Below are positions 1 to 64,000 of a DNA stretch of 64,000 nt, piece by piece. This DNA is from Mya arenaria (lineage: Eukaryota; Mollusca; Bivalvia; Myida; Myidae): assembly GCF_026914265.1 (NCBI RefSeq), contig NC_069130.1:11949700-12013699 (forward strand), given 5' to 3'. The stretch's first letter is position 1. Every line of letters begins with the position of its first letter. The notes beneath the pieces were generated by a model, which was not told where the DNA came from, ran no database searches, and saw only the letters and a program-made list of their open reading frames with translations. A program made the translations under genes and the position numbers.

Positions 1-1800
1 AGTATTCAGTTTTCTAAATTGTCATTTAAACGAGTCCAAACCAAAAATCCCGGGCGCAAATACTGATCGTATAAACACGGTAAAGAACTACTCTATGTGA
101 ATGTCACAAATGCTAATTTAAGAAACTAAACATGTAATCGTAATGAAGTTCATTCAGCTCTTAATGTATTCTTTAGCATTTTAAATTAGTTCACTTAAGT
201 GAAACACAAAGTTTACGTAAAAACATCTGTGCCAAAACGGATTATATTTGGAAACAAAATGACAAATTACCTGTTTTCATGGTATTTTAAGTAAACAATT
301 AGAATGCGATACATCAAGTAAAGCGTAGGAAAGCGTAGCAAACGTGGAATACGTTAGACATTTACCTATCCTTTGATAAACATTGAAGGGATTTTAAATG
401 GACTCGCTCAAAAAATATAATTTTAATAGCGACCAAGTTTTTAAAAGGTTCTTGATTAAGTTACTTGTGTTAGTATATTCCATCTACATGTATAAACAAC
501 ATCAGACAGAGACTTAATTTATTTTGGTTGCAACTTATTGTAACCAGCTTTATCGCGGCTCACAGTTCCATATACGATACCAGTGTATACTTACTTATAC
601 ATGTAACCAGTCTATCACTCTAGAATCTATCCGATGACGTCAGCGTTCACCTTGTATCTTCCCCTTTTCTTCTACGAGTTTCGAGAAAGTAGACCGTACA
701 TTTGTTTTCTCAAATACCTGCCATGCCTACCCCCTTTACATAATAATTAAAAATACGTTTAGTTACAAAGCATGCCATGTTTATTCCCGGGAAGGCGCGG
801 TGGCGATCTACATAAAGTCAATACTTAACCTATTAAATGCGCCTTGGCGGTTCAGTACCGCTGTTTCCAGTGTCTGTCTGTTGTTGTGTTCAGTGTACAA
901 TACGGTGCGTCTTTATAGTGGCGCTTGGAACGGTCTATAATGGTGACACTTGGACTTGATAGAGCCGACAGTTTTTCAAACACCACGTCTCCCGCCAATA
1001 GCATTAGCCGTTCGGGTTTAATGCCATCTTTCAAAATTAAATTCAATAAATCTATAGTCATAACGAGTTCCTTATTGTTTACCTTATGTTTCGGTACAGC
1101 AAAAGCAGTTCCCGCGCGCACATGTTCAGTGAACGCCGGGCCTTTTTCTATACTGGCGTCCGTCGATAATAACAATTTTTGTTATTGAAATATATCTAAT
1201 ATCATATGCCTTCCGGTTGTTTTAAGAGATTTATCAGTGAAATACCAATGATATTTCAATGATTCAAACAGTTAAATAACCTTTCTATATATATCAATGT
1301 TCTTAAATTAAATCCCTCTCTTAATTCAAAATCAAACGTCAACGCGTACGGTGATTCAATTTCAAAACAGTGAAAAATATCGATTTGATTTTCTCACTGT
1401 TTCAAACATTGACATATCAATTTTATTTCACTGATCAATCTCGTTTAACCACTGGAAAGCATAAAACATGTAACGCTCTTACATAGAAAGAATGCTCAAT
1501 ATCTGCAAATTTTAAAAAGCTTAATACGTATTATTTTCTTGCTATTAGTATACTTTGTATAAAAAGTATTTATTTCATTTAACCTTCTAATGACAGAGTA
1601 CAATTGATATGAGGATTGTTTTTCACTATACATAAAATAAATGCTTTCAAAATGTGAGTCCCTATCCAATTTGAAGTAGTCTCTTTAACTTTAAAGTATT
1701 TCGAGATAACAAAACTAATGTGTTTTTGTATCATATTGTTCAATCAACACTAATGTGTTATTTTATTATACTGTCCAATCAGCAATTGACTGATGCAGAA
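1..1800. other. No recognised gene; AT-rich flank of lectin A
   Basis: I see no protein family, RNA gene or clear repeat in this stretch. The longest open frames are an antisense 107-codon frame at 852-1175 and an overlapping sense frame at 925-1188. The antisense one reads like ordinary protein (a segment with KPERLMLLAGDVVFEKL) but I cannot name it, and no partner exon was found. From about 1740 the sequence becomes the proximal promoter of lectin gene A. Confidence 0.4.
852..1175 (-). other. Unrecognised 107-codon open frame
   Basis: An ATG-initiated antisense frame of 107 codons. The middle part has a helical, protein-like composition with the string KPERLMLLAGDVVFEKL, and the C-terminal part is rich in K, R, Y and T. 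No domain was recognised, there is no signal peptide, and no poly(A) signal was noted on that strand. It could be an exon or repeat fragment, or chance. It overlaps a sense frame at 925-1188, and at most one of the two can be real. Confidence 0.15.
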
Positions 1801-1817
1801 CTATCCGGGTTTGTCGC

Positions 1818-1825
1818 TATAAATA
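1818..1825 (+). promoter_or_regulatory. TATA box of lectin gene A
   Basis: TATAAATA lies 76 bases before the start codon of gene A. It sits in a block of about 80 bp (TCCGGGTTTG, TATAAATA, AAGGA, then CAAACAACACAA) that recurs at the same distance before genes B, C, E and F, so the core promoter is conserved across the cluster. Confidence 0.75.
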
Positions 1826-1900
1826 TAAGGATGCTGTCAACTATTGCAAACAACACAAAACGAATTTCAAGTTGAGGAACACTTCTGAAAAAGAGGAAAA

Positions 1901-4900
1901 ATGAACACAGTTGCTGTATTTCTGTTTGCCGTATGCGCAGTGCTGGCTGTTTGCTCAGGTATGTTTTTATCGCATACATAAATATTATCCGATATTAAGT
2001 CTTGCTCATTAATCATTTTTCATTTTGACGTGATTTAAAGTGTGCTTCTTTATCATTCTTAGTTTAAATTTGACCGTTTGAAGTTAAAGGTACGTCATAA
2101 CTAAAAAGTAAGTATATGTTGTGGTCCAGGATGCCCTCACTATATAACAAATTGAGAATGCTAATTCAGATTGATTTTTTGTTTAAGTCTGAGTGATACG
2201 CATACTTTATAGTTTTTTATTCAGTCGAATAAATGAAAACTGGGAGTAAAATGTATATAAATATCTCAGAGATTATTTTTTTGACTGAACCAGAACTTGA
2301 CTATCTTCTGGCCTGATGCACCATGGATTTTGTAAAAAATAACGGATCCATTCGGAGCTCAACCTCGGATGTATGCCGGTACATAAGCAGAAGAAGTTCG
2401 TAAAATTTCAGCAAAGTGTTTAACTGCAAACATAATGAAGATGTCCTAGAGTTTAACCGCTTAATTAAATAACTACGCGATCTACCTGTATCGGACTTAG
2501 AAAGACACGATTTCTGACATTGTAAACCGTCCATAAACATCAGATGTTGTTTTCGATAAAAATGGCCGAGGAGCTCCGAATGTAACGGATCAAATCTTCA
2601 AAGAGAGTCGAATTTCTTAGAAGAAACGGGACAAACCTTTTTATTTTTTTAATAAATATTATAAAAAAAAATGAAAATTAAAGTAAAAGTCGAATTAAAT
2701 AAAAACAAACACATGTAAAACAAACATAAATTTTGATTAATAGTCCTTCACTACTAATTTAATAATGCATTTATAAAAAAAATGTTAATTACGGATAACA
2801 AGATTGTAGTTGTGTATTTAATAGCTGACAATACAAACATATTAAATGACTGGTGGGTCCTAAATGATTTACAGTGATCAACCGCCGTCTCCTTAGGTAG
2901 AAATACCGTGTTTCTGCAACTTTCGTTCAAATTGCATATGGCATTCTTCATAAGAATCACTCTTTTCGAGATATTATCATCCTTTTCGGTAAAATAAAAC
3001 AATTCTATCAATTGTAAAACTGCTGATTTGAGAGTAAGACATGTATAGATAAATCAATTGGTTGTGTAAAACATTGAAGTAAATACGGATTGCTGTCATT
3101 GGCTATGCAATAGACATGGAAGTTGTTAATCAAGAATGCGATCTATGACACCGTCGATTTTTTCATTATTTCTGTTTGATGCCATTTCTTTTTTAAAAAG
3201 ACGCATGTCACCTTTATTATGCAAACGTGAGAGGATTGGAGGCTCTGCTGAGTAAGGACGTGCACATGTTAATCTTTTTACTTACTTAAATGTGTTCAAA
3301 TATTTTAATTTAGTCCCGTACTCAGAACTGATAATAAAAAAGAACAGTTTCTGAGCAGAACGTTTATTGTTTCGAGTGTATATACAACCGTTGGCAAGTT
3401 GCGATGTATAATGATGCACTAGTTGAATTTAATTTAACATTGACGTCAGTTTGCCCAACTTATAGAAAGACAAACGTGTAATAGAAAAGGAACATCATCT
3501 GGTGATGAATGTATCATGAGATTAAGATAAGTTTTCATTCGTTGCCTACAATATTTATATGAAAAGCTACAGAAACAAGCTCAGTAGACATATGTTTAAA
3601 CAGAAACCCTGTTAAATGACACAGGGTAAACGCATATACACAGACCTAGTTTGATATTTACTTTGTATTAAATTGAAACTCATGTGTGATCCTATTGTCA
3701 TTTCAAATGAATGCAATGGTAAACGGCTATTAAAAAAGCATGGCATCGCTTTTAAAACAAATAAATCAAGCAAAACCACCTTGCACACATTACAAATTTC
3801 GAAGGACAGTGTAGTAAGGGTTCCGGTGATAAAATATAAATATATGAAAATAAAAGAAATTTTTTTCTCCCACCTCAGATAAGTAGATCCAAAAATGTAA
3901 TCATGCTAGAAATTCTAACCTTGCTCACGAGCAAAAATACCCGTATGGAACTCCTTTTTAATATTCATCACATTGTAATTACCTCCCTTGTTAAAGATTG
4001 TCGTTTGTAGCATCATAGAAACCTTGTCTTGTGGCATATTTAGAATGCTAATTAATTATTTCTCGCTTCAAATGACTCCATAAAAATGTTTTCATGCACC
4101 TTTCAAGAATTAATGTTTCACTCTCCTCAGAACTATTTAAAGACCGATTTGACTATTAACATGATCCCAATCACTACGCTCATATCCATGAAAACAACGA
4201 ATTATCACATATCCATACGCATTTCTTTTTACTTCGCACAAAAGAGTTCCAGCAAAAATTACATTTTACTTAGATTTGATTATCTGAGGTGGGATCTACC
4301 ATGGCCGCTCGTGTAAGATAGGTTCATTCCACCCCTCGGTAAATCTCGTTTCCGCAAAACACCCTACGCTCGGGTCGGGATGAACCTATCTTTCACTCTT
4401 GGCCATTGAAGATACTTATAGTCATCGATGTGGAGCTGCCATGACTTTATTTTTTATTTTCTCCCACATCAAATTAGTAGATCTAAATATTTGGCCATGC
4501 AGGAAATCCGTACATTGCCAATGGTCAAATACAAAACTATTCCTGTGCGTAAACATACATTCGAATTCTTTTTTATTGTTTACTTAACTGAAGTGGGAAA
4601 AGAAGCATTTACCTTGGTCGCTGGGAAAACCATACTTTCACAAAAAAGCTATGTCCTCTCTTAAAGACACCATTTCTAAATAGAATGACTCATATGACAT
4701 TTCATCCATTTTCACAATTGAGTGTAAATAATTTGTATTAACGAAACTTTTTTTGCACACCTCATCAGCCAAGAGACATGTGTTTATCTGCGAGGGATCG
4801 AGTGGTCCCATAACGTGTGCCGAAGGCAAGAAAATGAATGTGTTAAACGCCTACTACGGAAGAACACACGGCAACTCTATCTGCTACCATTCTGCTACAT

Positions 4901-5628
4901 CCAACCAGAATTGCAAAGCCTATGGCTCCGAAGCCAAAATCAGGACATCTTGTCACAATCAACAGGTGAGTTAGTTTCAAGCCTTATCGATTTTACCTCG
5001 ATGATTAATTGAGTACGCAATTAATATAGGACGTATCACTCTCTTGTGTGCAATTTGGTAGTCTCAAAAATGGCAGTCTGATGGCAACTTACTCCGGACA
5101 GCCATTCAACTGCCTGGCAACTTCCTTCTCTAAATCATGTCTAATTACCATGTATTCTCTGTACTGAGTAAATTGAGGCGTTGATTTTCTATACTTTGAA
5201 CCAAAGATGTAGAATTTCATCAGCTGAATTAAGAAATTAGTAATCGCTGTGCGTTTTCCATTGCTAACTATTCTTAAGCTGATAATATTTTAATGTTACG
5301 TTTAAATTAATATGATAATCTTTTAAGAATTGATTTAGTCTATTACATAGTGGTTGAATTTTCGGGTACTCCCGGAAAAGTTGTTCCAGTGTTTCAATAT
5401 GGGATTTATTTTGTCATGCGATGAAATACATAATTTACAATTGAACCTGTGTGGAGTAGTACAGGTTTGACTGGTTGTTCACATTTGTGACATAATAGTT
5501 TTCAATTGCAAATGTGTTTTATCATTCATCAGTCATGCAGCTTGACAGCAAACAACGGAGTGTTTGGAGATCCCTGCGTTGGAACGTACAAATACATTGA
5601 GATGGTGTTCACCTGTGTGAATGCATAG
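1901..5628 (+). CDS. Lectin A: single-domain rhamnose/galactose-binding (SUEL-type) lectin, three exons
   Basis: Exons are 1901-1958, 4769-4965 and 5533-5628 (TAG), all with GT..AG borders; intron phases are 1 and 0. The product is 116 residues. Exon 1 is a hydrophobic signal peptide (MNTVAVFLFAVCAVLAVCS). The mature part has the eight-cysteine SUEL pattern, CEG near its start, YYGRTH in exon 2, and NNGVFGDPC then GTYKYIE in exon 3; these are the family's sugar-site motifs. Such lectins are secreted and bind L-rhamnose or D-galactose on microbes or eggs, so a role in immunity or agglutination is inferred. A is the most divergent copy: it has GPITCAEG where the others have IQCP or IRCP, and YHSATSNQNC where the others have PH. 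It lacks the N-G-S/T sequon of the others. Intron 1 (2.8 kb) is the longest in the cluster among complete genes and carries MITE-like repeats. Confidence 0.9.
2350..2581. repeat. Possible MITE in intron 1 of lectin A
   Basis: ATTCGGAGCTC at 2350-2360 is repeated inverted at 2571-2581. Looser matches extend outward on both sides (GGATCC before the left copy, AACGGATC after the right copy). The 230-bp interval has no coding content. This fits a short, decayed inverted-repeat element, but 11 exact bases is weak evidence. Confidence 0.35.
3868..4294. repeat. Inverted-repeat element in intron 1 of lectin A
   Basis: TCCCACCTCAGATAA at 3868-3882 has an exact 15-bp inverted partner at 4280-4294. A related copy of the left end (CTCCCACATCAAATTAGTAG) starts near 4461, where the following bases also resemble those after 3882. 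The pattern fits a short non-autonomous DNA element plus a second partial copy. Confidence 0.5.
4315..4392. repeat. Small foldback repeat in intron 1 of lectin A
   Basis: AAGATAGGTTCATTCC at 4315-4330 pairs with the inverted sequence at 4377-4392 (15 of 16 bases). The loop of about 46 bases is GC-richer than its surroundings. It looks like a palindromic miniature element sitting next to the right end of the 3868-4294 repeat. Confidence 0.5.
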
Positions 5629-5803
5629 AACAACCGGACATATATACCAATGAAGATATGAAATAACCTCGCATAGAAAGAAAATGACAAAAGACTAGTC
5701 TCGAGGTGTTAGAAGATCAGGTGGTTTGCATCTTCTCTTCCACCTGGAGTTTATACAACAATGTCAATATAGTATTGCATTGACTCTATCACAATTTTGA
5801 AAC

Positions 5804-5809
5804 AATAAA
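5804..5809 (+). terminator. Poly(A) signal of lectin A
   Basis: AATAAA, 176 bases after the stop codon of gene A. Confidence 0.6.
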
Positions 5810-5829
5810 ATAGAATTTAAAACTGTCAT

Positions 5830-6520
5830 TATTTAAGTTTATTCCGAGACAGAAATGTTTAGTCTGCATGTGTATTTTTAAATTGCTTATATACAAAGTA
5901 TGGATATTTAGCCAATTGAAATCGACATCATAAGAAGTATGTGTTTATTCATTTAGAGGAGTACTGATACGTCCATGTTTTAATTTTAACTTAAAACGTG
6001 TAGCCACGTTAAGTTCTAAATGTTGTATGCTATGATTTCAAGTTCCGTATACAATTAGTCAATATGTGCCCAAGCGTAACAAACGCTTGTATGTCAGAGG
6101 ATTTAGGCCCAATATTACTGAAAACAAAATTGCAACGTTCGTCGAAAATAAAGGCCCAAAATCACAAAGGTAACAATACTTCGAAATAGACAAAGACGAA
6201 CCGCTGTGATTCGAGTCAGCGTCGAAGACAACGGAAATGCCAATATGCTGATAGAAAATGCATAGTTTTGGGCCCGCGGCATAACCTGCCGTCCATGGAT
6301 GTCAATTGATAGCTTTAGAAACCGTAAAGCAGACCATGATTTAAACCTAAAAGACAAAAGGTCAATTACGGACACGCTTCCGATCAGTCAGTTCAGGTCT
6401 GATCATGGGCATAGTAATTATGCAAGTCAAAGCAATTGCGATAATGACAAGGGCTATAATCCTTTTTCCGCCCTATAAGTTGACTAGGTCGACACGCTAA
6501 AAAACAGTCATACATGGTCA
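5830..6520. other. No recognised gene
   Basis: AT-rich DNA between lectin A and the decayed LINE. From about 6100 it may already belong to the LINE (an open stretch around 6295-6460), but I could not match it to an ORF1 domain. Confidence 0.3.
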
Positions 6521-7449
6521 TTCCAATATCATTTAATTTACCCACTTGGAATGCCAAAGGAGTCATGTCCAGCGCAAGTTATTTAAGCCACTTCTTGGAA
6601 ACGAATAACATTCAGGGCTTTCAGAGAACTGGCTATTCAGAGCAAATATTTCATAAGAAATGGTACAATTAATCAGTTCCTCCCTGAGTAAATGTTAGAA
6701 CTTAATACATATACTTGTGGCAAATTATTTCATTTCTCGATTCTACGAATTACATAGTATATGAGCTATGCATTTCCCGATCCCGACCATAGTTTTGTAT
6801 CAAAAGTCACTTGCCAATGGACAGCCCCGCAACATCATTTTTCCGAAAGCTTTAAACATCGCAAACAGCTAAAAGCAATATTTCGTCGAGCTTATCGTCA
6901 TGAAGTTCACGCATTTACAAAAAAGGGAAGAAAACAGGTTTACAAGTGCCGCTGACCTCGATAGCAATGAATTCTGGAAATAAGTAAACAAACACAAAAC
7001 AAACAAAAAACTTTCCACCTTTCTTTGACATTAATTTTGATGGCATAAAGTTTCAGACCTCTAACGTATTAACCAGGGATGGAAAACTTATTTTTTCTCA
7101 GTTATACATAGTGAACAAAGATAATCTTTTAACACCGTATATGAAAGGTTTGTTGAAAAGAAAATGAATGACTTTACAAGAAATACAAATCAAGGCTGCA
7201 TACAGTTTTTAAGAATAAATATCGAAATGGTAAAACAAAGCGTGTGGATACGACATAACTTCTATGAAAACTACATCCACGACGGGAATCTCTTAATTAA
7301 ATGCATAACAAAAATGTTTAATCATATGATAGAAATCTCGCACACACCAGCAAATATGAAGAAGGGCGTTATTACAGTTCTGTTCAAGGTAGGCAACAAA
7401 ATAAGGTCTGACCCGTCAACTTACAGTGCTATCTCCCTTAGTTCTACTA

Positions 7450-8193
7450 CAGTCGAAACTCGTTGGCTCGATATCTCATGGCTCGATATCCTCGTTGGCT
7501 CGAACCATATTAAAAGAACCGATTTTTATTTACTCTTTGTTCATACATTTTTCGATCGGATGGCTCGAAATCTTGAGGGTCGATATTTCTCCACGCTCGA
7601 AGTGGTTTTCGCGGTCCCAAACAAGAATTTCACACTTTGATTTGGTTGCTTGGGTCGATGTCATTTTCGCGGGTTCAGTTAAGAATCTCACGCCTTGTTT
7701 GTTTGATTGGCTTCATTTAGCGCAAGGCGCTAATCGATTAAAATTGCTTGACTGATATTATAATTACTGTCGAATTTAAATGGTTTAACAGTTTGAGTAA
7801 ACATGCCATCACTTTAAGTTATGTCTCTAGTTGTTATCCATCCCTAAATTACTATGCATTTTGATATAACTTTTAAGCTATGTTTGTGTTACCCACTGAT
7901 AACAATTGCTTGTTTTCGCATAAAAGTATTTTTATAATAAATAAAAAATAAAATGATATTTTCTAATAATCGAATAAGTCATATTACGAAATTTAGGGTG
8001 CGTAACTATGCCCAATAAATACTCTTCCTTCTCTTGCGGAGATAGCGTAGCCAATAACAAACGAGGCAAATAAGACTTTATGTAACAAATGAAAAAAATA
8101 ACATTCTGTAAGCAATCCCGCTTGGCTCGATATTCTCGAGGTTCGAAGTACTTTGGCCGGTCCCTAGAATATCGAGCCATCGAGTTTCGACTG
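7450..8193. mobile_element. 744-bp pogo/mariner-like MITE inserted in the LINE
   Basis: The ends are inverted: CAGTCGAAACTCGTTGGCTC at the left and, read inverted, CAGTCGAAACTCGATGGCTC at the right. The next bases (GATAT) also agree. TA flanks both ends (7448-7449 and 8194-8195), the target duplication of Tc1/mariner/pogo elements. Several CTCGATATC-type subterminal repeats lie inside each end. There is no transposase, so it is non-autonomous. It interrupts the LINE reverse transcriptase just after SLSST; the LINE frame resumes right after 8195. Confidence 0.85.
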
Positions 8194-9500
8194 TATGTTA
8201 AAACTTTTCGAAAAGGTCGTTTTAAACATTTTTGAAAAAGACAGTTCCATACAGTTAAATCCCTCTCAAGGCGGCTTTCGATAGAACGTAAATTGTACAA
8301 TGACGTCATTTATGTTACGTGAATGCAAATGCTATGCCAAATAATACCTCGAAACTATATACGTGTTTCTTTGACGCCTTCGATCATACTTGGCTATCTT
8401 CGCTTCTTCTTAAGTTGAACAGAATCGGGATGGATATTTCTCCATTTAGATTATTGAAATCCTTCTCTGAAAATAGTTACAGTTGTATCATAACCGAAGG
8501 ATTTTCGTCTGACTGGTTTTAAATCCTACAAGGCACTCGCCAAGGCCAATGCTGTAGCCCGCATTTGTTTATCCTTCTTTTAACAAATTAATGAACAACT
8601 TCGAAAAACATTTGTCAGTGTGTCAAAGTGTGGAATTGGTAAAAACGGGTTCAACCCTATTATCTCAAAACGCATTTATGAATCGAAAGTACTCTCGACC
8701 GCTCGATACGGTGCAAACTCTGGAGCGGTGTCACTTTGAATTATTTGCTCCCCTCGGAAAGAGTCAACCGGCAATGCATCAAGTGGTTCCATCGCGTCAC
8801 ACACAGACATTACAATCAGTTGTCTTGGTATCCAGCCAATTCAAAATATCATTGATTCGAAAAAAACGCACATTCGTATGTCAATTAAGTCACGCTGATC
8901 CAAATATGAAATTTAAAAAAGTCTTTGTCAACAGACTTTTATCATTTACATCAGAGGATTTTATCACAGATCTATATAGTATTCTAGGCAAATACGACCT
9001 CACATAATACTAAACAGAATTTTCTCTTCCTCCATGTTTCCAAACAAGTTCGTTTTGAAAAGAATTTGCAAATCAGCCATTGTTAAACATGTTACAAAAT
9101 CGTGGAACATAAGAAAAAGCGATGACAAAAACCACATACAAGTCTCCCTTGTTTCCCTCATATTATGAATTGTATCTGATATGGCAACTTAAAAGCTTCT
9201 CAGTTTAAAATTATTCTCAGTGTTCGGTTTGTTATACAAATTATTTCCAAGGAAAAACAATATCACATGATGTCATTGTGATGCAGTAACAAATGAAATT
9301 GTTCTACATAATGTGTTTCTTTTGTCCATATTTTGAAAATGCACTATGCCGAATATTGTCCTAACTTATAAACCTCTAAGGTGATGATCACTTTAGATGC
9401 TTGATTTTATTAAATCTGACCAATCATCTTATTGATATTTTAAGAGGATTCACCGAGCTCGACCTCACTGATGAATGTCGAATCAAGTGTTTTATAGTTA

Positions 9501-9580
9501 GATAGTTTTTTAGTATTGAATTTTCCAAGAAATATAGATAGATAGTTTTTTAGTATTGAATTTTCCAAGAAATATAGATT
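9501..9580. repeat. 40-bp tandem duplication
   Basis: Positions 9501-9540 and 9541-9580 are the same 40 bases except the last one. A recent slippage-type duplication near the 3' end of the decayed LINE. Confidence 0.9.
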
Positions 9581-9840
9581 GACATTTAAGCCATTGTAAC
9601 CATAACACAATGATAAAGTAACTTTAATACAACCAGATGATATGCGTCTGTTACTGTCGAAATATCAGATTGAATGTTTTGTTTGTGTATTTTGTAAATA
9701 ACCTCATGCTTAATAAATGTTCATAATGTTTATTTGTATGTGTTTTATATGTGTATACTTTGTATTGCATATATTTGTAAAGCTATGCTGCTATTCACCT
9801 ATGGACTGAGGATAAACAGAATAAACTAAAAACTAACTAA

Positions 9841-10285
9841 ACACTATAATAACACAGAGAAAATTTTGATCTTTTAACTATAACAAATTAATATAAAAAT
9901 GCTGATTTAGTGAATAAAGATCGTTTTTTAACATCTAAGTGAAATGAATACATTTTTGTGTAAATTTGTTTTAAAAAGAACTTGATATTTCGATGTTATT
10001 AAGAGAGTTAATTTTAATTCGGTATTTAACTTGTATATTCCCATCACTTAAAAGTGTTACTGTGAATGCAAAAATAACATTTTAAACTGTTTCATAATAC
10101 TCATTCGGTAAATACATATTGATAATAAAATGACATTTCATGTTGGCAAGGACAAGTGAAGGCTATGTAAACAAAAGTCATTTGTTTAATAAAATTATTG
10201 TACAAGTATTAGTTATTGACATGGACAAAGGTATATTTATTGAAAAGTCATGAAAGGTTTCAGAGCCTAGAGAATATTGAGCAAC
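9841..10285. other. No recognised gene
   Basis: AT-rich sequence between the LINE tail and the first minisatellite; no gene or repeat seen. Confidence 0.4.
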
Positions 10286-10289
10286 AAGT

Positions 10290-12180
10290 TATCTAGGGTA
10301 TGACGGCTTAGCGAAATTAACCGACCAGTCACCACATGTACTGGGACCTTAGCGATATTGACCGACCAGACACCACATGAACTGGGGCCTAGGCAATATT
10401 GACCGACCACTCACCATATATATTAGGGCCTTGGCGATATTGACCGACCACTCACCACATGCTTCGGCCCTTCGCGATATTGACCGACCAGAAACCACAT
10501 GTATTAGGGCCTTTGCGATTTTGACCGACCACTCACCATATGTATTGGGGCCTAGGCGATATTGAACGACCGCTCACCACGTGTATTGGGGCTAAGGCGA
10601 TATTTACCGAACACTTACTACATGTATTGGGGTCTAGGCAATAATGAACGACCACTCACCACGTATATTGGGGCTAATGCGATTTTGACCGACCACTCAC
10701 CACGTGTATTGGGGCTAAGGCGATATTCACCGACCACTTACTACATGTATTGGGGCCTAGGCAATATTGAACGACCACTCACCACGTGTATTGGGGCTAA
10801 GGCGATTTTGACCGACCACTCACCACATGTATTGGGGCCTAAGCGATATTGACCGACAAGTCACCAAATGCTTCGGGCCTAAGCGATATTGACCGACCAG
10901 AAACCACCTGTATTGGGGCCTAAGCGATAATGACCGACCATTCACAACATGCACTGGGGCCTAAGCGATAATGACCGACCAATCACCACATGCATTCGGG
11001 CCTAGGCGATATTGACCGACCAATCACCACATGTTTTGGGGCCTAGGCGATATTGACGGACCACTCATCACGTGTATTGGGGCCTAGGCGATATTGACCG
11101 ACCACTCACCACATGTATTGGGGACTAGGCGATATTGCGCGACTACTCACCACATGTATTACGGCCTAGGCGATATTGACCGATCACTCATCACGTGTAT
11201 TTGGGCCTAGGAGATACTGACCGACCACTCGCTACATGTATTTGGGCCTAGGCGATATTGACCGACCAGTCTCCAAATGCTTCGGGCCTAAGCGATATTG
11301 ACCGACAGTAACCACATGTATTGGGGCCTAAGCGATATTGACCCACCAGTCACACCATGTTCTTGGGCCTAAGCGATAATGACCGACCAGGCACCACATG
11401 CATTTTGGCCTAGGCGTTATTGACCGACCAGAATATTGTCCGACCTCTCGCCACATGTATTGGAGGCCTAGGCGATATTGACCGACCACTCACTACATGT
11501 AATGGGGCCTAGGCAATATTGACCAACAACTCACCACATGTATTAGGGCCTAGGCAATATTGACCGACCACTCACCACATGTATCGGGGCCTAAGCGATA
11601 TTGACCCACCAGTCAGACCATGTTCTTGGGCCTAAGCGATAAAGACCGACAAGACACCACATGCATTTTGGCCTAGGCGATATTGACCGACCATGATATT
11701 GACCGACCACTCACCACATGTATTGGAGGCCTAGGCGATATTGACCGACCACTCACCACATGTATTACGGCATAGGCAATATTAACCGACCACTCATCAC
11801 ATGTATTGGGGCCTAGGCGATATTGACCGACCACTCACCACGTGTATTGGGGCCTAGGCGATATTGACCGACCACTCACCACGTATATTCGGGCCTAGGC
11901 GATATTGACCGACCAGTCACCACGTGTATTCTGGCCTTGGCGATATTGACCGATTTGGGGGCCTAGGGAATATTGACCGACATAATATCACGGGCAATGG
12001 AACCAATGGGATATTAACCGAAAAGTCACCACACATATTGTGCCAAGAGGATATTGACTAACAAATCACCGTGGGTATGGAGGATAAGGGGATATTGAAC
12101 GACAAGTCTACACAGGCATGTGGGTCAAAAGGATATTGACCGACAAGTCATCATCAGTATACGGAAGAAGGAAATATTGA
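10290..12180. repeat. Minisatellite, roughly 41-bp unit, about 45 copies
   Basis: The unit reads GGGCCTAGGCGATATTGACC, GACCACTCACCACATGTATT, then G. It recurs from about 10290 to 12180 with substitutions, short indels and subtypes (AGGCGA against AAGCGA, CACATG against CACGTG, ACTCACC against AGTCACC). Units at both edges are the most degraded, as expected for an array maintained by unequal exchange in its middle. The open frames inside (for example 10377-10565 and 10562-10852) are by-products of the repeat. Confidence 0.95.
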
Positions 12181-12715
12181 CATACAAGTCTTACAGCTAG
12201 GGCCCAAGAGAATGCGGCATCTGGATATAGCGGATATGAACCTTAGCTGTGCGAAAATCGGCCTTTGCAGTTTGAAAGGATGAAATACTGAACTCTCGGT
12301 CTTTAAAGGAAACATGTCAATTGTTTTGTCAAATCGAGAGTAAAACATAGCACCGTCCGTTCTTACAAAAATGTTTAACCATAACAGTATGAAATGATTT
12401 CAATGATTTGAAATATCGGAGTGTGGCGGTATAACACAGGCGTGTATATAAAAATGCAAATTGTGTTGTCTAACTCCTACCACTGGAGCAATTAAATTTC
12501 TCATGAGCCTAATGGTCGTTGGGGATGTTTCAGACACCAAATACCAAGCGTAGTTCAGTCCTTAATATGTATATTTGATTTGAAAAAAACAACATTGCTA
12601 TTTACCTTAAAGTTTTAAAGTTACAGTCAACAGTTTTACAGGGATGTGGTAAACTTCTTCACATATTAATGAAAATAATTATGATTACAAAAAATAAAAT
12701 CATCCTGACCCTCAA
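12181..12715. other. No recognised gene; spacer between two minisatellites
   Basis: Unique-looking AT-rich DNA. The antisense frame at 12154-12348 has no recognisable features. Confidence 0.4.
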
Positions 12716-12717
12716 TA

Positions 12718-14092
12718 ATGATCGATACCAATATACGTAGTATATCAACAGAAACCTTCTATAACACCAGACACAGTATATCCAAACAATCATTCTATAT
12801 CAACATACATAGTATCCCTAGGTACCTTCTTTACCAACATGCATGGTATATCAACAAGATTCTTCTATACCATCATACACAGTATATCCACAGAAACCTT
12901 CTATACCAACATACATAGTATTTCCACAGCAACCTTCTATTCCAACATCCATAGTATATCCACAGAAACCTTCTATACCATCATACAAAGCATATCCACA
13001 GAAACCTTCTATACCATCATACAAAGTATATCCACAGAAACCTTCTATACCAACATACAAAGTATATCCACAGACACATTCTATACCAACATACAAAGTA
13101 TATCCACATACACATTCTATACCATCGTGCATAGTATATCTACAGAACCCTTCTATACCATCATACAAAGTATATCCACAGAAACCTTCTGTACCAAAAT
13201 ACATAGTATATCCACAGACACATTCTATACCATCATACAAAGCATATCCACAGAAACCTTCTATACCAAAATACAAAGTATATCCACAGACACATTCTAT
13301 ACCATCGTGCATGGTATATCCACAGAACCCTTCTATACCAACATACATAGTATATCCACAGACACATTCTATACCATCGTGCATGGTATATCCACAGAAC
13401 CCTTCTATACCAACATACATAGTATATCCACAGACAAATTCTATACCATCGTGCATGGTATATCCACAGAACCCTTCTATACCAACATACATAGTATATC
13501 CACAGACACATTCTGTACCATCGTGCATAGTATATCTACAGAACCCTTTTATACCATCATAAAAAGCATATCCACAGAAACCTTCTATACCAAAATACAT
13601 AGTATATCCACAGACAAATTCTATACCATCGTGCATGGTATATCCACAGAACCCTTCTATACCAACATACATAGTATATCCACAGACAAATTCTATACCA
13701 TCGTGCATGGTATATCCACAGAACCCTTCTATACCAACATACATAGTATATCCACAGACACATTCTGTACCATCGTGCAAAGTATATCCACAGAACCCTT
13801 TTATACCATCATAAAAAGCATATCCACAGAAACCTTCTATACCAAAATACATAGTATATCCACAGACATATTCTATACCATCGTGCATAGTATATCCACA
13901 GACACATTCTATACCAACATACATAGTATATCCACAGACAAATTCTATACCTTCGTACATAGTATATCCGCAGACACCTTCTATACCAACATACATAGTA
14001 TATCCACAGAAACCTTCTATAGCAACATTTATAGAATATTCATAGAAACCTTCTATACCATCTTACAAAGTATAAACACGACAACCTTCTAG
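12718..14092. repeat. 36-bp minisatellite, about 38 copies, open in several frames
   Basis: The unit is 36 bp (AGTATATCCACAGAAACCTT, then CTATACCAACATACAT). Because 36 is divisible by three and the consensus lacks stops, three long frames stay open: + at 12839-14092 (417 codons, HSISTETFYTNI repeated), + at 12843-13562 (239 codons, VYPQKPSIPTYK-like repeats) and - at 12851-13996. Internal 72-bp and longer super-repeats (ACATTC..CGTGCATGG alternating with ACCC..AACATACATAG) show recent block expansion, most clearly at 13280-13760. I see no signal peptide, promoter or splice context, so I call it a repeat, not a gene. Confidence 0.9.
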
Positions 14093-14595
14093 TACATGTA
14101 TAGTTTCAAACATTTTTCATTAGACGCTCTACATATGGTGTACAGGCTAGATTTTTTATTCCTTAGAAGCGAGTTCATACATGCTGCATTAATAGACATT
14201 TAGTTCTTGCTTAAAAACATTTAAACGGAGATGCGTTAACAAATACTTTGTTTAATACATTTTTTCTATCAATGTTACTATGTTTCAGGTAAATATTTAA
14301 GGACTTGTGACTAAAATTGCTTTTAGATAATTAAAGTATGTATAGTTAACTCAAAAAGGTATGTTGAAAACAATTAATTTCATTACTTTATTGCATTGCC
14401 TTTATATATAAATGCGGCTATGTTAATCATAAGGATATCTTAAAAGCCCGTTTTAAAAGTGTACTAAAACATAGCTCATCTTATTTTGCAATACAATACT
14501 TCAGGCAACATCAATTTTTTGTCTGTATAGGTAAGGTGTAGCTAAACAAATTGTTTGTTTTCGAAGTAACTCTACCCAAACATATTTCATTACCC
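14093..14595. other. 5' distal flank of the B-C-D segment
   Basis: No gene seen. From about 14460 the sequence begins to resemble the far-upstream flank of gene E (from about 31860), which marks the approximate left edge of the duplicated segment. Confidence 0.45.
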
Positions 14596-14597
14596 TA

Positions 14598-14855
14598 TGA
14601 CTGTTCTGTTTCGACCGTTTCCCGACTACCTCGAGCCTAATGATTTTTGTAACCACCTGACATGTTTCATTTTGAACGTTTTCCAACCTAATAAGATCGT
14701 AATGTTTTTTATTTACGTACGATATGTTTTATTCTAATATACCGACCTACCTTCGCCTTATTGTTCATTTGTTGCCATCTGACAAATTTTGTTCTGACCG
14801 TTAGAGGACCTTTCCTGACTCTTATGTGTTATTGTCACCTAACATTTTGTTTATT
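14598..14855. repeat. Degenerate tandem repeat upstream of lectin B
   Basis: About four copies of a unit of roughly 65-75 bp. Each runs CATCTGACATGTTTTATTC-like, then GACCGTTTTCCGACCTACCT-like, then CGACC and TTATTG. Related arrays lie upstream of E (31960-32130) and, inverted, upstream of C (24090-24265) and F (42235-42425). Each array is about 1 to 1.7 kb from its gene's TATA box, so the array is part of the duplicated unit. No function is shown. Confidence 0.65.
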
Positions 14856-14871
14856 CCTTTAAAGGGACTTT

Positions 14872-15356
14872 ACACCAGATTGGCACCAAAAACAGTTTTT
14901 TCTTTGTAACGAATTTCAGGGCAATTATTTTATAAAATGTTTTACTCTGTGATATCATAATTGTAAAAAATACCAAAATGTAAAAATAAATCGGAGACCG
15001 AGTTTGAACCGGTGTCGCCAAAATCGCAGTCCAGTGTTGTATTCATTGTGCTACAAAGGCTTACCCTAAACGGTTGGAATATTTAAGCTATATACCTAAC
15101 TTGAAAATATCATGTGATAACATCGACTAGCCAATCACGCATTAGGAATTAATTCTACTAGGCAGACATACCTAGTAATATTTTTCATGGAAATATACGA
15201 ACAAAACTGCGAAAATAAATAAATTGTTAACTACGTGGTACTTAATAAGTATGTAGATAGTAAGTTTCAATGCATTGTACACATCGATACCAAGTTTATG
15301 TCAGTTTTCGACAATTTTCTTTTTTTCTTCGCTATTTCATCATACGGAGTACAGCC
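14872..15356 (-). mobile_element. SINE-bearing insertion, absent from the E flank
   Basis: Compared with the upstream flank of gene E, the B flank has an extra 485 bp bounded by CCTTTA on both sides (14866-14871 and 15357-15362). The left 200 bp, read on the minus strand, look like a tRNA-derived SINE: a tRNA-like head at about 15065-14985 with a B-box-like GGTTCAAACTC, ending in CCAATCTGGTGTAAAGTCCC. The right 280 bp are unassigned. The insertion happened after the segment duplication, or was lost from E. Confidence 0.6.
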
Positions 15357-15362
15357 CCTTTA

Positions 15363-16325
15363 GACGATATCTTTTTTGGTAGATTCATGCTTCTTGTAGA
15401 CGCCTCCGTGTTTATTTATATAAGTTCGTTTCAATCACGACCACATTTCGAAGTTTTGAAGCGGAAGATGACATTTAGACACAACTTAACTAAACAACAC
15501 TAATAACACAATCAATTTAACTACGAACTACCTTAGCTATATTTTGTGTAAACATTTATTTTGGAAACAAACACTTTATTGGTTTTGCCTGATACTGTTA
15601 TACGGTAAGTGTTTTATAACATGTGACTATTCTAATTAAAGCAACTGCACTTAAGGCAGTATGTTAATGTCATAAACATTGAATTTATACATTAGCAGGT
15701 TTTTTGGTTTTATTTCCAGATAATATCGTCAATTAGCCAACCCGCAAAATAAACGAGTTCAATTCGTCAATTAAACTTTGACATGTTTTTCAAGGTGTGA
15801 TACTAATAAGTAAAGAGTACAGAGAGATACGCTTAAAATCAAGCAAAACGTTAATTATGTATATCGATGTTAATGTAACTCGCTCACAAATTAATTATAC
15901 TGGCGGTCAATTTTACAAAATGTGTTCTAATTAAGTCAATTAGGTTAATATATTCAAAAACTAAATTGCACCAGATACATACTTGATGGATTAGACGTTT
16001 AAGTTAATTAGTCTGCATATCAGATATATCCTATTCAATTGCTTAATATGTCTTATTTAGGGTGAGAAACAGATCAATGCTCGTACTCTTATTCTAGTAT
16101 GTACGAACATTCTATCTGTTTAAACTTCCAATGACAAGTTACCATTGTTTCAATGACTTATTTCAGATTATAGACAAAAGGAATGCTTCACTAAGTCAGA
16201 ACACATAAACGTGAATAAGTCTCTTTAACATTAGCGGTAAGATAACATATGTATAAAGTTTCTTCTTATAATTGTTTTTTATGCATACAAATATACAAAA
16301 TCGCAAAAGTGTCCGGGTTTGCTAC
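15363..16325 (+). promoter_or_regulatory. Upstream flank of lectin B
   Basis: No gene. The stretch aligns with the upstream flanks of C, E and F at lower identity than they show to one another. A shared block (AGTCTCTTTAACATTAGCGG, then GGTAAGATAACA) lies roughly 85-115 bp before the TATA box in B, C, E and F, which makes it a candidate shared control element. Confidence 0.4.
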
Positions 16326-16332
16326 TATAAAT
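16326..16332 (+). promoter_or_regulatory. TATA box of lectin gene B
   Basis: TATAAAT, 66 bases before the start codon, inside the promoter block shared with the other complete lectin genes (TCCGGGTTTG before it, CAAACAATACAAGACGA after it). Confidence 0.75.
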
Positions 16333-16397
16333 TTAAGGATAATTTCAACTAATCCAAACAATACAAGACGAATTCAGGTTGTTGAAAACATTAAAAA

Positions 16398-18158
16398 ATG
16401 AACGCAGTTGCTGCGTTATTGTTTGCCGTGTATGCAGTGTTGGCTACTAGCTCAGGTATGTATTTTGCACTAATACTTTAACTCGATATTTGCTCACTGA
16501 TCACATTTAAATGCAGTCATAAATGGATTCATATCAACGTGATCTAGTTTGTGCTTTGTTGATCATTCTAAATGTTGCCTAGTTTACTTTGACCTCAGTT
16601 TCATCTACATATGAATTGCTGTATTTACATTTTTACAATGTGCAAGAATGTTGTTAATCAAAAAGGCTAAACTCGGTTGATAATCGCTGCCACTTATGTC
16701 TTAATATACCCGCATAATACCTTTATTATGCCAATTTACTATAATGTCTTCGGAATTTAAATACAAAATACCGTATGTGACTGATAAAAACAAAGAACAA
16801 AACAAACAATACAAAACAAAAACAGAACAGGACAAAACGATCTATGTGATTCGAGTGTAATACACACAGTACGCGATGTATTATAATGCACTAGTGTTAT
16901 ATGTTTTAACACTGAAGTCGGTTTGCCCTACTTATATAGCGACAAACGTTTAACCGATGAAATGATGATGAATGTATGATGTGGGAAATATTATCGTACG
17001 CTCGTTGCCAATTAATATACACTTTTATGAATCTAAGCTTATATCTTTCCTTAATTCGATTTGACATTAGTTTTGTATTTGTATGCAAATAATGTAAGAT
17101 CATTTATACATTTTACATTGTACACGGTTACGTGTTCGATTTTCATCAAGGATACCTTTTATGACCTTTAAAATTAACCAATACTGGTTTCTAATTTTAA
17201 GCGTGTTCAGATTGATTTATATCAGCTTTCGTCTGTCTTCACATTTGAGCTAGTATAAAAAAAAATTTTTTTGTTTACCACATCAGTTTCGGGAGATGCG
17301 ATTTTATGCGAGGGTTCGAAAGGTTACATCCAGTGTCCTCCTGGCCAGAAGATAGCAGTTTATAACGCTTACTACGGAAGAACACACAATGGAAGTATCT
17401 GTCCCCATGCCGCCACTTCCGACCAGAATTGCCGCGCATCAGGCTCCTTCAACAAAATCAAGAATGCTTGCCACAATGAACAGGTACATGTATATTTGTT
17501 TAAAACCATATCTTTGAAAGTAACCAAAGTGGGCAGTGTGATAGTAGCAAACTCCGGACAGCCAGTTAACTATGAAGATTCATTCTCAAGTAATCTGTCT
17601 GGTGGTCAAAAACCCCGGATAGGCATTTACCTGAAATGAAATATTCTCAATTTTGCTTCTGGTTGTAACTAGCCCCGGGCTGCCATTAACCTGAGACGGA
17701 TCATTTTCAAATACGCATTCAGGTAGTAACTAACTCCGGTTAGGGGCTGCCATATTTACCACCTCAACACGTCCACATTCCCACGCATTCAGAATTTGAT
17801 AAAACTGAATTTTACAAAATCGAACATGGATGTGAGCGATTTAAATTTTGTTCACATCCTGGGATATAAAATTAACAATACAGTTCGCAAAACGTGGGTC
17901 GTCATGACGTTGCACTAAGGTTTTGTTATAGGATAAACGACATAATGTAGTCACAAACTTGTGCGGAGTAAAACAAGATTGACATTTTTAATAAACTGGT
18001 GATAGATTTGTAGTACAACCGTTCAAACATTACATCGTTAATACGTTTGTTTCTATCAACAGCGATGCTACTTGGCGGTAAATAATGGAGTGTATGGAGA
18101 TCCCTGCCGTGGAACGTACAAATACATTGAAGTGAAGTTCTCATGTGTGCAGGCATAA
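16398..18158 (+). CDS. Lectin B: single-domain SUEL-type lectin, three exons
   Basis: Exons are 16398-16455, 17287-17483 and 18063-18158 (TAA). The product is 116 residues: a signal peptide (MNAVAALLFAVYAVLATSS) and one lectin domain with eight cysteines, CEG, YYGRTHNGSIC, NNGVYGDPC and GTYKYIE. N-G-S next to the YGR motif is a possible N-glycosylation site. Exons 2 and 3 match C, E and F almost perfectly, but exon 1 differs at six of 19 residues and the first part of intron 1 is clearly more diverged, so B looks like a mosaic. Exon 3 reads LAVNNG where the others read LAANNG. An open frame from 17271 to 17639 is only read-through of exon 2 into intron 2. B faces C tail to tail. Confidence 0.92.
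16785..16845. repeat. ACAAA/ACAGA-rich simple repeat in intron 1 of B
   Basis: A degenerate run of AAAACAAAACA and ACAGAACA units. The same run is in intron 1 of E (33595-33655) and, inverted, of C (22515-22575) and F (40680-40740). Confidence 0.7.
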
Positions 18159-18240
18159 AACAGCTTGATGATGATATATGTAAACAGTGTGTTGTATCAG
18201 TGAGTCATCATGATATAAACAATGCTTAAACTGATATACC

Positions 18241-18246
18241 AATAAA
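18241..18246 (+). terminator. Poly(A) signal of lectin B
   Basis: AATAAA, 83 bases after the stop; the position is conserved in C, E and F. Confidence 0.65.
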
Positions 18247-21127
18247 AATGTCACTTTGCCTTCTATGAAGACGACGACAGAATTGCCACGAGATATTGAA
18301 AAAAATAATTGGCATTCAACATAACATGTGTTTTCATGTGTATTCTCCTGTTCTGATAATTATCGGGGGCGGGGGGGGGGGGTCTTTTGGCTTTAATTCG
18401 CACCCGCATTCAAGTCAGAGTACTTTCATGGAATCCATCTTCCAACGAAAATGTTAAATTGGTTAGACATGTTCTGTTTATAATTTGAAATAAATGATTC
18501 ACATCAGTCACACATAGTTCTGTTCGTTTAGCCGTACTGTATAGACAGAGATAAACTTAAATGTTTCCATACGAAACAAAAACAATGACTGCAGTAGTAG
18601 TCGACCGAACAGAGAAGAATGCCTTTAAATTTAATAATCCATATCGAAATACAGAGGCACAACTCTATTTTCATACCTTAAAATAGAGATGCACCTCAAA
18701 ATTTCACTTCCCAATTTGCAATCATTACGGCCAATCAAATTCCGTCTTGAAATTTGGATATACAGACGTTTAAATAACTCTGATTAAGGATCCGCAGGGA
18801 GATATCCTAAGTGACAAAATAGTTACACGGACATTTATATGTCCGTGATGCTACTAAGTTATAAAAAGTAACATATTTTTGATAAACAAGGCTCGTGCGC
18901 ATCGCGCGAATCTTCATTTAAAATCAAACAAAAGTTTACTTAATATCTACTGACTAACTTAGAATGTAAACTACATTATGACTGGCCGATGATACGCAGT
19001 CAACGGTTAATCTGGAACTAGTGTGTAACTGTACTCAATTTAATTGAACTTAATACTTGAAAACGTCGGAATATTTGTAAGCTTATTGGAACTATTTCAA
19101 CAACTTTCTAGACTTTTAAGAATTAGATGACAAGGACGAAATATGCCAAACAAAGCACAAACACAAGCAGACAGCGTTGAGACAATAGTATGCCTTTTTA
19201 CGAAGAACATAATATGAGCGCAATAACAGTTTGTCTTCATGAATAGTGATGGAGAATCGATAGGCAATGACTTTGCGTTGAGCTGAGACTCAACACAATG
19301 TCATATTATTATTAAAACGTAGGTATCATGAAAAATCAAGGTGAGTTGACATTATTCTTGTCATAAATAGTACAAAACATGATGCCATGTCATTCAATAT
19401 CGATGAAACTTAAGAAACATAATTACTAATCCAAATATACTCCCCACAGGTTTGATCTAAGAATGTAAACTATTCTTATAAGATCGTCGAGAACTGTTAG
19501 GTTTGGTGCGAACTAAAATGATAGATGTCGTCCAAATTATCTGATAAATTGTACTCATACCTGCAATGGAAGCATGTCAGTTTGGTGCAGACTGTAATAA
19601 TAATATTTGGTGAATCTGGTGAATAATGCGTATGGCAGATAAAGAGTTTGGAATGTTACGAAATGTATTTACATTTTTGCATAATCATTGAATACAAAGT
19701 ATGCAGCAAAAATGTTTAGATGCATTCTTATGATATTTTTCAGCCACAAGCATGGCACACATGCTCTGTTTAAACAGTTTATGAATAATATTGACGACAC
19801 CAAATCAATCCTTTCAGCAGTGAGTATATATTTGAACGAAGGTCATGATTTACTCATTATCGCATATTACAACGTGATGCATTGTAAGCACCGTTCTAAT
19901 TTTAACAGCCCTTACATATATCAAACGCTCAATAAAAGGCCAAACGGTAGATTCGTCGACAATTTTCCTTTGAATAACGTTTTATTCCGATATCTTCGAA
20001 CTCAAAATGGAAGTGTTTGGGTGCTTTCATACAACTCTTAGTAAAAACATCAATTTAGTGAAAAATCCTAAGTTTTAAAGAATGAACAACCGATTTGCTT
20101 CATAAATACAGATGTTTATTGAAACAGTAGCTTTTGATGACTGGTATAGCTTTGCAAGTGAAAATCTGCATCATTGAAAGCGGCATTGACGTTTTCAACT
20201 GCAAAATGACATGATTATAAATAATGACACAATGTAAACTACAGGGACAAGTCCAGAGTTTAAACTTTAACCAATATCTACTTAAAAGGAACAAGGACCA
20301 ACTTGAAGGTTAAACGTATATCAGACAACAGACACAACGCTACATGGCAACCAATGCTACAAATATAATTAATACATTCAAGGGGTATCGCCAGAACTTA
20401 AATCAAAGTAAGAACTCACTTAATTGAATAAACAGACATCCTCCCACTATTACGTAAAATCTTAATCAAAACCTTATACAAAAAGGCTTTATTGAAATCA
20501 GCTTTAATTCGATTGCAATTAAACAAGAATCTCTTGTTAACTACTGAATTCACTTCAAATATTACACTCCCTTTAAACAAAAAATTAATTGTTGATGAAT
20601 TTAGGCGTAATTTCGAAATTAGTTTCACCTATAAGTTAGGAAAAACAACATTTGAATATAATTTTCGATCTAACTACGAAATAAACCTCTGTTCGGTCGA
20701 CTACTACTGCAGTCATTGTTTTTGTTTCGTATGGAAACATTTAAGTTGATCTCTGTCTATACAGTACGGCAAAACAAACGCAACTATGTGTGACTGATGT
20801 GAATCATTTATTTCAAATTATAAACAGAACATGTTTAACCAATTTAACATTTTCGCTGGAAGATGGATTCCATGAAAGTACTCTGACATGTTGCATATTA
20901 AAAGCAAAACAATTAAAAAAAATCTACACATTCACTTATAACAATATCATAGAAATGCATAAATTGAATGCGGGTGAGAATTAAAGCCAAAAGGCACCCC
21001 CCCCCCCCGATAATTATCAGAACAGGAGAATATACATGAAAACACATGTTATGTTGAATGCCAATTATTTTTTTTTAATATCTCGTGGTAATTCTGTCGT
21101 CGTCTTCATAGAAGGCAAAGTGACATT
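18247..21127. repeat. Centre of palindrome P1 between convergent genes B and C
   Basis: The 3' flank of B (18247 to about 18614, with a G-run at 18366) is repeated inverted as the 3' flank of C (about 20690-21127, with a C-run at 20997). Between them, 18615-20689 is unpaired spacer. It matches the left arm of the second palindrome (35510-37448) almost base for base. The part from 20100 to 20450 also matches the far-upstream flank of lectin genes (for example 31430-31740). The junction near 20684-20690 corresponds to a loss of about 1.38 kb relative to P2 (37449-38828). No gene is seen; frames such as 19688-20041 have no recognised features. Confidence 0.75.
18826..18847. repeat. Conserved perfect hairpin downstream of B
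   Basis: CACGGACAT, loop TTAT, ATGTCCGTG: a 9-bp perfect stem. It recurs downstream of E (35719-35740), in the F arm (38598-38618, stem kept though the loop is one base shorter) and downstream of G (near 51367-51388, one stem mismatch). Confidence 0.7.
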
Positions 21128-21133
21128 TTTATT
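21128..21133 (-). terminator. Poly(A) signal of lectin C
   Basis: AATAAA on the minus strand, at the same distance from the stop codon as in B, E and F. Confidence 0.65.
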
Positions 21134-21215
21134 GGTATATCAGTTTAAGCATTGTTTATATCATGATGACTCACTGATACAACACATTGTTTACATATAT
21201 CAACATGAAGCTGTT

Positions 21216-22976
21216 TTATGCCTGCACACATGAGAACTTCACTTCAATGTATTTGTACGTTCCACGGCAGGGATCTCCATACACTCCATTATTTGCCGCC
21301 AAGTAGCATCGCTGTTGATAGAAACAAACGTATTAACGATGTAATGTTTGAAAGGTTGTACTACAAATCTATCACCAGTTTATTAAAAATGTCAATCTTG
21401 TTTTACTTCGCACAAGTTTGTGACTACATTATGTCGTTTATCATATAACAAAACCTTAGTGCAACGTCATGACGACCCACGTTTTGCGAACTGTATTGTT
21501 AATTTTATATCCCAGGATGTGAACAAAATTTAAATCGCTCACATCCATGTTCGATTTTGTAAAATTCAGTTTTATCAAATTCTGAATGCGTGGGAATGTG
21601 GACGTGTTGAGGTGGTAAATATGGCAGCCCCTAACCGGAGTGTATTTGAGAATGATCCGTCTCAGGTTAATGGCAGCCCGGGGCTAGTTACAACAAGAAG
21701 CAAAATTGAGAATATTTCATTTCAGGTAAATATCCGGGGTTTTTGACCACCAGACAGCTTACTTGAGAATGAATCTTCATAGTTAACTGGCTGTCCGGAG
21801 TTTGCTACTATCACACTGCCCACTTTTGGTTACTTTCAAAGATATGGTTTTAAACAAATATACATGTACCTGTTCATTGTGGCAAGCATTCTTGATTTTG
21901 TTGAAGGAGCCAGATGCGCGGCAATTCTGGTCGGAAGTGGCGGCATGGGGACAGATACTTCCATTGTGTGTTCTTCCGTAGTAAGCGTTATAAACTGCTA
22001 TCTTCTGGCCAGGAGGACACTGGATGTAACCTTTCGAACCCTCGCATAAAATCGCATCTCCCGAAACTGATGTAGTAAACAAAAAAATATTAGGTTTTTT
22101 TATTTATACTAGCTCAAATGTGAAGACAGACGAAAGCTGATATAAATCAATCTGAACACGCTTAAAATTAGAAACCAGTATTGGTTAATTTTAAAGGTCA
22201 TAAAAGGTATCCCTGATGAAAATCGAACACGTAACCGTGTACAATGTAAAATGTATAAAGGATCTTACATGATTTGCATACAAATATAAAACTAATGTCA
22301 AATCGATTTAAGGAAAGATATAAGCTTAGATTCATAAAAGTGTATATTAAATGGCAAGGAGCGTACGATAATATTTCCCTCATCATACATTCATCATCAT
22401 TTAATCGGTTAAACGTTTGTCGCTATATAAGTAGGGCAAACCGACGTCAGTGTTAAAACATATAACACTAGTGCATTATAATACATCGCGTATTGTGTGT
22501 ATTACACTCGAAACATAGATCGTTCTGTCCTGTTCTGTTCTGTTTTTGTTTTGTCTTGTTATGTTTTGTTCTGTGTTTTTATCAGTCACATACGGTATTT
22601 TGTATTTTAATCTCGAACACATTATAGTAAACTTGCATAATAAAGGTGTCATGCAGATATATATAGACAAAAGTGGCATCGATTTTAACTCGAGTTTAGC
22701 CTTTTTGATTAATAACATACTTGCACTTTGCAAAAAAATGTAAATACAGCAATTCGTATTCACATAAAACTGAGGTCAAAGTAAACTAGGCAACACTAAG
22801 AATGATTAATAAAGCATTAGATCACGTTAAAATGAATGCATAATTTATTACTGCGTTTAAGTGTGATCAATATGCAAATTAAATATCAAATAAAATTTAT
22901 TTATGCGTTAAAACATACCTGAGCTCACAGCCAGAACTGCACACACGGCAAACAGAAATACAGCAACTGTGTACAT
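21216..22976 (-). CDS. Lectin C: single-domain SUEL-type lectin, three exons
   Basis: Minus-strand exons are 22976-22919, 22066-21870 and 21311-21216 (TAA). The 116-residue product has signal peptide MYTVAVFLFAVCAVLAVSS and a mature domain with eight cysteines, CEGSKGYIQCPPGQK, YYGRTHNGSICPH, and AANNGVYGDPC with GTYKYIE. It shares HAATSDQNC with B, against HAVTSDQNC in E and F. Its promoter block, exon 1 and intron 1 match E and F better than B. It forms a convergent pair with B (about 3 kb apart) and a divergent pair with D. Frames on the other strand at 21218-21448 and 21864-22049 are antisense shadows of exons 3 and 2. Confidence 0.92.
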
Positions 22977-23053
22977 TTTTAAACGTTTTTTTAAAATGTT
23001 TTTCTCTACTTGAAATCGTCTTGTGTTGTTTGGATTAGTTGAAAGCCTCCTTA

Positions 23054-23061
23054 TATTTATA
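23054..23061 (-). promoter_or_regulatory. TATA box of lectin gene C
   Basis: TATAAATA on the minus strand, 78 bases upstream of the start codon, within the shared promoter block. Confidence 0.75.
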
Positions 23062-25188
23062 GTGACAAACCCGGACACTTCTGCGTTAGTGTTTATTTGT
23101 ATGCTTTAAACATTTCTAAGAAGGAACTTAATACATGTGTTATCTTACCGCAAATGTTAAAGAGACTCATTCACGTTGTACAGGCTCTGATATTGTGAAA
23201 ACATTCCTTTTGTGTGTAATGTGAAATAGTCAATGGTAATTTGTCATTGGAAGTTTAAATTAAGAAAGACCATTCGTACTTACTAGAAACAGCGTATGCA
23301 CATTCTTCTTTATCTCCGAAATAATACATGTTTAGCAGTTTGATAGTCGACTGATATGAAGACAAATGTTTCAAACGTGTGTTCAATTAAGTATTTGTTG
23401 CTGATTACTTTTCGAATACATTTATGTAGACACATTTTGTAAACGTCACCGCCAGTATTATTATAATTTGTGAGCGAGTTTCTTTAACATCGCTATATGT
23501 AAACAACGTATTGCTTGATTTCAAGCGGATCTTTCTGCTCGCTTTACTTAGTAATATAGCACCATGCAAAACATGTCCTAGTTTATTTGACAAACTGAAT
23601 CTGTTTAATTTGTGGTAAGGCTTTTTTTAAATCAGATGTTCGACGATATTATCTGTTACAGCAAATAAAACCAAAAACTTCTGAAGTATAAATTCAATGT
23701 TTAATGCCTTAAAATACTGTCTTAAGTGCAGTTGATTTAAACAGAATATTCAATAGAAGTAGGTTAACACCGCGTGTTTGGTATAAAAAGTACATACCGT
23801 ATAATTGTATCAGGCAAAACTAATTAAGGTGTTTGTTTCCGAAATTACTGTGTACACAACATATAGGTTAGGTAGTTCGGAGTTTATTTAATTGTGTTAT
23901 AATTGTTAATTAGTTAGGTTGTCTCAATATCATATTTCACTTCAAAACACAACGAATTGGTCTTGATAAACGCGAACTATGGCGTCTTATAAATACATAT
24001 TGAGGCGTCTTTAATAAGCACGAGTCTAGCGAAAAGTTATAGTTCATAGGATAAAACAAACCATGATTGATGGCAATATCTTATTCTGGTCAGGATAGGT
24101 CGGGAAACGGTAATGACAACATATGTCAGATGGCAAAAACAACTTAAGGGTCGAGGTAGGTCGGAAAACGGTCAGAATAAAACATGTAAGATGTCAATAA
24201 AAAACCCATACGGGTCGTATTAGGTCGGTAAACGGCTAAAACACAAAGTTCATAGGGCAATGACTATAATTATGGTCTTTTTAAATTGGGAAGCCTGAAA
24301 CAAACATTAAATGTTGTTTTCCCTAACCCCTAGGTGAAATCAATTTCGATATTACGCCTTAATTCATAAACTAGCATTTTTGGTTTACAGGGATGATAAT
24401 ACTTAAAGCGAATTCAGTAATAAGAGTTTCTTATTTAATTGCAATAAAATGAAATCTGAATACGATGAAGCCTAATTTTTAATGTTGCAGTTTTGTATAA
24501 AGAAATACGTTAAGGTATGAGGACGCCTGCTCAATTAGTAAAGTGGGTTCTTACTTTGATTGCACTTCTCAGGATACCCCATAATCTGTTTATTATATTG
24601 TTAGTATTTGTTGTCATGTGACATTGTGTTTGTTGATTGATATATGCTTGGCCTTGATTTTTGTTACTTTCAAGTGAATCTTGGTTCAATTTCTAATTAC
24701 TGGGCTTGTCCCTGTAGTTTCAATTGTGTAATTATGTGTATTCATGTCATTTCGCAGTTTAACTCGTCAATGTCACTGTCGCCTTCTAAGATGCAGATTT
24801 CACCTGCAAAGTAAATCAGGCATAACAGCTACTTTATTTAGGTTTCAATATACAGCTGTAATCATGAAGCAAAGTAATTATATTCACAGTTAAACTAAAT
24901 TAAGACACTTAACCACACATTCTCCAAATTATTCGTGCAAATGATTACGTTTAAAGGTAAATCAGTCGAGATTTAATATACTTTCGTTAAAAATCAGTAC
25001 ATGTTTACTACATTGATGTTTGTAATTTAGAAATTTCATTAAGTGTCCAAATACTTGCAAATAAAGTTCGTAGATACCGGAATACAAAATTTAATTAAGA
25101 AAATTTGTCGACGAAACTAACGTTTGAGATTGTTCACAGCATTTCAAATATCAATAGCCGTTTAAAAAGGAAAGGTTTAAATAATGCA
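23062..25188 (-). promoter_or_regulatory. Upstream flank of lectin C
   Basis: No gene. It is nearly identical to 41225-43348 upstream of F. The degenerate upstream tandem repeat lies at 24090-24265. Identity with the F flank stops abruptly at 25188 (F side 43348) after AATAATGCATCA, which is a rearrangement breakpoint. Confidence 0.6.
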
Positions 25189-26501
25189 TCACGTTGTAAT
25201 ATGCGGTAATGAGTAAGTCATGCACAAACGTAAAACTCAAAAAGGAAGAACATCTGGTGATTCATGTATCATGAAATCGTTGCAATTTTATATACGTTTT
25301 TATGAAATTAGTTTCACGACTTACCTTAACTCGTTTCATCTTGAATAAAATTGCAAATCATGAACGTTCCAATATACATTTCACATGATACAATGGAAAA
25401 CGGCTAATACTGATTTTAAATTGCGCACATATAAACTTAAAGGTAGTACATTGTATTCAGTGTTCTAGCTATAAACGATACAAAAAAAAAACATATCATC
25501 GATGAAAAACTGCCAGGAATGGCATTTTATTATATGGGTATAGCAGATATACGAATCATCAATACATATACATTCACAGTTGAACACCGTTAATTCGAAA
25601 TCGTAGGGACCCAACAAATGACTTTGGAATAGCGGTGTTTCGGATAAACAGGTTTCCGCAAATGACAGCGTTCGCGAATTATAGCTGACGTGAAATACTT
25701 AGTCGTGAAGATTGCAATGTCGGTTACATGTTACCAATACGATACACTCGGTTTGAGTTATCTTTTGTATACAAAAATATTTGTTGATTTAGTGTTCAAT
25801 AATTGACTAATAATTCGTTATTACACTTCTTTATTAAAACAACATAAAACATTTAAAACAAAATGACAGCACATGTATGCATTCGGTAGCGGGTCGAGTG
25901 AGCAATGCGGTGATCGAATCAGATGAGCTAGATATTTTCGAATGATATTCAGAATGTGTTAACCAGCAATTATATACACACTACATCACCTAAATGAATA
26001 GCTAATTTTCTGACATCGATGTTCATAACAAACGCGTGCTCAATGTCATTCTTTAACAAGCGCTAATTGTGCTCCATTGTCACATCAAGCCGATGCCCGA
26101 GTGCATTCGCATTATGGTGTGAAAAAACTTCGAAATAAGAACTAATAAATAGGTGTGAAAAACCAAATCGGGACCGTAATATTTATTTCGTTATAGCGAC
26201 TATTTCGTTATAGCGATTTCGGAAAGACCAAATAATTAGTTAAAGAAAGCAGGAGTAAAATCGGGACCGAAAAATAATTTCGAAATAGCGAAAATTTCGG
26301 ATAAACGGTGTTCGGAATAGCGGTGTTCAACTGTAGTGTGTACTGGTCTTGTTGTAAGGGTTACGGGTTTGATTGTCATCAGTGATACTTTTTATATCCT
26401 CTCAAACATACACCGATACTGGTTTCTACCATGGTAGCAAAATCGAGAGCAATGTCTTTTTAGATAAACTAAACTAAACTGATATCTGTTTACCACACCA
26501 G
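25189..26501 (+). other. Remnant of intron 1 of lectin D, with MITE
   Basis: From about 25240 the sequence (ACATCTGGTGATTCATGTATC and on) resembles intron 1 of genes A, B and E. So D keeps the 3' part of its first intron, while exon 1 and the promoter are missing left of the breakpoint at 25188. No alternative signal-peptide exon was found between 22977 and 26501 on the plus strand. Confidence 0.55.
25577..26333. mobile_element. 757-bp pogo-like MITE in the intron of lectin D
   Basis: CAGTTGAACACCG at 25577 is matched inverted by CGGTGTTCAACTG ending at 26333, followed by TA. Repeated subterminal motifs (AATAGCGGTGTT, TTTCGGATAAAC) lie near both ends. There is no transposase. The right part is also present in gene G (48753-49078), where the left part is replaced by the 43.3-48.75 kb block. 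An inverted fragment lies at about 30070-30150. Confidence 0.75.
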
Positions 26502-27265
26502 TGTCGGGAGATGCTATTTACTGCGAAGAATCGACAGGTCACATCCGGTGTCCCGCTGGCCAGAAGAACGCAGTTTATAATGCTTATTACGGAAGGACAC
26601 ATAACGGAACAATCTGTCCCCATTCCCTCACCTCCAACCAGACATGCCACGCAACTGGCTCCCTCGACAAGATCCAGAGTGCTTGCCAGAATCAACAGGT
26701 ACATTAGTTCAAACCGTATCGATTTTAACTCAGTGTGAACCGCAGTTAGCAGTTAAGATTAGACGTATCGCTCTCAAGTGTACCATTTGAACGTAACTAA
26801 AGTGCGCGGTCTTGTAGTATACAAAATCCGGACCGCAATTCAACTGAGACAAATCATTCTCTAATGCGCAGTCATATAATAACTAACTCGGTGAGGGGCT
26901 GTCATATTTACCACTTGAACACTCACACCTTCCGACGCATTTAGATTTCGATAACACTGAATTTTCTACAACAGAAGATCGAACTGACTGAGTACAGCTC
27001 GCAGTACATGAGTCTGCGTGACGTTGCACTTTCCTTTGTCATTGGATGAAAATCATAATTTAATTTAACTTCTTTTCTGGGTAAAACAAGGTTGACTTCT
27101 TGTGCATTCTTGTGATATATGTGTTGTACAATCTCTTTTCAAATATATCATTAAAATGTTTTTTTATATCAACAGCAATGTTACTTGGCGGCAAACTATG
27201 CAGTGTACGGAGATCCCTGCAGAGGAACGTTCAAATACATTGAAGTGAAGTTTGTTTGTCTGTAG
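26502..27265 (+). CDS. Lectin D: exons 2-3 of a SUEL-type lectin, exon 1 not found
   Basis: Exons are 26502-26698 and 27176-27265 (TAG), both splice-compatible; 95 codons encode the whole lectin domain with eight cysteines, YYGRTHNGTICPH, NYAVYGDPC and GTFKYIE. It lacks a signal-peptide exon, so it cannot be secreted as it stands unless a distant exon is used. Exon 3 ends at CL instead of CVQA. It has two N-glycosylation sequons (NGT and NQT). Compared with G it has changes at otherwise conserved positions (CEE for CEG, KNAVYN for KIAVYN), which suggests relaxed constraint. D is probably a truncated, possibly non-functional copy of a second lectin subtype. Confidence 0.72.
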
Positions 27266-27345
27266 GCATAAAACAGCCGGTCGATAAAATTTGTAAAACA
27301 TGTGTTGTTTCAATGAGTCATCACGATATAAATAATGCTTAAACT

Positions 27346-27383
27346 AATAAACCAATGAGAAATGTCACTTTGCATTCAATAAA
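27346..27383 (+). terminator. Poly(A) signals of lectin D
   Basis: AATAAA at 27346-27351 and again at 27378-27383, 81 and 113 bases after the stop. Confidence 0.55.
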
Positions 27384-29185
27384 GAAGACAGACGACTTGC
27401 CACGAGATGTTAAAAACCAAGTGTTGATTACCTTCTTCATTTTATACATCAATGCACATGTGGAACATGTAGAATTCATTACAAGTGAAGTGTCTGGGAT
27501 AATTAAACCCTAATTTAAAGTTGCGTTTACTTCAGTTTATAACGAAACAGAAGGTCTTTGTCTACGTAGTTACTTTATTCTGAAGGCATATATTGATAAA
27601 AAATCCACGAATTTAAGCATAACAATCATGCGCTGATACGGGTTTTCACATGGATGAGTTCTGATATTTCTATGATTCCCTATTGGCTTAAAATTTAAAG
27701 CCTAATAGATTTTATATTTCTGTACGATATTAATCAAATGAATATGGAGATATTTTTTCTAGATGATTTTTTTTTTCAAATTGACAATAAAACATCATCA
27801 TTTTTTATCATATTTAAGCTACATATCACAGCGCATATATGAAATCTATCTTCGAACAACGATGTTAATTTGGTTGAACATGTTCTGTATCTAGATCAAA
27901 ATAAATTAATCATACCAGTAAAACATACGTGTGTTCGCCTTGTCGTACTGTAAAAACAGATACAAACTGAAGTTTTTTCTATAAGCACTGCTAGTCGACC
28001 GACAGTAGAGGTACACATTCAAATTAAGAGATGCACATATATGCAATATAGAGGGATATTTAGAGAGGACCATATAGAGATGTTTTCTTACCCTTAATTG
28101 CAATTGCAAATTTTGAAATGGGCAATAAAAGATGCTCTCTTGCTCCCAAATAAGATTTATCACAATTAATACAATAATATTAATATACCAAAAAGAATTT
28201 ATAATGATTTTTCAGAAAACATATCTAGATCCGTGCAATCGTGTATAAATTTAAATTCGTTATGTAAATAAATGTGTTGCACATCTATATATGATTTGTT
28301 TAAGTAGAAATTACTTGACTTGGGTTTAGATGCACAACGGTTTGGTTGACATTCATTTCGTTTTTGGCAGGGCTACTAAATGTACCCCAAAGTATGTCTT
28401 AAAGACTATTGCAAAGTCATGAGAAGTGAAAATGTACAATTATCTAAGACAGTTATGTGAAAGATACATTTCAAGGTTTTCAGTGACTTTGAATTAAGAT
28501 TTATGATTGGTGTTTAGAAAACATAGATTGATAGAAATGTTTGAAATGTAAATTTAATGACTTGATCATGAATTATGTATTAATTTAATGCACTAAAATG
28601 CTAGAGTGTTACCAGTTTCGAGTTTGAATTTCAATTAAGAGTGTTATATCGAAAAACAATTCGTACAAATCGACAATTTTGATTTCAGTTATAGATATTT
28701 ATAGTTATTTACTACAAGCCAGGTTAAAGGGCACTCTGCTGATATTTAGTTGAACGATAGCTTGGAGCAATTACTTTTATTGATAGTGGCTTAGTTAGCC
28801 TGGATTAGATGTTTTCTTGTAAGAATAGCCAGGGCTAGATAACCTTTTGGTGGATATGTGACCTATATAGTTATAGATAGATGTTCTTTGAGATACCTTT
28901 CTTAAGGATGCATTCTTACTCCCAAATAAGATTAACCACAATTAAAACAATTGTTTTAATATACAAAAATGATGAATAAATGTCGAAAACAATGGTTCTT
29001 ACGAAGGTTTCAGGGTTAAATTTGAAAGGAAGTTAAAACAAACGTGGTTTTACTACCTTATAAGACTATAGAAGATCACAGTAAATCTTTTAGCATTCAC
29101 CAATCATTTAATATGTTTGCGTTTTTAGCTATTAAATACACGGTTACAATCTTGTTATCAGCATTAAATAATTTCCATAAATGCA
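27384..29185. repeat. Downstream flank of D, repeated at 50.17-51.0 kb and 63.0-64.0 kb
   Basis: No gene. 27384-28192 matches 50171-50995 (downstream of G). 28195-29185 matches 62993-64000 at high identity. Within it, CTCCCAAATAAGAT begins two similar stretches, at about 28140 and 28918, some 778 bp apart. G carries only one hybrid of the two, as if recombination between them removed the interval. Confidence 0.75.
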
Positions 29186-29279
29186 TGATTTAGTAAGTAG
29201 TTAAAGGTTCATCACCCAAAATCTATATTTGTTTTACATGTGATGTATAGAATTGAATAACACTTTAATTGAACATTGC

Positions 29280-29505
29280 TAGAGGTCTTTTTTATATTTG
29301 GCTTAAACTGATAGCAGGGGCAAGAGTCCCTTTTGTTAAATTTGGCAAAAATAGCTAGGGCTAGAGACTCTTTTGTGAAACTTGGCTTAGATAGCCAGGG
29401 CTAGAGGCCCGTTTATGAATGTTTGCGTAAATAATCAGGGCAAGAGGTTCTGTGGTAAAGTTTGGATTAGAAAGCAACGGCTTGAGACTCTAATGTGAAA
29501 AAAGT
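29280..29505. repeat. Degenerate tandem repeat (GCCAGGGCTAGAGG-type)
   Basis: About five copies of a unit of roughly 40-45 bp built from AGCCAGGGCTAGAG, a CTTTTGTGAAA-like stretch and TTGGCTTAGAT. Related single units occur at 28780-28860 and 63580-63650. Confidence 0.6.
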
Positions 29506-29509
29506 ATAT

Positions 29510-30060
29510 ATGCCTTCTATGAAGACGACAGCAGGCTTGCCACGAGATATACGAGAATCATGTGTTGTTCACCACCATCAATTTATACATCAACGTACAT
29601 GCGGAAAAAAGTAGAATTTATTGCCAGTGACAATTCTGGCAAAATGAAACCATAATTTAAGGGTTGTTTACTTAAGTTTATTAAAATCATAAGTTATTTT
29701 TGTTGGCATAGAAACTTTATTCCTGTAGAACATATTGATTAATATCAAATTGAATACGAATTTAAGCATATTAAGTACGTGTTTATATGTCTTTTCACCT
29801 GGATGAGTTCTGATATTTCTATCTTGTCAAATTGGCTAAACATTTAAAACTAATTCATTTTATGTTTCTACATGATATTCTTTCACGTAAATGTCTAGAT
29901 ATATATATATTGTTTTCGAACTGAAAATAAAATATGATTTAAGACAACACTTCTATCTAATCTATATGTCAGAGCACTTGTATGAAATAAATATTCGAAC
30001 AACAATGTTAAACTTGTTGAACATGTTCTGCATATAGTTTGAAAAATATGAGTTTCTCAT
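29510..30060 (+). pseudogene. Orphan 3' flank of a lost lectin gene
   Basis: From CCTTCTATGAAGACGACAGC the sequence aligns with the region just after the poly(A) signals of the lectin genes (18260, 27365, 35090): GCTTGCCACGAGATAT, then TTTATACATCAACGTACATG. No exon of a lectin lies within the preceding kilobase other than those of D. It is best read as the downstream flank of an extra gene whose coding part was deleted. The likeness continues, interrupted by repeats, to about 31.4 kb. Confidence 0.55.
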
Positions 30061-30064
30061 AGTT

Positions 30065-30160
30065 TTTCACACCATCCTGCGATGGTACTCGGGCATCAGC
30101 TTGAGATGATAATGAAGCATAATTAGCGGTTGTTAAATGGAACTAGGGTGAACTGACAAC
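30065..30160 (-). mobile_element. Fragment of the pogo-like MITE, inverted
   Basis: TTTTTCACACCATCCTGCGA, then ACTCGGGCATCAGCTTGA and AATTAGCG, match the interior of the 25577-26333 MITE on the opposite strand. Diverged and truncated. Confidence 0.5.
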
Positions 30161-30324
30161 GCCTTAGTTTCGCCATATGTATTGCCCGCTACAGGGTGCT
30201 TCAACGACCTATGTAGAAGTCTAAAACCAGACGAGAGGAACGAAATATGACAACAACGACTCCAGCAGACAGTCAAAAATATTCCTTTTTTTCAAAGAAG
30301 ATAAAATGAGGACAATAACAGTTT

Positions 30325-30567
30325 AGTTAAAACATTATATATTTTACAACGATTGTGAAGAAAGCTATGATAGTTTTTACTAAGTCACTCTCGTTGGCAC
30401 GATGTTGCGCGAGAGTGTGGTCTTGCGTTGTGAGGTAAACCGGGGTACCCGGAGAAAACCCACTTGTCTGGCTTGGTGATCACTAACCAAGCTCACATGC
30501 GCCCAGGCCGGGAATCGAACACGGGTCGCCATGGTGAGAAGCGAGTGCGCTAACCACTGCGCTAACC
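30325..30567 (-). mobile_element. tRNA-derived SINE with 15-bp target duplication
   Basis: Read on the minus strand it begins GGTTAGCGCAGTGGTTAGCG and continues CTCGCTTCTCACC (tRNA-like A box region), then GTTCGATTCCCGGC (B box). A conserved central part (GTGGGTTTTCTCCGGGTACC) follows, then an AT-rich tail. The 15-bp sequence GGACAATAACAGTTT flanks it on both sides (30310-30324 and 30568-30582), the target duplication of a LINE-mobilised insertion. The target lies in the orphan lectin flank; the empty site can be seen at 19225 and 36110 (GCGCAATAACAGTTTGTC). Confidence 0.88.
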
Positions 30568-30582
30568 GGACAATAACAGTTT

Positions 30583-31925
30583 GTCGTCATCAATAGGGAT
30601 GAAGAATCATTCCGAAATATGTTTTGTTGACTTCGGGTAAAAGTCGAAATAAGGTCATATAACCATCAAACATAGGTATCATAAAAATCCAAGATGATAA
30701 CAACAGTGTTTACTGTTCTTATAAGATTGATGAAAATTATAAGGTATACTGCAAGCCAAAATAATAGATGTTGTGCAAACTGTACTAATCTGAAATATTA
30801 TAAAGTATACTGATACCTTTGGTGCAATCAGAGCTTATCAGTTTGGTGCAAACTGTTATCATATATTTGGTGAATCCGGTGTATAATGCGTATGCCAGAT
30901 AAAAAGCTTTGACGTTTTTCAAATTAACATTGTGTACAAAGGATACAGTTCAAAATATTTTAATGCAGTCTAATGAGTTGTTTCAACCAACAGCTTGTAA
31001 TATGCTCCGTTTAAACAGTTTGTGAATAAAAGTTAGCATTTCAGCAGTGGGTATATTTCAACGAAGTGCATAAGTTACTCATTACCGCATATCACACCGT
31101 GATGCATTATATAAACCTTTCCTATTTAAACGGCTTAAGTTTTAGAAATGCTGTGAATAAACCCAAACGTTAGGTTCGTCGACAGTTTTCCTTAATTCAC
31201 CTTTTATTCAGGTATCTACCAACTTCATATGGAAGTCTTTGGACACTTTCATACAATTTCTTAGTTACAAACATCAATGTAGTGAAAAACAACAAATATT
31301 TGACGAATATTTTTTTAATCTCGACTGATTTGCTGTTAATTGTATTCATTTGCCTTTATGATTTGGAACATGTGTTGTTTATTTTATTTTGATTGAGTTG
31401 AAATTTAAGTATAACGACTTTGCTTCATGAACACAGCTGTTTATTGAAACCTAAATACAGTAGCCCTTTATTCCTAGTGTAAATCTGCATCTACGAATGC
31501 GATGGTGACATTGACGTTTTCAACTGCGAAATTACATGATTACACATAATAACACAATTGAAACTACAGGGACCAGCCCAGTAGATTACAATTTTACCAA
31601 ATTTCTCTTGAAATAACAAGAATCAAGGCCAAACGTTTATCAATCAACAGGCACATCGCAACATGACAACAAATACTAACAATATAAAAATACATTTTGG
31701 GTATTGCCAGAAGTGAAATCTAAGTAAGAACCCACGCTACTAAATAAGCAGGCGTAATCATACCTCGTCGTATTTCTAAATATAAAACTGCAACATTAAA
31801 AAAATGCTTCATCGTATTCATCGTAATTATGCCTCCTCACCCTTCGAAACGAAGCTTAGCTAATTTTGCAAAATAATACTGTTACCTTTTTGATTTTTAA
31901 AAAAGGCGCAGCAAAACTTGCTGTT
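30583..31925. other. Flank shared with the P1 and P2 spacers
   Basis: No gene. 30583-31430 matches, with more divergence, the spacers at 19225-20100 and 36110-36860. 31430-31780 matches both 20100-20450 and, inverted, the far-upstream flanks of C (24540-24860) and F (42680-42990). This is where the 3' flank of one ancestral tandem unit meets the 5' flank of the next. Confidence 0.55.
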
Positions 31926-33110
31926 TGTTTCAGGCTTCACAAGTTCACGACTCTAGTGATAGTCATTACCCTATGACTTTTGTGCTCTTATCGTTTTCCG
32001 ACCTGCCTCGACCTTTATGTCAATCACTGACATCTGACTTGTTTTATTTCGACCTTCTCCTGACCTATCTGACAACGTTTTTTTATAATCGTTTCTTTCG
32101 TGACCTATCTCGACCGAAATCAGTGTTGTTAAATTCTTTAAACGATATCTTTTTGGTAGATTCGTGCTTCTTAATGACGCTTCAATTTTTATTTATATAA
32201 CGACACAATTCGTGTTTGTCAAGACCAATGTGCGGTTTGAAGCAGACGATGATATTTAGATACAACTGAACTAAACAACAATAATAACACAATCAAATAA
32301 ACTCCGAACTACCTAACCTATATGTTGTGTTAAGGCTAGTTTTGGCTGATACTTATATACGGTACGTACTTTTTATAACAAACACGCGGTATTAAGCTAC
32401 TACGTATGATTTTTCTGTATAAATAAACTGCACTCAACACAGCATTTTAGTGTAATAAACATGTATACTTCAGAAGTATTTTTGGTTTTATCTACAGATA
32501 ATATCGTCGAACAACTAAATTTAAATAAGCCTAACCACAAATTAAATTGATTCAATTTGTCAAATAAAATATGACATGTTTTGCAAGGTGTTATTTTAAT
32601 AAGTAAAGCGAACAGAAAGATCCGCTTGAAATCAAGCAAATTGATGTTAACGTATAGTGATGTTAAAGTGACTCGCTTACAAATTATAAGAATACCGGCA
32701 CTCAAGTTTACAAAAGTTGTCTTAATTAAGTCGATTACATTATTGTATTAGAATACTAAACAGCAACAGACACATACTTAATTTAACAGACGTTTAATCA
32801 AATGAGGCTGCATATCAGTCAAATTTCAAACTGCTAAATATGTATTATTTTGGGAAAAAGAAGAATGCTCGTATGCTTATTATAGTATGTACGAACGGTG
32901 TGTCTGTTATTTAAACTTCATATGACAATTTACCTTTGTTTCAAGGACTTATTTCAGATTACACACAAAAGGAATGTTTTCACAATATCAGAGCCTGTAA
33001 AACGTGAATGAGTCTCTTTAACGTTAGCGGTAGGATAACAAATGTTTATTCTTAAAAGTGTTTTTAAGCATACAAATAAACACTAACGCAGAAGTGTCCG
33101 GGTGTGTCAC
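31926..33110 (+). promoter_or_regulatory. Upstream flank of lectin E
   Basis: No gene. The degenerate upstream tandem repeat is at 31960-32130. The rest is nearly identical, inverted, to the flanks of C and F, including GAGTCTCTTTAACGTTAGCG about 90-110 bp before the TATA box. Confidence 0.5.
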
Positions 33111-33118
33111 TATAAATA
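33111..33118 (+). promoter_or_regulatory. TATA box of lectin gene E
   Basis: TATAAATA, 74 bases before the start codon, in the shared promoter block. Confidence 0.75.
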
Positions 33119-33191
33119 TAAGGAGGCTTTCAACTAATCAAACAACACAAGACGATTTCAAGTAGTAGAAAACATTTAAAAACGTTCAAAA

Positions 33192-34983
33192 ATGTACACA
33201 GTTGCTGTATTTCTGTTTGCCGTATGTGCAGTTCTAGCTGTGAGCTCAGGTATGTTTTAACGCATAAATAAATTTTATTTGATATATAATTTGCTTGTTG
33301 ATCACCTTTAAACGCAGTAATATATTATGCATTCATTTTTAACGTGACCTACTGTATGCTTTTTTAATCATTCTTAGTGTTGCCTAGTTTACTTTGAACT
33401 CAGTTTCATGTGAATACGAATTGCTGTATTTACATTTTTTTTGCAATGTGCAAGTATGTTATTAATCACAAAGGCTAAACTCGAGTTGATAGTCAATGCC
33501 ACCTTCGTCTTAATATATCTGCATGACACCTTTATTATGCAAGTTTACAATAATGTGTTCGAGATTTAAATACAAAATACCGTATGTGACTGATAAAAAC
33601 ACAGAACAAAACATAACAAGACAAAACAAAAACAGAACAGAACAGGACAAAACGATCTATGTTTCGAGTGTAATACACACAATACGCGATGTATTATAAT
33701 GCACTAGTGTTATATGTTTTAACACTGACGTCGGTTTGCCCTACTTATATAGCGACAAACGTTTAACCGATTAAATGATGATGAATGTATGATGAGATAA
33801 ATATTATCGTACGCTCGTTGTCATTTAATATACACTTTTATGAAACTAAGCTTATATCTTTCCTTAAATTGATTTGACATTAGTTTTGTATTTGTATACA
33901 AATCATATAAGATCCTTTATACATTTTACATTGTACACGGTTACGTGTTCGATTTTCATCAGGGATACCTTTTATGACCTTTAAAATTAACCAATACTGG
34001 TTTCTAATTTTAAGCGTGTTCAGATTGATTTATATCAGCTTTCGTCTGTCTTCACATTTGAGCTAGTATAAATAAAAAATAACAAATATTTTTTGTTTAC
34101 CACATCAGTTTCGGGAGATGCGATTTTATGCGAGGGTTCGAAAGGTTACATCCAGTGTCCTCCTGGCCAGAAGATAGCAGTTTATAACGCTTACTACGGA
34201 AGAACACACAATGGAAGTATCTGTCCCCATGCCGTCACTTCCGACCAGAATTGCCGCGCATCTGGCTCCTTCAACAAAATCAAGAATGCTTGCCACAATG
34301 AACAGGTACATGTATATTTGTTTAAAACCAAATCTTTGAAAGCAACCAAAGTGGGCAGTGTGATAGTAGCAAACTCCTGACAGCCAGTTAACTATGACGA
34401 TTTATTCTCAAGTAAGCTGTCTGGTGGTCAAATACTCCGGATAGGCATTTACCTGAAATTAAATATTCTCAATTTTGCTTCTGGTTGTAACTAGCCCCGG
34501 GCTGCCATTAACCTGAGACGGATCATTCTCAAATACGCATTCAGGTAGTAACTAACTCCGGTTAGGGGCTGCCATATTTACCACCTCAACTCGTCCACAT
34601 TCCCACGCATTCAAAATTTGATAAAACTGAATTTTACAAAATCGAACATGGATGTGAGCGATTTAAATTTTGTTCACATCCTATTAAGGATATAAAATTA
34701 ACAATACAGTTCGCAAAACGTGGGTCATCATGACGTTGCACTAAGGTTTTGTTATATGATAAACGACATAATGTAGTCAAAAACTTGTGCGGAGTAAAAC
34801 AAGATTGACTTTTTCATATACTGGTGATAGATTTGTAGTACAACCTTTCAAACATTACATCGTTAATACGTTTGTTTTTATCAACAGCGATGCTACTTGG
34901 CGGCAAACAATGGAGTGTATGGAGATCCCTGCCGTGGAACGTACAAATACATTGAAGTGAAGTTCTCATGTGTGCAGGCATAA
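33192..34983 (+). CDS. Lectin E: single-domain SUEL-type lectin, three exons
   Basis: Exons are 33192-33249, 34109-34305 and 34888-34983 (TAA), 116 residues. The signal peptide MYTVAVFLFAVCAVLAVSS is the same as in C and F. The mature domain has eight cysteines, CEGSKGYIQC, YYGRTHNGSICPH, HAVTSDQNC, AANNGVYGDPC and GTYKYIE; the first asparagine of NNG and the aspartate of DPC are the expected sugar contacts in this family. All splice sites and motifs are intact, so it should be functional. E corresponds to B in the duplicated segment and is convergent with F. Confidence 0.92.
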
Positions 34984-35065
34984 AACAGCTTGATGATGAT
35001 ATATGTAAACAATGTGTTGTATCAGTGAGTCATCATGATATAAACAATGCTTAAACTGATATACC

Positions 35066-35071
35066 AATAAA
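35066..35071 (+). terminator. Poly(A) signal of lectin E
   Basis: AATAAA, 83 bases after the stop codon, as in B. Confidence 0.65.
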
Positions 35072-38000
35072 AATGTCACTTTGCCTTCTATGAAGACGAC
35101 GACAGAATTACCACGAGATATTAAAATAATAATTGGCATTCAACATAACATGTGTTTTCATGTATATTCTCCTGTTCTGATAATTATCGGGGGGGGGGGG
35201 TCTTTTGGCTTTAATTCGCACCCGCATTCAATTTATGCATTTCTATGATATTGTTATAAGTGAATGTGTAGATTTTTTTTAATTGTTTTCCTTTTATATG
35301 CAACATGTCAGAGTACTTCATGGAATCCATCTTCCAACGAAAATGTTAAATTGGTTAAACATGTTCTGTTTATAATTTGAAATAAATGATTCACATCAGT
35401 CACACATAGTTGTGTTCGTTTTGTCATACTGTATAGACAGAGATAAACTTAAATGTTTCCATACGAAACAAAAAACAATGACTGCAGTAGCAGTCGACCG
35501 AACAGAGAGGAATGCCTTTAAATTTAATGTTCCATATCGAAATACAGAGGCACAACTCTATTTTCATACTTTAAAATAGAGATGCAACTCAAAATTTCAC
35601 TTCCCAATTTGCAATCATTACGGCCAATCAAATTCCGTCTTGAAATTTGGATATACGGACGTTTAAATAACTCTGATTAAGGATCCGCAGGGAGATATCC
35701 TAAGTGACAAAATAGTTACACGGACATTTATATGTCCGTGATGCTACTAAGTTATAAAAAGTAACATATTTTTGATAAACAAGGCAGGCTGGCTCGTGCG
35801 CATCGAGCGAACCTTCATTTAAAATCAAACAAAAGTTTACTTATTATCTACTGACTGACTTAGAATGTAAACTACATTATGACTGGCCGATGATACGCAG
35901 TCAACGCTTAATCTGGAACTAGTGTAACTGTACTTAATTTATTTGAACGTAATACTTGAAAACGTCGGAATATTTGTAAGCTTATTGGAACTATTTTAAC
36001 AACTTTCTAGACTTTTAAGAACTAGATGACAAGAAAGAAATATGCCAAACAAAGACACAAGCAGACAGCGTTGAGACAATAGTATGCCTTTTTACGAAGA
36101 ACATAATATGAGCGCAATAACAGTTTGTCTTCATGAATAGATATGGAGAATCGACAGGCAATGACTTCGTGTTGAGCTGAGACTCAAAACAATGTCATAT
36201 TATTATTAATACGTAGGTATCTTGAAAAATCAAGGTGATACTAATAGCATGGCATTATTCTTGTCATAAATAGTACAAAACATGATGCCATGTCATTCAA
36301 TATCGATGAAACTTAAGAAACATAATTACTAATCCAAATATACTCCCCACAGGTTTGATCTAAGAATGTAAACTATTCTTATAAGATCGTCGAGAACTGT
36401 TAGGTTTGGTGCGAACTAAAATGATAGATGTCGTCCAAATTGTACTTATCTGATAAATTCAAACTGTACTCATACCTGCAATGGAAGCATGTCAGTTTGG
36501 TGCAGACTGTAATAATAATATTTGGTGAATATGGTGAATAATGCGTATGCCAGATAAAGAGTTTGGAATGTTACGAAATGTATTTACATTTTTGCATAAT
36601 CATTGAATACAAAGTATGCAGCAAAAATGTTTAGATGCATTCTTATGATATTTTTCAGCCACAAGCATGGCACACATGCTCTGTTTAAACAGTTTATGAA
36701 AAATATTGACGACACCAAATCAATCCTTTCAGCAGTTAGTATATATTTGAACGAAGGTCATGATTTACTCATTATCGCATATTACAACGTGATGCATTGT
36801 AAGCACCGTTCTAATTTTAACAGCCCTTACATATATCAAAAGAATGAACAACCGATTTGCTTCATAAATACAGATGTTTATTGAAACAGTAGCTTTTGAT
36901 GACTGGTATAGCTTTGCAAGTGAAAATCTGCATCATTGAAAGCGACATTGACGTTTTCAACTGCAAAATGACATGATTATAAATAATGACACAATGTAAA
37001 TTACAGGGACAAGTCCAGTAGTTTAAACTTTAACCAATATCTACTTAAAAGGAACAAGGACCAACTTGAAGGTTAAACGTATATCAGACACCAGACACAA
37101 CGCTACATGGCAACAAATGCTACAAATATAATTAATACATTCAGGGGTATCACCAGAAGTTAAATCAAAGTAAGAACTCACTTAATTGAATAAACAGACA
37201 TCCTCCCACTATTACGTAAAGTCTTAATCAAAACCTTATACAAAAAGGCTTTATTGAAATCAGCTTTAATTCGATTGCAATTAAACAAGAATCTCTTGTT
37301 AACTACTGAATTCACTTCAAATATTACACTCCCTTTAAACAAAAAATTGATTGTTGATGAATTTAGGCGTAATTTCGAAATAAGTTTCACCTATAAGTTA
37401 GTAAAAACAACATTTGAATATAATTTTCGATCTAACTACGAAATAAACCGAAAATAATGAAAAAGATGCAAGTATATTTCAATGGTCGCGGTCACATTCC
37501 GCCGCCCTTCGGTCGTGCAAACCACCTCATTATAAGTCAAATGGAACTGTCAACATCCGGGGCCGAGTGACATGCAGTTCCAAAAGTCATGAAGTATCTC
37601 GCAACGGTCCAGACAACCAGATCAAATACCGCGGGGAATGGTAGTATGGCCAACGAGAATATAAAGGGAGTTAACTGCTCATATCGGTCCTCTAAAGATA
37701 AAGCTTCCCTTGAAGTAGCATTTGTGTTTCTAGATGCGCATATCATTTATATGCTTAAGATGTGTCAAACCTGATCACTCCTAATTTTTGTGAACTTTGA
37801 AATTCAAACAAAAACATACAAGTGAATTCCTTGCAATCAAATCTTTAAATTCCGATTTGTCAATTCCCCGCAATTGTATGTATTTGTAATATGCTTTACA
37901 AAGATATTTATTTATTTTTCAACCACTTTTGCCGAGAAATTGCACAATAATAGTCATGTAGGAAATCAATATTAGTTTCCGACCAATCTCGAGGCTAATG

Positions 38001-39269
38001 TTTTCATTCGAATCTGACATATTTTATTCGGATCCGCGACCATTGAAATATACTTGCATCTTTTTCATTATTTTCGGTTTATTTCGTAGTTAGATCGAAA
38101 ATTATATTCTTTTGATTTTTCAAGATACCTACGTATTAAAATAATATGACATTGTTTTGAGTCTCAGCTCAACGCGAAGTCATTGCCTATCGATTCTCCA
38201 TCACTATTCATAAAGACAAACTGTTATTGCGCTCATATTATGTTCTTCGTAAAAAGGCATACTATTGTCTCAACGCTGTCTGCTTGTGTCTTTGTTTGGC
38301 ATATTTCTTTCTTGTCATCTAATTCTTAAACGTCTAGAAAGTTGTTAAAATAGTTCCAATAAGCTTACAAATATTCCGACGTTTTCAAGTATTAAGTTCA
38401 ATTGAACTGAGTACAGTTACACACTAGTTCCAGATTAAGCGTTGACTGCGTATCATCGGCCAGTCATAATTTAGTTTACATTCTAAGTCAGTCAGTAGAT
38501 ATTAAGTAAACTTTTGTTTGATTTTAAATGAAGATTCGCGCGATGCGCACGAGCCTTGTTTATCAAAAATATGTTACTTTTTATAACTTAGTAGCATCAC
38601 GGACATATAATGTCCGTGTAACTATTTTGTCACTTAGGATATCTCCCTGTGGATCCTTAATCAGAAATATTTAAACGTCCGTATATCCAAATTTTAAGAC
38701 GGAATTTGATTGGCCGTAATGATTGCAAATTGGGAAGTGAAATTTTGAGGTGCATCTCTATTTTAAGGTATGAAAATAGAGTTGTGCCTCTGTATTTCGA
38801 TATGGAACATTAAATTTAAAGGCATTCCCCTCTGTTCGGTCGACTACTACTGCAGTCATTGTTTTTGTTTCGTATGGAAACATTTAAGTTTATCTCTGTC
38901 TATACAGTACGGCAAAACGAACGCAACTATGTGTGACTGATGTGAATCATTTATTTCAAATTATAAACAGAACATGTTTAACCAATTTAACATTTTCGCT
39001 GGAAGATGGATTCCATGAAAGTACTCTGACATGATGCATATTAAAAGCAAAACAATTAAAAAAAAATCTACACATTAACTTATAACAATATCATAGAAAT
39101 GCATAAATTGAATGCGGGTGCGAATTAAAGCCAAAAGACACCCCCCCCCCCCGAGAAATATCAGAACAGGAGAATATACATGAAAACACATGTTATGTTG
39201 AATGCCAATTATTTTTTTAATATCTCGTAGTAATTCTGTCGTCGTCTTCATAGAAGGCAAAGTGACATT
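35072..39269. repeat. Centre of palindrome P2 between convergent genes E and F
   Basis: The left arm (35072 to about 36245) is inverted in the right arm (about 38115-39269), including G- and C-runs at about 35190 and 39141. An inner arm, 37416-37492, has an exact 77-bp inverted partner at 38033-38109. The loop is about 540 bp. The left arm has about 1.17 kb (36246-37415) that the right arm has lost. No gene; the frames at 36603-36884, 37254-37457 and 37589-37774 have no recognised features. Confidence 0.8.
37493..38032. repeat. Palindrome loop with a dispersed repeat
   Basis: The loop start (CAATGGTCGCGGTCACATTC, spanning the arm edge) and a later stretch (GGCCAACGAGAATATAAAGG) recur in diverged form downstream of G at about 52225-52450. 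This DNA is therefore an old part of the lectin unit or an old repeat. No coding content is recognised. Confidence 0.5.
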
Positions 39270-39275
39270 TTTATT
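39270..39275 (-). terminator. Poly(A) signal of lectin F
   Basis: AATAAA on the minus strand, at the conserved distance from the stop. Confidence 0.65.
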
Positions 39276-39357
39276 GGTATATCAGTTTAAGCATTGTTTA
39301 TATCATGATGACTCACTGATACAACACATTGTTTACATATATCATCATCAAGCTGTT

Positions 39358-41139
39358 TTATGCCTGCACACATGAGAACTTCACTTCAATGTATTTGTAC
39401 GTTCCACGGCATGGATCTCCATACACTCCATTATTTGCCGCCAAGTAGCATCGCTGTTGATAGAAACAAAGGTATTAACGATGTAATGTTTGAAAGGTTG
39501 TACAACAAATCTATCACCAGTATATGAAAAAGTCAATCTTATTTTACTCCGCACAAGTTTGTGACTACATTATGTCGTTTATCATATAACAAAACCTTAG
39601 TGCAACGTCATGATGACCCACGTTTTGCGAACTGTATTGTTAATTTTATATCCTTAATAGAATGTGAACAAAATTTAAATCGCTCACATCCATGTTCGAT
39701 TTTGTAAAATTCAGTTTTATCAAATTCTGAATGCGTGGGAATGTGGACGTGTTGAGGTGGTAAATATGGCAGCCCATAACCGGAGTTAGTTATTACCTGA
39801 ATGCGTATTTGAGAATGATCTCAGGTTAATGGCAGCCCGGGGCTAGTTACAAACAGAAGCAAATTTGAGAATATTTCATTTCAGGTAAATGCCTATCCGG
39901 GGTTTTTGACCACCAGACAGCTTACTTGAGAATGAATCGTCATAGTTAACTGGCTGTCCGGAGTTTGCTACTATCACACTGCCCACTTTGGTTACTTTCA
40001 AAGATATGGTTTTAAACAAATATACATGTACCTGTTTATTGTGGCAAGCATTCTTGATTTTGTTGAAGGAGCCAGATGCGCGGCAATTCTGGTCGGAAGT
40101 GACGGCATGGGGACAGATACTTCCATTGTGTGTTCTTCCGTAGTAAGCGTTATAAACTGCTATCTTCTGGCCAGGAGGACACTGGATGTAACCTTTCGAA
40201 CCCTCGCATAAAATCGCATCTCCCGAAACTGATGTAGTAAACAAAAAGTATGAGGTTTTTTATTTATACTAGCTCAAATGTGAAGACAGACGAAAGCTGA
40301 TATAAATCAATCTGAACACGCTTAAAATTAGAAACCAGTATTGGTTAATTTTAAAGGTCATAAAAGGTATCCCTGATGAAAATCGAACACTTAACCGTGT
40401 ACAATGTAAAATGTATAAAGGATCTTACATGATTTGCATACAAATATAAAACTAATGTCAAATCGATTTAAGGAAAGATATAAGCTTAGATTCATAAAAG
40501 TGTATATTAAATGGCAAGGAGCGTACGATAATATTTCCCTCATCATACATTCATCATCATTTCATCGGTTAAACGTTTGTCGCTATATAAGTAGGGCAAA
40601 CCGACGTCAGTGTTAAAACATATAACACTAGTGCATTATAATACATCGCGTATTGTGTGTATTACACTCGAAACATAGATCGTTCTGTCCTGTTCTGTTC
40701 TGTTTTTGTTTTGTCTTGTTATGTTTTGTTCTGTGTTTTTATCAGTCACATATTACTGTATTTTGTATTTTAATCTCGAACACATTATAGTAAACTTGCA
40801 TAATAAAGGCGTCATGCAGATATATTAAGACAAAAGTGGCATCGATTATCAACTCGAGTTTAGCCTTTTTGATTAATAACATACTTGCACTTTGCAAAAA
40901 AATGTAAATACAGCAATTCGTATTCCCATAAAACTGAGGTCAAAGTAAACTAGGCAACACTAAGAATGATTAATAAAGCATTAGATCACGTTAAAATGAA
41001 TGCATAATATATTACTGCGTTTAAGTGTGATCAATATGCAAATTAAATATCAAATAAAATTTATTTATGCGTTAAACATACCTGAGCTCACAGCCAGAAC
41101 TGCACACACGGCAAACAGAAATACAGCAACTGTGTACAT
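39358..41139 (-). CDS. Lectin F: single-domain SUEL-type lectin, three exons
   Basis: Minus-strand exons are 41139-41082, 40228-40032 and 39453-39358 (TAA), 116 residues. The signal peptide equals that of C and E. The domain has eight cysteines, YYGRTHNGSICPH, HAVTSDQNC (shared with E) and AANNGVYGDPC. CHNKQ replaces CHNEQ at the end of exon 2, the only residue change from E that I see. Open frames on the opposite strand (40026-40211, 40434-40616) are shadows. F is convergent with E and divergent from G. Confidence 0.92.
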
Positions 41140-41216
41140 TTTTAAACGTATTTTTTAAATGTTTTTCACTACTTGAAATCGTCTTGTGTTGTTTGGATTA
41201 GTTTAAAGCCTCCTTA

Positions 41217-41224
41217 TATTTATA
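41217..41224 (-). promoter_or_regulatory. TATA box of lectin gene F
   Basis: TATAAATA on the minus strand, 78 bases upstream of the start codon, in the shared promoter block. Confidence 0.75.
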
Positions 41225-43348
41225 GTGACAAACCCGGACACTTCTGCGTTAGTGTTTATTTGTATGCTTTAAACATTTCTAAGAAGGAACTTAATACATG
41301 TGTTATCTTACCGCAAATGTTAAAGAGACTCATTCACGTTGTACAGGCTCTGATATTGTGAAACCATTCCTTTTGTGTGTAATGTGAAATAGTCAATGGT
41401 AATTTGTCATTGGAAGTTTAAATTAAGAAAGACCATTCGTACTTACTAGAAACAGCGTATGTACATTCTTCTTTATCTCCGAAATAATACATGTTTAGCA
41501 GTTTGATAGTCGATATGAAGACAAATGTTTAAAACGTGTGTTCAATTAAGTATTTGTTGCTGATTACTTTTCGAATACATTTATGTAGACACATTTTGTA
41601 AACGTCGCCGCCAGTATTATTATAATTTGTGAGCGAGTTTCTTTAACATCGCTATATGTAAACAACGTATTGCTTGATTTCAAGCGGATCTTTCTGCTCG
41701 CTTTACTTAGTAATATAACACCATGCAAAACATGTCCTAGTTTATTTGACACACTGAATCTGTTTAATTTGTGGTAAGGCTTTTTTTAAATCAGATGTTC
41801 GACGATATTATCTGTTGCAGCAAATAAAACCAAAAACTTCTGAAGTATAAATTCAATGTTTAATACCTTAAAATACTGTCTTAAGTGCAGTTGATTTAAA
41901 CAGAATATTCATTAGAAGTAGGTTAACACCGCGTGTTTGTTATAAAAAGTACATACCGTATAATTGTATCAGGCAAAACTAATTAAGGTGTTTGTTTCCG
42001 AAATTACTTTGTACACAACATATAGGTTAGGTAGTTCGGAGTTTATTTAATTGTGTTATAATTGTTAATTAGTTAGGTTGTCTCAATATCATATTTCACT
42101 TCTAAACACAACGAATTGGTCTTGATAAACGCGAACTATGGCGTCTTATAAATACATATTGAGGCGTCTTTGATAAGCACGAGTCTACCGAAAAGTTATA
42201 GTTCATAGCATAAAACAAACCATGATTGATGGCAATATCTTATTCTGGTCAGGATAGGTCGGGAAACGGTAATGACAACATATGTCAGATGGCAAAAACA
42301 ACTTAAGGATCGAGGTAGGTCGGAAAACGGTCAGAATAAAACATGTAAGATGTCAATAAAAAACCCATACGGGTCGTATTAGGTCGGTAAACGGCTAAAG
42401 CACAAAGTTCATAGGGCAATGACTATAATTAGGGTCTTTTTAAATTGGGAAGCCTGAAACAAACATCAAATGTTGTTTTCCCTAACTCCTAGGTGAAATC
42501 AGTTTCGATATTACGCCTTAATTCATAAACTAGCATTTTTGGTTTAGAGGGATGAAAATACTTAAAGCGAATTCAGTAATAAGAGTTTCTTATTTAATTG
42601 CAATAAAATGAAATCTGAATACGATGAAGCCTAATTTTTAATGTTGCAGTTTTGTATAAAGAAATACGTTAAGGTATGAGGACGCCTGCTCAATTAGGAA
42701 AGTGGGTTCTTTCTTTGATTGCACTTCTCAGGATACCCCATAATGTGTTTATTTTATTGTTAGTATTTGTTGTCATGTGACTGTGTGTGTTGATTGATAT
42801 ATGCTTGGCCTTGATTTTTGCTACTTTCAAGTGAATCTTGGTTCAATTTCTAATTACTGGGCTTGTCCCTGTAGTTTCAATTGTGCAATTATGTGTATTC
42901 ATGTCATTTCGCAGTTTAACTCGTCAATGTCACTGTCGCCTTCTAAGATGCAGATTTCACCTGCAAAGTAAATCAGGCATAACAGCTACTTTATTTAGGT
43001 TTCAATATACAGCTGTAATCATGAAGCAAAGTAATTATATTCACAGTTAAACTAAATTAAGACACTTAACCACACATTCTCCAAATTATTCGTGCAAATG
43101 ATTACGTTTAAAGGTAAATCAGTCGAGATTTAATATACTTTCGTTAAAAATCAGTACACGTTTACTACATTGATGTTTGTAATTTAGAAATTTCATTAAG
43201 TGTCCAAATACTTGCAAATAAAGTTCGTAGATACCGGAATACAAAATTTAATTAAGAAAAATTGTCGACGAAACTAACGTTTGAGATTGTTCACAGCATT
43301 TCAAATATCAATAGCCGTTTAAAAAGGAAAGGTTTAAATAATGCATCA
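41225..43348 (-). promoter_or_regulatory. Upstream flank of lectin F
   Basis: No gene. Nearly identical to the C flank (23062-25188), with the degenerate upstream repeat at 42235-42425. Identity ends at 43348, where the 5.4-kb foreign block begins. Confidence 0.6.
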
Positions 43349-43585
43349 GATTTACAGGATTTGTCTCGTACCACTAGATGTCGGGCCTCATCACCCATAA
43401 GCTCCTTAACAAAGATGTATAGAAAAACATATAATTTTATGATTCATATATACGTATTTTATCAATTCATACAAATGTACATTACATGATTATGTTCTTT
43501 GAAGAAAATTGAAAAACATATTTATCATTCATATGATGAAATTGCATAGTAACTGAAAACCTTTCACAATAAACATTTTCTTGTA

Positions 43586-43766
43586 AAATTTAACAATCAA
43601 TTGAATCGATGTGAACGGATCGGTTCCCCAAAGCTGAATGCCTTTACATTCATATTCGCACGAATTCCTCGTGCTTATCAATCGCCACCTGGCGGTTATT
43701 ACATTATAAACATGGGAAATTAATTTCCTTCTAATTCGTTTTACTCAAACGTAGGAAATTATATTT
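43586..43766. repeat. 181-bp direct repeat, left copy
   Basis: Matches 48572-48752 with one visible substitution (ACATGGGAAA against ACAAGGGAAA). It contains CGATGTGAACGGATCGGTTC and CGCCACCTGGCGGTTATTAC, with a small CCACCTGG/CCAGGTGG-like dyad. It could be a terminal repeat or part of a split direct repeat of the fossil. Confidence 0.8.
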
Positions 43767-45432
43767 CCCTGAATACCATTCTATAACCTCCTATAGAAAA
43801 CAACAAAATCAATACTTTTCAATGGTATTATTTTGGAAGTCACAGTGAGTGAAGCACTTGGGAAACCGATGAAGTTCAAAGAACGGGTATGAGGATATAA
43901 ATAACCAAATATTCTTAATATCATGATCTTTTCCAAATATACTCATAATTGACATGAAAATTTAATCTTCCGTTTACAAACTAAATACCGATTTCAAACA
44001 ATAAAGAAACCTTTACACGTGTCTTTGTTTAATAGATTCACTTAATTAACACCATGTTTTTGACATTCTGTCCTTAACTCCATTGTTGAACACACTTGTT
44101 TCTCCAGCAGGTCTTAATCAATGTTCACTGCTTTTAATATCGTCAATGTCAGGAGCAATTTGTTTGAATAATTTCATCTCATATATCCGTATAATATATC
44201 AATAAACAGCATATCATGTATAGTCAGTATAAATTTCGGATAAAATCATCCTTCATTTCAAATCAATTGAATCCTTTTTCAACAGTTGAAATTGACACAA
44301 GCTGGAATGAGTTCTAGCTATGTTAATTATCGAACTGTCTCTTATGAGCTTACTATATAGATTTATACCAAATACATATCATTCATGAATACTGTACTTA
44401 AACCAATACAGTTGCAAGAGCGAAAGTCGCACAACACTTGAGGCACTTCAACCTAATGAAAATGAATATATTGTAATAGTAAAAACTTTAGCAGGCAAAA
44501 TATTCCTTCTCCCTAAACCGTAAATTGATTCCTACTTTTCCAACTGAATGAATAACTTTCGTTCGAGAATAATACTTTTTGCCATCCACTTCTTTAGCAG
44601 TTCCGGGAGAAGATCCACCTTGCCCGCCAAGCCTTCTGGTAAACCATTTGGTAAAATGCCATCCTTATGCATCTGCAAAAATAGACGTTTACACGAAAAT
44701 GTTTCTGCAAAACCATCATTTATAACTTATTCACAAAAATTAGTTCAGTTAACAATCATGGCTTATGACTGATGCTATAACGATATGTTTCAACATATAA
44801 TAACTGTACTGGTGAAGCCAACGTGTACTACAATTCATTCATTTCTGGCAAAGCCGCCTATGAATGTCTCTCAAGGCGAAGCCGCCTTAGCTCAGCGAAG
44901 CCGCTTTTGTACATTTATGCAAAGGGAGTTTATAAAATCCATATTAGTTTTCATCTACAGAATATTCTCCCTTAAAATCAATCAACAATATTTGATATGA
45001 ATATCCCATTTGGACACAATAATGGCCAAAACATTCTTGACTTCCAATAAAGAACTTCCAAAACTCCCTTTACTCGATCAATTTTTAGTTTGCGTATGAC
45101 TCTAAAAAAGGCATCCGTCCCTGTTTAAGACGGATTCCAAGACCTAGAGAGAAATACTGTCAATTTAGCATTGTGTTCTGATGCAAACCAGTCTACATCT
45201 TATATGCCAAACCTCTGAATAACTATGTCCAAAATTTCAAACGAGATACCCCAATCATAATAATCACTATTCTAGATAAGAAGTCTGCCCTTTCATTTTG
45301 GGATCTCGGTATCCATTCTAACTCAAGCGAGATTGAATTGTTCATACAAACTTTGAAGATACTAATAGCTATATCCTGGAGAATTATTACATTCATATAA
45401 ATCGACAAAACATCAATATTTACATATAAACT

Positions 45433-46350
45433 AGTACTGGTGAAACCACCGTGTACTATAATCATTCATTTCTGACGATCCCGCCATGAATCAGTGGATG
45501 CCGTTTTAAATAACTTCATAACAGCATCTATATATTATCTAGTACTGGTGATTCCACCGTGTACTAAAATGATTCATCTCTGGCGATTCCGCCATGAATC
45601 AGGGTTGCCGTTTTAAATAACTTCATAACAGTATCTTTATATTAACTAGTCCCGGTGATTCCACCGTGTACTAAAATGATTCATCACTGGCGATTCCGCC
45701 ATGAATCAGGGTTGCCGTTTTAAATAACTTCATAACAGTATCTATATATTAACTAGTACTGGTGATTCCACCGTGTACTAAAATGATTCATCTCTGGCTA
45801 TTCCGCCATGAATCAGGGTTGCCGTTTTAAATAACTTCGTAACAGTATCTTTATATTAACTAGTACTGGTGATTCCACCGTGTACTAAAATGATTCATCA
45901 CTGGCGATTCCGCCATGAATCAGCGATGCCGCTTATTATAACTTCATATGTTTCACATCCGGCCATTCTGTCGTTAAATCATCAATGTTGAATCATCAAT
46001 GTTGCTTTTATAACTTTATAACAATATTAAAATACAAACTATTACTGGTAAAACCACCGTGTACTATAACAATTAAGCTCTTTCGATTCCTCCATGAATC
46101 ATAAGTGTTGATTTTACACATTAAAACAATATTTACATTTATATACTATATCTGGTATTACCACCGTGTTCTAAAACGAATCAGCTTTTTGACGATTCCG
46201 TAATGACTCTTCAATATCGTTTGTTAAAAACTTTATAACAATAATTACATATAAACTATTACTGGTGATGCCACCGTGTACTATGACAAAACATCTCTGA
46301 TGATGCTTCCGTGAATCAGCAATGCCGGTTTTTATAAGTTTATAACAATA
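45433..46350. repeat. 107-bp tandem array, about eight units
   Basis: Units begin AGTACTGGTGATTCCACCGT, then CGATTCCGCCATGAATCAG, GTTGCCGTTTTAAATAACTT and an AT-rich end. Starts at 45433, 45541, 45648, 45755 and 45862 give periods of 107-108 bp. Later units (46040, 46150, 46258) are degraded. A single related unit lies at 44810-44870. The array overlaps the edge of the 45.0-45.47 kb retroelement piece. Confidence 0.9.
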
Positions 46351-46726
46351 TTTGCATAATAACAAGTACCTGTATCATGATAATCAGCCACTCCAGACAA
46401 AGTACCCCATTCATCATACATGTGTTCTCCATACTATTAAATATCTTTCAAAACCAAAAACTCTTTTTGTAAACAATGTAATTGTTTTAAGAAAAAATAT
46501 CAAATCTGAACATACTCTTTTTCTTTTTAATCATAAAATTGCATTAAATAATATCTACAATACAAAACAGTATCGAATACAACCAAAATTTTATGCATGA
46601 TTATTTTACATTCAAAATCGACATATATCATGTTATTTTACATGCAAATATAAACCAATTCTGGCAACGTTTTATCTCCAAAGAAACATCAATGACATTC
46701 GAATCGTATCTACATCCAAAAATTGC

Positions 46727-47120
46727 AATACTGCCTCTGCTTTGTTTGTATGACTGAATTATAAAAAATACAGCGCATTGCAATACTGCCTGCGCTCTTT
46801 AAATAGCTCAACTAGAAAAATTGGCGCCTTGCAATACTGCGCGCCCGCGCTCTGTGCATACTATGTTTATCTATCATGCATTTTTGTGCCTTGCAATACT
46901 GCCTGTGCACACTGTTTTCATATGTCTAAATGAATCAAATACAGCGCCTTGCAATACTGCCCGCGCTCTCTTTAAATATCAAATTGAATCAAAACCAGCG
47001 CCTTGTAATACTGCCCGCGCTATGTACATGATTAAAATAAAGTGCTGCGCCTTGCAATACTGCCCGCGCTATTTACATGATTAAAATAGATTTCCGCGCC
47101 TTGCAATACTGCCCGCGGTC
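46727..47120. repeat. TGCAATACTGCC array, eight copies
   Basis: GCGCCTTGCAATACTGCCCG, followed by CGCT and an AT-rich spacer, recurs eight times with spacings of about 48-62 bp. The conserved GC-rich core alternates with freely varying spacers, unlike a simple minisatellite. Confidence 0.85.
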
Positions 47121-47539
47121 AAACAAGGACATTACTGTCATATTTCTTAGACCAAGCAACATTAGATCAAATCGTGCAATACTGTTTTTACTATATACAA
47201 AGACCATATATCAATACGTAACGTAAATCATTGCCTGTTCATTTACACAGAAAAATAGACTTTTAAAGCCAACATGCGGAATTTCAAATCCGTGTTACCA
47301 AACATGCCTTTACCGTTTCTGCAAGGGACATAATACTGTCTCCTAGTAGGCAAATCAAACCAATCGGTTACCTCCCTTACAAATGATCCATTCGGACAAA
47401 TAAACGGCCAAAACAATGCCGATTTCCAGCATGGAACAATCAGAACTCCTGATGCTCTATCAAATGACATTTTCTTGAATACATGTGTAATCATTGTGAT
47501 CGGGGGCACAAATAGACCAACCCAAATTAGCCCATGCAA

Positions 47540-48571
47540 TCTTTCATGACATTTTGCGAGCAGTTTTATTTAAAAACTTACTACTTTTGATAATCCTTGC
47601 GTATAACATAGAAATGCCTTTCCTACCGAATTTGAAATATTGTGAAAATTAATGTATATACACTTTTATATACAGTAAGTACTTGAATATATCGGTAGTA
47701 TCACACCATTTACAAACTGAATATTGAATAATAAGTATATGAATTCCTTTTATATCGAACACATTTTACTGACATACACACGGACAGACTCCATAACGCT
47801 CCATATGCCTCCTCATTGACCTTAAAGCCAATGGCTCTGCCATAATTATCATAATTTGTAATGCTTTGCAGATTTAACAGCATTGCTTAAAATCTTTCTC
47901 TTTCAATTCAGAGCTGATTGAATTTTATTTATAATACTTATCTTTTATGTTGCCTGTATGGCCACAACTATGGGTGACGCTGTCTGGTGATATTATAACA
48001 GAAAACCCCAACAGTCGAGGGAAATACACCGGAAGCGTGGCACGTGAACAGGCGATGACATCAACCCAAAAGAGTTGTCACGAGATGACCAGCTTGACCA
48101 GCTCATGCGTTCACACCCACGTGGTTGAACCGCGAAATCCTGTAGCCCCGACTTCTTTGTTTTGCATCTTTCTCCAACGTGTAGCTCGCAAAACAGAAAT
48201 AAAATGTCACCTAAATATTCTTTAATAATATGTCAACGAAAAACACTCTTTATAAGTAAAACTCGAAGCACTAAATATGAAAATAGCGGAAATATTTTCT
48301 CTAGAACAAATTTATCGATGCTTTTAAAAACAAGGACATTTTCTCACTAGTAACACAGTACATATGAACTGAATAAACTCATCATTTCTGAATTTTTCAC
48401 TTTTCTACTACGTATATTGAATAATTATGAGCATACATGTAATTTGTAATATCATATAAACCCAACAAACATATTTTCAATACGACTTACCCTCTGCACG
48501 AGGATTTAAACCATGCTTTTTACGGCCTATTCAGTAAACACGGACTGCTGCATACTGCCCGGTACGACCTC
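47540..48571. other. No recognised gene
   Basis: Sequence inside the fossil block, between the second coding piece and the right 181-bp repeat. The frames at 47947-48225 and 48162-48350 have no recognised features. Confidence 0.35.
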
Positions 48572-48752
48572 AAATTTAACAATCAATTGAATCGATGTGA
48601 ACGGATCGGTTCCCCAAAGCTGAATGCCTTTACATTCATATTCGCACGAATTCCTCGTGCTTATCAATCGCCACCTGGCGGTTATTACATTATAAACAAG
48701 GGAAATTAATTTCCTTCTAATTCGTTTTACTCAAACGTAGGAAATTATATTT
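48572..48752. repeat. 181-bp direct repeat, right copy
   Basis: Partner of 43586-43766. It ends at the exact point where identity with the D-type intron starts (D position about 26006), so this repeat forms the right boundary of the inserted block. Confidence 0.8.
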
Positions 48753-49078
48753 TTCTGACATCGATGTTCATAACAAACGCGTGCTCAATGTCATTCTTTA
48801 ACAAGCGCTAATTGTGCTCCATTGTCACATCAAGCCGATGCCCGAGTGCATTCGCATTATGGTGTGAAAAAACTTCGAAATAAGAACTAATAAATAGGTG
48901 TGAAAAACCAAATCGGGACCGTAATATTTATTTCGTTATAGCGATTATTTCGTTATAGCGATTTCGGAAAGACCAAATAATTAGTTAAAGAAAGCAGGAG
49001 TAAAATCGGGACAGAAAAATAATTTCGAAATAGCGAAAATTTCGGATAAACGGTGTTCGGAATAGCGGTGTTCAACTG
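48753..49078. mobile_element. Right part of the pogo-like MITE in the intron of lectin G
   Basis: Nearly identical to 26008-26333 and ending in CGGTGTTCAACTG, then TA. The left 430 bp of the MITE are missing, replaced by the fossil block. Confidence 0.75.
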
Positions 49079-49246
49079 TAGTGTGTACTGGTCTTGTTGT
49101 AAGGGTTACGGGTTTGATTGTCATCAGTGATACTTTTTATATCCTCTCAAACATACACCGATACTGGTTTCTACCATGGTAGCAAAATCGAGAGCAATGT
49201 CTTTTTAGATAAACTAAACTAAACTGATATCTGTTTACCACACCAG

Positions 49247-50052
49247 TGTCGGGAGATGCTATTTACTGCGAAGGATCGACAGGTCACATCCGGTGTCCCG
49301 CTGGCCAGAAGATAGCAGTTTATAATGCTTATTACGGAAGGACACATAACGGAACAATCTGTCCCCATTCCCTCACCTCCAACCAGACATGCCGCGCAAC
49401 TGGCTCCCTCGACAAGATCCAGAGTGCTTGCCAGAATCAACAGGTACATTAGTTCAAACCGTATCGATTTTAACTCAGTGTGAACCGCATTTAGCAGTTA
49501 AGATTAGACGTATCGCTCTCAAGTGTACCATTTGAACGTAACTAAAGTGCGCGGTCTTGTAGTATACAAACTCCGGACCGCAATTCAACTGAGACAAATC
49601 ATTCTCTAATGCGCAGTCATATAATAACTAACTCGGTGAGGGGTTGTCATATTTACCACTTGAACACTCACACCTTCCGACGCATTTAGATTTCGATAAC
49701 ACTGAATTTTCAACAACAGAAGATCGAACTGAGTGACTGTATTCTGATCACATTATTTTAATGATGTCAAAAACAAACAGTACAGCTCGCAGTACATGAG
49801 TCTGCGTGACGTTGCACTTTCCTTTGTCATAGGATGAAAATCATAATTTAATTTAACTTCTTTTCTGGGTAAAACAAGGTTGACTTCTTGTGCATTCTTG
49901 TGATATATGTGTTGTACAATCTCTTTTCAAATATATCATTAAAATGTTTTTTATATCAACAGCAATGTTACTTGGCGGCAAACTATGTAGTGTACGGAGA
50001 TCCCTGCAGAGGAACGTTCAAATACATTGAAGTGAAGTTTGTTTGTCTGTAG
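49247..50052 (+). CDS. Lectin G: exons 2-3 of a SUEL-type lectin, exon 1 not found
   Basis: Exons are 49247-49443 and 49963-50052 (TAG); 95 codons. The domain is intact: eight cysteines, CEGSTGHIRCPAGQK, YYGRTHNGTICPH, NYVVYGDPC, GTFKYIE and a short CL end. Two sequons (NGT, NQT) set it apart from the B/C/E/F subtype. G keeps the conserved residues that D has changed (CEG, KIAVYN), so it looks closer to functional, but exon 1 and the promoter are missing upstream, where the DIRS-type block lies. A distant first exon left of 41140 is unlikely because gene F occupies it on the other strand. Confidence 0.74.
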
Positions 50053-50132
50053 GCATAAAACAGCCGGTCGATAAAATTTGTAAAACATGTGTTGTTTCAA
50101 TGAGTCATCACGATATAAATAATGCTTAAACT

Positions 50133-50170
50133 AATAAACCAATGAGAAATGTCACTTTGCATTCAATAAA
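50133..50170 (+). terminator. Poly(A) signals of lectin G
   Basis: AATAAA at 50133-50138 and 50165-50170, matching the pair downstream of D. Confidence 0.55.
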
Positions 50171-52900
50171 GAAGACAGACGACTTGCCACGAGATGTTAA
50201 AAATCAAGTGTTGATTACCTTCTTCATTTTATACATCAATGCACATGTGGAACAAAGTAGAATTCATTACAAGTGAAGTGTCTGGCAAAATTAAACCATA
50301 ATTTAAAGTTGCGTTTACTTCAGTTTATAACGAAACAGAAGGTCTTTGTCTACGTAGTTACTTTATTCTGAAGGCATATATTGATAAAAAAATCCAATTG
50401 AACACGAATTTAAGCATAACAAGCATGCGCTGATACGTGTTTTCTTATGGATGAGTTCTGATATTTCTATGTTTCCCTATTGGCTTAAAATTTAAAGCCT
50501 AATAGATTTTATATTTCTGTACGATATTTATCAAATGAATATGGAGATATTTTTTTCTAGATGATATTTTTTTTCAAATTGACAATAAAACATCATCATT
50601 TTTTATCATATTTAAGCTACATATCACAGCGCATATATGAAATCTATCTTCGAACAACGATGTTAATTTGGTTGAACATGTTCTGTATCTAGATCAAAAT
50701 AAATTAATCATACCAGTAAAACATACGTGTGTTCGCCTTGCCGTACTGTAAAAACAGATACAAACTGAAGTTTTTTCTATAAGCACTGTTAGTCGACCGA
50801 CAGTAGAGGTACACATTCAAATTAAGAGATGCACATATATGCAATATGGAGGGATATTTAGAGAGGACCATAAAGAGATGTTTTCTTACCCTTAATTGCA
50901 ATTGCAAATTTTGAAATGGGCAATAAAAGATGCTCTCTTGCTCCCAAATAAGATTTATCACAATTAATATAATAATATTAATATACCAAAAAGAATGAAT
51001 AAAGGTCGAAAACAATGGTTCTTATGAAGGAAACCGGGTTTAATTTAAAAGAAAGGTGCAGAAACACTGTATCTTTACCTTATAAGACGATAGTAGATCA
51101 CAGTTAATCTTTTAGCACTCACCAATCATTTAATATTTTTGCGATTTTAGCTATTAAATGCACGGTTACAATCTTTTTATCAGTAATTAATGTTTTCCAT
51201 AAATGCTTCATTAAGTAAGTAGTTAACAAAATTTGTGTTTGTTATACATGTGTATGTATTGATTTTGAATAAGATTGTCACTTTTCGTCTTGACATTTGG
51301 ATAAATGGAAGGTTAAACTCTGATTAAGTATCCGCGGGGCGAGATACCAAGTGACTTCTGAATAACACGGACATTTATATTTCCGTGATGCTACTTATTA
51401 ATAAAAGGTATATATGAAGTTTAATCTTAACGATTAAGTAGGAGAGGAGAGTTAGTATTGAGTAGATATCAAGTGCAATCTAACTAATTGATTAATAAGA
51501 AATGGGGCGATATTAAGTAGATATTAAGTTAAAAGATATTAATTTAGAATGAGCGTAACGATAGTCAGTAGATAATAAATGAAAGCTTATGAAGCCGCGG
51601 AGCGAGCGTAGTGATCGATTTTTTTCCTTACCAGTAATATTGTACTCGATATCTACTAACTGACTTTGAATGTTACTTACGTTTTTATTTGACGATACGT
51701 ATTCAACGCATAATCTTGAATTAGTGTGTAACCGTACCCAATTCAATTGAAAGGAATACTTCAAACGGTCGGCAAAATGAGCTTTTTTAATTATTTTAAT
51801 TGTTACCCCCCCCCCCTTGGTCTTTCGGTAAAATATATATAGATTGCTATGTCGCAAAACATATCGATGTATATATCCTCAAAACTTAAAACTTGTACAT
51901 TTTATAGATAGTGTTAGATAGTGTTCAAAAGACATTTCCCCCCCTTAAACAAACAGATGATATTTCATGAATTTAGTCGTAGTATCGAAATTGATTTTAA
52001 CCTTAATTGTTTTGGACAATCGCCTGTGAAAGATAAAGTTTTGTGTCCTTACAAAAATAGCTAACTGGAAAGCATAAATTAATGCACATTTGGCTGTTCT
52101 TCTTCAACGGGATAGTGCTACAATGGCGGGAAAGACAAACTGTTATACTGCAAATTGTGTTGTCCAAACTCCACCCTTGGATCAGTTAATACGCATGGCA
52201 ACAACTTTATTAACCAAAAATACTACCAAGTCCATTTTCAATGGTTGCGGTCACAATTCCGCATGGCATGCCCGCAGTCCCCTCGGTGGAGCAAAAAACA
52301 TCATTTCAAGTTGACCTGTCAACATGTAGCTGAACGACTCACAGCTCCTGCGCCATTACGTGTCTCGAAACGCGCAAGCCAACCCGATCAAAGCCTGCAG
52401 GGAAAGGAAGCACGGCCAACAAGGGATAAGAAGGGAGCTTACTGCTCTTAATAAAAAAAAAATCGTTTTAAAAAAAGCTTCCATAACTGCCATCTTTACT
52501 GATTCCTTGGTGTTCAACAGTCCTCTTCTCTTCTTATTGACTATCGTTCTGGTAAATATAGAACAGTTAATAAATTTTAATTAATTTAAGGCTGACTACA
52601 CATGGTAATTCTCATGCCGCTTAAAACACACCTTGTGTAGACACCTTAAATGGCCTTAACATTCAACTGGCTACACAGAGGATTAGTATGCCTCCTTACG
52701 CACAGTGTAAACCATATTTCTCGGAAATATTGAAATAAACACTTTGATTAAGTACATATAGAAACACGTACATGTACATCAATGACACTGCTGTTTTAAA
52801 TACTGGTGGTTAAACACAGTCGATTAACCGATCTCTTCAACGCTGATTTTCCTACGCGTACTCTAACGGAACGTATATCAACACCTGAGAAGGTATCTCT
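50171..52900. other. Downstream flank of lectin G
   Basis: No gene recognised. 50171-50995 matches the flank of D. 51270-51780 matches the distal flank of B (18760-19080), including the hairpin near 51367. 51950-52000 and 52225-52450 resemble the inner arm and loop of palindrome P2 (37345-37700). So G keeps a colinear but more diverged version of the flank seen after B and E. A C-run lies at about 51807. Confidence 0.55.
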
Positions 52901-53049
52901 GATCCTTTCGAGTGACCAACACCTTCGTGACCGATTATGTACTTCGACATGAAAAACATCATAAACTCGATAATCTCTTTGAACTTAGAACCTTGGTTTT
53001 ACTCGCCATTCAATTTTATCCGACACATTGTAGGTTAAATGCTCTGCTT

Positions 53050-53760
53050 TTCCGATTTCTTTTTTCGCTACATTTATATCGGGACATTTACTTCTGTCTT
53101 GTTTACTGGTAAGTCATCTTCCGTTTCTTTCAAAACGTTTGGTCCTATCCACAAAACATTTGCTACAGCCAGTGGAGCGACAGGTAATCCGCGTGATACA
53201 TATTCGGCGTGGTTTTCTTTTGTGGGAACGTATCTCCACTGGCTTAGACCTGTTGTTTAAAAAAATTCTTCAACTCTATTTGCAAAACACCTCTTGAAGA
53301 GTCTGCTTTAGTTTTTGTTTATAAAATACAGCACATTGCAACTATCCGACCAACATGTCACTGTTTTAATATCTATTTCAAGCGCTTTGGAGACCATTTG
53401 TAAGACCTTGAACAGTAGCATGCAGCTAAAGTCTTGGAACACTTGTGGATTCAATAGGAAACATATGGCGTTTTGCAGCAAAACTTCACACATATATCTT
53501 CGTTCTGATAGTCACGTATAGAGTGGACAACTGATCCATATGCTTGTAATCACGCATGTACAAATGTATGAACACTCGTGTGCCTCATTTTATTTTCACA
53601 TTTTTCACCTTTCAAACAATGTGGTATTTCAACTGCTTATAAGTCATTTAGTTTATTAAACCAGTTCAGAAATTTCTTGCGCACATGTTTTGTTACTTTT
53701 TCATCCACTAATCTTTTCCACTTAGCCATTTACCCTGCATAAGGTGCTAAAAATACTCTT
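53050..53760 (-). mobile_element. BEL/Pao LTR-retrotransposon fossil
   Basis: Antisense pieces show the BEL/Pao polymerase: an RNase H-like WSDS region (53308-53493), a downstream QWRYVPTKEN..YVSRGLP region with a following WIGP (about 53100-53250), and a possible preceding connection-region piece (about 53600-53730). No gag, LTR or integrase was recognised. It is broken in several places and looks old. Confidence 0.75.
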
Positions 53761-53764
53761 GCAA

Positions 53765-54449
53765 CAGTTTTAATTAAGAACATTTCTTTCTGACGAATTT
53801 GAAAGAGACTTGTAATTTGCTGTACTTCTTACAATGTTGGATTTAACTGTCGCAACTATAAAATCTTGTTTAGTTTCAAGAATTTACTGAAACAGAAATA
53901 TGGTATTTATACATTTATCCACTTTAAAAATGAACAACTATCGGATTGAAATATACACAAAATGAAAGTGAATGTTGTCGAGTGGCTGTAAATCGCGTTG
54001 CAAACTCTTACTTATTTTTCCATTGCATCTACTGTCTTAACGTTTTTCAAAATCATATGCATCTGCGTCCAATGCAGCATTAATGCACCATCAACTCTTT
54101 TTCATGTGTACAAATTTGTGTGCTTGCTAATATTTGCGTAAGAATATTTTCAAAAGGCTGCACGCAACAGTTCCATCATCTTAGCGTTTTTTATATTCAA
54201 AAGACCGGACCGGTCGTTACAACTGATATTGCCCTCTTCTCTTTATTAGCATTCATTTCTATCAGTAGACATAAAAGGGACGAAGTTAAAAACTTACGTA
54301 AATTATAATATTCCCTTTGACTGCCATACTTCCCATTTTATTGGTTTAACACTAGCTCAAGCCTCATGACAGTTTCTTGCTTATAATGATCCAGATCAAT
54401 AGCTTAAAGCAATATATAAAAACGGCAATAGCAGAGTCAAAAAAGCCAC
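53765..54449. other. No recognised gene
   Basis: AT-rich DNA between the BEL/Pao fossil and the LINE. It may hold more of the fossil, but I could not recognise domains. Confidence 0.35.
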
Positions 54450-54807
54450 AACTAATCGAGCAATTGAGTGACCTCCCCTAATGGATACATGCTTGTTTAC
54501 GTTGTCAAAATATTTTGAGGGTTTTTAAGTAATAATTTGACGTTAAATGTGTTTTTTGAAGTTATAAAATGGATATTTAATATACGAGGTAATTTTGTTC
54601 TTCATATCAGCTCCGAAAAGTGAAAAAAAATGCTTTTTTAGACGTTTGTAGAAACCATTAGATCGAAACGCTACAGCGACAATGTTAAAAACAACTACCA
54701 TTGATAAATTATTAATGTAGATAATGCAGTATGACGATTACCTAAGCATCGAATACCCACGTTAAAGAAATTCAAAACTATACTGCGGAAAAAAAGCATG
54801 CAACGAA

Positions 54808-55788
54808 ATGAATAAAAAAAGAAACAGAGAAAGTGACAGCAGCATTAGTGAATTTGACAACAGCACAAGCAGTGTAAACGAGCAGCAAACAGGAAAGCAA
54901 AAGAAAAAGAAAGGAAAGAAAGATGCAAATAAGACAGACAAAACAACAGACAAGATAGATGAAATGGGCGAAATAGAGGGAAAAGTAGAGACTCTTACCA
55001 TCATCGGCATACAAAAGGAGCTGAAAGACTTAAACGAAAAGCTCAACAAAGTTGTGCTTAAAAATGACCAGTCTATGAAAGAAATTATAAAAGAGATTGT
55101 AGACCAAGTGAAATATGAACTGAGCAAAACATTCCAAGAAAAAATTGACAGACTAGAGTCGAGGGTCTTTGAAACAGAAAAAGAGAACGACATTTTAAAA
55201 AAATCAATTACCGAGCAACAGAAAAGCTATGAAAATGCCTCAGATAATTCTAAACAAGTTGTCATCAACCTAGAAGACACTGTTATGATGCAGGGAGGTA
55301 AATTGAATGATATTGAGCAATACTCAAGAAGAAACAATGTTGTAATAACAGGCATAAGTGAAACACCAATGCAGAAGCCTGAAACACCAACTGAAACATT
55401 AAAACTAATTGTAAACACTCTAAACGATAAAATAAAAGGACTTAGTCTGTCAGAAACTGATATTGATATATGCCACCGGCTAGGGAAGCCTGGCGAAAAA
55501 CCAAGGGCAATCATTGTGAAATATATTTCACGAATGAAAAGAAACGAGCTGCTGAAAAGGCGAAAGGAGCTCAAAGGTACCCGCATATACATAAATGAGG
55601 ACCTTACAAAAATAAACAAGCTTGTATTCGGAATTATTCGACAAGACATACAAGAGCCAGAAAGAGTATGGGTATGGGAAGGAAAAATCTTTCACAAGGG
55701 AGTTGACCAAAAAATTCGACAAATACCACAGCGGGACTACAAACTATGGATAGGACCACAGCATTGTCGTAACATCATGACAGCGTAA
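54808..55788 (+). CDS. LINE ORF1: nucleic-acid-binding coiled-coil protein
   Basis: 326 residues. The N-terminus is Lys/Ser-rich (KQKKKKGKKD near residue 31). A heptad-like coiled coil spans about residues 50-150. Then comes an L1 ORF1-type RNA-binding domain with IEQYSRRNNVVITGI, DICHRLGKPGEKPRAIIVKY and RIYINEDLT (about residues 170-275). By analogy with L1 ORF1p it would form trimers that coat the element RNA. The frame is intact. The start chosen is the first ATG, which lies 349 bp after the 5' target duplication. Confidence 0.88.
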   Translation: MNKKRNRESDSSISEFDNSTSSVNEQQTGKQKKKKGKKDANKTDKTTDKIDEMGEIEGKVETLTIIGIQKELKDLNEKLNKVVLKNDQSMKEIIKEIVDQVKYELSKTFQEKIDRLESRVFETEKENDILKKSITEQQKSYENASDNSKQVVINLEDTVMMQGGKLNDIEQYSRRNNVVITGISETPMQKPETPTETLKLIVNTLNDKIKGLSLSETDIDICHRLGKPGEKPRAIIVKYISRMKRNELLKRRKELKGTRIYINEDLTKINKLVFGIIRQDIQEPERVWVWEGKIFHKGVDQKIRQIPQRDYKLWIGPQHCRNIMTA

Positions 55789-56785
55789 CGCTTTCTTTTG
55801 GGGGAACAGTATATCGTTACACACCTGTGACAGGTATAGCTCTTCACCACGTGGACCCAAACTAGCGGCTTATGACCGTGATAAAGGATTAGGCATTAAC
55901 AAAAACTAGTGAATTGAAATATAATTCATTTTATGAAGTATTAGTTTACTGCGCAATGTATTCGCACATGTATTGAATTTCAGAATACTCTTTGTTTTTG
56001 TTTTTGCTGATTTTTGTTTGTTTGTTTATTCACGAATATATAGATTTTCTATCCAAATTAGTTGTAGAACTAAGATATATATATAATATCATTATACTAC
56101 ATGAAAAGATATTCTTGAAAGCTTACATTAACCATTTGATATACTTCGTTAAAGGAGTTATCTAGAGTTTTAAAAATAAAATAAACCAATATATTTTATA
56201 CGCAAACAAAGGTCATTGATAAGACACATTCTGAGATGTTAGAATCTTTATTTTCCTTTTGTATGTTTCCTTATGATACTAACATGTATACATGTTTTTG
56301 TTTTTTTTGTTTTACGCGCTGTTTATTGTTGTATCTTTTGTTTGTTATCACTCGCTCTCAGTACTTACCCTTCACATAGTACATTACATGATATGTAGAT
56401 ACAATAACTTTAACATTGGTGTGAATGACTGATTGAATTATTTTCGTTCGCTTAAATGTCTAAATAATCAAATATAACTACAAAAACAAACAGTTACAGG
56501 GTATGAAGGTAAAAAAGGATATTAAACACGGTGGAATATTAATACATTTAATGGTAAATACTTAATTATAAAAGAGTAAAATAAGTACAGGAGATGTTTA
56601 TACACCAAAACCATACCTGGATAAACCCTTATTTCATCATATAAAACGATTATGGTAAACATGTTTAATTATTTGGAAGATCTAATGGTTACTACAATAT
56701 ACAATCATGGCTCTTTTCAATACATATAAAAACCAAATCACATTATGGTTAATCCGTACTATGACCATTCGAAAACTAATTTGCT
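55789..56785 (+). other. Long ORF1-ORF2 spacer of the LINE
   Basis: 997 bp of AT-rich, non-coding sequence. L1 spacers are usually far shorter. No domain, repeat or second element was seen inside, so it may belong to this family, or it may be an unnoticed insertion. Confidence 0.5.
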
Positions 56786-59700
56786 ATGGCAACACATATA
56801 GCATCACTTAATGTTCGAGGTTTAGGCAATACATCGAAAAGGAAACATATATTTGAATGGTTAAAAATGAATAACAATAATATATATATGCTTCAAGAAG
56901 TACACTGCAAAAAGTTTTTTAATCAAAAATGGAAACTAGAATGGGGAGGTGATTGTATATTTAGCGGAAACAAAAGTAATAGTGAAGGCGTCGCAATATT
57001 GTTCAATGGAAAACATAAATTGGAAATATTAAACGTAACTGAATTAATAGAAGGAAGAATCCTAATTGTTGACATCATCTTGAACGATTCTGAGATAACA
57101 TTAGTCAACGTATACGGTCCAAATAAGGATGACCCACAGTTCTTCAAACAATTAGAGAACCATATATTAAATAATGATGATAAATCGTACATTATTGGTG
57201 GCGATTTCAATACAGTCCTAAATGAAAATATTGATAAAAAAAATGGAAATACAGGTAAACATAAGAGAAATAGAGAAATCATTACTAACTTTATGAGCTC
57301 AGCAAATTTAATTGACGCCTGGCGCCTAAAGCATCCAAACAAATTACAATATACCTGGCACTCAAACAGTAAACCGCATATACATTGCAGACTTGACTAC
57401 TTTTTAATTTCCGAAAACTTGGTCAACTTACTAACAAAAGCGGACATAAAACCAAGCTACAGAACCGATCACTCACTTGTTCTTATAGGTTTGAATACAA
57501 TAAAGGTACAAAAAGGACCTGGCTATTTTAAACTAAATAATTCAATCTTAAAAGACGAACGATATAAAGAAAATATAAATAGATGTATTGAAGAAACTGT
57601 TCATTTTAATAAAGAATGCAATCCAAACGTACTATGGGAATTAATCAAAGGCTCAATTAGAAATGAAACAATCAAATATAGTACTTATCTAAAAAAAACA
57701 AAGAACCTTGAAAAAGCAAAGCTTCAAAACGATATAGAATACCTAGAATCAAAATTAAATACAAACAACACAGATGAACTTGACACAATAACAGAACAAA
57801 TTATAGCTAAAAAACAAATATTAGACGAATATTTACTTGCCCAAATCAACGGAAATATACTTAGGTCGAAAGCCATTCATGTAGAAAACAATGAAAAAAA
57901 TACAAAATATTTTGCAAATCTTGAAAAGAAACGCGCAGAAGGAAAATCTATATATAAACTTACAGTTAAAAATAAAATCATAACTGGAACAGAAAATATA
58001 CTTCGCGAAGAAGTGAACTTCTTCCGAAGACTTTACGCAGAGAATGGAAATATTAATATAGAACATATGAAGACCTTTTTAGAAAATCCAAATAGAAAAT
58101 TAACCGGAGAAGAAAAAGAGGCCAGCGAAGGTTTTTTAACATATCATGAATGCGAAACTGCTCTTAATGCAACAAAAGCCCTGGATCTGACGGAATAACA
58201 GCAGACTTCTATAAGATATTCTGGAATAGTATAAAAAAATACTTAATAAACTCGCTAAATTATTCTTTTACTAATGGACATTTAACAGCGCTTCAAAAAC
58301 AAGGTATAATAACACTCATACCAAAACCAAATAAAAACTTAGAAGAATTATCAAATTGGAGACCAATTACATTATTAAACGTAGACTATAAAATTGCAAC
58401 GAAAGCAATAAATAATCGAATAAAAAAAGTGTTACCGTTAATAATAAACCATGTTCAATCTGGGTTTGTGAAAGGTCGCTATATTGGAGAAAACGTTAGA
58501 TTGATTTTTGATGTCATTGAATATCTAGAAGATAAAAATAAACCTGGGCTCTTGTTCTTTGCTGACTTTGCGAAGGCCTTTGACAGCTTAAGCCACAAAT
58601 ACATCTACGAATGTCTAAAATCATTCAATTTTGGACCTGACATTTTGAATTGGACGAAGCTATTTTACAATGACATTCAAAGTTTGATAATTAATAATGG
58701 AACTCTTTCACAATCTTTTGGACTAAAGAAAGGCGTTCGACAGGGTTGCCCCTTGTCTGCGACATTGTTTATAATTTGTTTACAACCTCTTTCTAACTAT
58801 ATTGCAAACAATTCTCAAATTGAAGGGATTGAAATTAATGACAAAACTATTAAACAAACCTTTTTTGCAGACGACTCAACCTTCTTTAATAATGGTAGTA
58901 GACACTCTTTTGAAACTCTTGTTAAGACACTAGAAATGTTCTCTGATTGTTCAGGCCTAAACCTCAACACCAATAAATCTATAGTCCTTAGAGTGGGATC
59001 ATTGAAAAATACAAATACACACTTCTGCAATACTCAACACTTTATATGGACTTCTGACACCGCAAATACACTAGGCATGACTTTTACAAACAATAGGCAA
59101 CTAAATATACAAAAGAACATAGAAAACAAAGTGAAAGAATTCAGAATCTGCTTAAAACAGTGGCAGCACAGAAAGCTCACACTCATGGGAAAAGTTACGG
59201 TCGTTAAAACCTTTGCACTTCCGAAACTTATATACCCTTTTGCGGTTCTTCCTAATCCAAGTAAACAAACAATTGACGACATTAAAAAAGCAGTTTTTGA
59301 GTTTTTGTGGGACAATAAACCTGACAAGATTAAAAGAAATATAATATGTCAAAACTATGAATATGGAGGCCTAAAATTAACAGATATAGAACACTTCCTA
59401 GGCTCACTCAAATCTCTATGGATTAAACGATATCTAGACCCAAATAATAATGGGGATTGGAAAATATTTATGCACGAAAAACTAAAGAAATATGGATACG
59501 ATCTTATTTTTGAATCCAATCTAGACCAAAACGAAATTAAACACATTTCTCAAGAAAAAACCTTTTTGAACGACGTATTGAAGTCGTGGGTAAATATTAA
59601 AAGTAATCACGATGAAAAAAATAAAATTACTATAAGCAAAATGGTGATATGGAATAACAAATTACTAAAACAAAATGGTCGCACCTATTTTTATAAAGAA

Positions 59701-60534
59701 TGGTATCAGAAGGGTATTAAGCTATTTGAACACATTTACGATTATAGAGCAAAGACCTACTACAAGTTTAATGAACTTAGATTTCTGTATGACCTTAATG
59801 AACAAGATTTTCTGAAATATCTAACACTAGTTAATTCAATACCAGAATCATTAAAAACGAAACTTATGTCAGAAACGATTAACCAAATACCACAAGATAA
59901 ATTAACTGATAAATTACTAAAATCGAAACAGACTAATAAATTCCTTTATTCATTACAGCAAAGAGATATTTTAAAACCGTCGTCAGAAAGTAAATGGCGA
60001 ACATTATTTCCAAGTTTAGATGACGACAAAAAATGGCAGTCAATTTACAGGCAAACATATATTACTACAATAGACACGTGTCTGCGCAGTTTTCAGTATA
60101 AATTTTTACTAAGAATAATACCGACAAATAAATACCTTTATAAATGTAAAATAAAATCAACACCTCTATGTGACTTTTGTAGCATAGAAACAGAAACAAT
60201 AGAACACGTATTCTGGGACTGCCAGAAGATACAACCTTTATGGAAAGAACTTAACATCTATATAGCTTCGCAATCCATACATATTATGATAACAAAACAA
60301 GAAGCATGTGTAGGCATTCAGGGAAATGGAAAATACACAGTCATATGTAATTTCTTAATTGTGTTATTGAAATTTTATATCTTTTCTATGAAATATAAAA
60401 ACACTATACCGACTTTTAACTCATACAAACAGTATTTGACATTGAGAAAAAGAATTGAATCGCAAATCGCACTGTTGAACGATAAATATGATACCCACGA
60501 GAAGAAATGGAAAGTTTTAAACCTCGATCCTTAG
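56786..60534 (+). CDS. LINE ORF2: endonuclease-reverse transcriptase, one frameshift
   Basis: An apurinic-type endonuclease lies at the N-terminus (SLNVRGLGN, LQEVHC, NVYGPN, GGDFNTVL, RLDYFLIS, RTDHSLV). The reverse transcriptase has WRPITLLNVDYKI, FADFAKAFDSL, GVRQGCPLSATLF and the catalytic FADD. A C-terminal zinc-finger-like CDFC..H..C region lies near 60166-60215. The order and the CCHC end fit the L1/Tx1 group. The first frame stops at 58198 and the second is open from about 58177 to 60534. A one-base loss in the A-run at 58174-58177 would explain the shift, and it falls inside the SPGSDGI motif. So this copy cannot make full-length ORF2, while every catalytic motif is still present. 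Confidence 0.9.
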
Positions 60535-60917
60535 ATAAAAGTAAAAATTCAGCATTCTAACATAACGTATAATACGGTCATAAATTACTCATTATAACCA
60601 GTATGTGATTCAGCAAATTATAACAATAGTTGATTATTATTACCTTTCCACCTTTAAGTATGTATAACTAACTACAATACGTAGCTTGTAAAATCCATTA
60701 GGGGAAAAAGCTTGAGAGACTGAAAGAATGTGTACGTGTGAACGGATGCGTGTGTGTTTGTGTGCGTTTGTGTGCAGGCGTGCGTGTGTGTATGAGGGGG
60801 ATTAGGGCTTATAAATAAATAAAAAACATAGAATAGTTATAATGCTATTAATGGTTTAATGTATGTGAATTGTTTTGTATTCTGTGTAAAAAAATAAATG
60901 AGAAAAAAAACTAATCG

Positions 60918-61330
60918 GGTAGTAGCAACGTTAGGCAACTTTGTGGACTTCGAACGATTCATATGTTCCTGGGAAGAAATCGCAAAACGAATTCGTCAAA
61001 AGACAGTTTATCTATATTGGCTAGTAATTAAATACAAATTGCGGACAAGAACCTAAATTCTGTAGCGGATCTGCAGCCTTACAATAACAACAAAAAATGA
61101 ATATTCACATCCTAATACATTCCTTAAACATCCTTGTATAAGTGCGTGTTAGTGATAAAAAAAATATATATTGGGATAATCAAGTTTCGATTTATACAGG
61201 CTATAGGATTATTTATAAAAAATATTGATTTTAAGTTATCATAGTTTTATTGTACTAAGTTTTATAATAGAAGTAGTATATTTCGTGAGTTTGTAGTAAA
61301 TACTGTAGGACTGTTGATATTTCGTCTCTC
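60918..61330. other. No recognised gene
   Basis: AT-rich DNA after the LINE target duplication; nothing recognised. Confidence 0.35.
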
Positions 61331-61930
61331 GAGGATTTCAATTTGGTGACAAACAAGTCAATTTTGACAGAAAATGAAGACAAAAATGTAAAAGATTCGT
61401 TAGTAAACGAACTTCAAGACAAATTTGATTAACTGAAGAAACGTTTATAGATGTTGAGTGAGCTCACAATTATTTAAAGCAAGCAAAATCTAATATTGAG
61501 CATAAAAAATAAATTATTAGGATTGCCGTTATCTCCGACGCCGGGTGAAACACCATAGATGAATATGAACCGGATGATGTTGCCAGTGATTCTGAAGACG
61601 ATAAGCGTATCAGTTAATCGGAAGGAAAGGCCACCGCCAAAACTGAGAAAGCTCAAAAGCAGCCTGGTTCAATGGCTAACTTTGGCCCTGTTGAGCATTC
61701 CCTTTCATTTCGTAGCTTCTGGAGAGGTAGAGGTTGCGGACTCATGGCGTAAGTTCATTTCGTTCAGTTTGGGCCAGTCGTTTGCTTCAATTGTGACGCT
61801 AAAGAGCACTTCGCCAGCGGATATGCCGCATAGTTCCAACATCCTGATGGCAGATTGGAATGGTCAAGGAAAACTCAATGGCAGCAGTGACAGCCTCGGT
61901 CTAGCAGCCCAAGCCAAAGTCTAGATAGTG
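61330..61930 (+). mobile_element. Retroelement gag-like fossil, probably DIRS-type
   Basis: A plus-strand stretch with an acidic DEYEPDDV..SDSEDDKRI motif followed by a basic and polar region and a CxxC..H zinc-knuckle-like segment (near 61770-61810). This arrangement resembles DIRS-family ORF1 (gag) proteins. It is broken, and no polymerase was recognised next to it. The family call is from general resemblance. Confidence 0.5.
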
Positions 61931-62990
61931 AATATAATAAGTATTAGCGTTTTTCAGACAAAACATATTTTAATCAGTCAAAATTAAAACCAGTTTAAAA
62001 CAAAATCATATTGAAATATCCTAATGGCATAAGGTTTGGAATAATTTGGCATTTTGAAAAGTAAAGGGGGCGTTGAAAGTTCTTGATTGACCATTCAGCC
62101 ACTTTTCCCATTACTGTTTGGTAAACATGCTTCATTTCGGGAATACATTTATGAACCTTTTGATTTCAAAAGGAAGTGACAACATTTATGTATATGAAAA
62201 ACGTCAACAATATTTTGTTCAAATACATTTAGTATATCATGGTAGTGAGGTTGCATTGTGTTGTGAGATGATAACTCAAATATGTTGCATTGTAGAAGTT
62301 TCCATGTTGTTTCCCTTGATAATATTTCAAATGGTGTAAAGACAGTTGTGTAAACGGTTATTTGACATTATTTGAAAAAGTTTTCAATTTTGGGAACAGC
62401 ATATTCGGATTTGTAGAAAATGGTCTCAGAAGTTAAATACGTGGCTTCTTCCGGCAGCGAAAGTTCTACTGTCCGTTACTATTATTTAGCTTTCTAGGAA
62501 TTCGGAGTATGGTGTCAAAATCAAAATCGAATAGTGCCCCAGCTTAACCGATGTAGTAGATTTGTATTAAGTGGCAGCTACTCAAGCAAATAAAATTAGC
62601 GAATCAAAATTAAAATATGTAGTATATAATATTAATTGGGCACATATTTTTGTAAAGGGAAGAAATCCATGTAGAAATGCCTGCTTAAAACTTGTATTTC
62701 GGACTGCATTAGGAGAATAGTTAAACCCGTGAACAAAAAGAATCCCATAACTATTCTTCGGAAGACTTAATAGATATTACATTTTGGTAATTACATTTGC
62801 ATGTTGTTGTTTTTTATTATTGATGTCCTTTTTTTACGACGTTCTTATATTAGCTATTTTACAGTCTTTGTATGTTATTTTATTGAAAAGTCAATGACTG
62901 ATGTCTTAGAGATGGAACTATAGTGGTAGTTTGATGGAACTCAGACCTGTTCATGTCCTGAATATTTGTGGAGAAATATGTATTTAAAAA
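61931..62990. other. No recognised gene
   Basis: AT-rich DNA. The frame at 62118-62339 has no recognised features. Confidence 0.35.
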
Positions 62991-62992
62991 AA

Positions 62993-64000
62993 GAAATTTA
63001 TAATGATTTTTCAGAAAACATATCTAGATCCGTATAAATTTAAATTCGTTATGTAAATAAATGTGTTGCACATCTATATATGATTTGTTTAAGTAGAAAT
63101 TACTTGACTTGGGTTTAGATGCCCATGGTTTGGTTGACGTTCATTTCGTTTTTGGCAGGGCTACTAAATGTACCCCAAAGTATGTCTTTAAGACTATTGC
63201 AAAGTCATGAGAAGTGGAAATGTACAATTATCTAAGACAGTTATGTGAAAGATACATTTCAAGGTTTTCAGTGACTTTGAATTAAGATTTATGATTGGTG
63301 TTTAGAAAACATAGATTGATAGAAATGTCTGAAATGTAAATTTAATGACTTGATAATGAATTATGTATTAATTTAATGCACTAAAATGCTAGAGTGTTAC
63401 CAGTTTCGAATTTGAATTTCAATTAAGATTGTTTATCGAAAAAACAATTCGTACAAATCGACAATTTTGATTTCAGTTATAGATATTTCGATAATAGTTA
63501 TTTACTACAAGCCAGGTTAAAGGGCACTCTGCTGATATTTAGTTGAACGATAGCTTGGAGCAATTGCTTTTATTGATAGTGGCTTAGTTGGCCTGGATTA
63601 GATGTTTTCATGTAAGAATAGCCAGAGCTAGATGACCTTTTGGTGGATATGTGACCTATATAGTTATAGATAGATGTTCTTTGCGATACCTTTCTTAAGG
63701 ATGCATTCTTACTCCCAAATAAGATTAACCACAATTCAAACAATTGTTTTAATATACAAAAAATGATGAATAAATGTCGAAAACAATGGTTTTTACGAAG
63801 GTATTAGGGTTCAATTTGAAAGGAAGGTACAACAAACGTGGTTTTACTACCTTATAAGACTACTACCTTATAAGACTATAGAAGATCACAGTAAATCTTT
63901 TAGCATTCACCAATCATTTAATATGTTTGCGTTTTCAGCTATTAAATTCACGGTTACAATCTTGTTATCAGTATTAAATAATTTCCATAAATGCATTATT
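62993..64000 (+). repeat. Second copy of the distal downstream flank of lectin D
   Basis: Matches 28195-29185 in the same orientation at high identity. It has small indels (GCAATCGTG absent near 63030) and a 17-bp internal duplication near 63860 (ACTACCTTATAAGACT twice). It runs off the window edge, so the repeated lectin segment probably continues. Confidence 0.85.

What the first reader, a model, noticed from the sequence alone, without database searches (positions are those of the whole stretch)
16800..41100. Arm-to-arm homogenisation inside two lectin palindromes
At several sites B equals C and E equals F, although each palindrome probably arose by copying the other. They are the GCC/GTC codon giving HAATS or HAVTS in exon 2; GAAG/GACG in intron 2; CTGGGATA against CTATTAAGGATA (near 17857, 21515, 34685, 39652); GGGTCGTCATG against GGGTCATCATG; and AATAAACTGG against CATATACTGG before exon 3. 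Sharing within a palindrome but not between them is the signature of intrachromosomal gene conversion between inverted arms, known from sex-chromosome ampliconic genes but seldom noted for invertebrate immune lectins.
Basis: partly seen in the sequence, partly recalled or inferred. Interest (0 to 1): 0.75.

Follow-up and report, generated by a model that had tools for sequence, protein, structure and literature searches.

The report
Patchwork lectin genes in mirrored copies
In what is probably a clam genome, copies of a sugar-binding (lectin) gene sit in mirror-image pairs and have swapped DNA with one another; the swapping spans the whole gene family rather than staying inside each pair, so this is a good example of a known process, not a new one.

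Summary
The listed differences are real: four rhamnose-binding-type (SUEL) lectin genes lie in two inverted pairs, and at 6-7 sites B=C while E=F. The reading is only partly right. A search of the host genome found seven full-length copies: B, C, E, F, plus H just past the window, and J and K elsewhere on the same scaffold. Outer flanks group C with F, E with H/K/J, and leave B alone, so neither palindrome is simply a copy of the other. E is a chimera: H/K/J-like on its left, B/C/F-like on its right, switching at or beside exon 2. That is what an unequal crossover between lectin genes would leave after duplicating the palindrome. Across about 1.5 kb of gene body the seven copies average about 94-99% alike by region, introns included, while flanks of the deepest lineages are about 80% alike; sites in the gene body conflict strongly. 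So exchange is family-wide. Shared private states support a short patchy exchange between B and C (17.41-17.99 kb). They do not support one between E and F, which mostly share the state also present in H, K and J. Closest known case: palindromic Hsp70 and amylase genes of Drosophila. Haplotype or assembly effects are not excluded.

The parts
15356..18614 (+). Arm B of palindrome 1 (outer flank, lectin gene core, inner flank)
   Evidence: inverted homology to 20687-24054 and homology to E and F
20687..24054 (-). Arm C of palindrome 1
   Evidence: 97.4% to F arm and flank over 4.5 kb
32131..36233 (+). Arm E of palindrome 2; chimera of an H/K/J-like left part and a B/C/F-like right part
   Evidence: H/K/J-type at 42 of 47 diagnostic sites E 32175-33495 (3 B/C/F-type, 2 neither); B/C/F-type at 27 of 27 sites E 34360-35571
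38112..42213 (-). Arm F of palindrome 2
33845..34360 (+). Interval holding the switch in E (putative unequal-crossover point, around exon 2)
   Evidence: last E-H private site (B 17032, which is E 33845 by offset from E 33817) and first B/C/F-type diagnostic site on the right (E 34360)
16850..18400 (+). Gene core, alike in all seven copies (shown on B)
   Evidence: identity tables; seven full-length hits in the genome search with 16850-18410
17287..17483 (+). B lectin exon 2 (SUEL domain, first part)
   Evidence: open frame, AG/GT borders in all 7 copies; PF02140 E 4.3e-11 on the open frame around it
18063..18158 (+). B lectin exon 3 (SUEL domain, end, and stop codon)
21870..22066 (-). C lectin exon 2
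   Evidence: placed by offset from alignment coordinates, intact frame
21216..21311 (-). C lectin exon 3
   Evidence: placed by offset from alignment coordinates, intact frame
34109..34305 (+). E lectin exon 2
   Evidence: placed by offset from alignment coordinates, intact frame
34888..34983 (+). E lectin exon 3
   Evidence: placed by offset from alignment coordinates, intact frame
40032..40228 (-). F lectin exon 2
   Evidence: placed by offset from alignment coordinates, intact frame
39358..39453 (-). F lectin exon 3
   Evidence: placed by offset from alignment coordinates, intact frame
17413..17994 (+). B side of the patchy B-C exchange
   Evidence: 5 private shared substitutions plus a shared 4-bp deletion and a shared 1-bp indel; clade support 93/98 for 17281-17995
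21380..21940 (-). C side of the patchy B-C exchange
18411..29190 (+). Unit 1 of the direct duplication (loop, C, D, spacer), copied as E-right, loop, F, G and the stretch from 62988
   Evidence: blocks 18411-19925/35304-36840 (95.1%), 20077-20687/36839-37449 (98.0%), 20686-25191/38829-43348 (97.4%), 26003-26991/48748-49736 (98.8%), 26991-28198/49779-50996 (97.5%), 28190-29190/62988-64000 (94.0%)
26487..26704 (+). D, diverged lectin exon 2 region (82% to B), used as control
49232..49449 (+). G, duplicate of D (98-99% in exons and introns), used as control

Best explanation
These are SUEL-type lectin genes in a small cluster that evolves by recombination between copies. (1) Shown by sequence: the gene body (about 1.5 kb, introns included) is much alike in all seven copies while their flanks belong to distinct lineages. 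(2) Inferred from that: repeated ectopic gene conversion or crossing over confined mostly to the gene body. (3) Inferred: an unequal crossover between a B-type gene and an H/K/J-type gene, at or beside exon 2, duplicated the block loop-C-D-spacer and left E as the chimeric junction, giving palindrome 2 and G. (4) Inferred: after that, a short patchy exchange, most simply B to C, gave the shared B=C states. E=F mostly needs no exchange, because E and F carry the state also found in H, K and J. A small F-to-E patch (E=F=C at 17931 and 18285) is possible but not shown.
For: Flank trees: C-F 100/100, E with H/K/J 100/100, B apart in 15356-16180; same grouping with lower support (99/97 and 84/92) in 16181-16800. 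Identity of B to H/K/J: outer 81%, intron 2 97%, exon 2 99%, while introns of the more distant copies D, G, M, N are only 68.5-73.8% like B, so constraint does not explain the intron. Incompatible site pairs: 145 of 630 in the core, 97 of 6216 in the outer flank; PHI permutation P = 0.002 in the core, 0.075 in the outer flank (both at w = 100). E chimera: 42 of 47 sites against 27 of 27. D-G 98-99% in exons and introns matches the C-F flanks (98.2%) as one duplication. BC private sharing P = 2e-5, EF 0.27. Core-mid clade BC 93/98; core-left rejects both BC (p-AU 0.018) and EF (0.031).
Against: Within the core alone a longest-run (GENECONV-like) permutation test is not significant for BC (P = 0.32) or EF (P = 0.69). 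At two sites inside the B-C tract (17706, 17931) B and C differ, so the tract is patchy. BC core-mid support is 93/98, which treekit does not star. The AU tests were not corrected for their number. Site 17413 is ambiguous, since two outgroups (M, N) share the B=C state and two (D, G) the other; 17990 is three-state and aligned differently in two calls. The outer flank also gives one PHI value under 0.05 (0.031 at w = 200). A third donor, or exchange between homologous chromosomes, would look the same as arm-to-arm transfer. E-H identity (94.6% over 3.3 kb) is lower than C-F (97.4% over 4.5 kb), so if one event made both, it may have joined two different haplotypes.
Confidence: 0.66

Rival explanations
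1. One reading: one palindrome was copied to make the other, then each palindrome homogenised its own two arms, so B=C and E=F.
For: BC|EF sites cluster in the core (Fisher P = 1e-7). B-C share 5 private states. E, F and C share two derived sites not in B (17931, 18285), which could be a small F-to-E patch. E-F as a clade is not rejected over the whole core (p-AU 0.091), its middle (0.244) or its right part (0.395).
Against: At 4 of the 5 B-C private sites E and F have the same state as H, K and J. E-F share one private site only (17990). E-F is rejected at the left of the core (p-AU 0.031) and is not the best clade in any of the 7 segments. Outer arms of B and E are not sisters.
Confidence: 0.14
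2. Assembly or haplotype effect: two haplotypes of a very heterozygous animal were joined in series at the near-identical gene core, making E an artificial junction, and the J/K locus is a leftover haplotig.
For: The E junction lies inside the most alike stretch, where a false join would fall. The locus at C9:178-235 kb is bracketed by homologues of both flanks of the window cluster (left mostly about 96%, right about 91-94%). If the genome is Mya arenaria, that assembly was built with FALCON-Unzip and purge_haplotigs because of high heterozygosity (PMC10663159 passages).
Against: If the J/K locus is the second haplotype, the animal's other haplotype is the window, and units 1 and 2 should both lie on it (inference for a diploid). 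Units 1 and 2 differ by 1-6% and by a stretch of about 12 kb in unit 2 that holds a LINE. The window holds no N. The B-C signal does not depend on this junction.
Confidence: 0.17
3. Two independent inverted duplications gave B/C and E/F.
For: B=C and E=F at 6-7 core sites.
Against: Flank trees put C with F (100/100) and E with H/K/J (100/100); there are 79 private C-F sites in the outer flank and 0 for BC or EF.
Confidence: 0.02
4. The core is alike because of purifying selection on the gene, not exchange.
For: Exons are the most alike part (about 98-99%).
Against: Intron 2 is about 96-98% alike among the seven (group averages) but 68.5-73.8% between B and D, G, M, N. Conflicting site patterns in the core also point to recombination.
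Confidence: 0.01

Closest known systems
Palindromic Hsp70 pairs (Hsp70Aa/Ab, Hsp70Ba/Bb) of Drosophila
   Same: Two linked pairs of inverted autosomal genes with ectopic conversion (PMC3924832, section 10 read)
   Different: There conversion within each pair is supported by comparison of species. Here only one pair shows a within-pair patch, and exchange reaches every close copy.
Palindromic amylase genes (Amy-p/Amy-d) of Drosophila
   Same: Inverted paralogues homogenised in the coding sequence while flanks evolve independently (PMC3924832 passages)
   Different: Here introns and about 0.4 kb of 5' sequence are included, and an unequal crossover (inferred) duplicated the whole palindrome.
hsp70 cluster of Stratiomys singularior
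   Same: Cluster with an inverted pair, conversion among clustered copies, decay of homogeneity with distance (PMC3071340 passages)
   Different: Shown there with many clones; here one assembly.
Sp185/333 (SpTransformer) immune genes of sea urchin
   Same: Clustered invertebrate immune genes with segmental duplications (PMC5103432 and PMC3091723; search listing with the start of the abstract only; gene conversion seen there only as a term count)
   Different: Described there as a highly diverse family. Here exons 2 and 3 vary at 4 of 97 residues among the seven copies.
Sex-chromosome ampliconic palindromes
   Same: Inverted arms as substrates for conversion
   Different: Those keep arms above 99% alike (PMC8981503, start of abstract). 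Here arms average 86-91% and only the gene core is alike.

Membership tests
Palindromic gene pairs under ectopic gene conversion (Hsp70/Amy kind) | Two linked gene copies in inverted orientation | tested here: met
   B/C and E/F
Palindromic gene pairs under ectopic gene conversion (Hsp70/Amy kind) | Gene region homogenised while flanks diverge | tested here: met
   B to H/K/J 81% outer, 97% intron 2, 99% exon 2
Palindromic gene pairs under ectopic gene conversion (Hsp70/Amy kind) | Copies within a pair closer than expected from their flanks, pair by pair | tested here: inconclusive
   B-C yes over about 0.6 kb; E-F no
Palindromic gene pairs under ectopic gene conversion (Hsp70/Amy kind) | Polymorphisms shared between paralogues within a population | not testable with these tools
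   no other individuals held
Sex-chromosome ampliconic palindromes | Arms above 99% alike over their whole length | tested here: not met
   86.5% (B-C) and 91.4% (E-F)
Sex-chromosome ampliconic palindromes | Sex linkage | not testable with these tools
   one unnamed assembly
SUEL / rhamnose-binding lectin family | Significant PF02140 match | tested here: met
   43.5 bits against a cut-off of 31.4 on the open frame around B exon 2, profile positions 1-51 of 80; the other copies were not scanned
SUEL / rhamnose-binding lectin family | Eight cysteines and the YGR and DPC..TYKY motifs (feature and motif names recalled) | tested here: met
   read by eye from the joined exon 2 and 3 translations of the seven copies
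SUEL / rhamnose-binding lectin family | Sugar binding | not testable with these tools
   needs protein

The most novel reading that the evidence does not exclude
The palindromes act as a recombination hub for a lectin cluster: crossovers inside the gene copy or delete whole palindromes, so haplotypes of one animal carry very different numbers of lectin genes (five close copies in one arrangement, two in the other), while conversion keeps the protein almost the same in all of them.
Probability: 0.3. Interest if true: 0.5.

Novelty: new member of a known kind. Interest (0 to 1): 0.33.

Why it matters
It is a compact natural record of how conversion and unequal crossing over act together on an invertebrate lectin cluster. 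It also shows that shared sites in four copies can mislead when further copies are left out. If the J/K locus is the other haplotype, it points to strong copy-number variation of these genes between haplotypes.

Tried and rejected
A longest-run permutation test in the core alone was not significant for BC (P = 0.32) or EF (P = 0.69). For the whole alignment it was significant for BC (P = 0.001), where the flank-core contrast drives it, and not for EF (P = 0.21). I first took 17706 as shared by C, E and F only; it is C, E, F and H against B, K and J, so it is not used for a C-E-F link. I considered independent inverted duplications (rejected by flank trees) and selection on the core (rejected by introns of D, G, M and N).

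I could not settle whether C9:178-235 kb is a haplotig or a segmental duplication. In the 80 kb held there (C9:168000-247999), compared with window coordinates -20000 to 184000 and listing only blocks of 300 bases or more at 88% or more and leaving out the repeat array at 235.0-240.5 kb, homology ends at about 178 kb on one side and about 235 kb on the other. The neighbourhood left of -20000 was not held, so the end at 235 kb may be only the end of what I had; a lectin hit pair at C9:258.7 kb and C9:11.90 Mb hints that it goes on. Of three 6-kb queries from further right (capped lists), the first matched C9:178.2-179.6 kb over its first 1.3 kb and none matched below C9:178 kb.

Paper searches: conversion with rhamnose-binding lectin (0 papers); palindrome + conversion + inverted + lectin (3 papers, none on this by title); three of rhamnose-binding lectin, bivalve, tandem, conversion (12 of 74 listed); palindromes beyond sex chromosomes (12 of 73 listed); immune genes (12 of 51 listed). 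None of the titles shown reports this for the lectin family; that is not proof of absence. Exon 1 / signal peptide was not located.

Full report
What is there. The window is C9:11949700-12013699 of a genome of 1.216 Gb in 18 contigs. Size and contig number fit Mya arenaria (1.22 Gb, 17 scaffolds; passages of PMC10663159), but the species was not tested. The genes carry a SUEL / rhamnose-binding lectin domain (PF02140 on the open frame around B exon 2). Exons 2 and 3 are open with AG/GT borders in all seven close copies and vary at 4 of 97 residues. Exon 1 was not found.

The arms. B (15356-18614, +) and C (20687-24054, -) form palindrome 1; E (32131-36233, +) and F (38112-42213, -) form palindrome 2. 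A search of the whole assembly with the B gene core gave seven full-length matches at 94-100%: B, C, E, F, H (C9:12.018 Mb, + strand, 4-5 kb past the window end) and J and K (C9:184 and 204 kb); the next best match is partial, at 85%. The tool warns that its counts are lower bounds.

The observation. In the four arms, 80 two-against-two sites divide into 7 BC|EF, 72 BE|CF and 1 BF|CE. The core holds all 7 BC|EF sites with 3 BE|CF and 1 BF|CE; the flanks hold 69, all BE|CF (Fisher P = 1e-7). One of the seven (17266) is alignment-dependent and drops out with seven copies.

What the further copies change. At 4 of the 5 B-C private sites E and F have the same base as H, K and J. E and F share one private state (17990, a three-state site), B and C five plus a 4-bp deletion and a 1-bp indel. 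Against a background of 0.32 per pair (mean of the 19 pairs other than BC and KJ), a rough Poisson comparison gives P = 2e-5 for BC and 0.27 for EF. Four more distant copies (D, G, M, N) help to polarise. At 17576 all four have the E=F state, so the B=C state is derived. At the 4-bp deletion M keeps the longer form, G has a similar stretch of the same length, and D and N are gapped, so the deletion is probably derived. 17413 is ambiguous, because M and N share the B=C state while D and G have the other. 17901 and 17990 are three-state. So B=C is a real shared change, while E=F is mostly the common state.

Flanks. Trees of the outer flank (15356-16180) give C-F 100/100, E with H, K and J 100/100, and B apart; the next segment (16181-16800) gives the same groups with 99/97 and 84/92. 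The loop, C, D and the flank beyond are 95-99% like the loop, F, G and the flank beyond, so that block was duplicated. The outer arm of B was not.

E is a chimera. At sites where H=K=J differs from B=C=F, E follows H/K/J at 42 of 47 sites on the left (3 follow B/C/F, 2 neither) and B/C/F at 27 of 27 on the right. Two E-H private sites push the left part to E 33845. The switch lies between E 33845 and 34360, which contains exon 2. The simplest event is an unequal crossover between lectin genes in direct orientation. A false join in assembly at the same place would look alike.

The core is shared by the whole family. Identity of B to H/K/J is 81% in the outer flank, 95% in the 5' core, 99% in exon 2, 97% in intron 2, 98% in exon 3 and 94% in the 3' core. 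Towards the 3' edge single pairs fall to about 89-91% (B 18227-18413). Introns of the more distant copies are 68.5-73.8% like B, so constraint cannot explain the introns. Informative sites conflict in 145 of 630 pairs in the core and in 97 of 6216 in the outer flank. The core has a significant PHI result (P = 0.002 at w = 100 and 200, 0.027 at w = 400); the outer flank gives 0.075, 0.031 and 0.080, so a weak signal there is not excluded.

Where arm-to-arm exchange stands. Within the core, 17281-17995 groups B with C (93/98, not starred by the program) and rejects C-F (p-AU 0.026), while 16850-17280 rejects B-C (0.018) and E-F (0.031); these tests were not corrected for their number. By parsimony this is one B-to-C event: C lost the state that its duplicate F keeps. 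The tract is patchy (B and C differ at 17706 and 17931), and a longest-run test inside the core alone is not significant (P = 0.32). E-F is the best clade in none of the 7 segments, but is not rejected over the whole core, its middle or its right part (p-AU 0.091, 0.244, 0.395). C=E=F at 17931 and 18285 leaves room for a small F-to-E patch.

The second locus. C9:178-235 kb is bracketed by homologues of the window's left flank (mostly about 96%) and right flank (about 91-94%), inverted, with two close lectin copies instead of five. It may be the other haplotype left in the assembly or a segmental duplication; I could not decide. If it is the other haplotype, copy number differs strongly between the haplotypes of one animal.

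Comparison and verdict. Conversion in palindromic autosomal gene pairs is known, notably Hsp70 and amylase in Drosophila (PMC3924832: section 10 read, other passages), as is conversion among clustered hsp70 genes of a fly with an inverted pair (PMC3071340 passages). The lectin case is a new member of that kind, with a clearly visible crossover junction. The library searches I ran show no report for this lectin family.

Noticed in passing
C9:178000-235000 (L023-L028), against window coordinates -18400 to 6813 and 52286 to 75264: A second locus with homologues of both flanks of the window cluster, inverted, with two lectin copies (J, K); haplotig or segmental duplication. It lacks the stretch that corresponds to 54234-60916, where the window has the LINE.
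   Followed up: partly
54766-60534: LINE-like element: a 340-aa open frame without a Pfam match, then endonuclease (PF03372) and reverse transcriptase (PF00078) frames that overlap in different frames.
   Followed up: no
12722-14092, 10263-11953 and 45414-46369: Tandem arrays with units of 36, 41 and 107 bp; the 36-bp array holds open frames of 456 codons on the + strand and 403 on the - strand.
   Followed up: no
window coordinates -19999 to -18381 and -16718 to -15095 (L021): Another inverted pair (96.9%), 72-80% like the outer arms of B, C, E and F.
   Followed up: no
20687 (palindrome 1) against 37450-38829 (palindrome 2): Palindrome 1 lacks about 1.4 kb of arm and loop that palindrome 2 has; part of it (to 38028) is also found beside H at about 75%, so palindrome 1 probably lost it.
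   Followed up: partly
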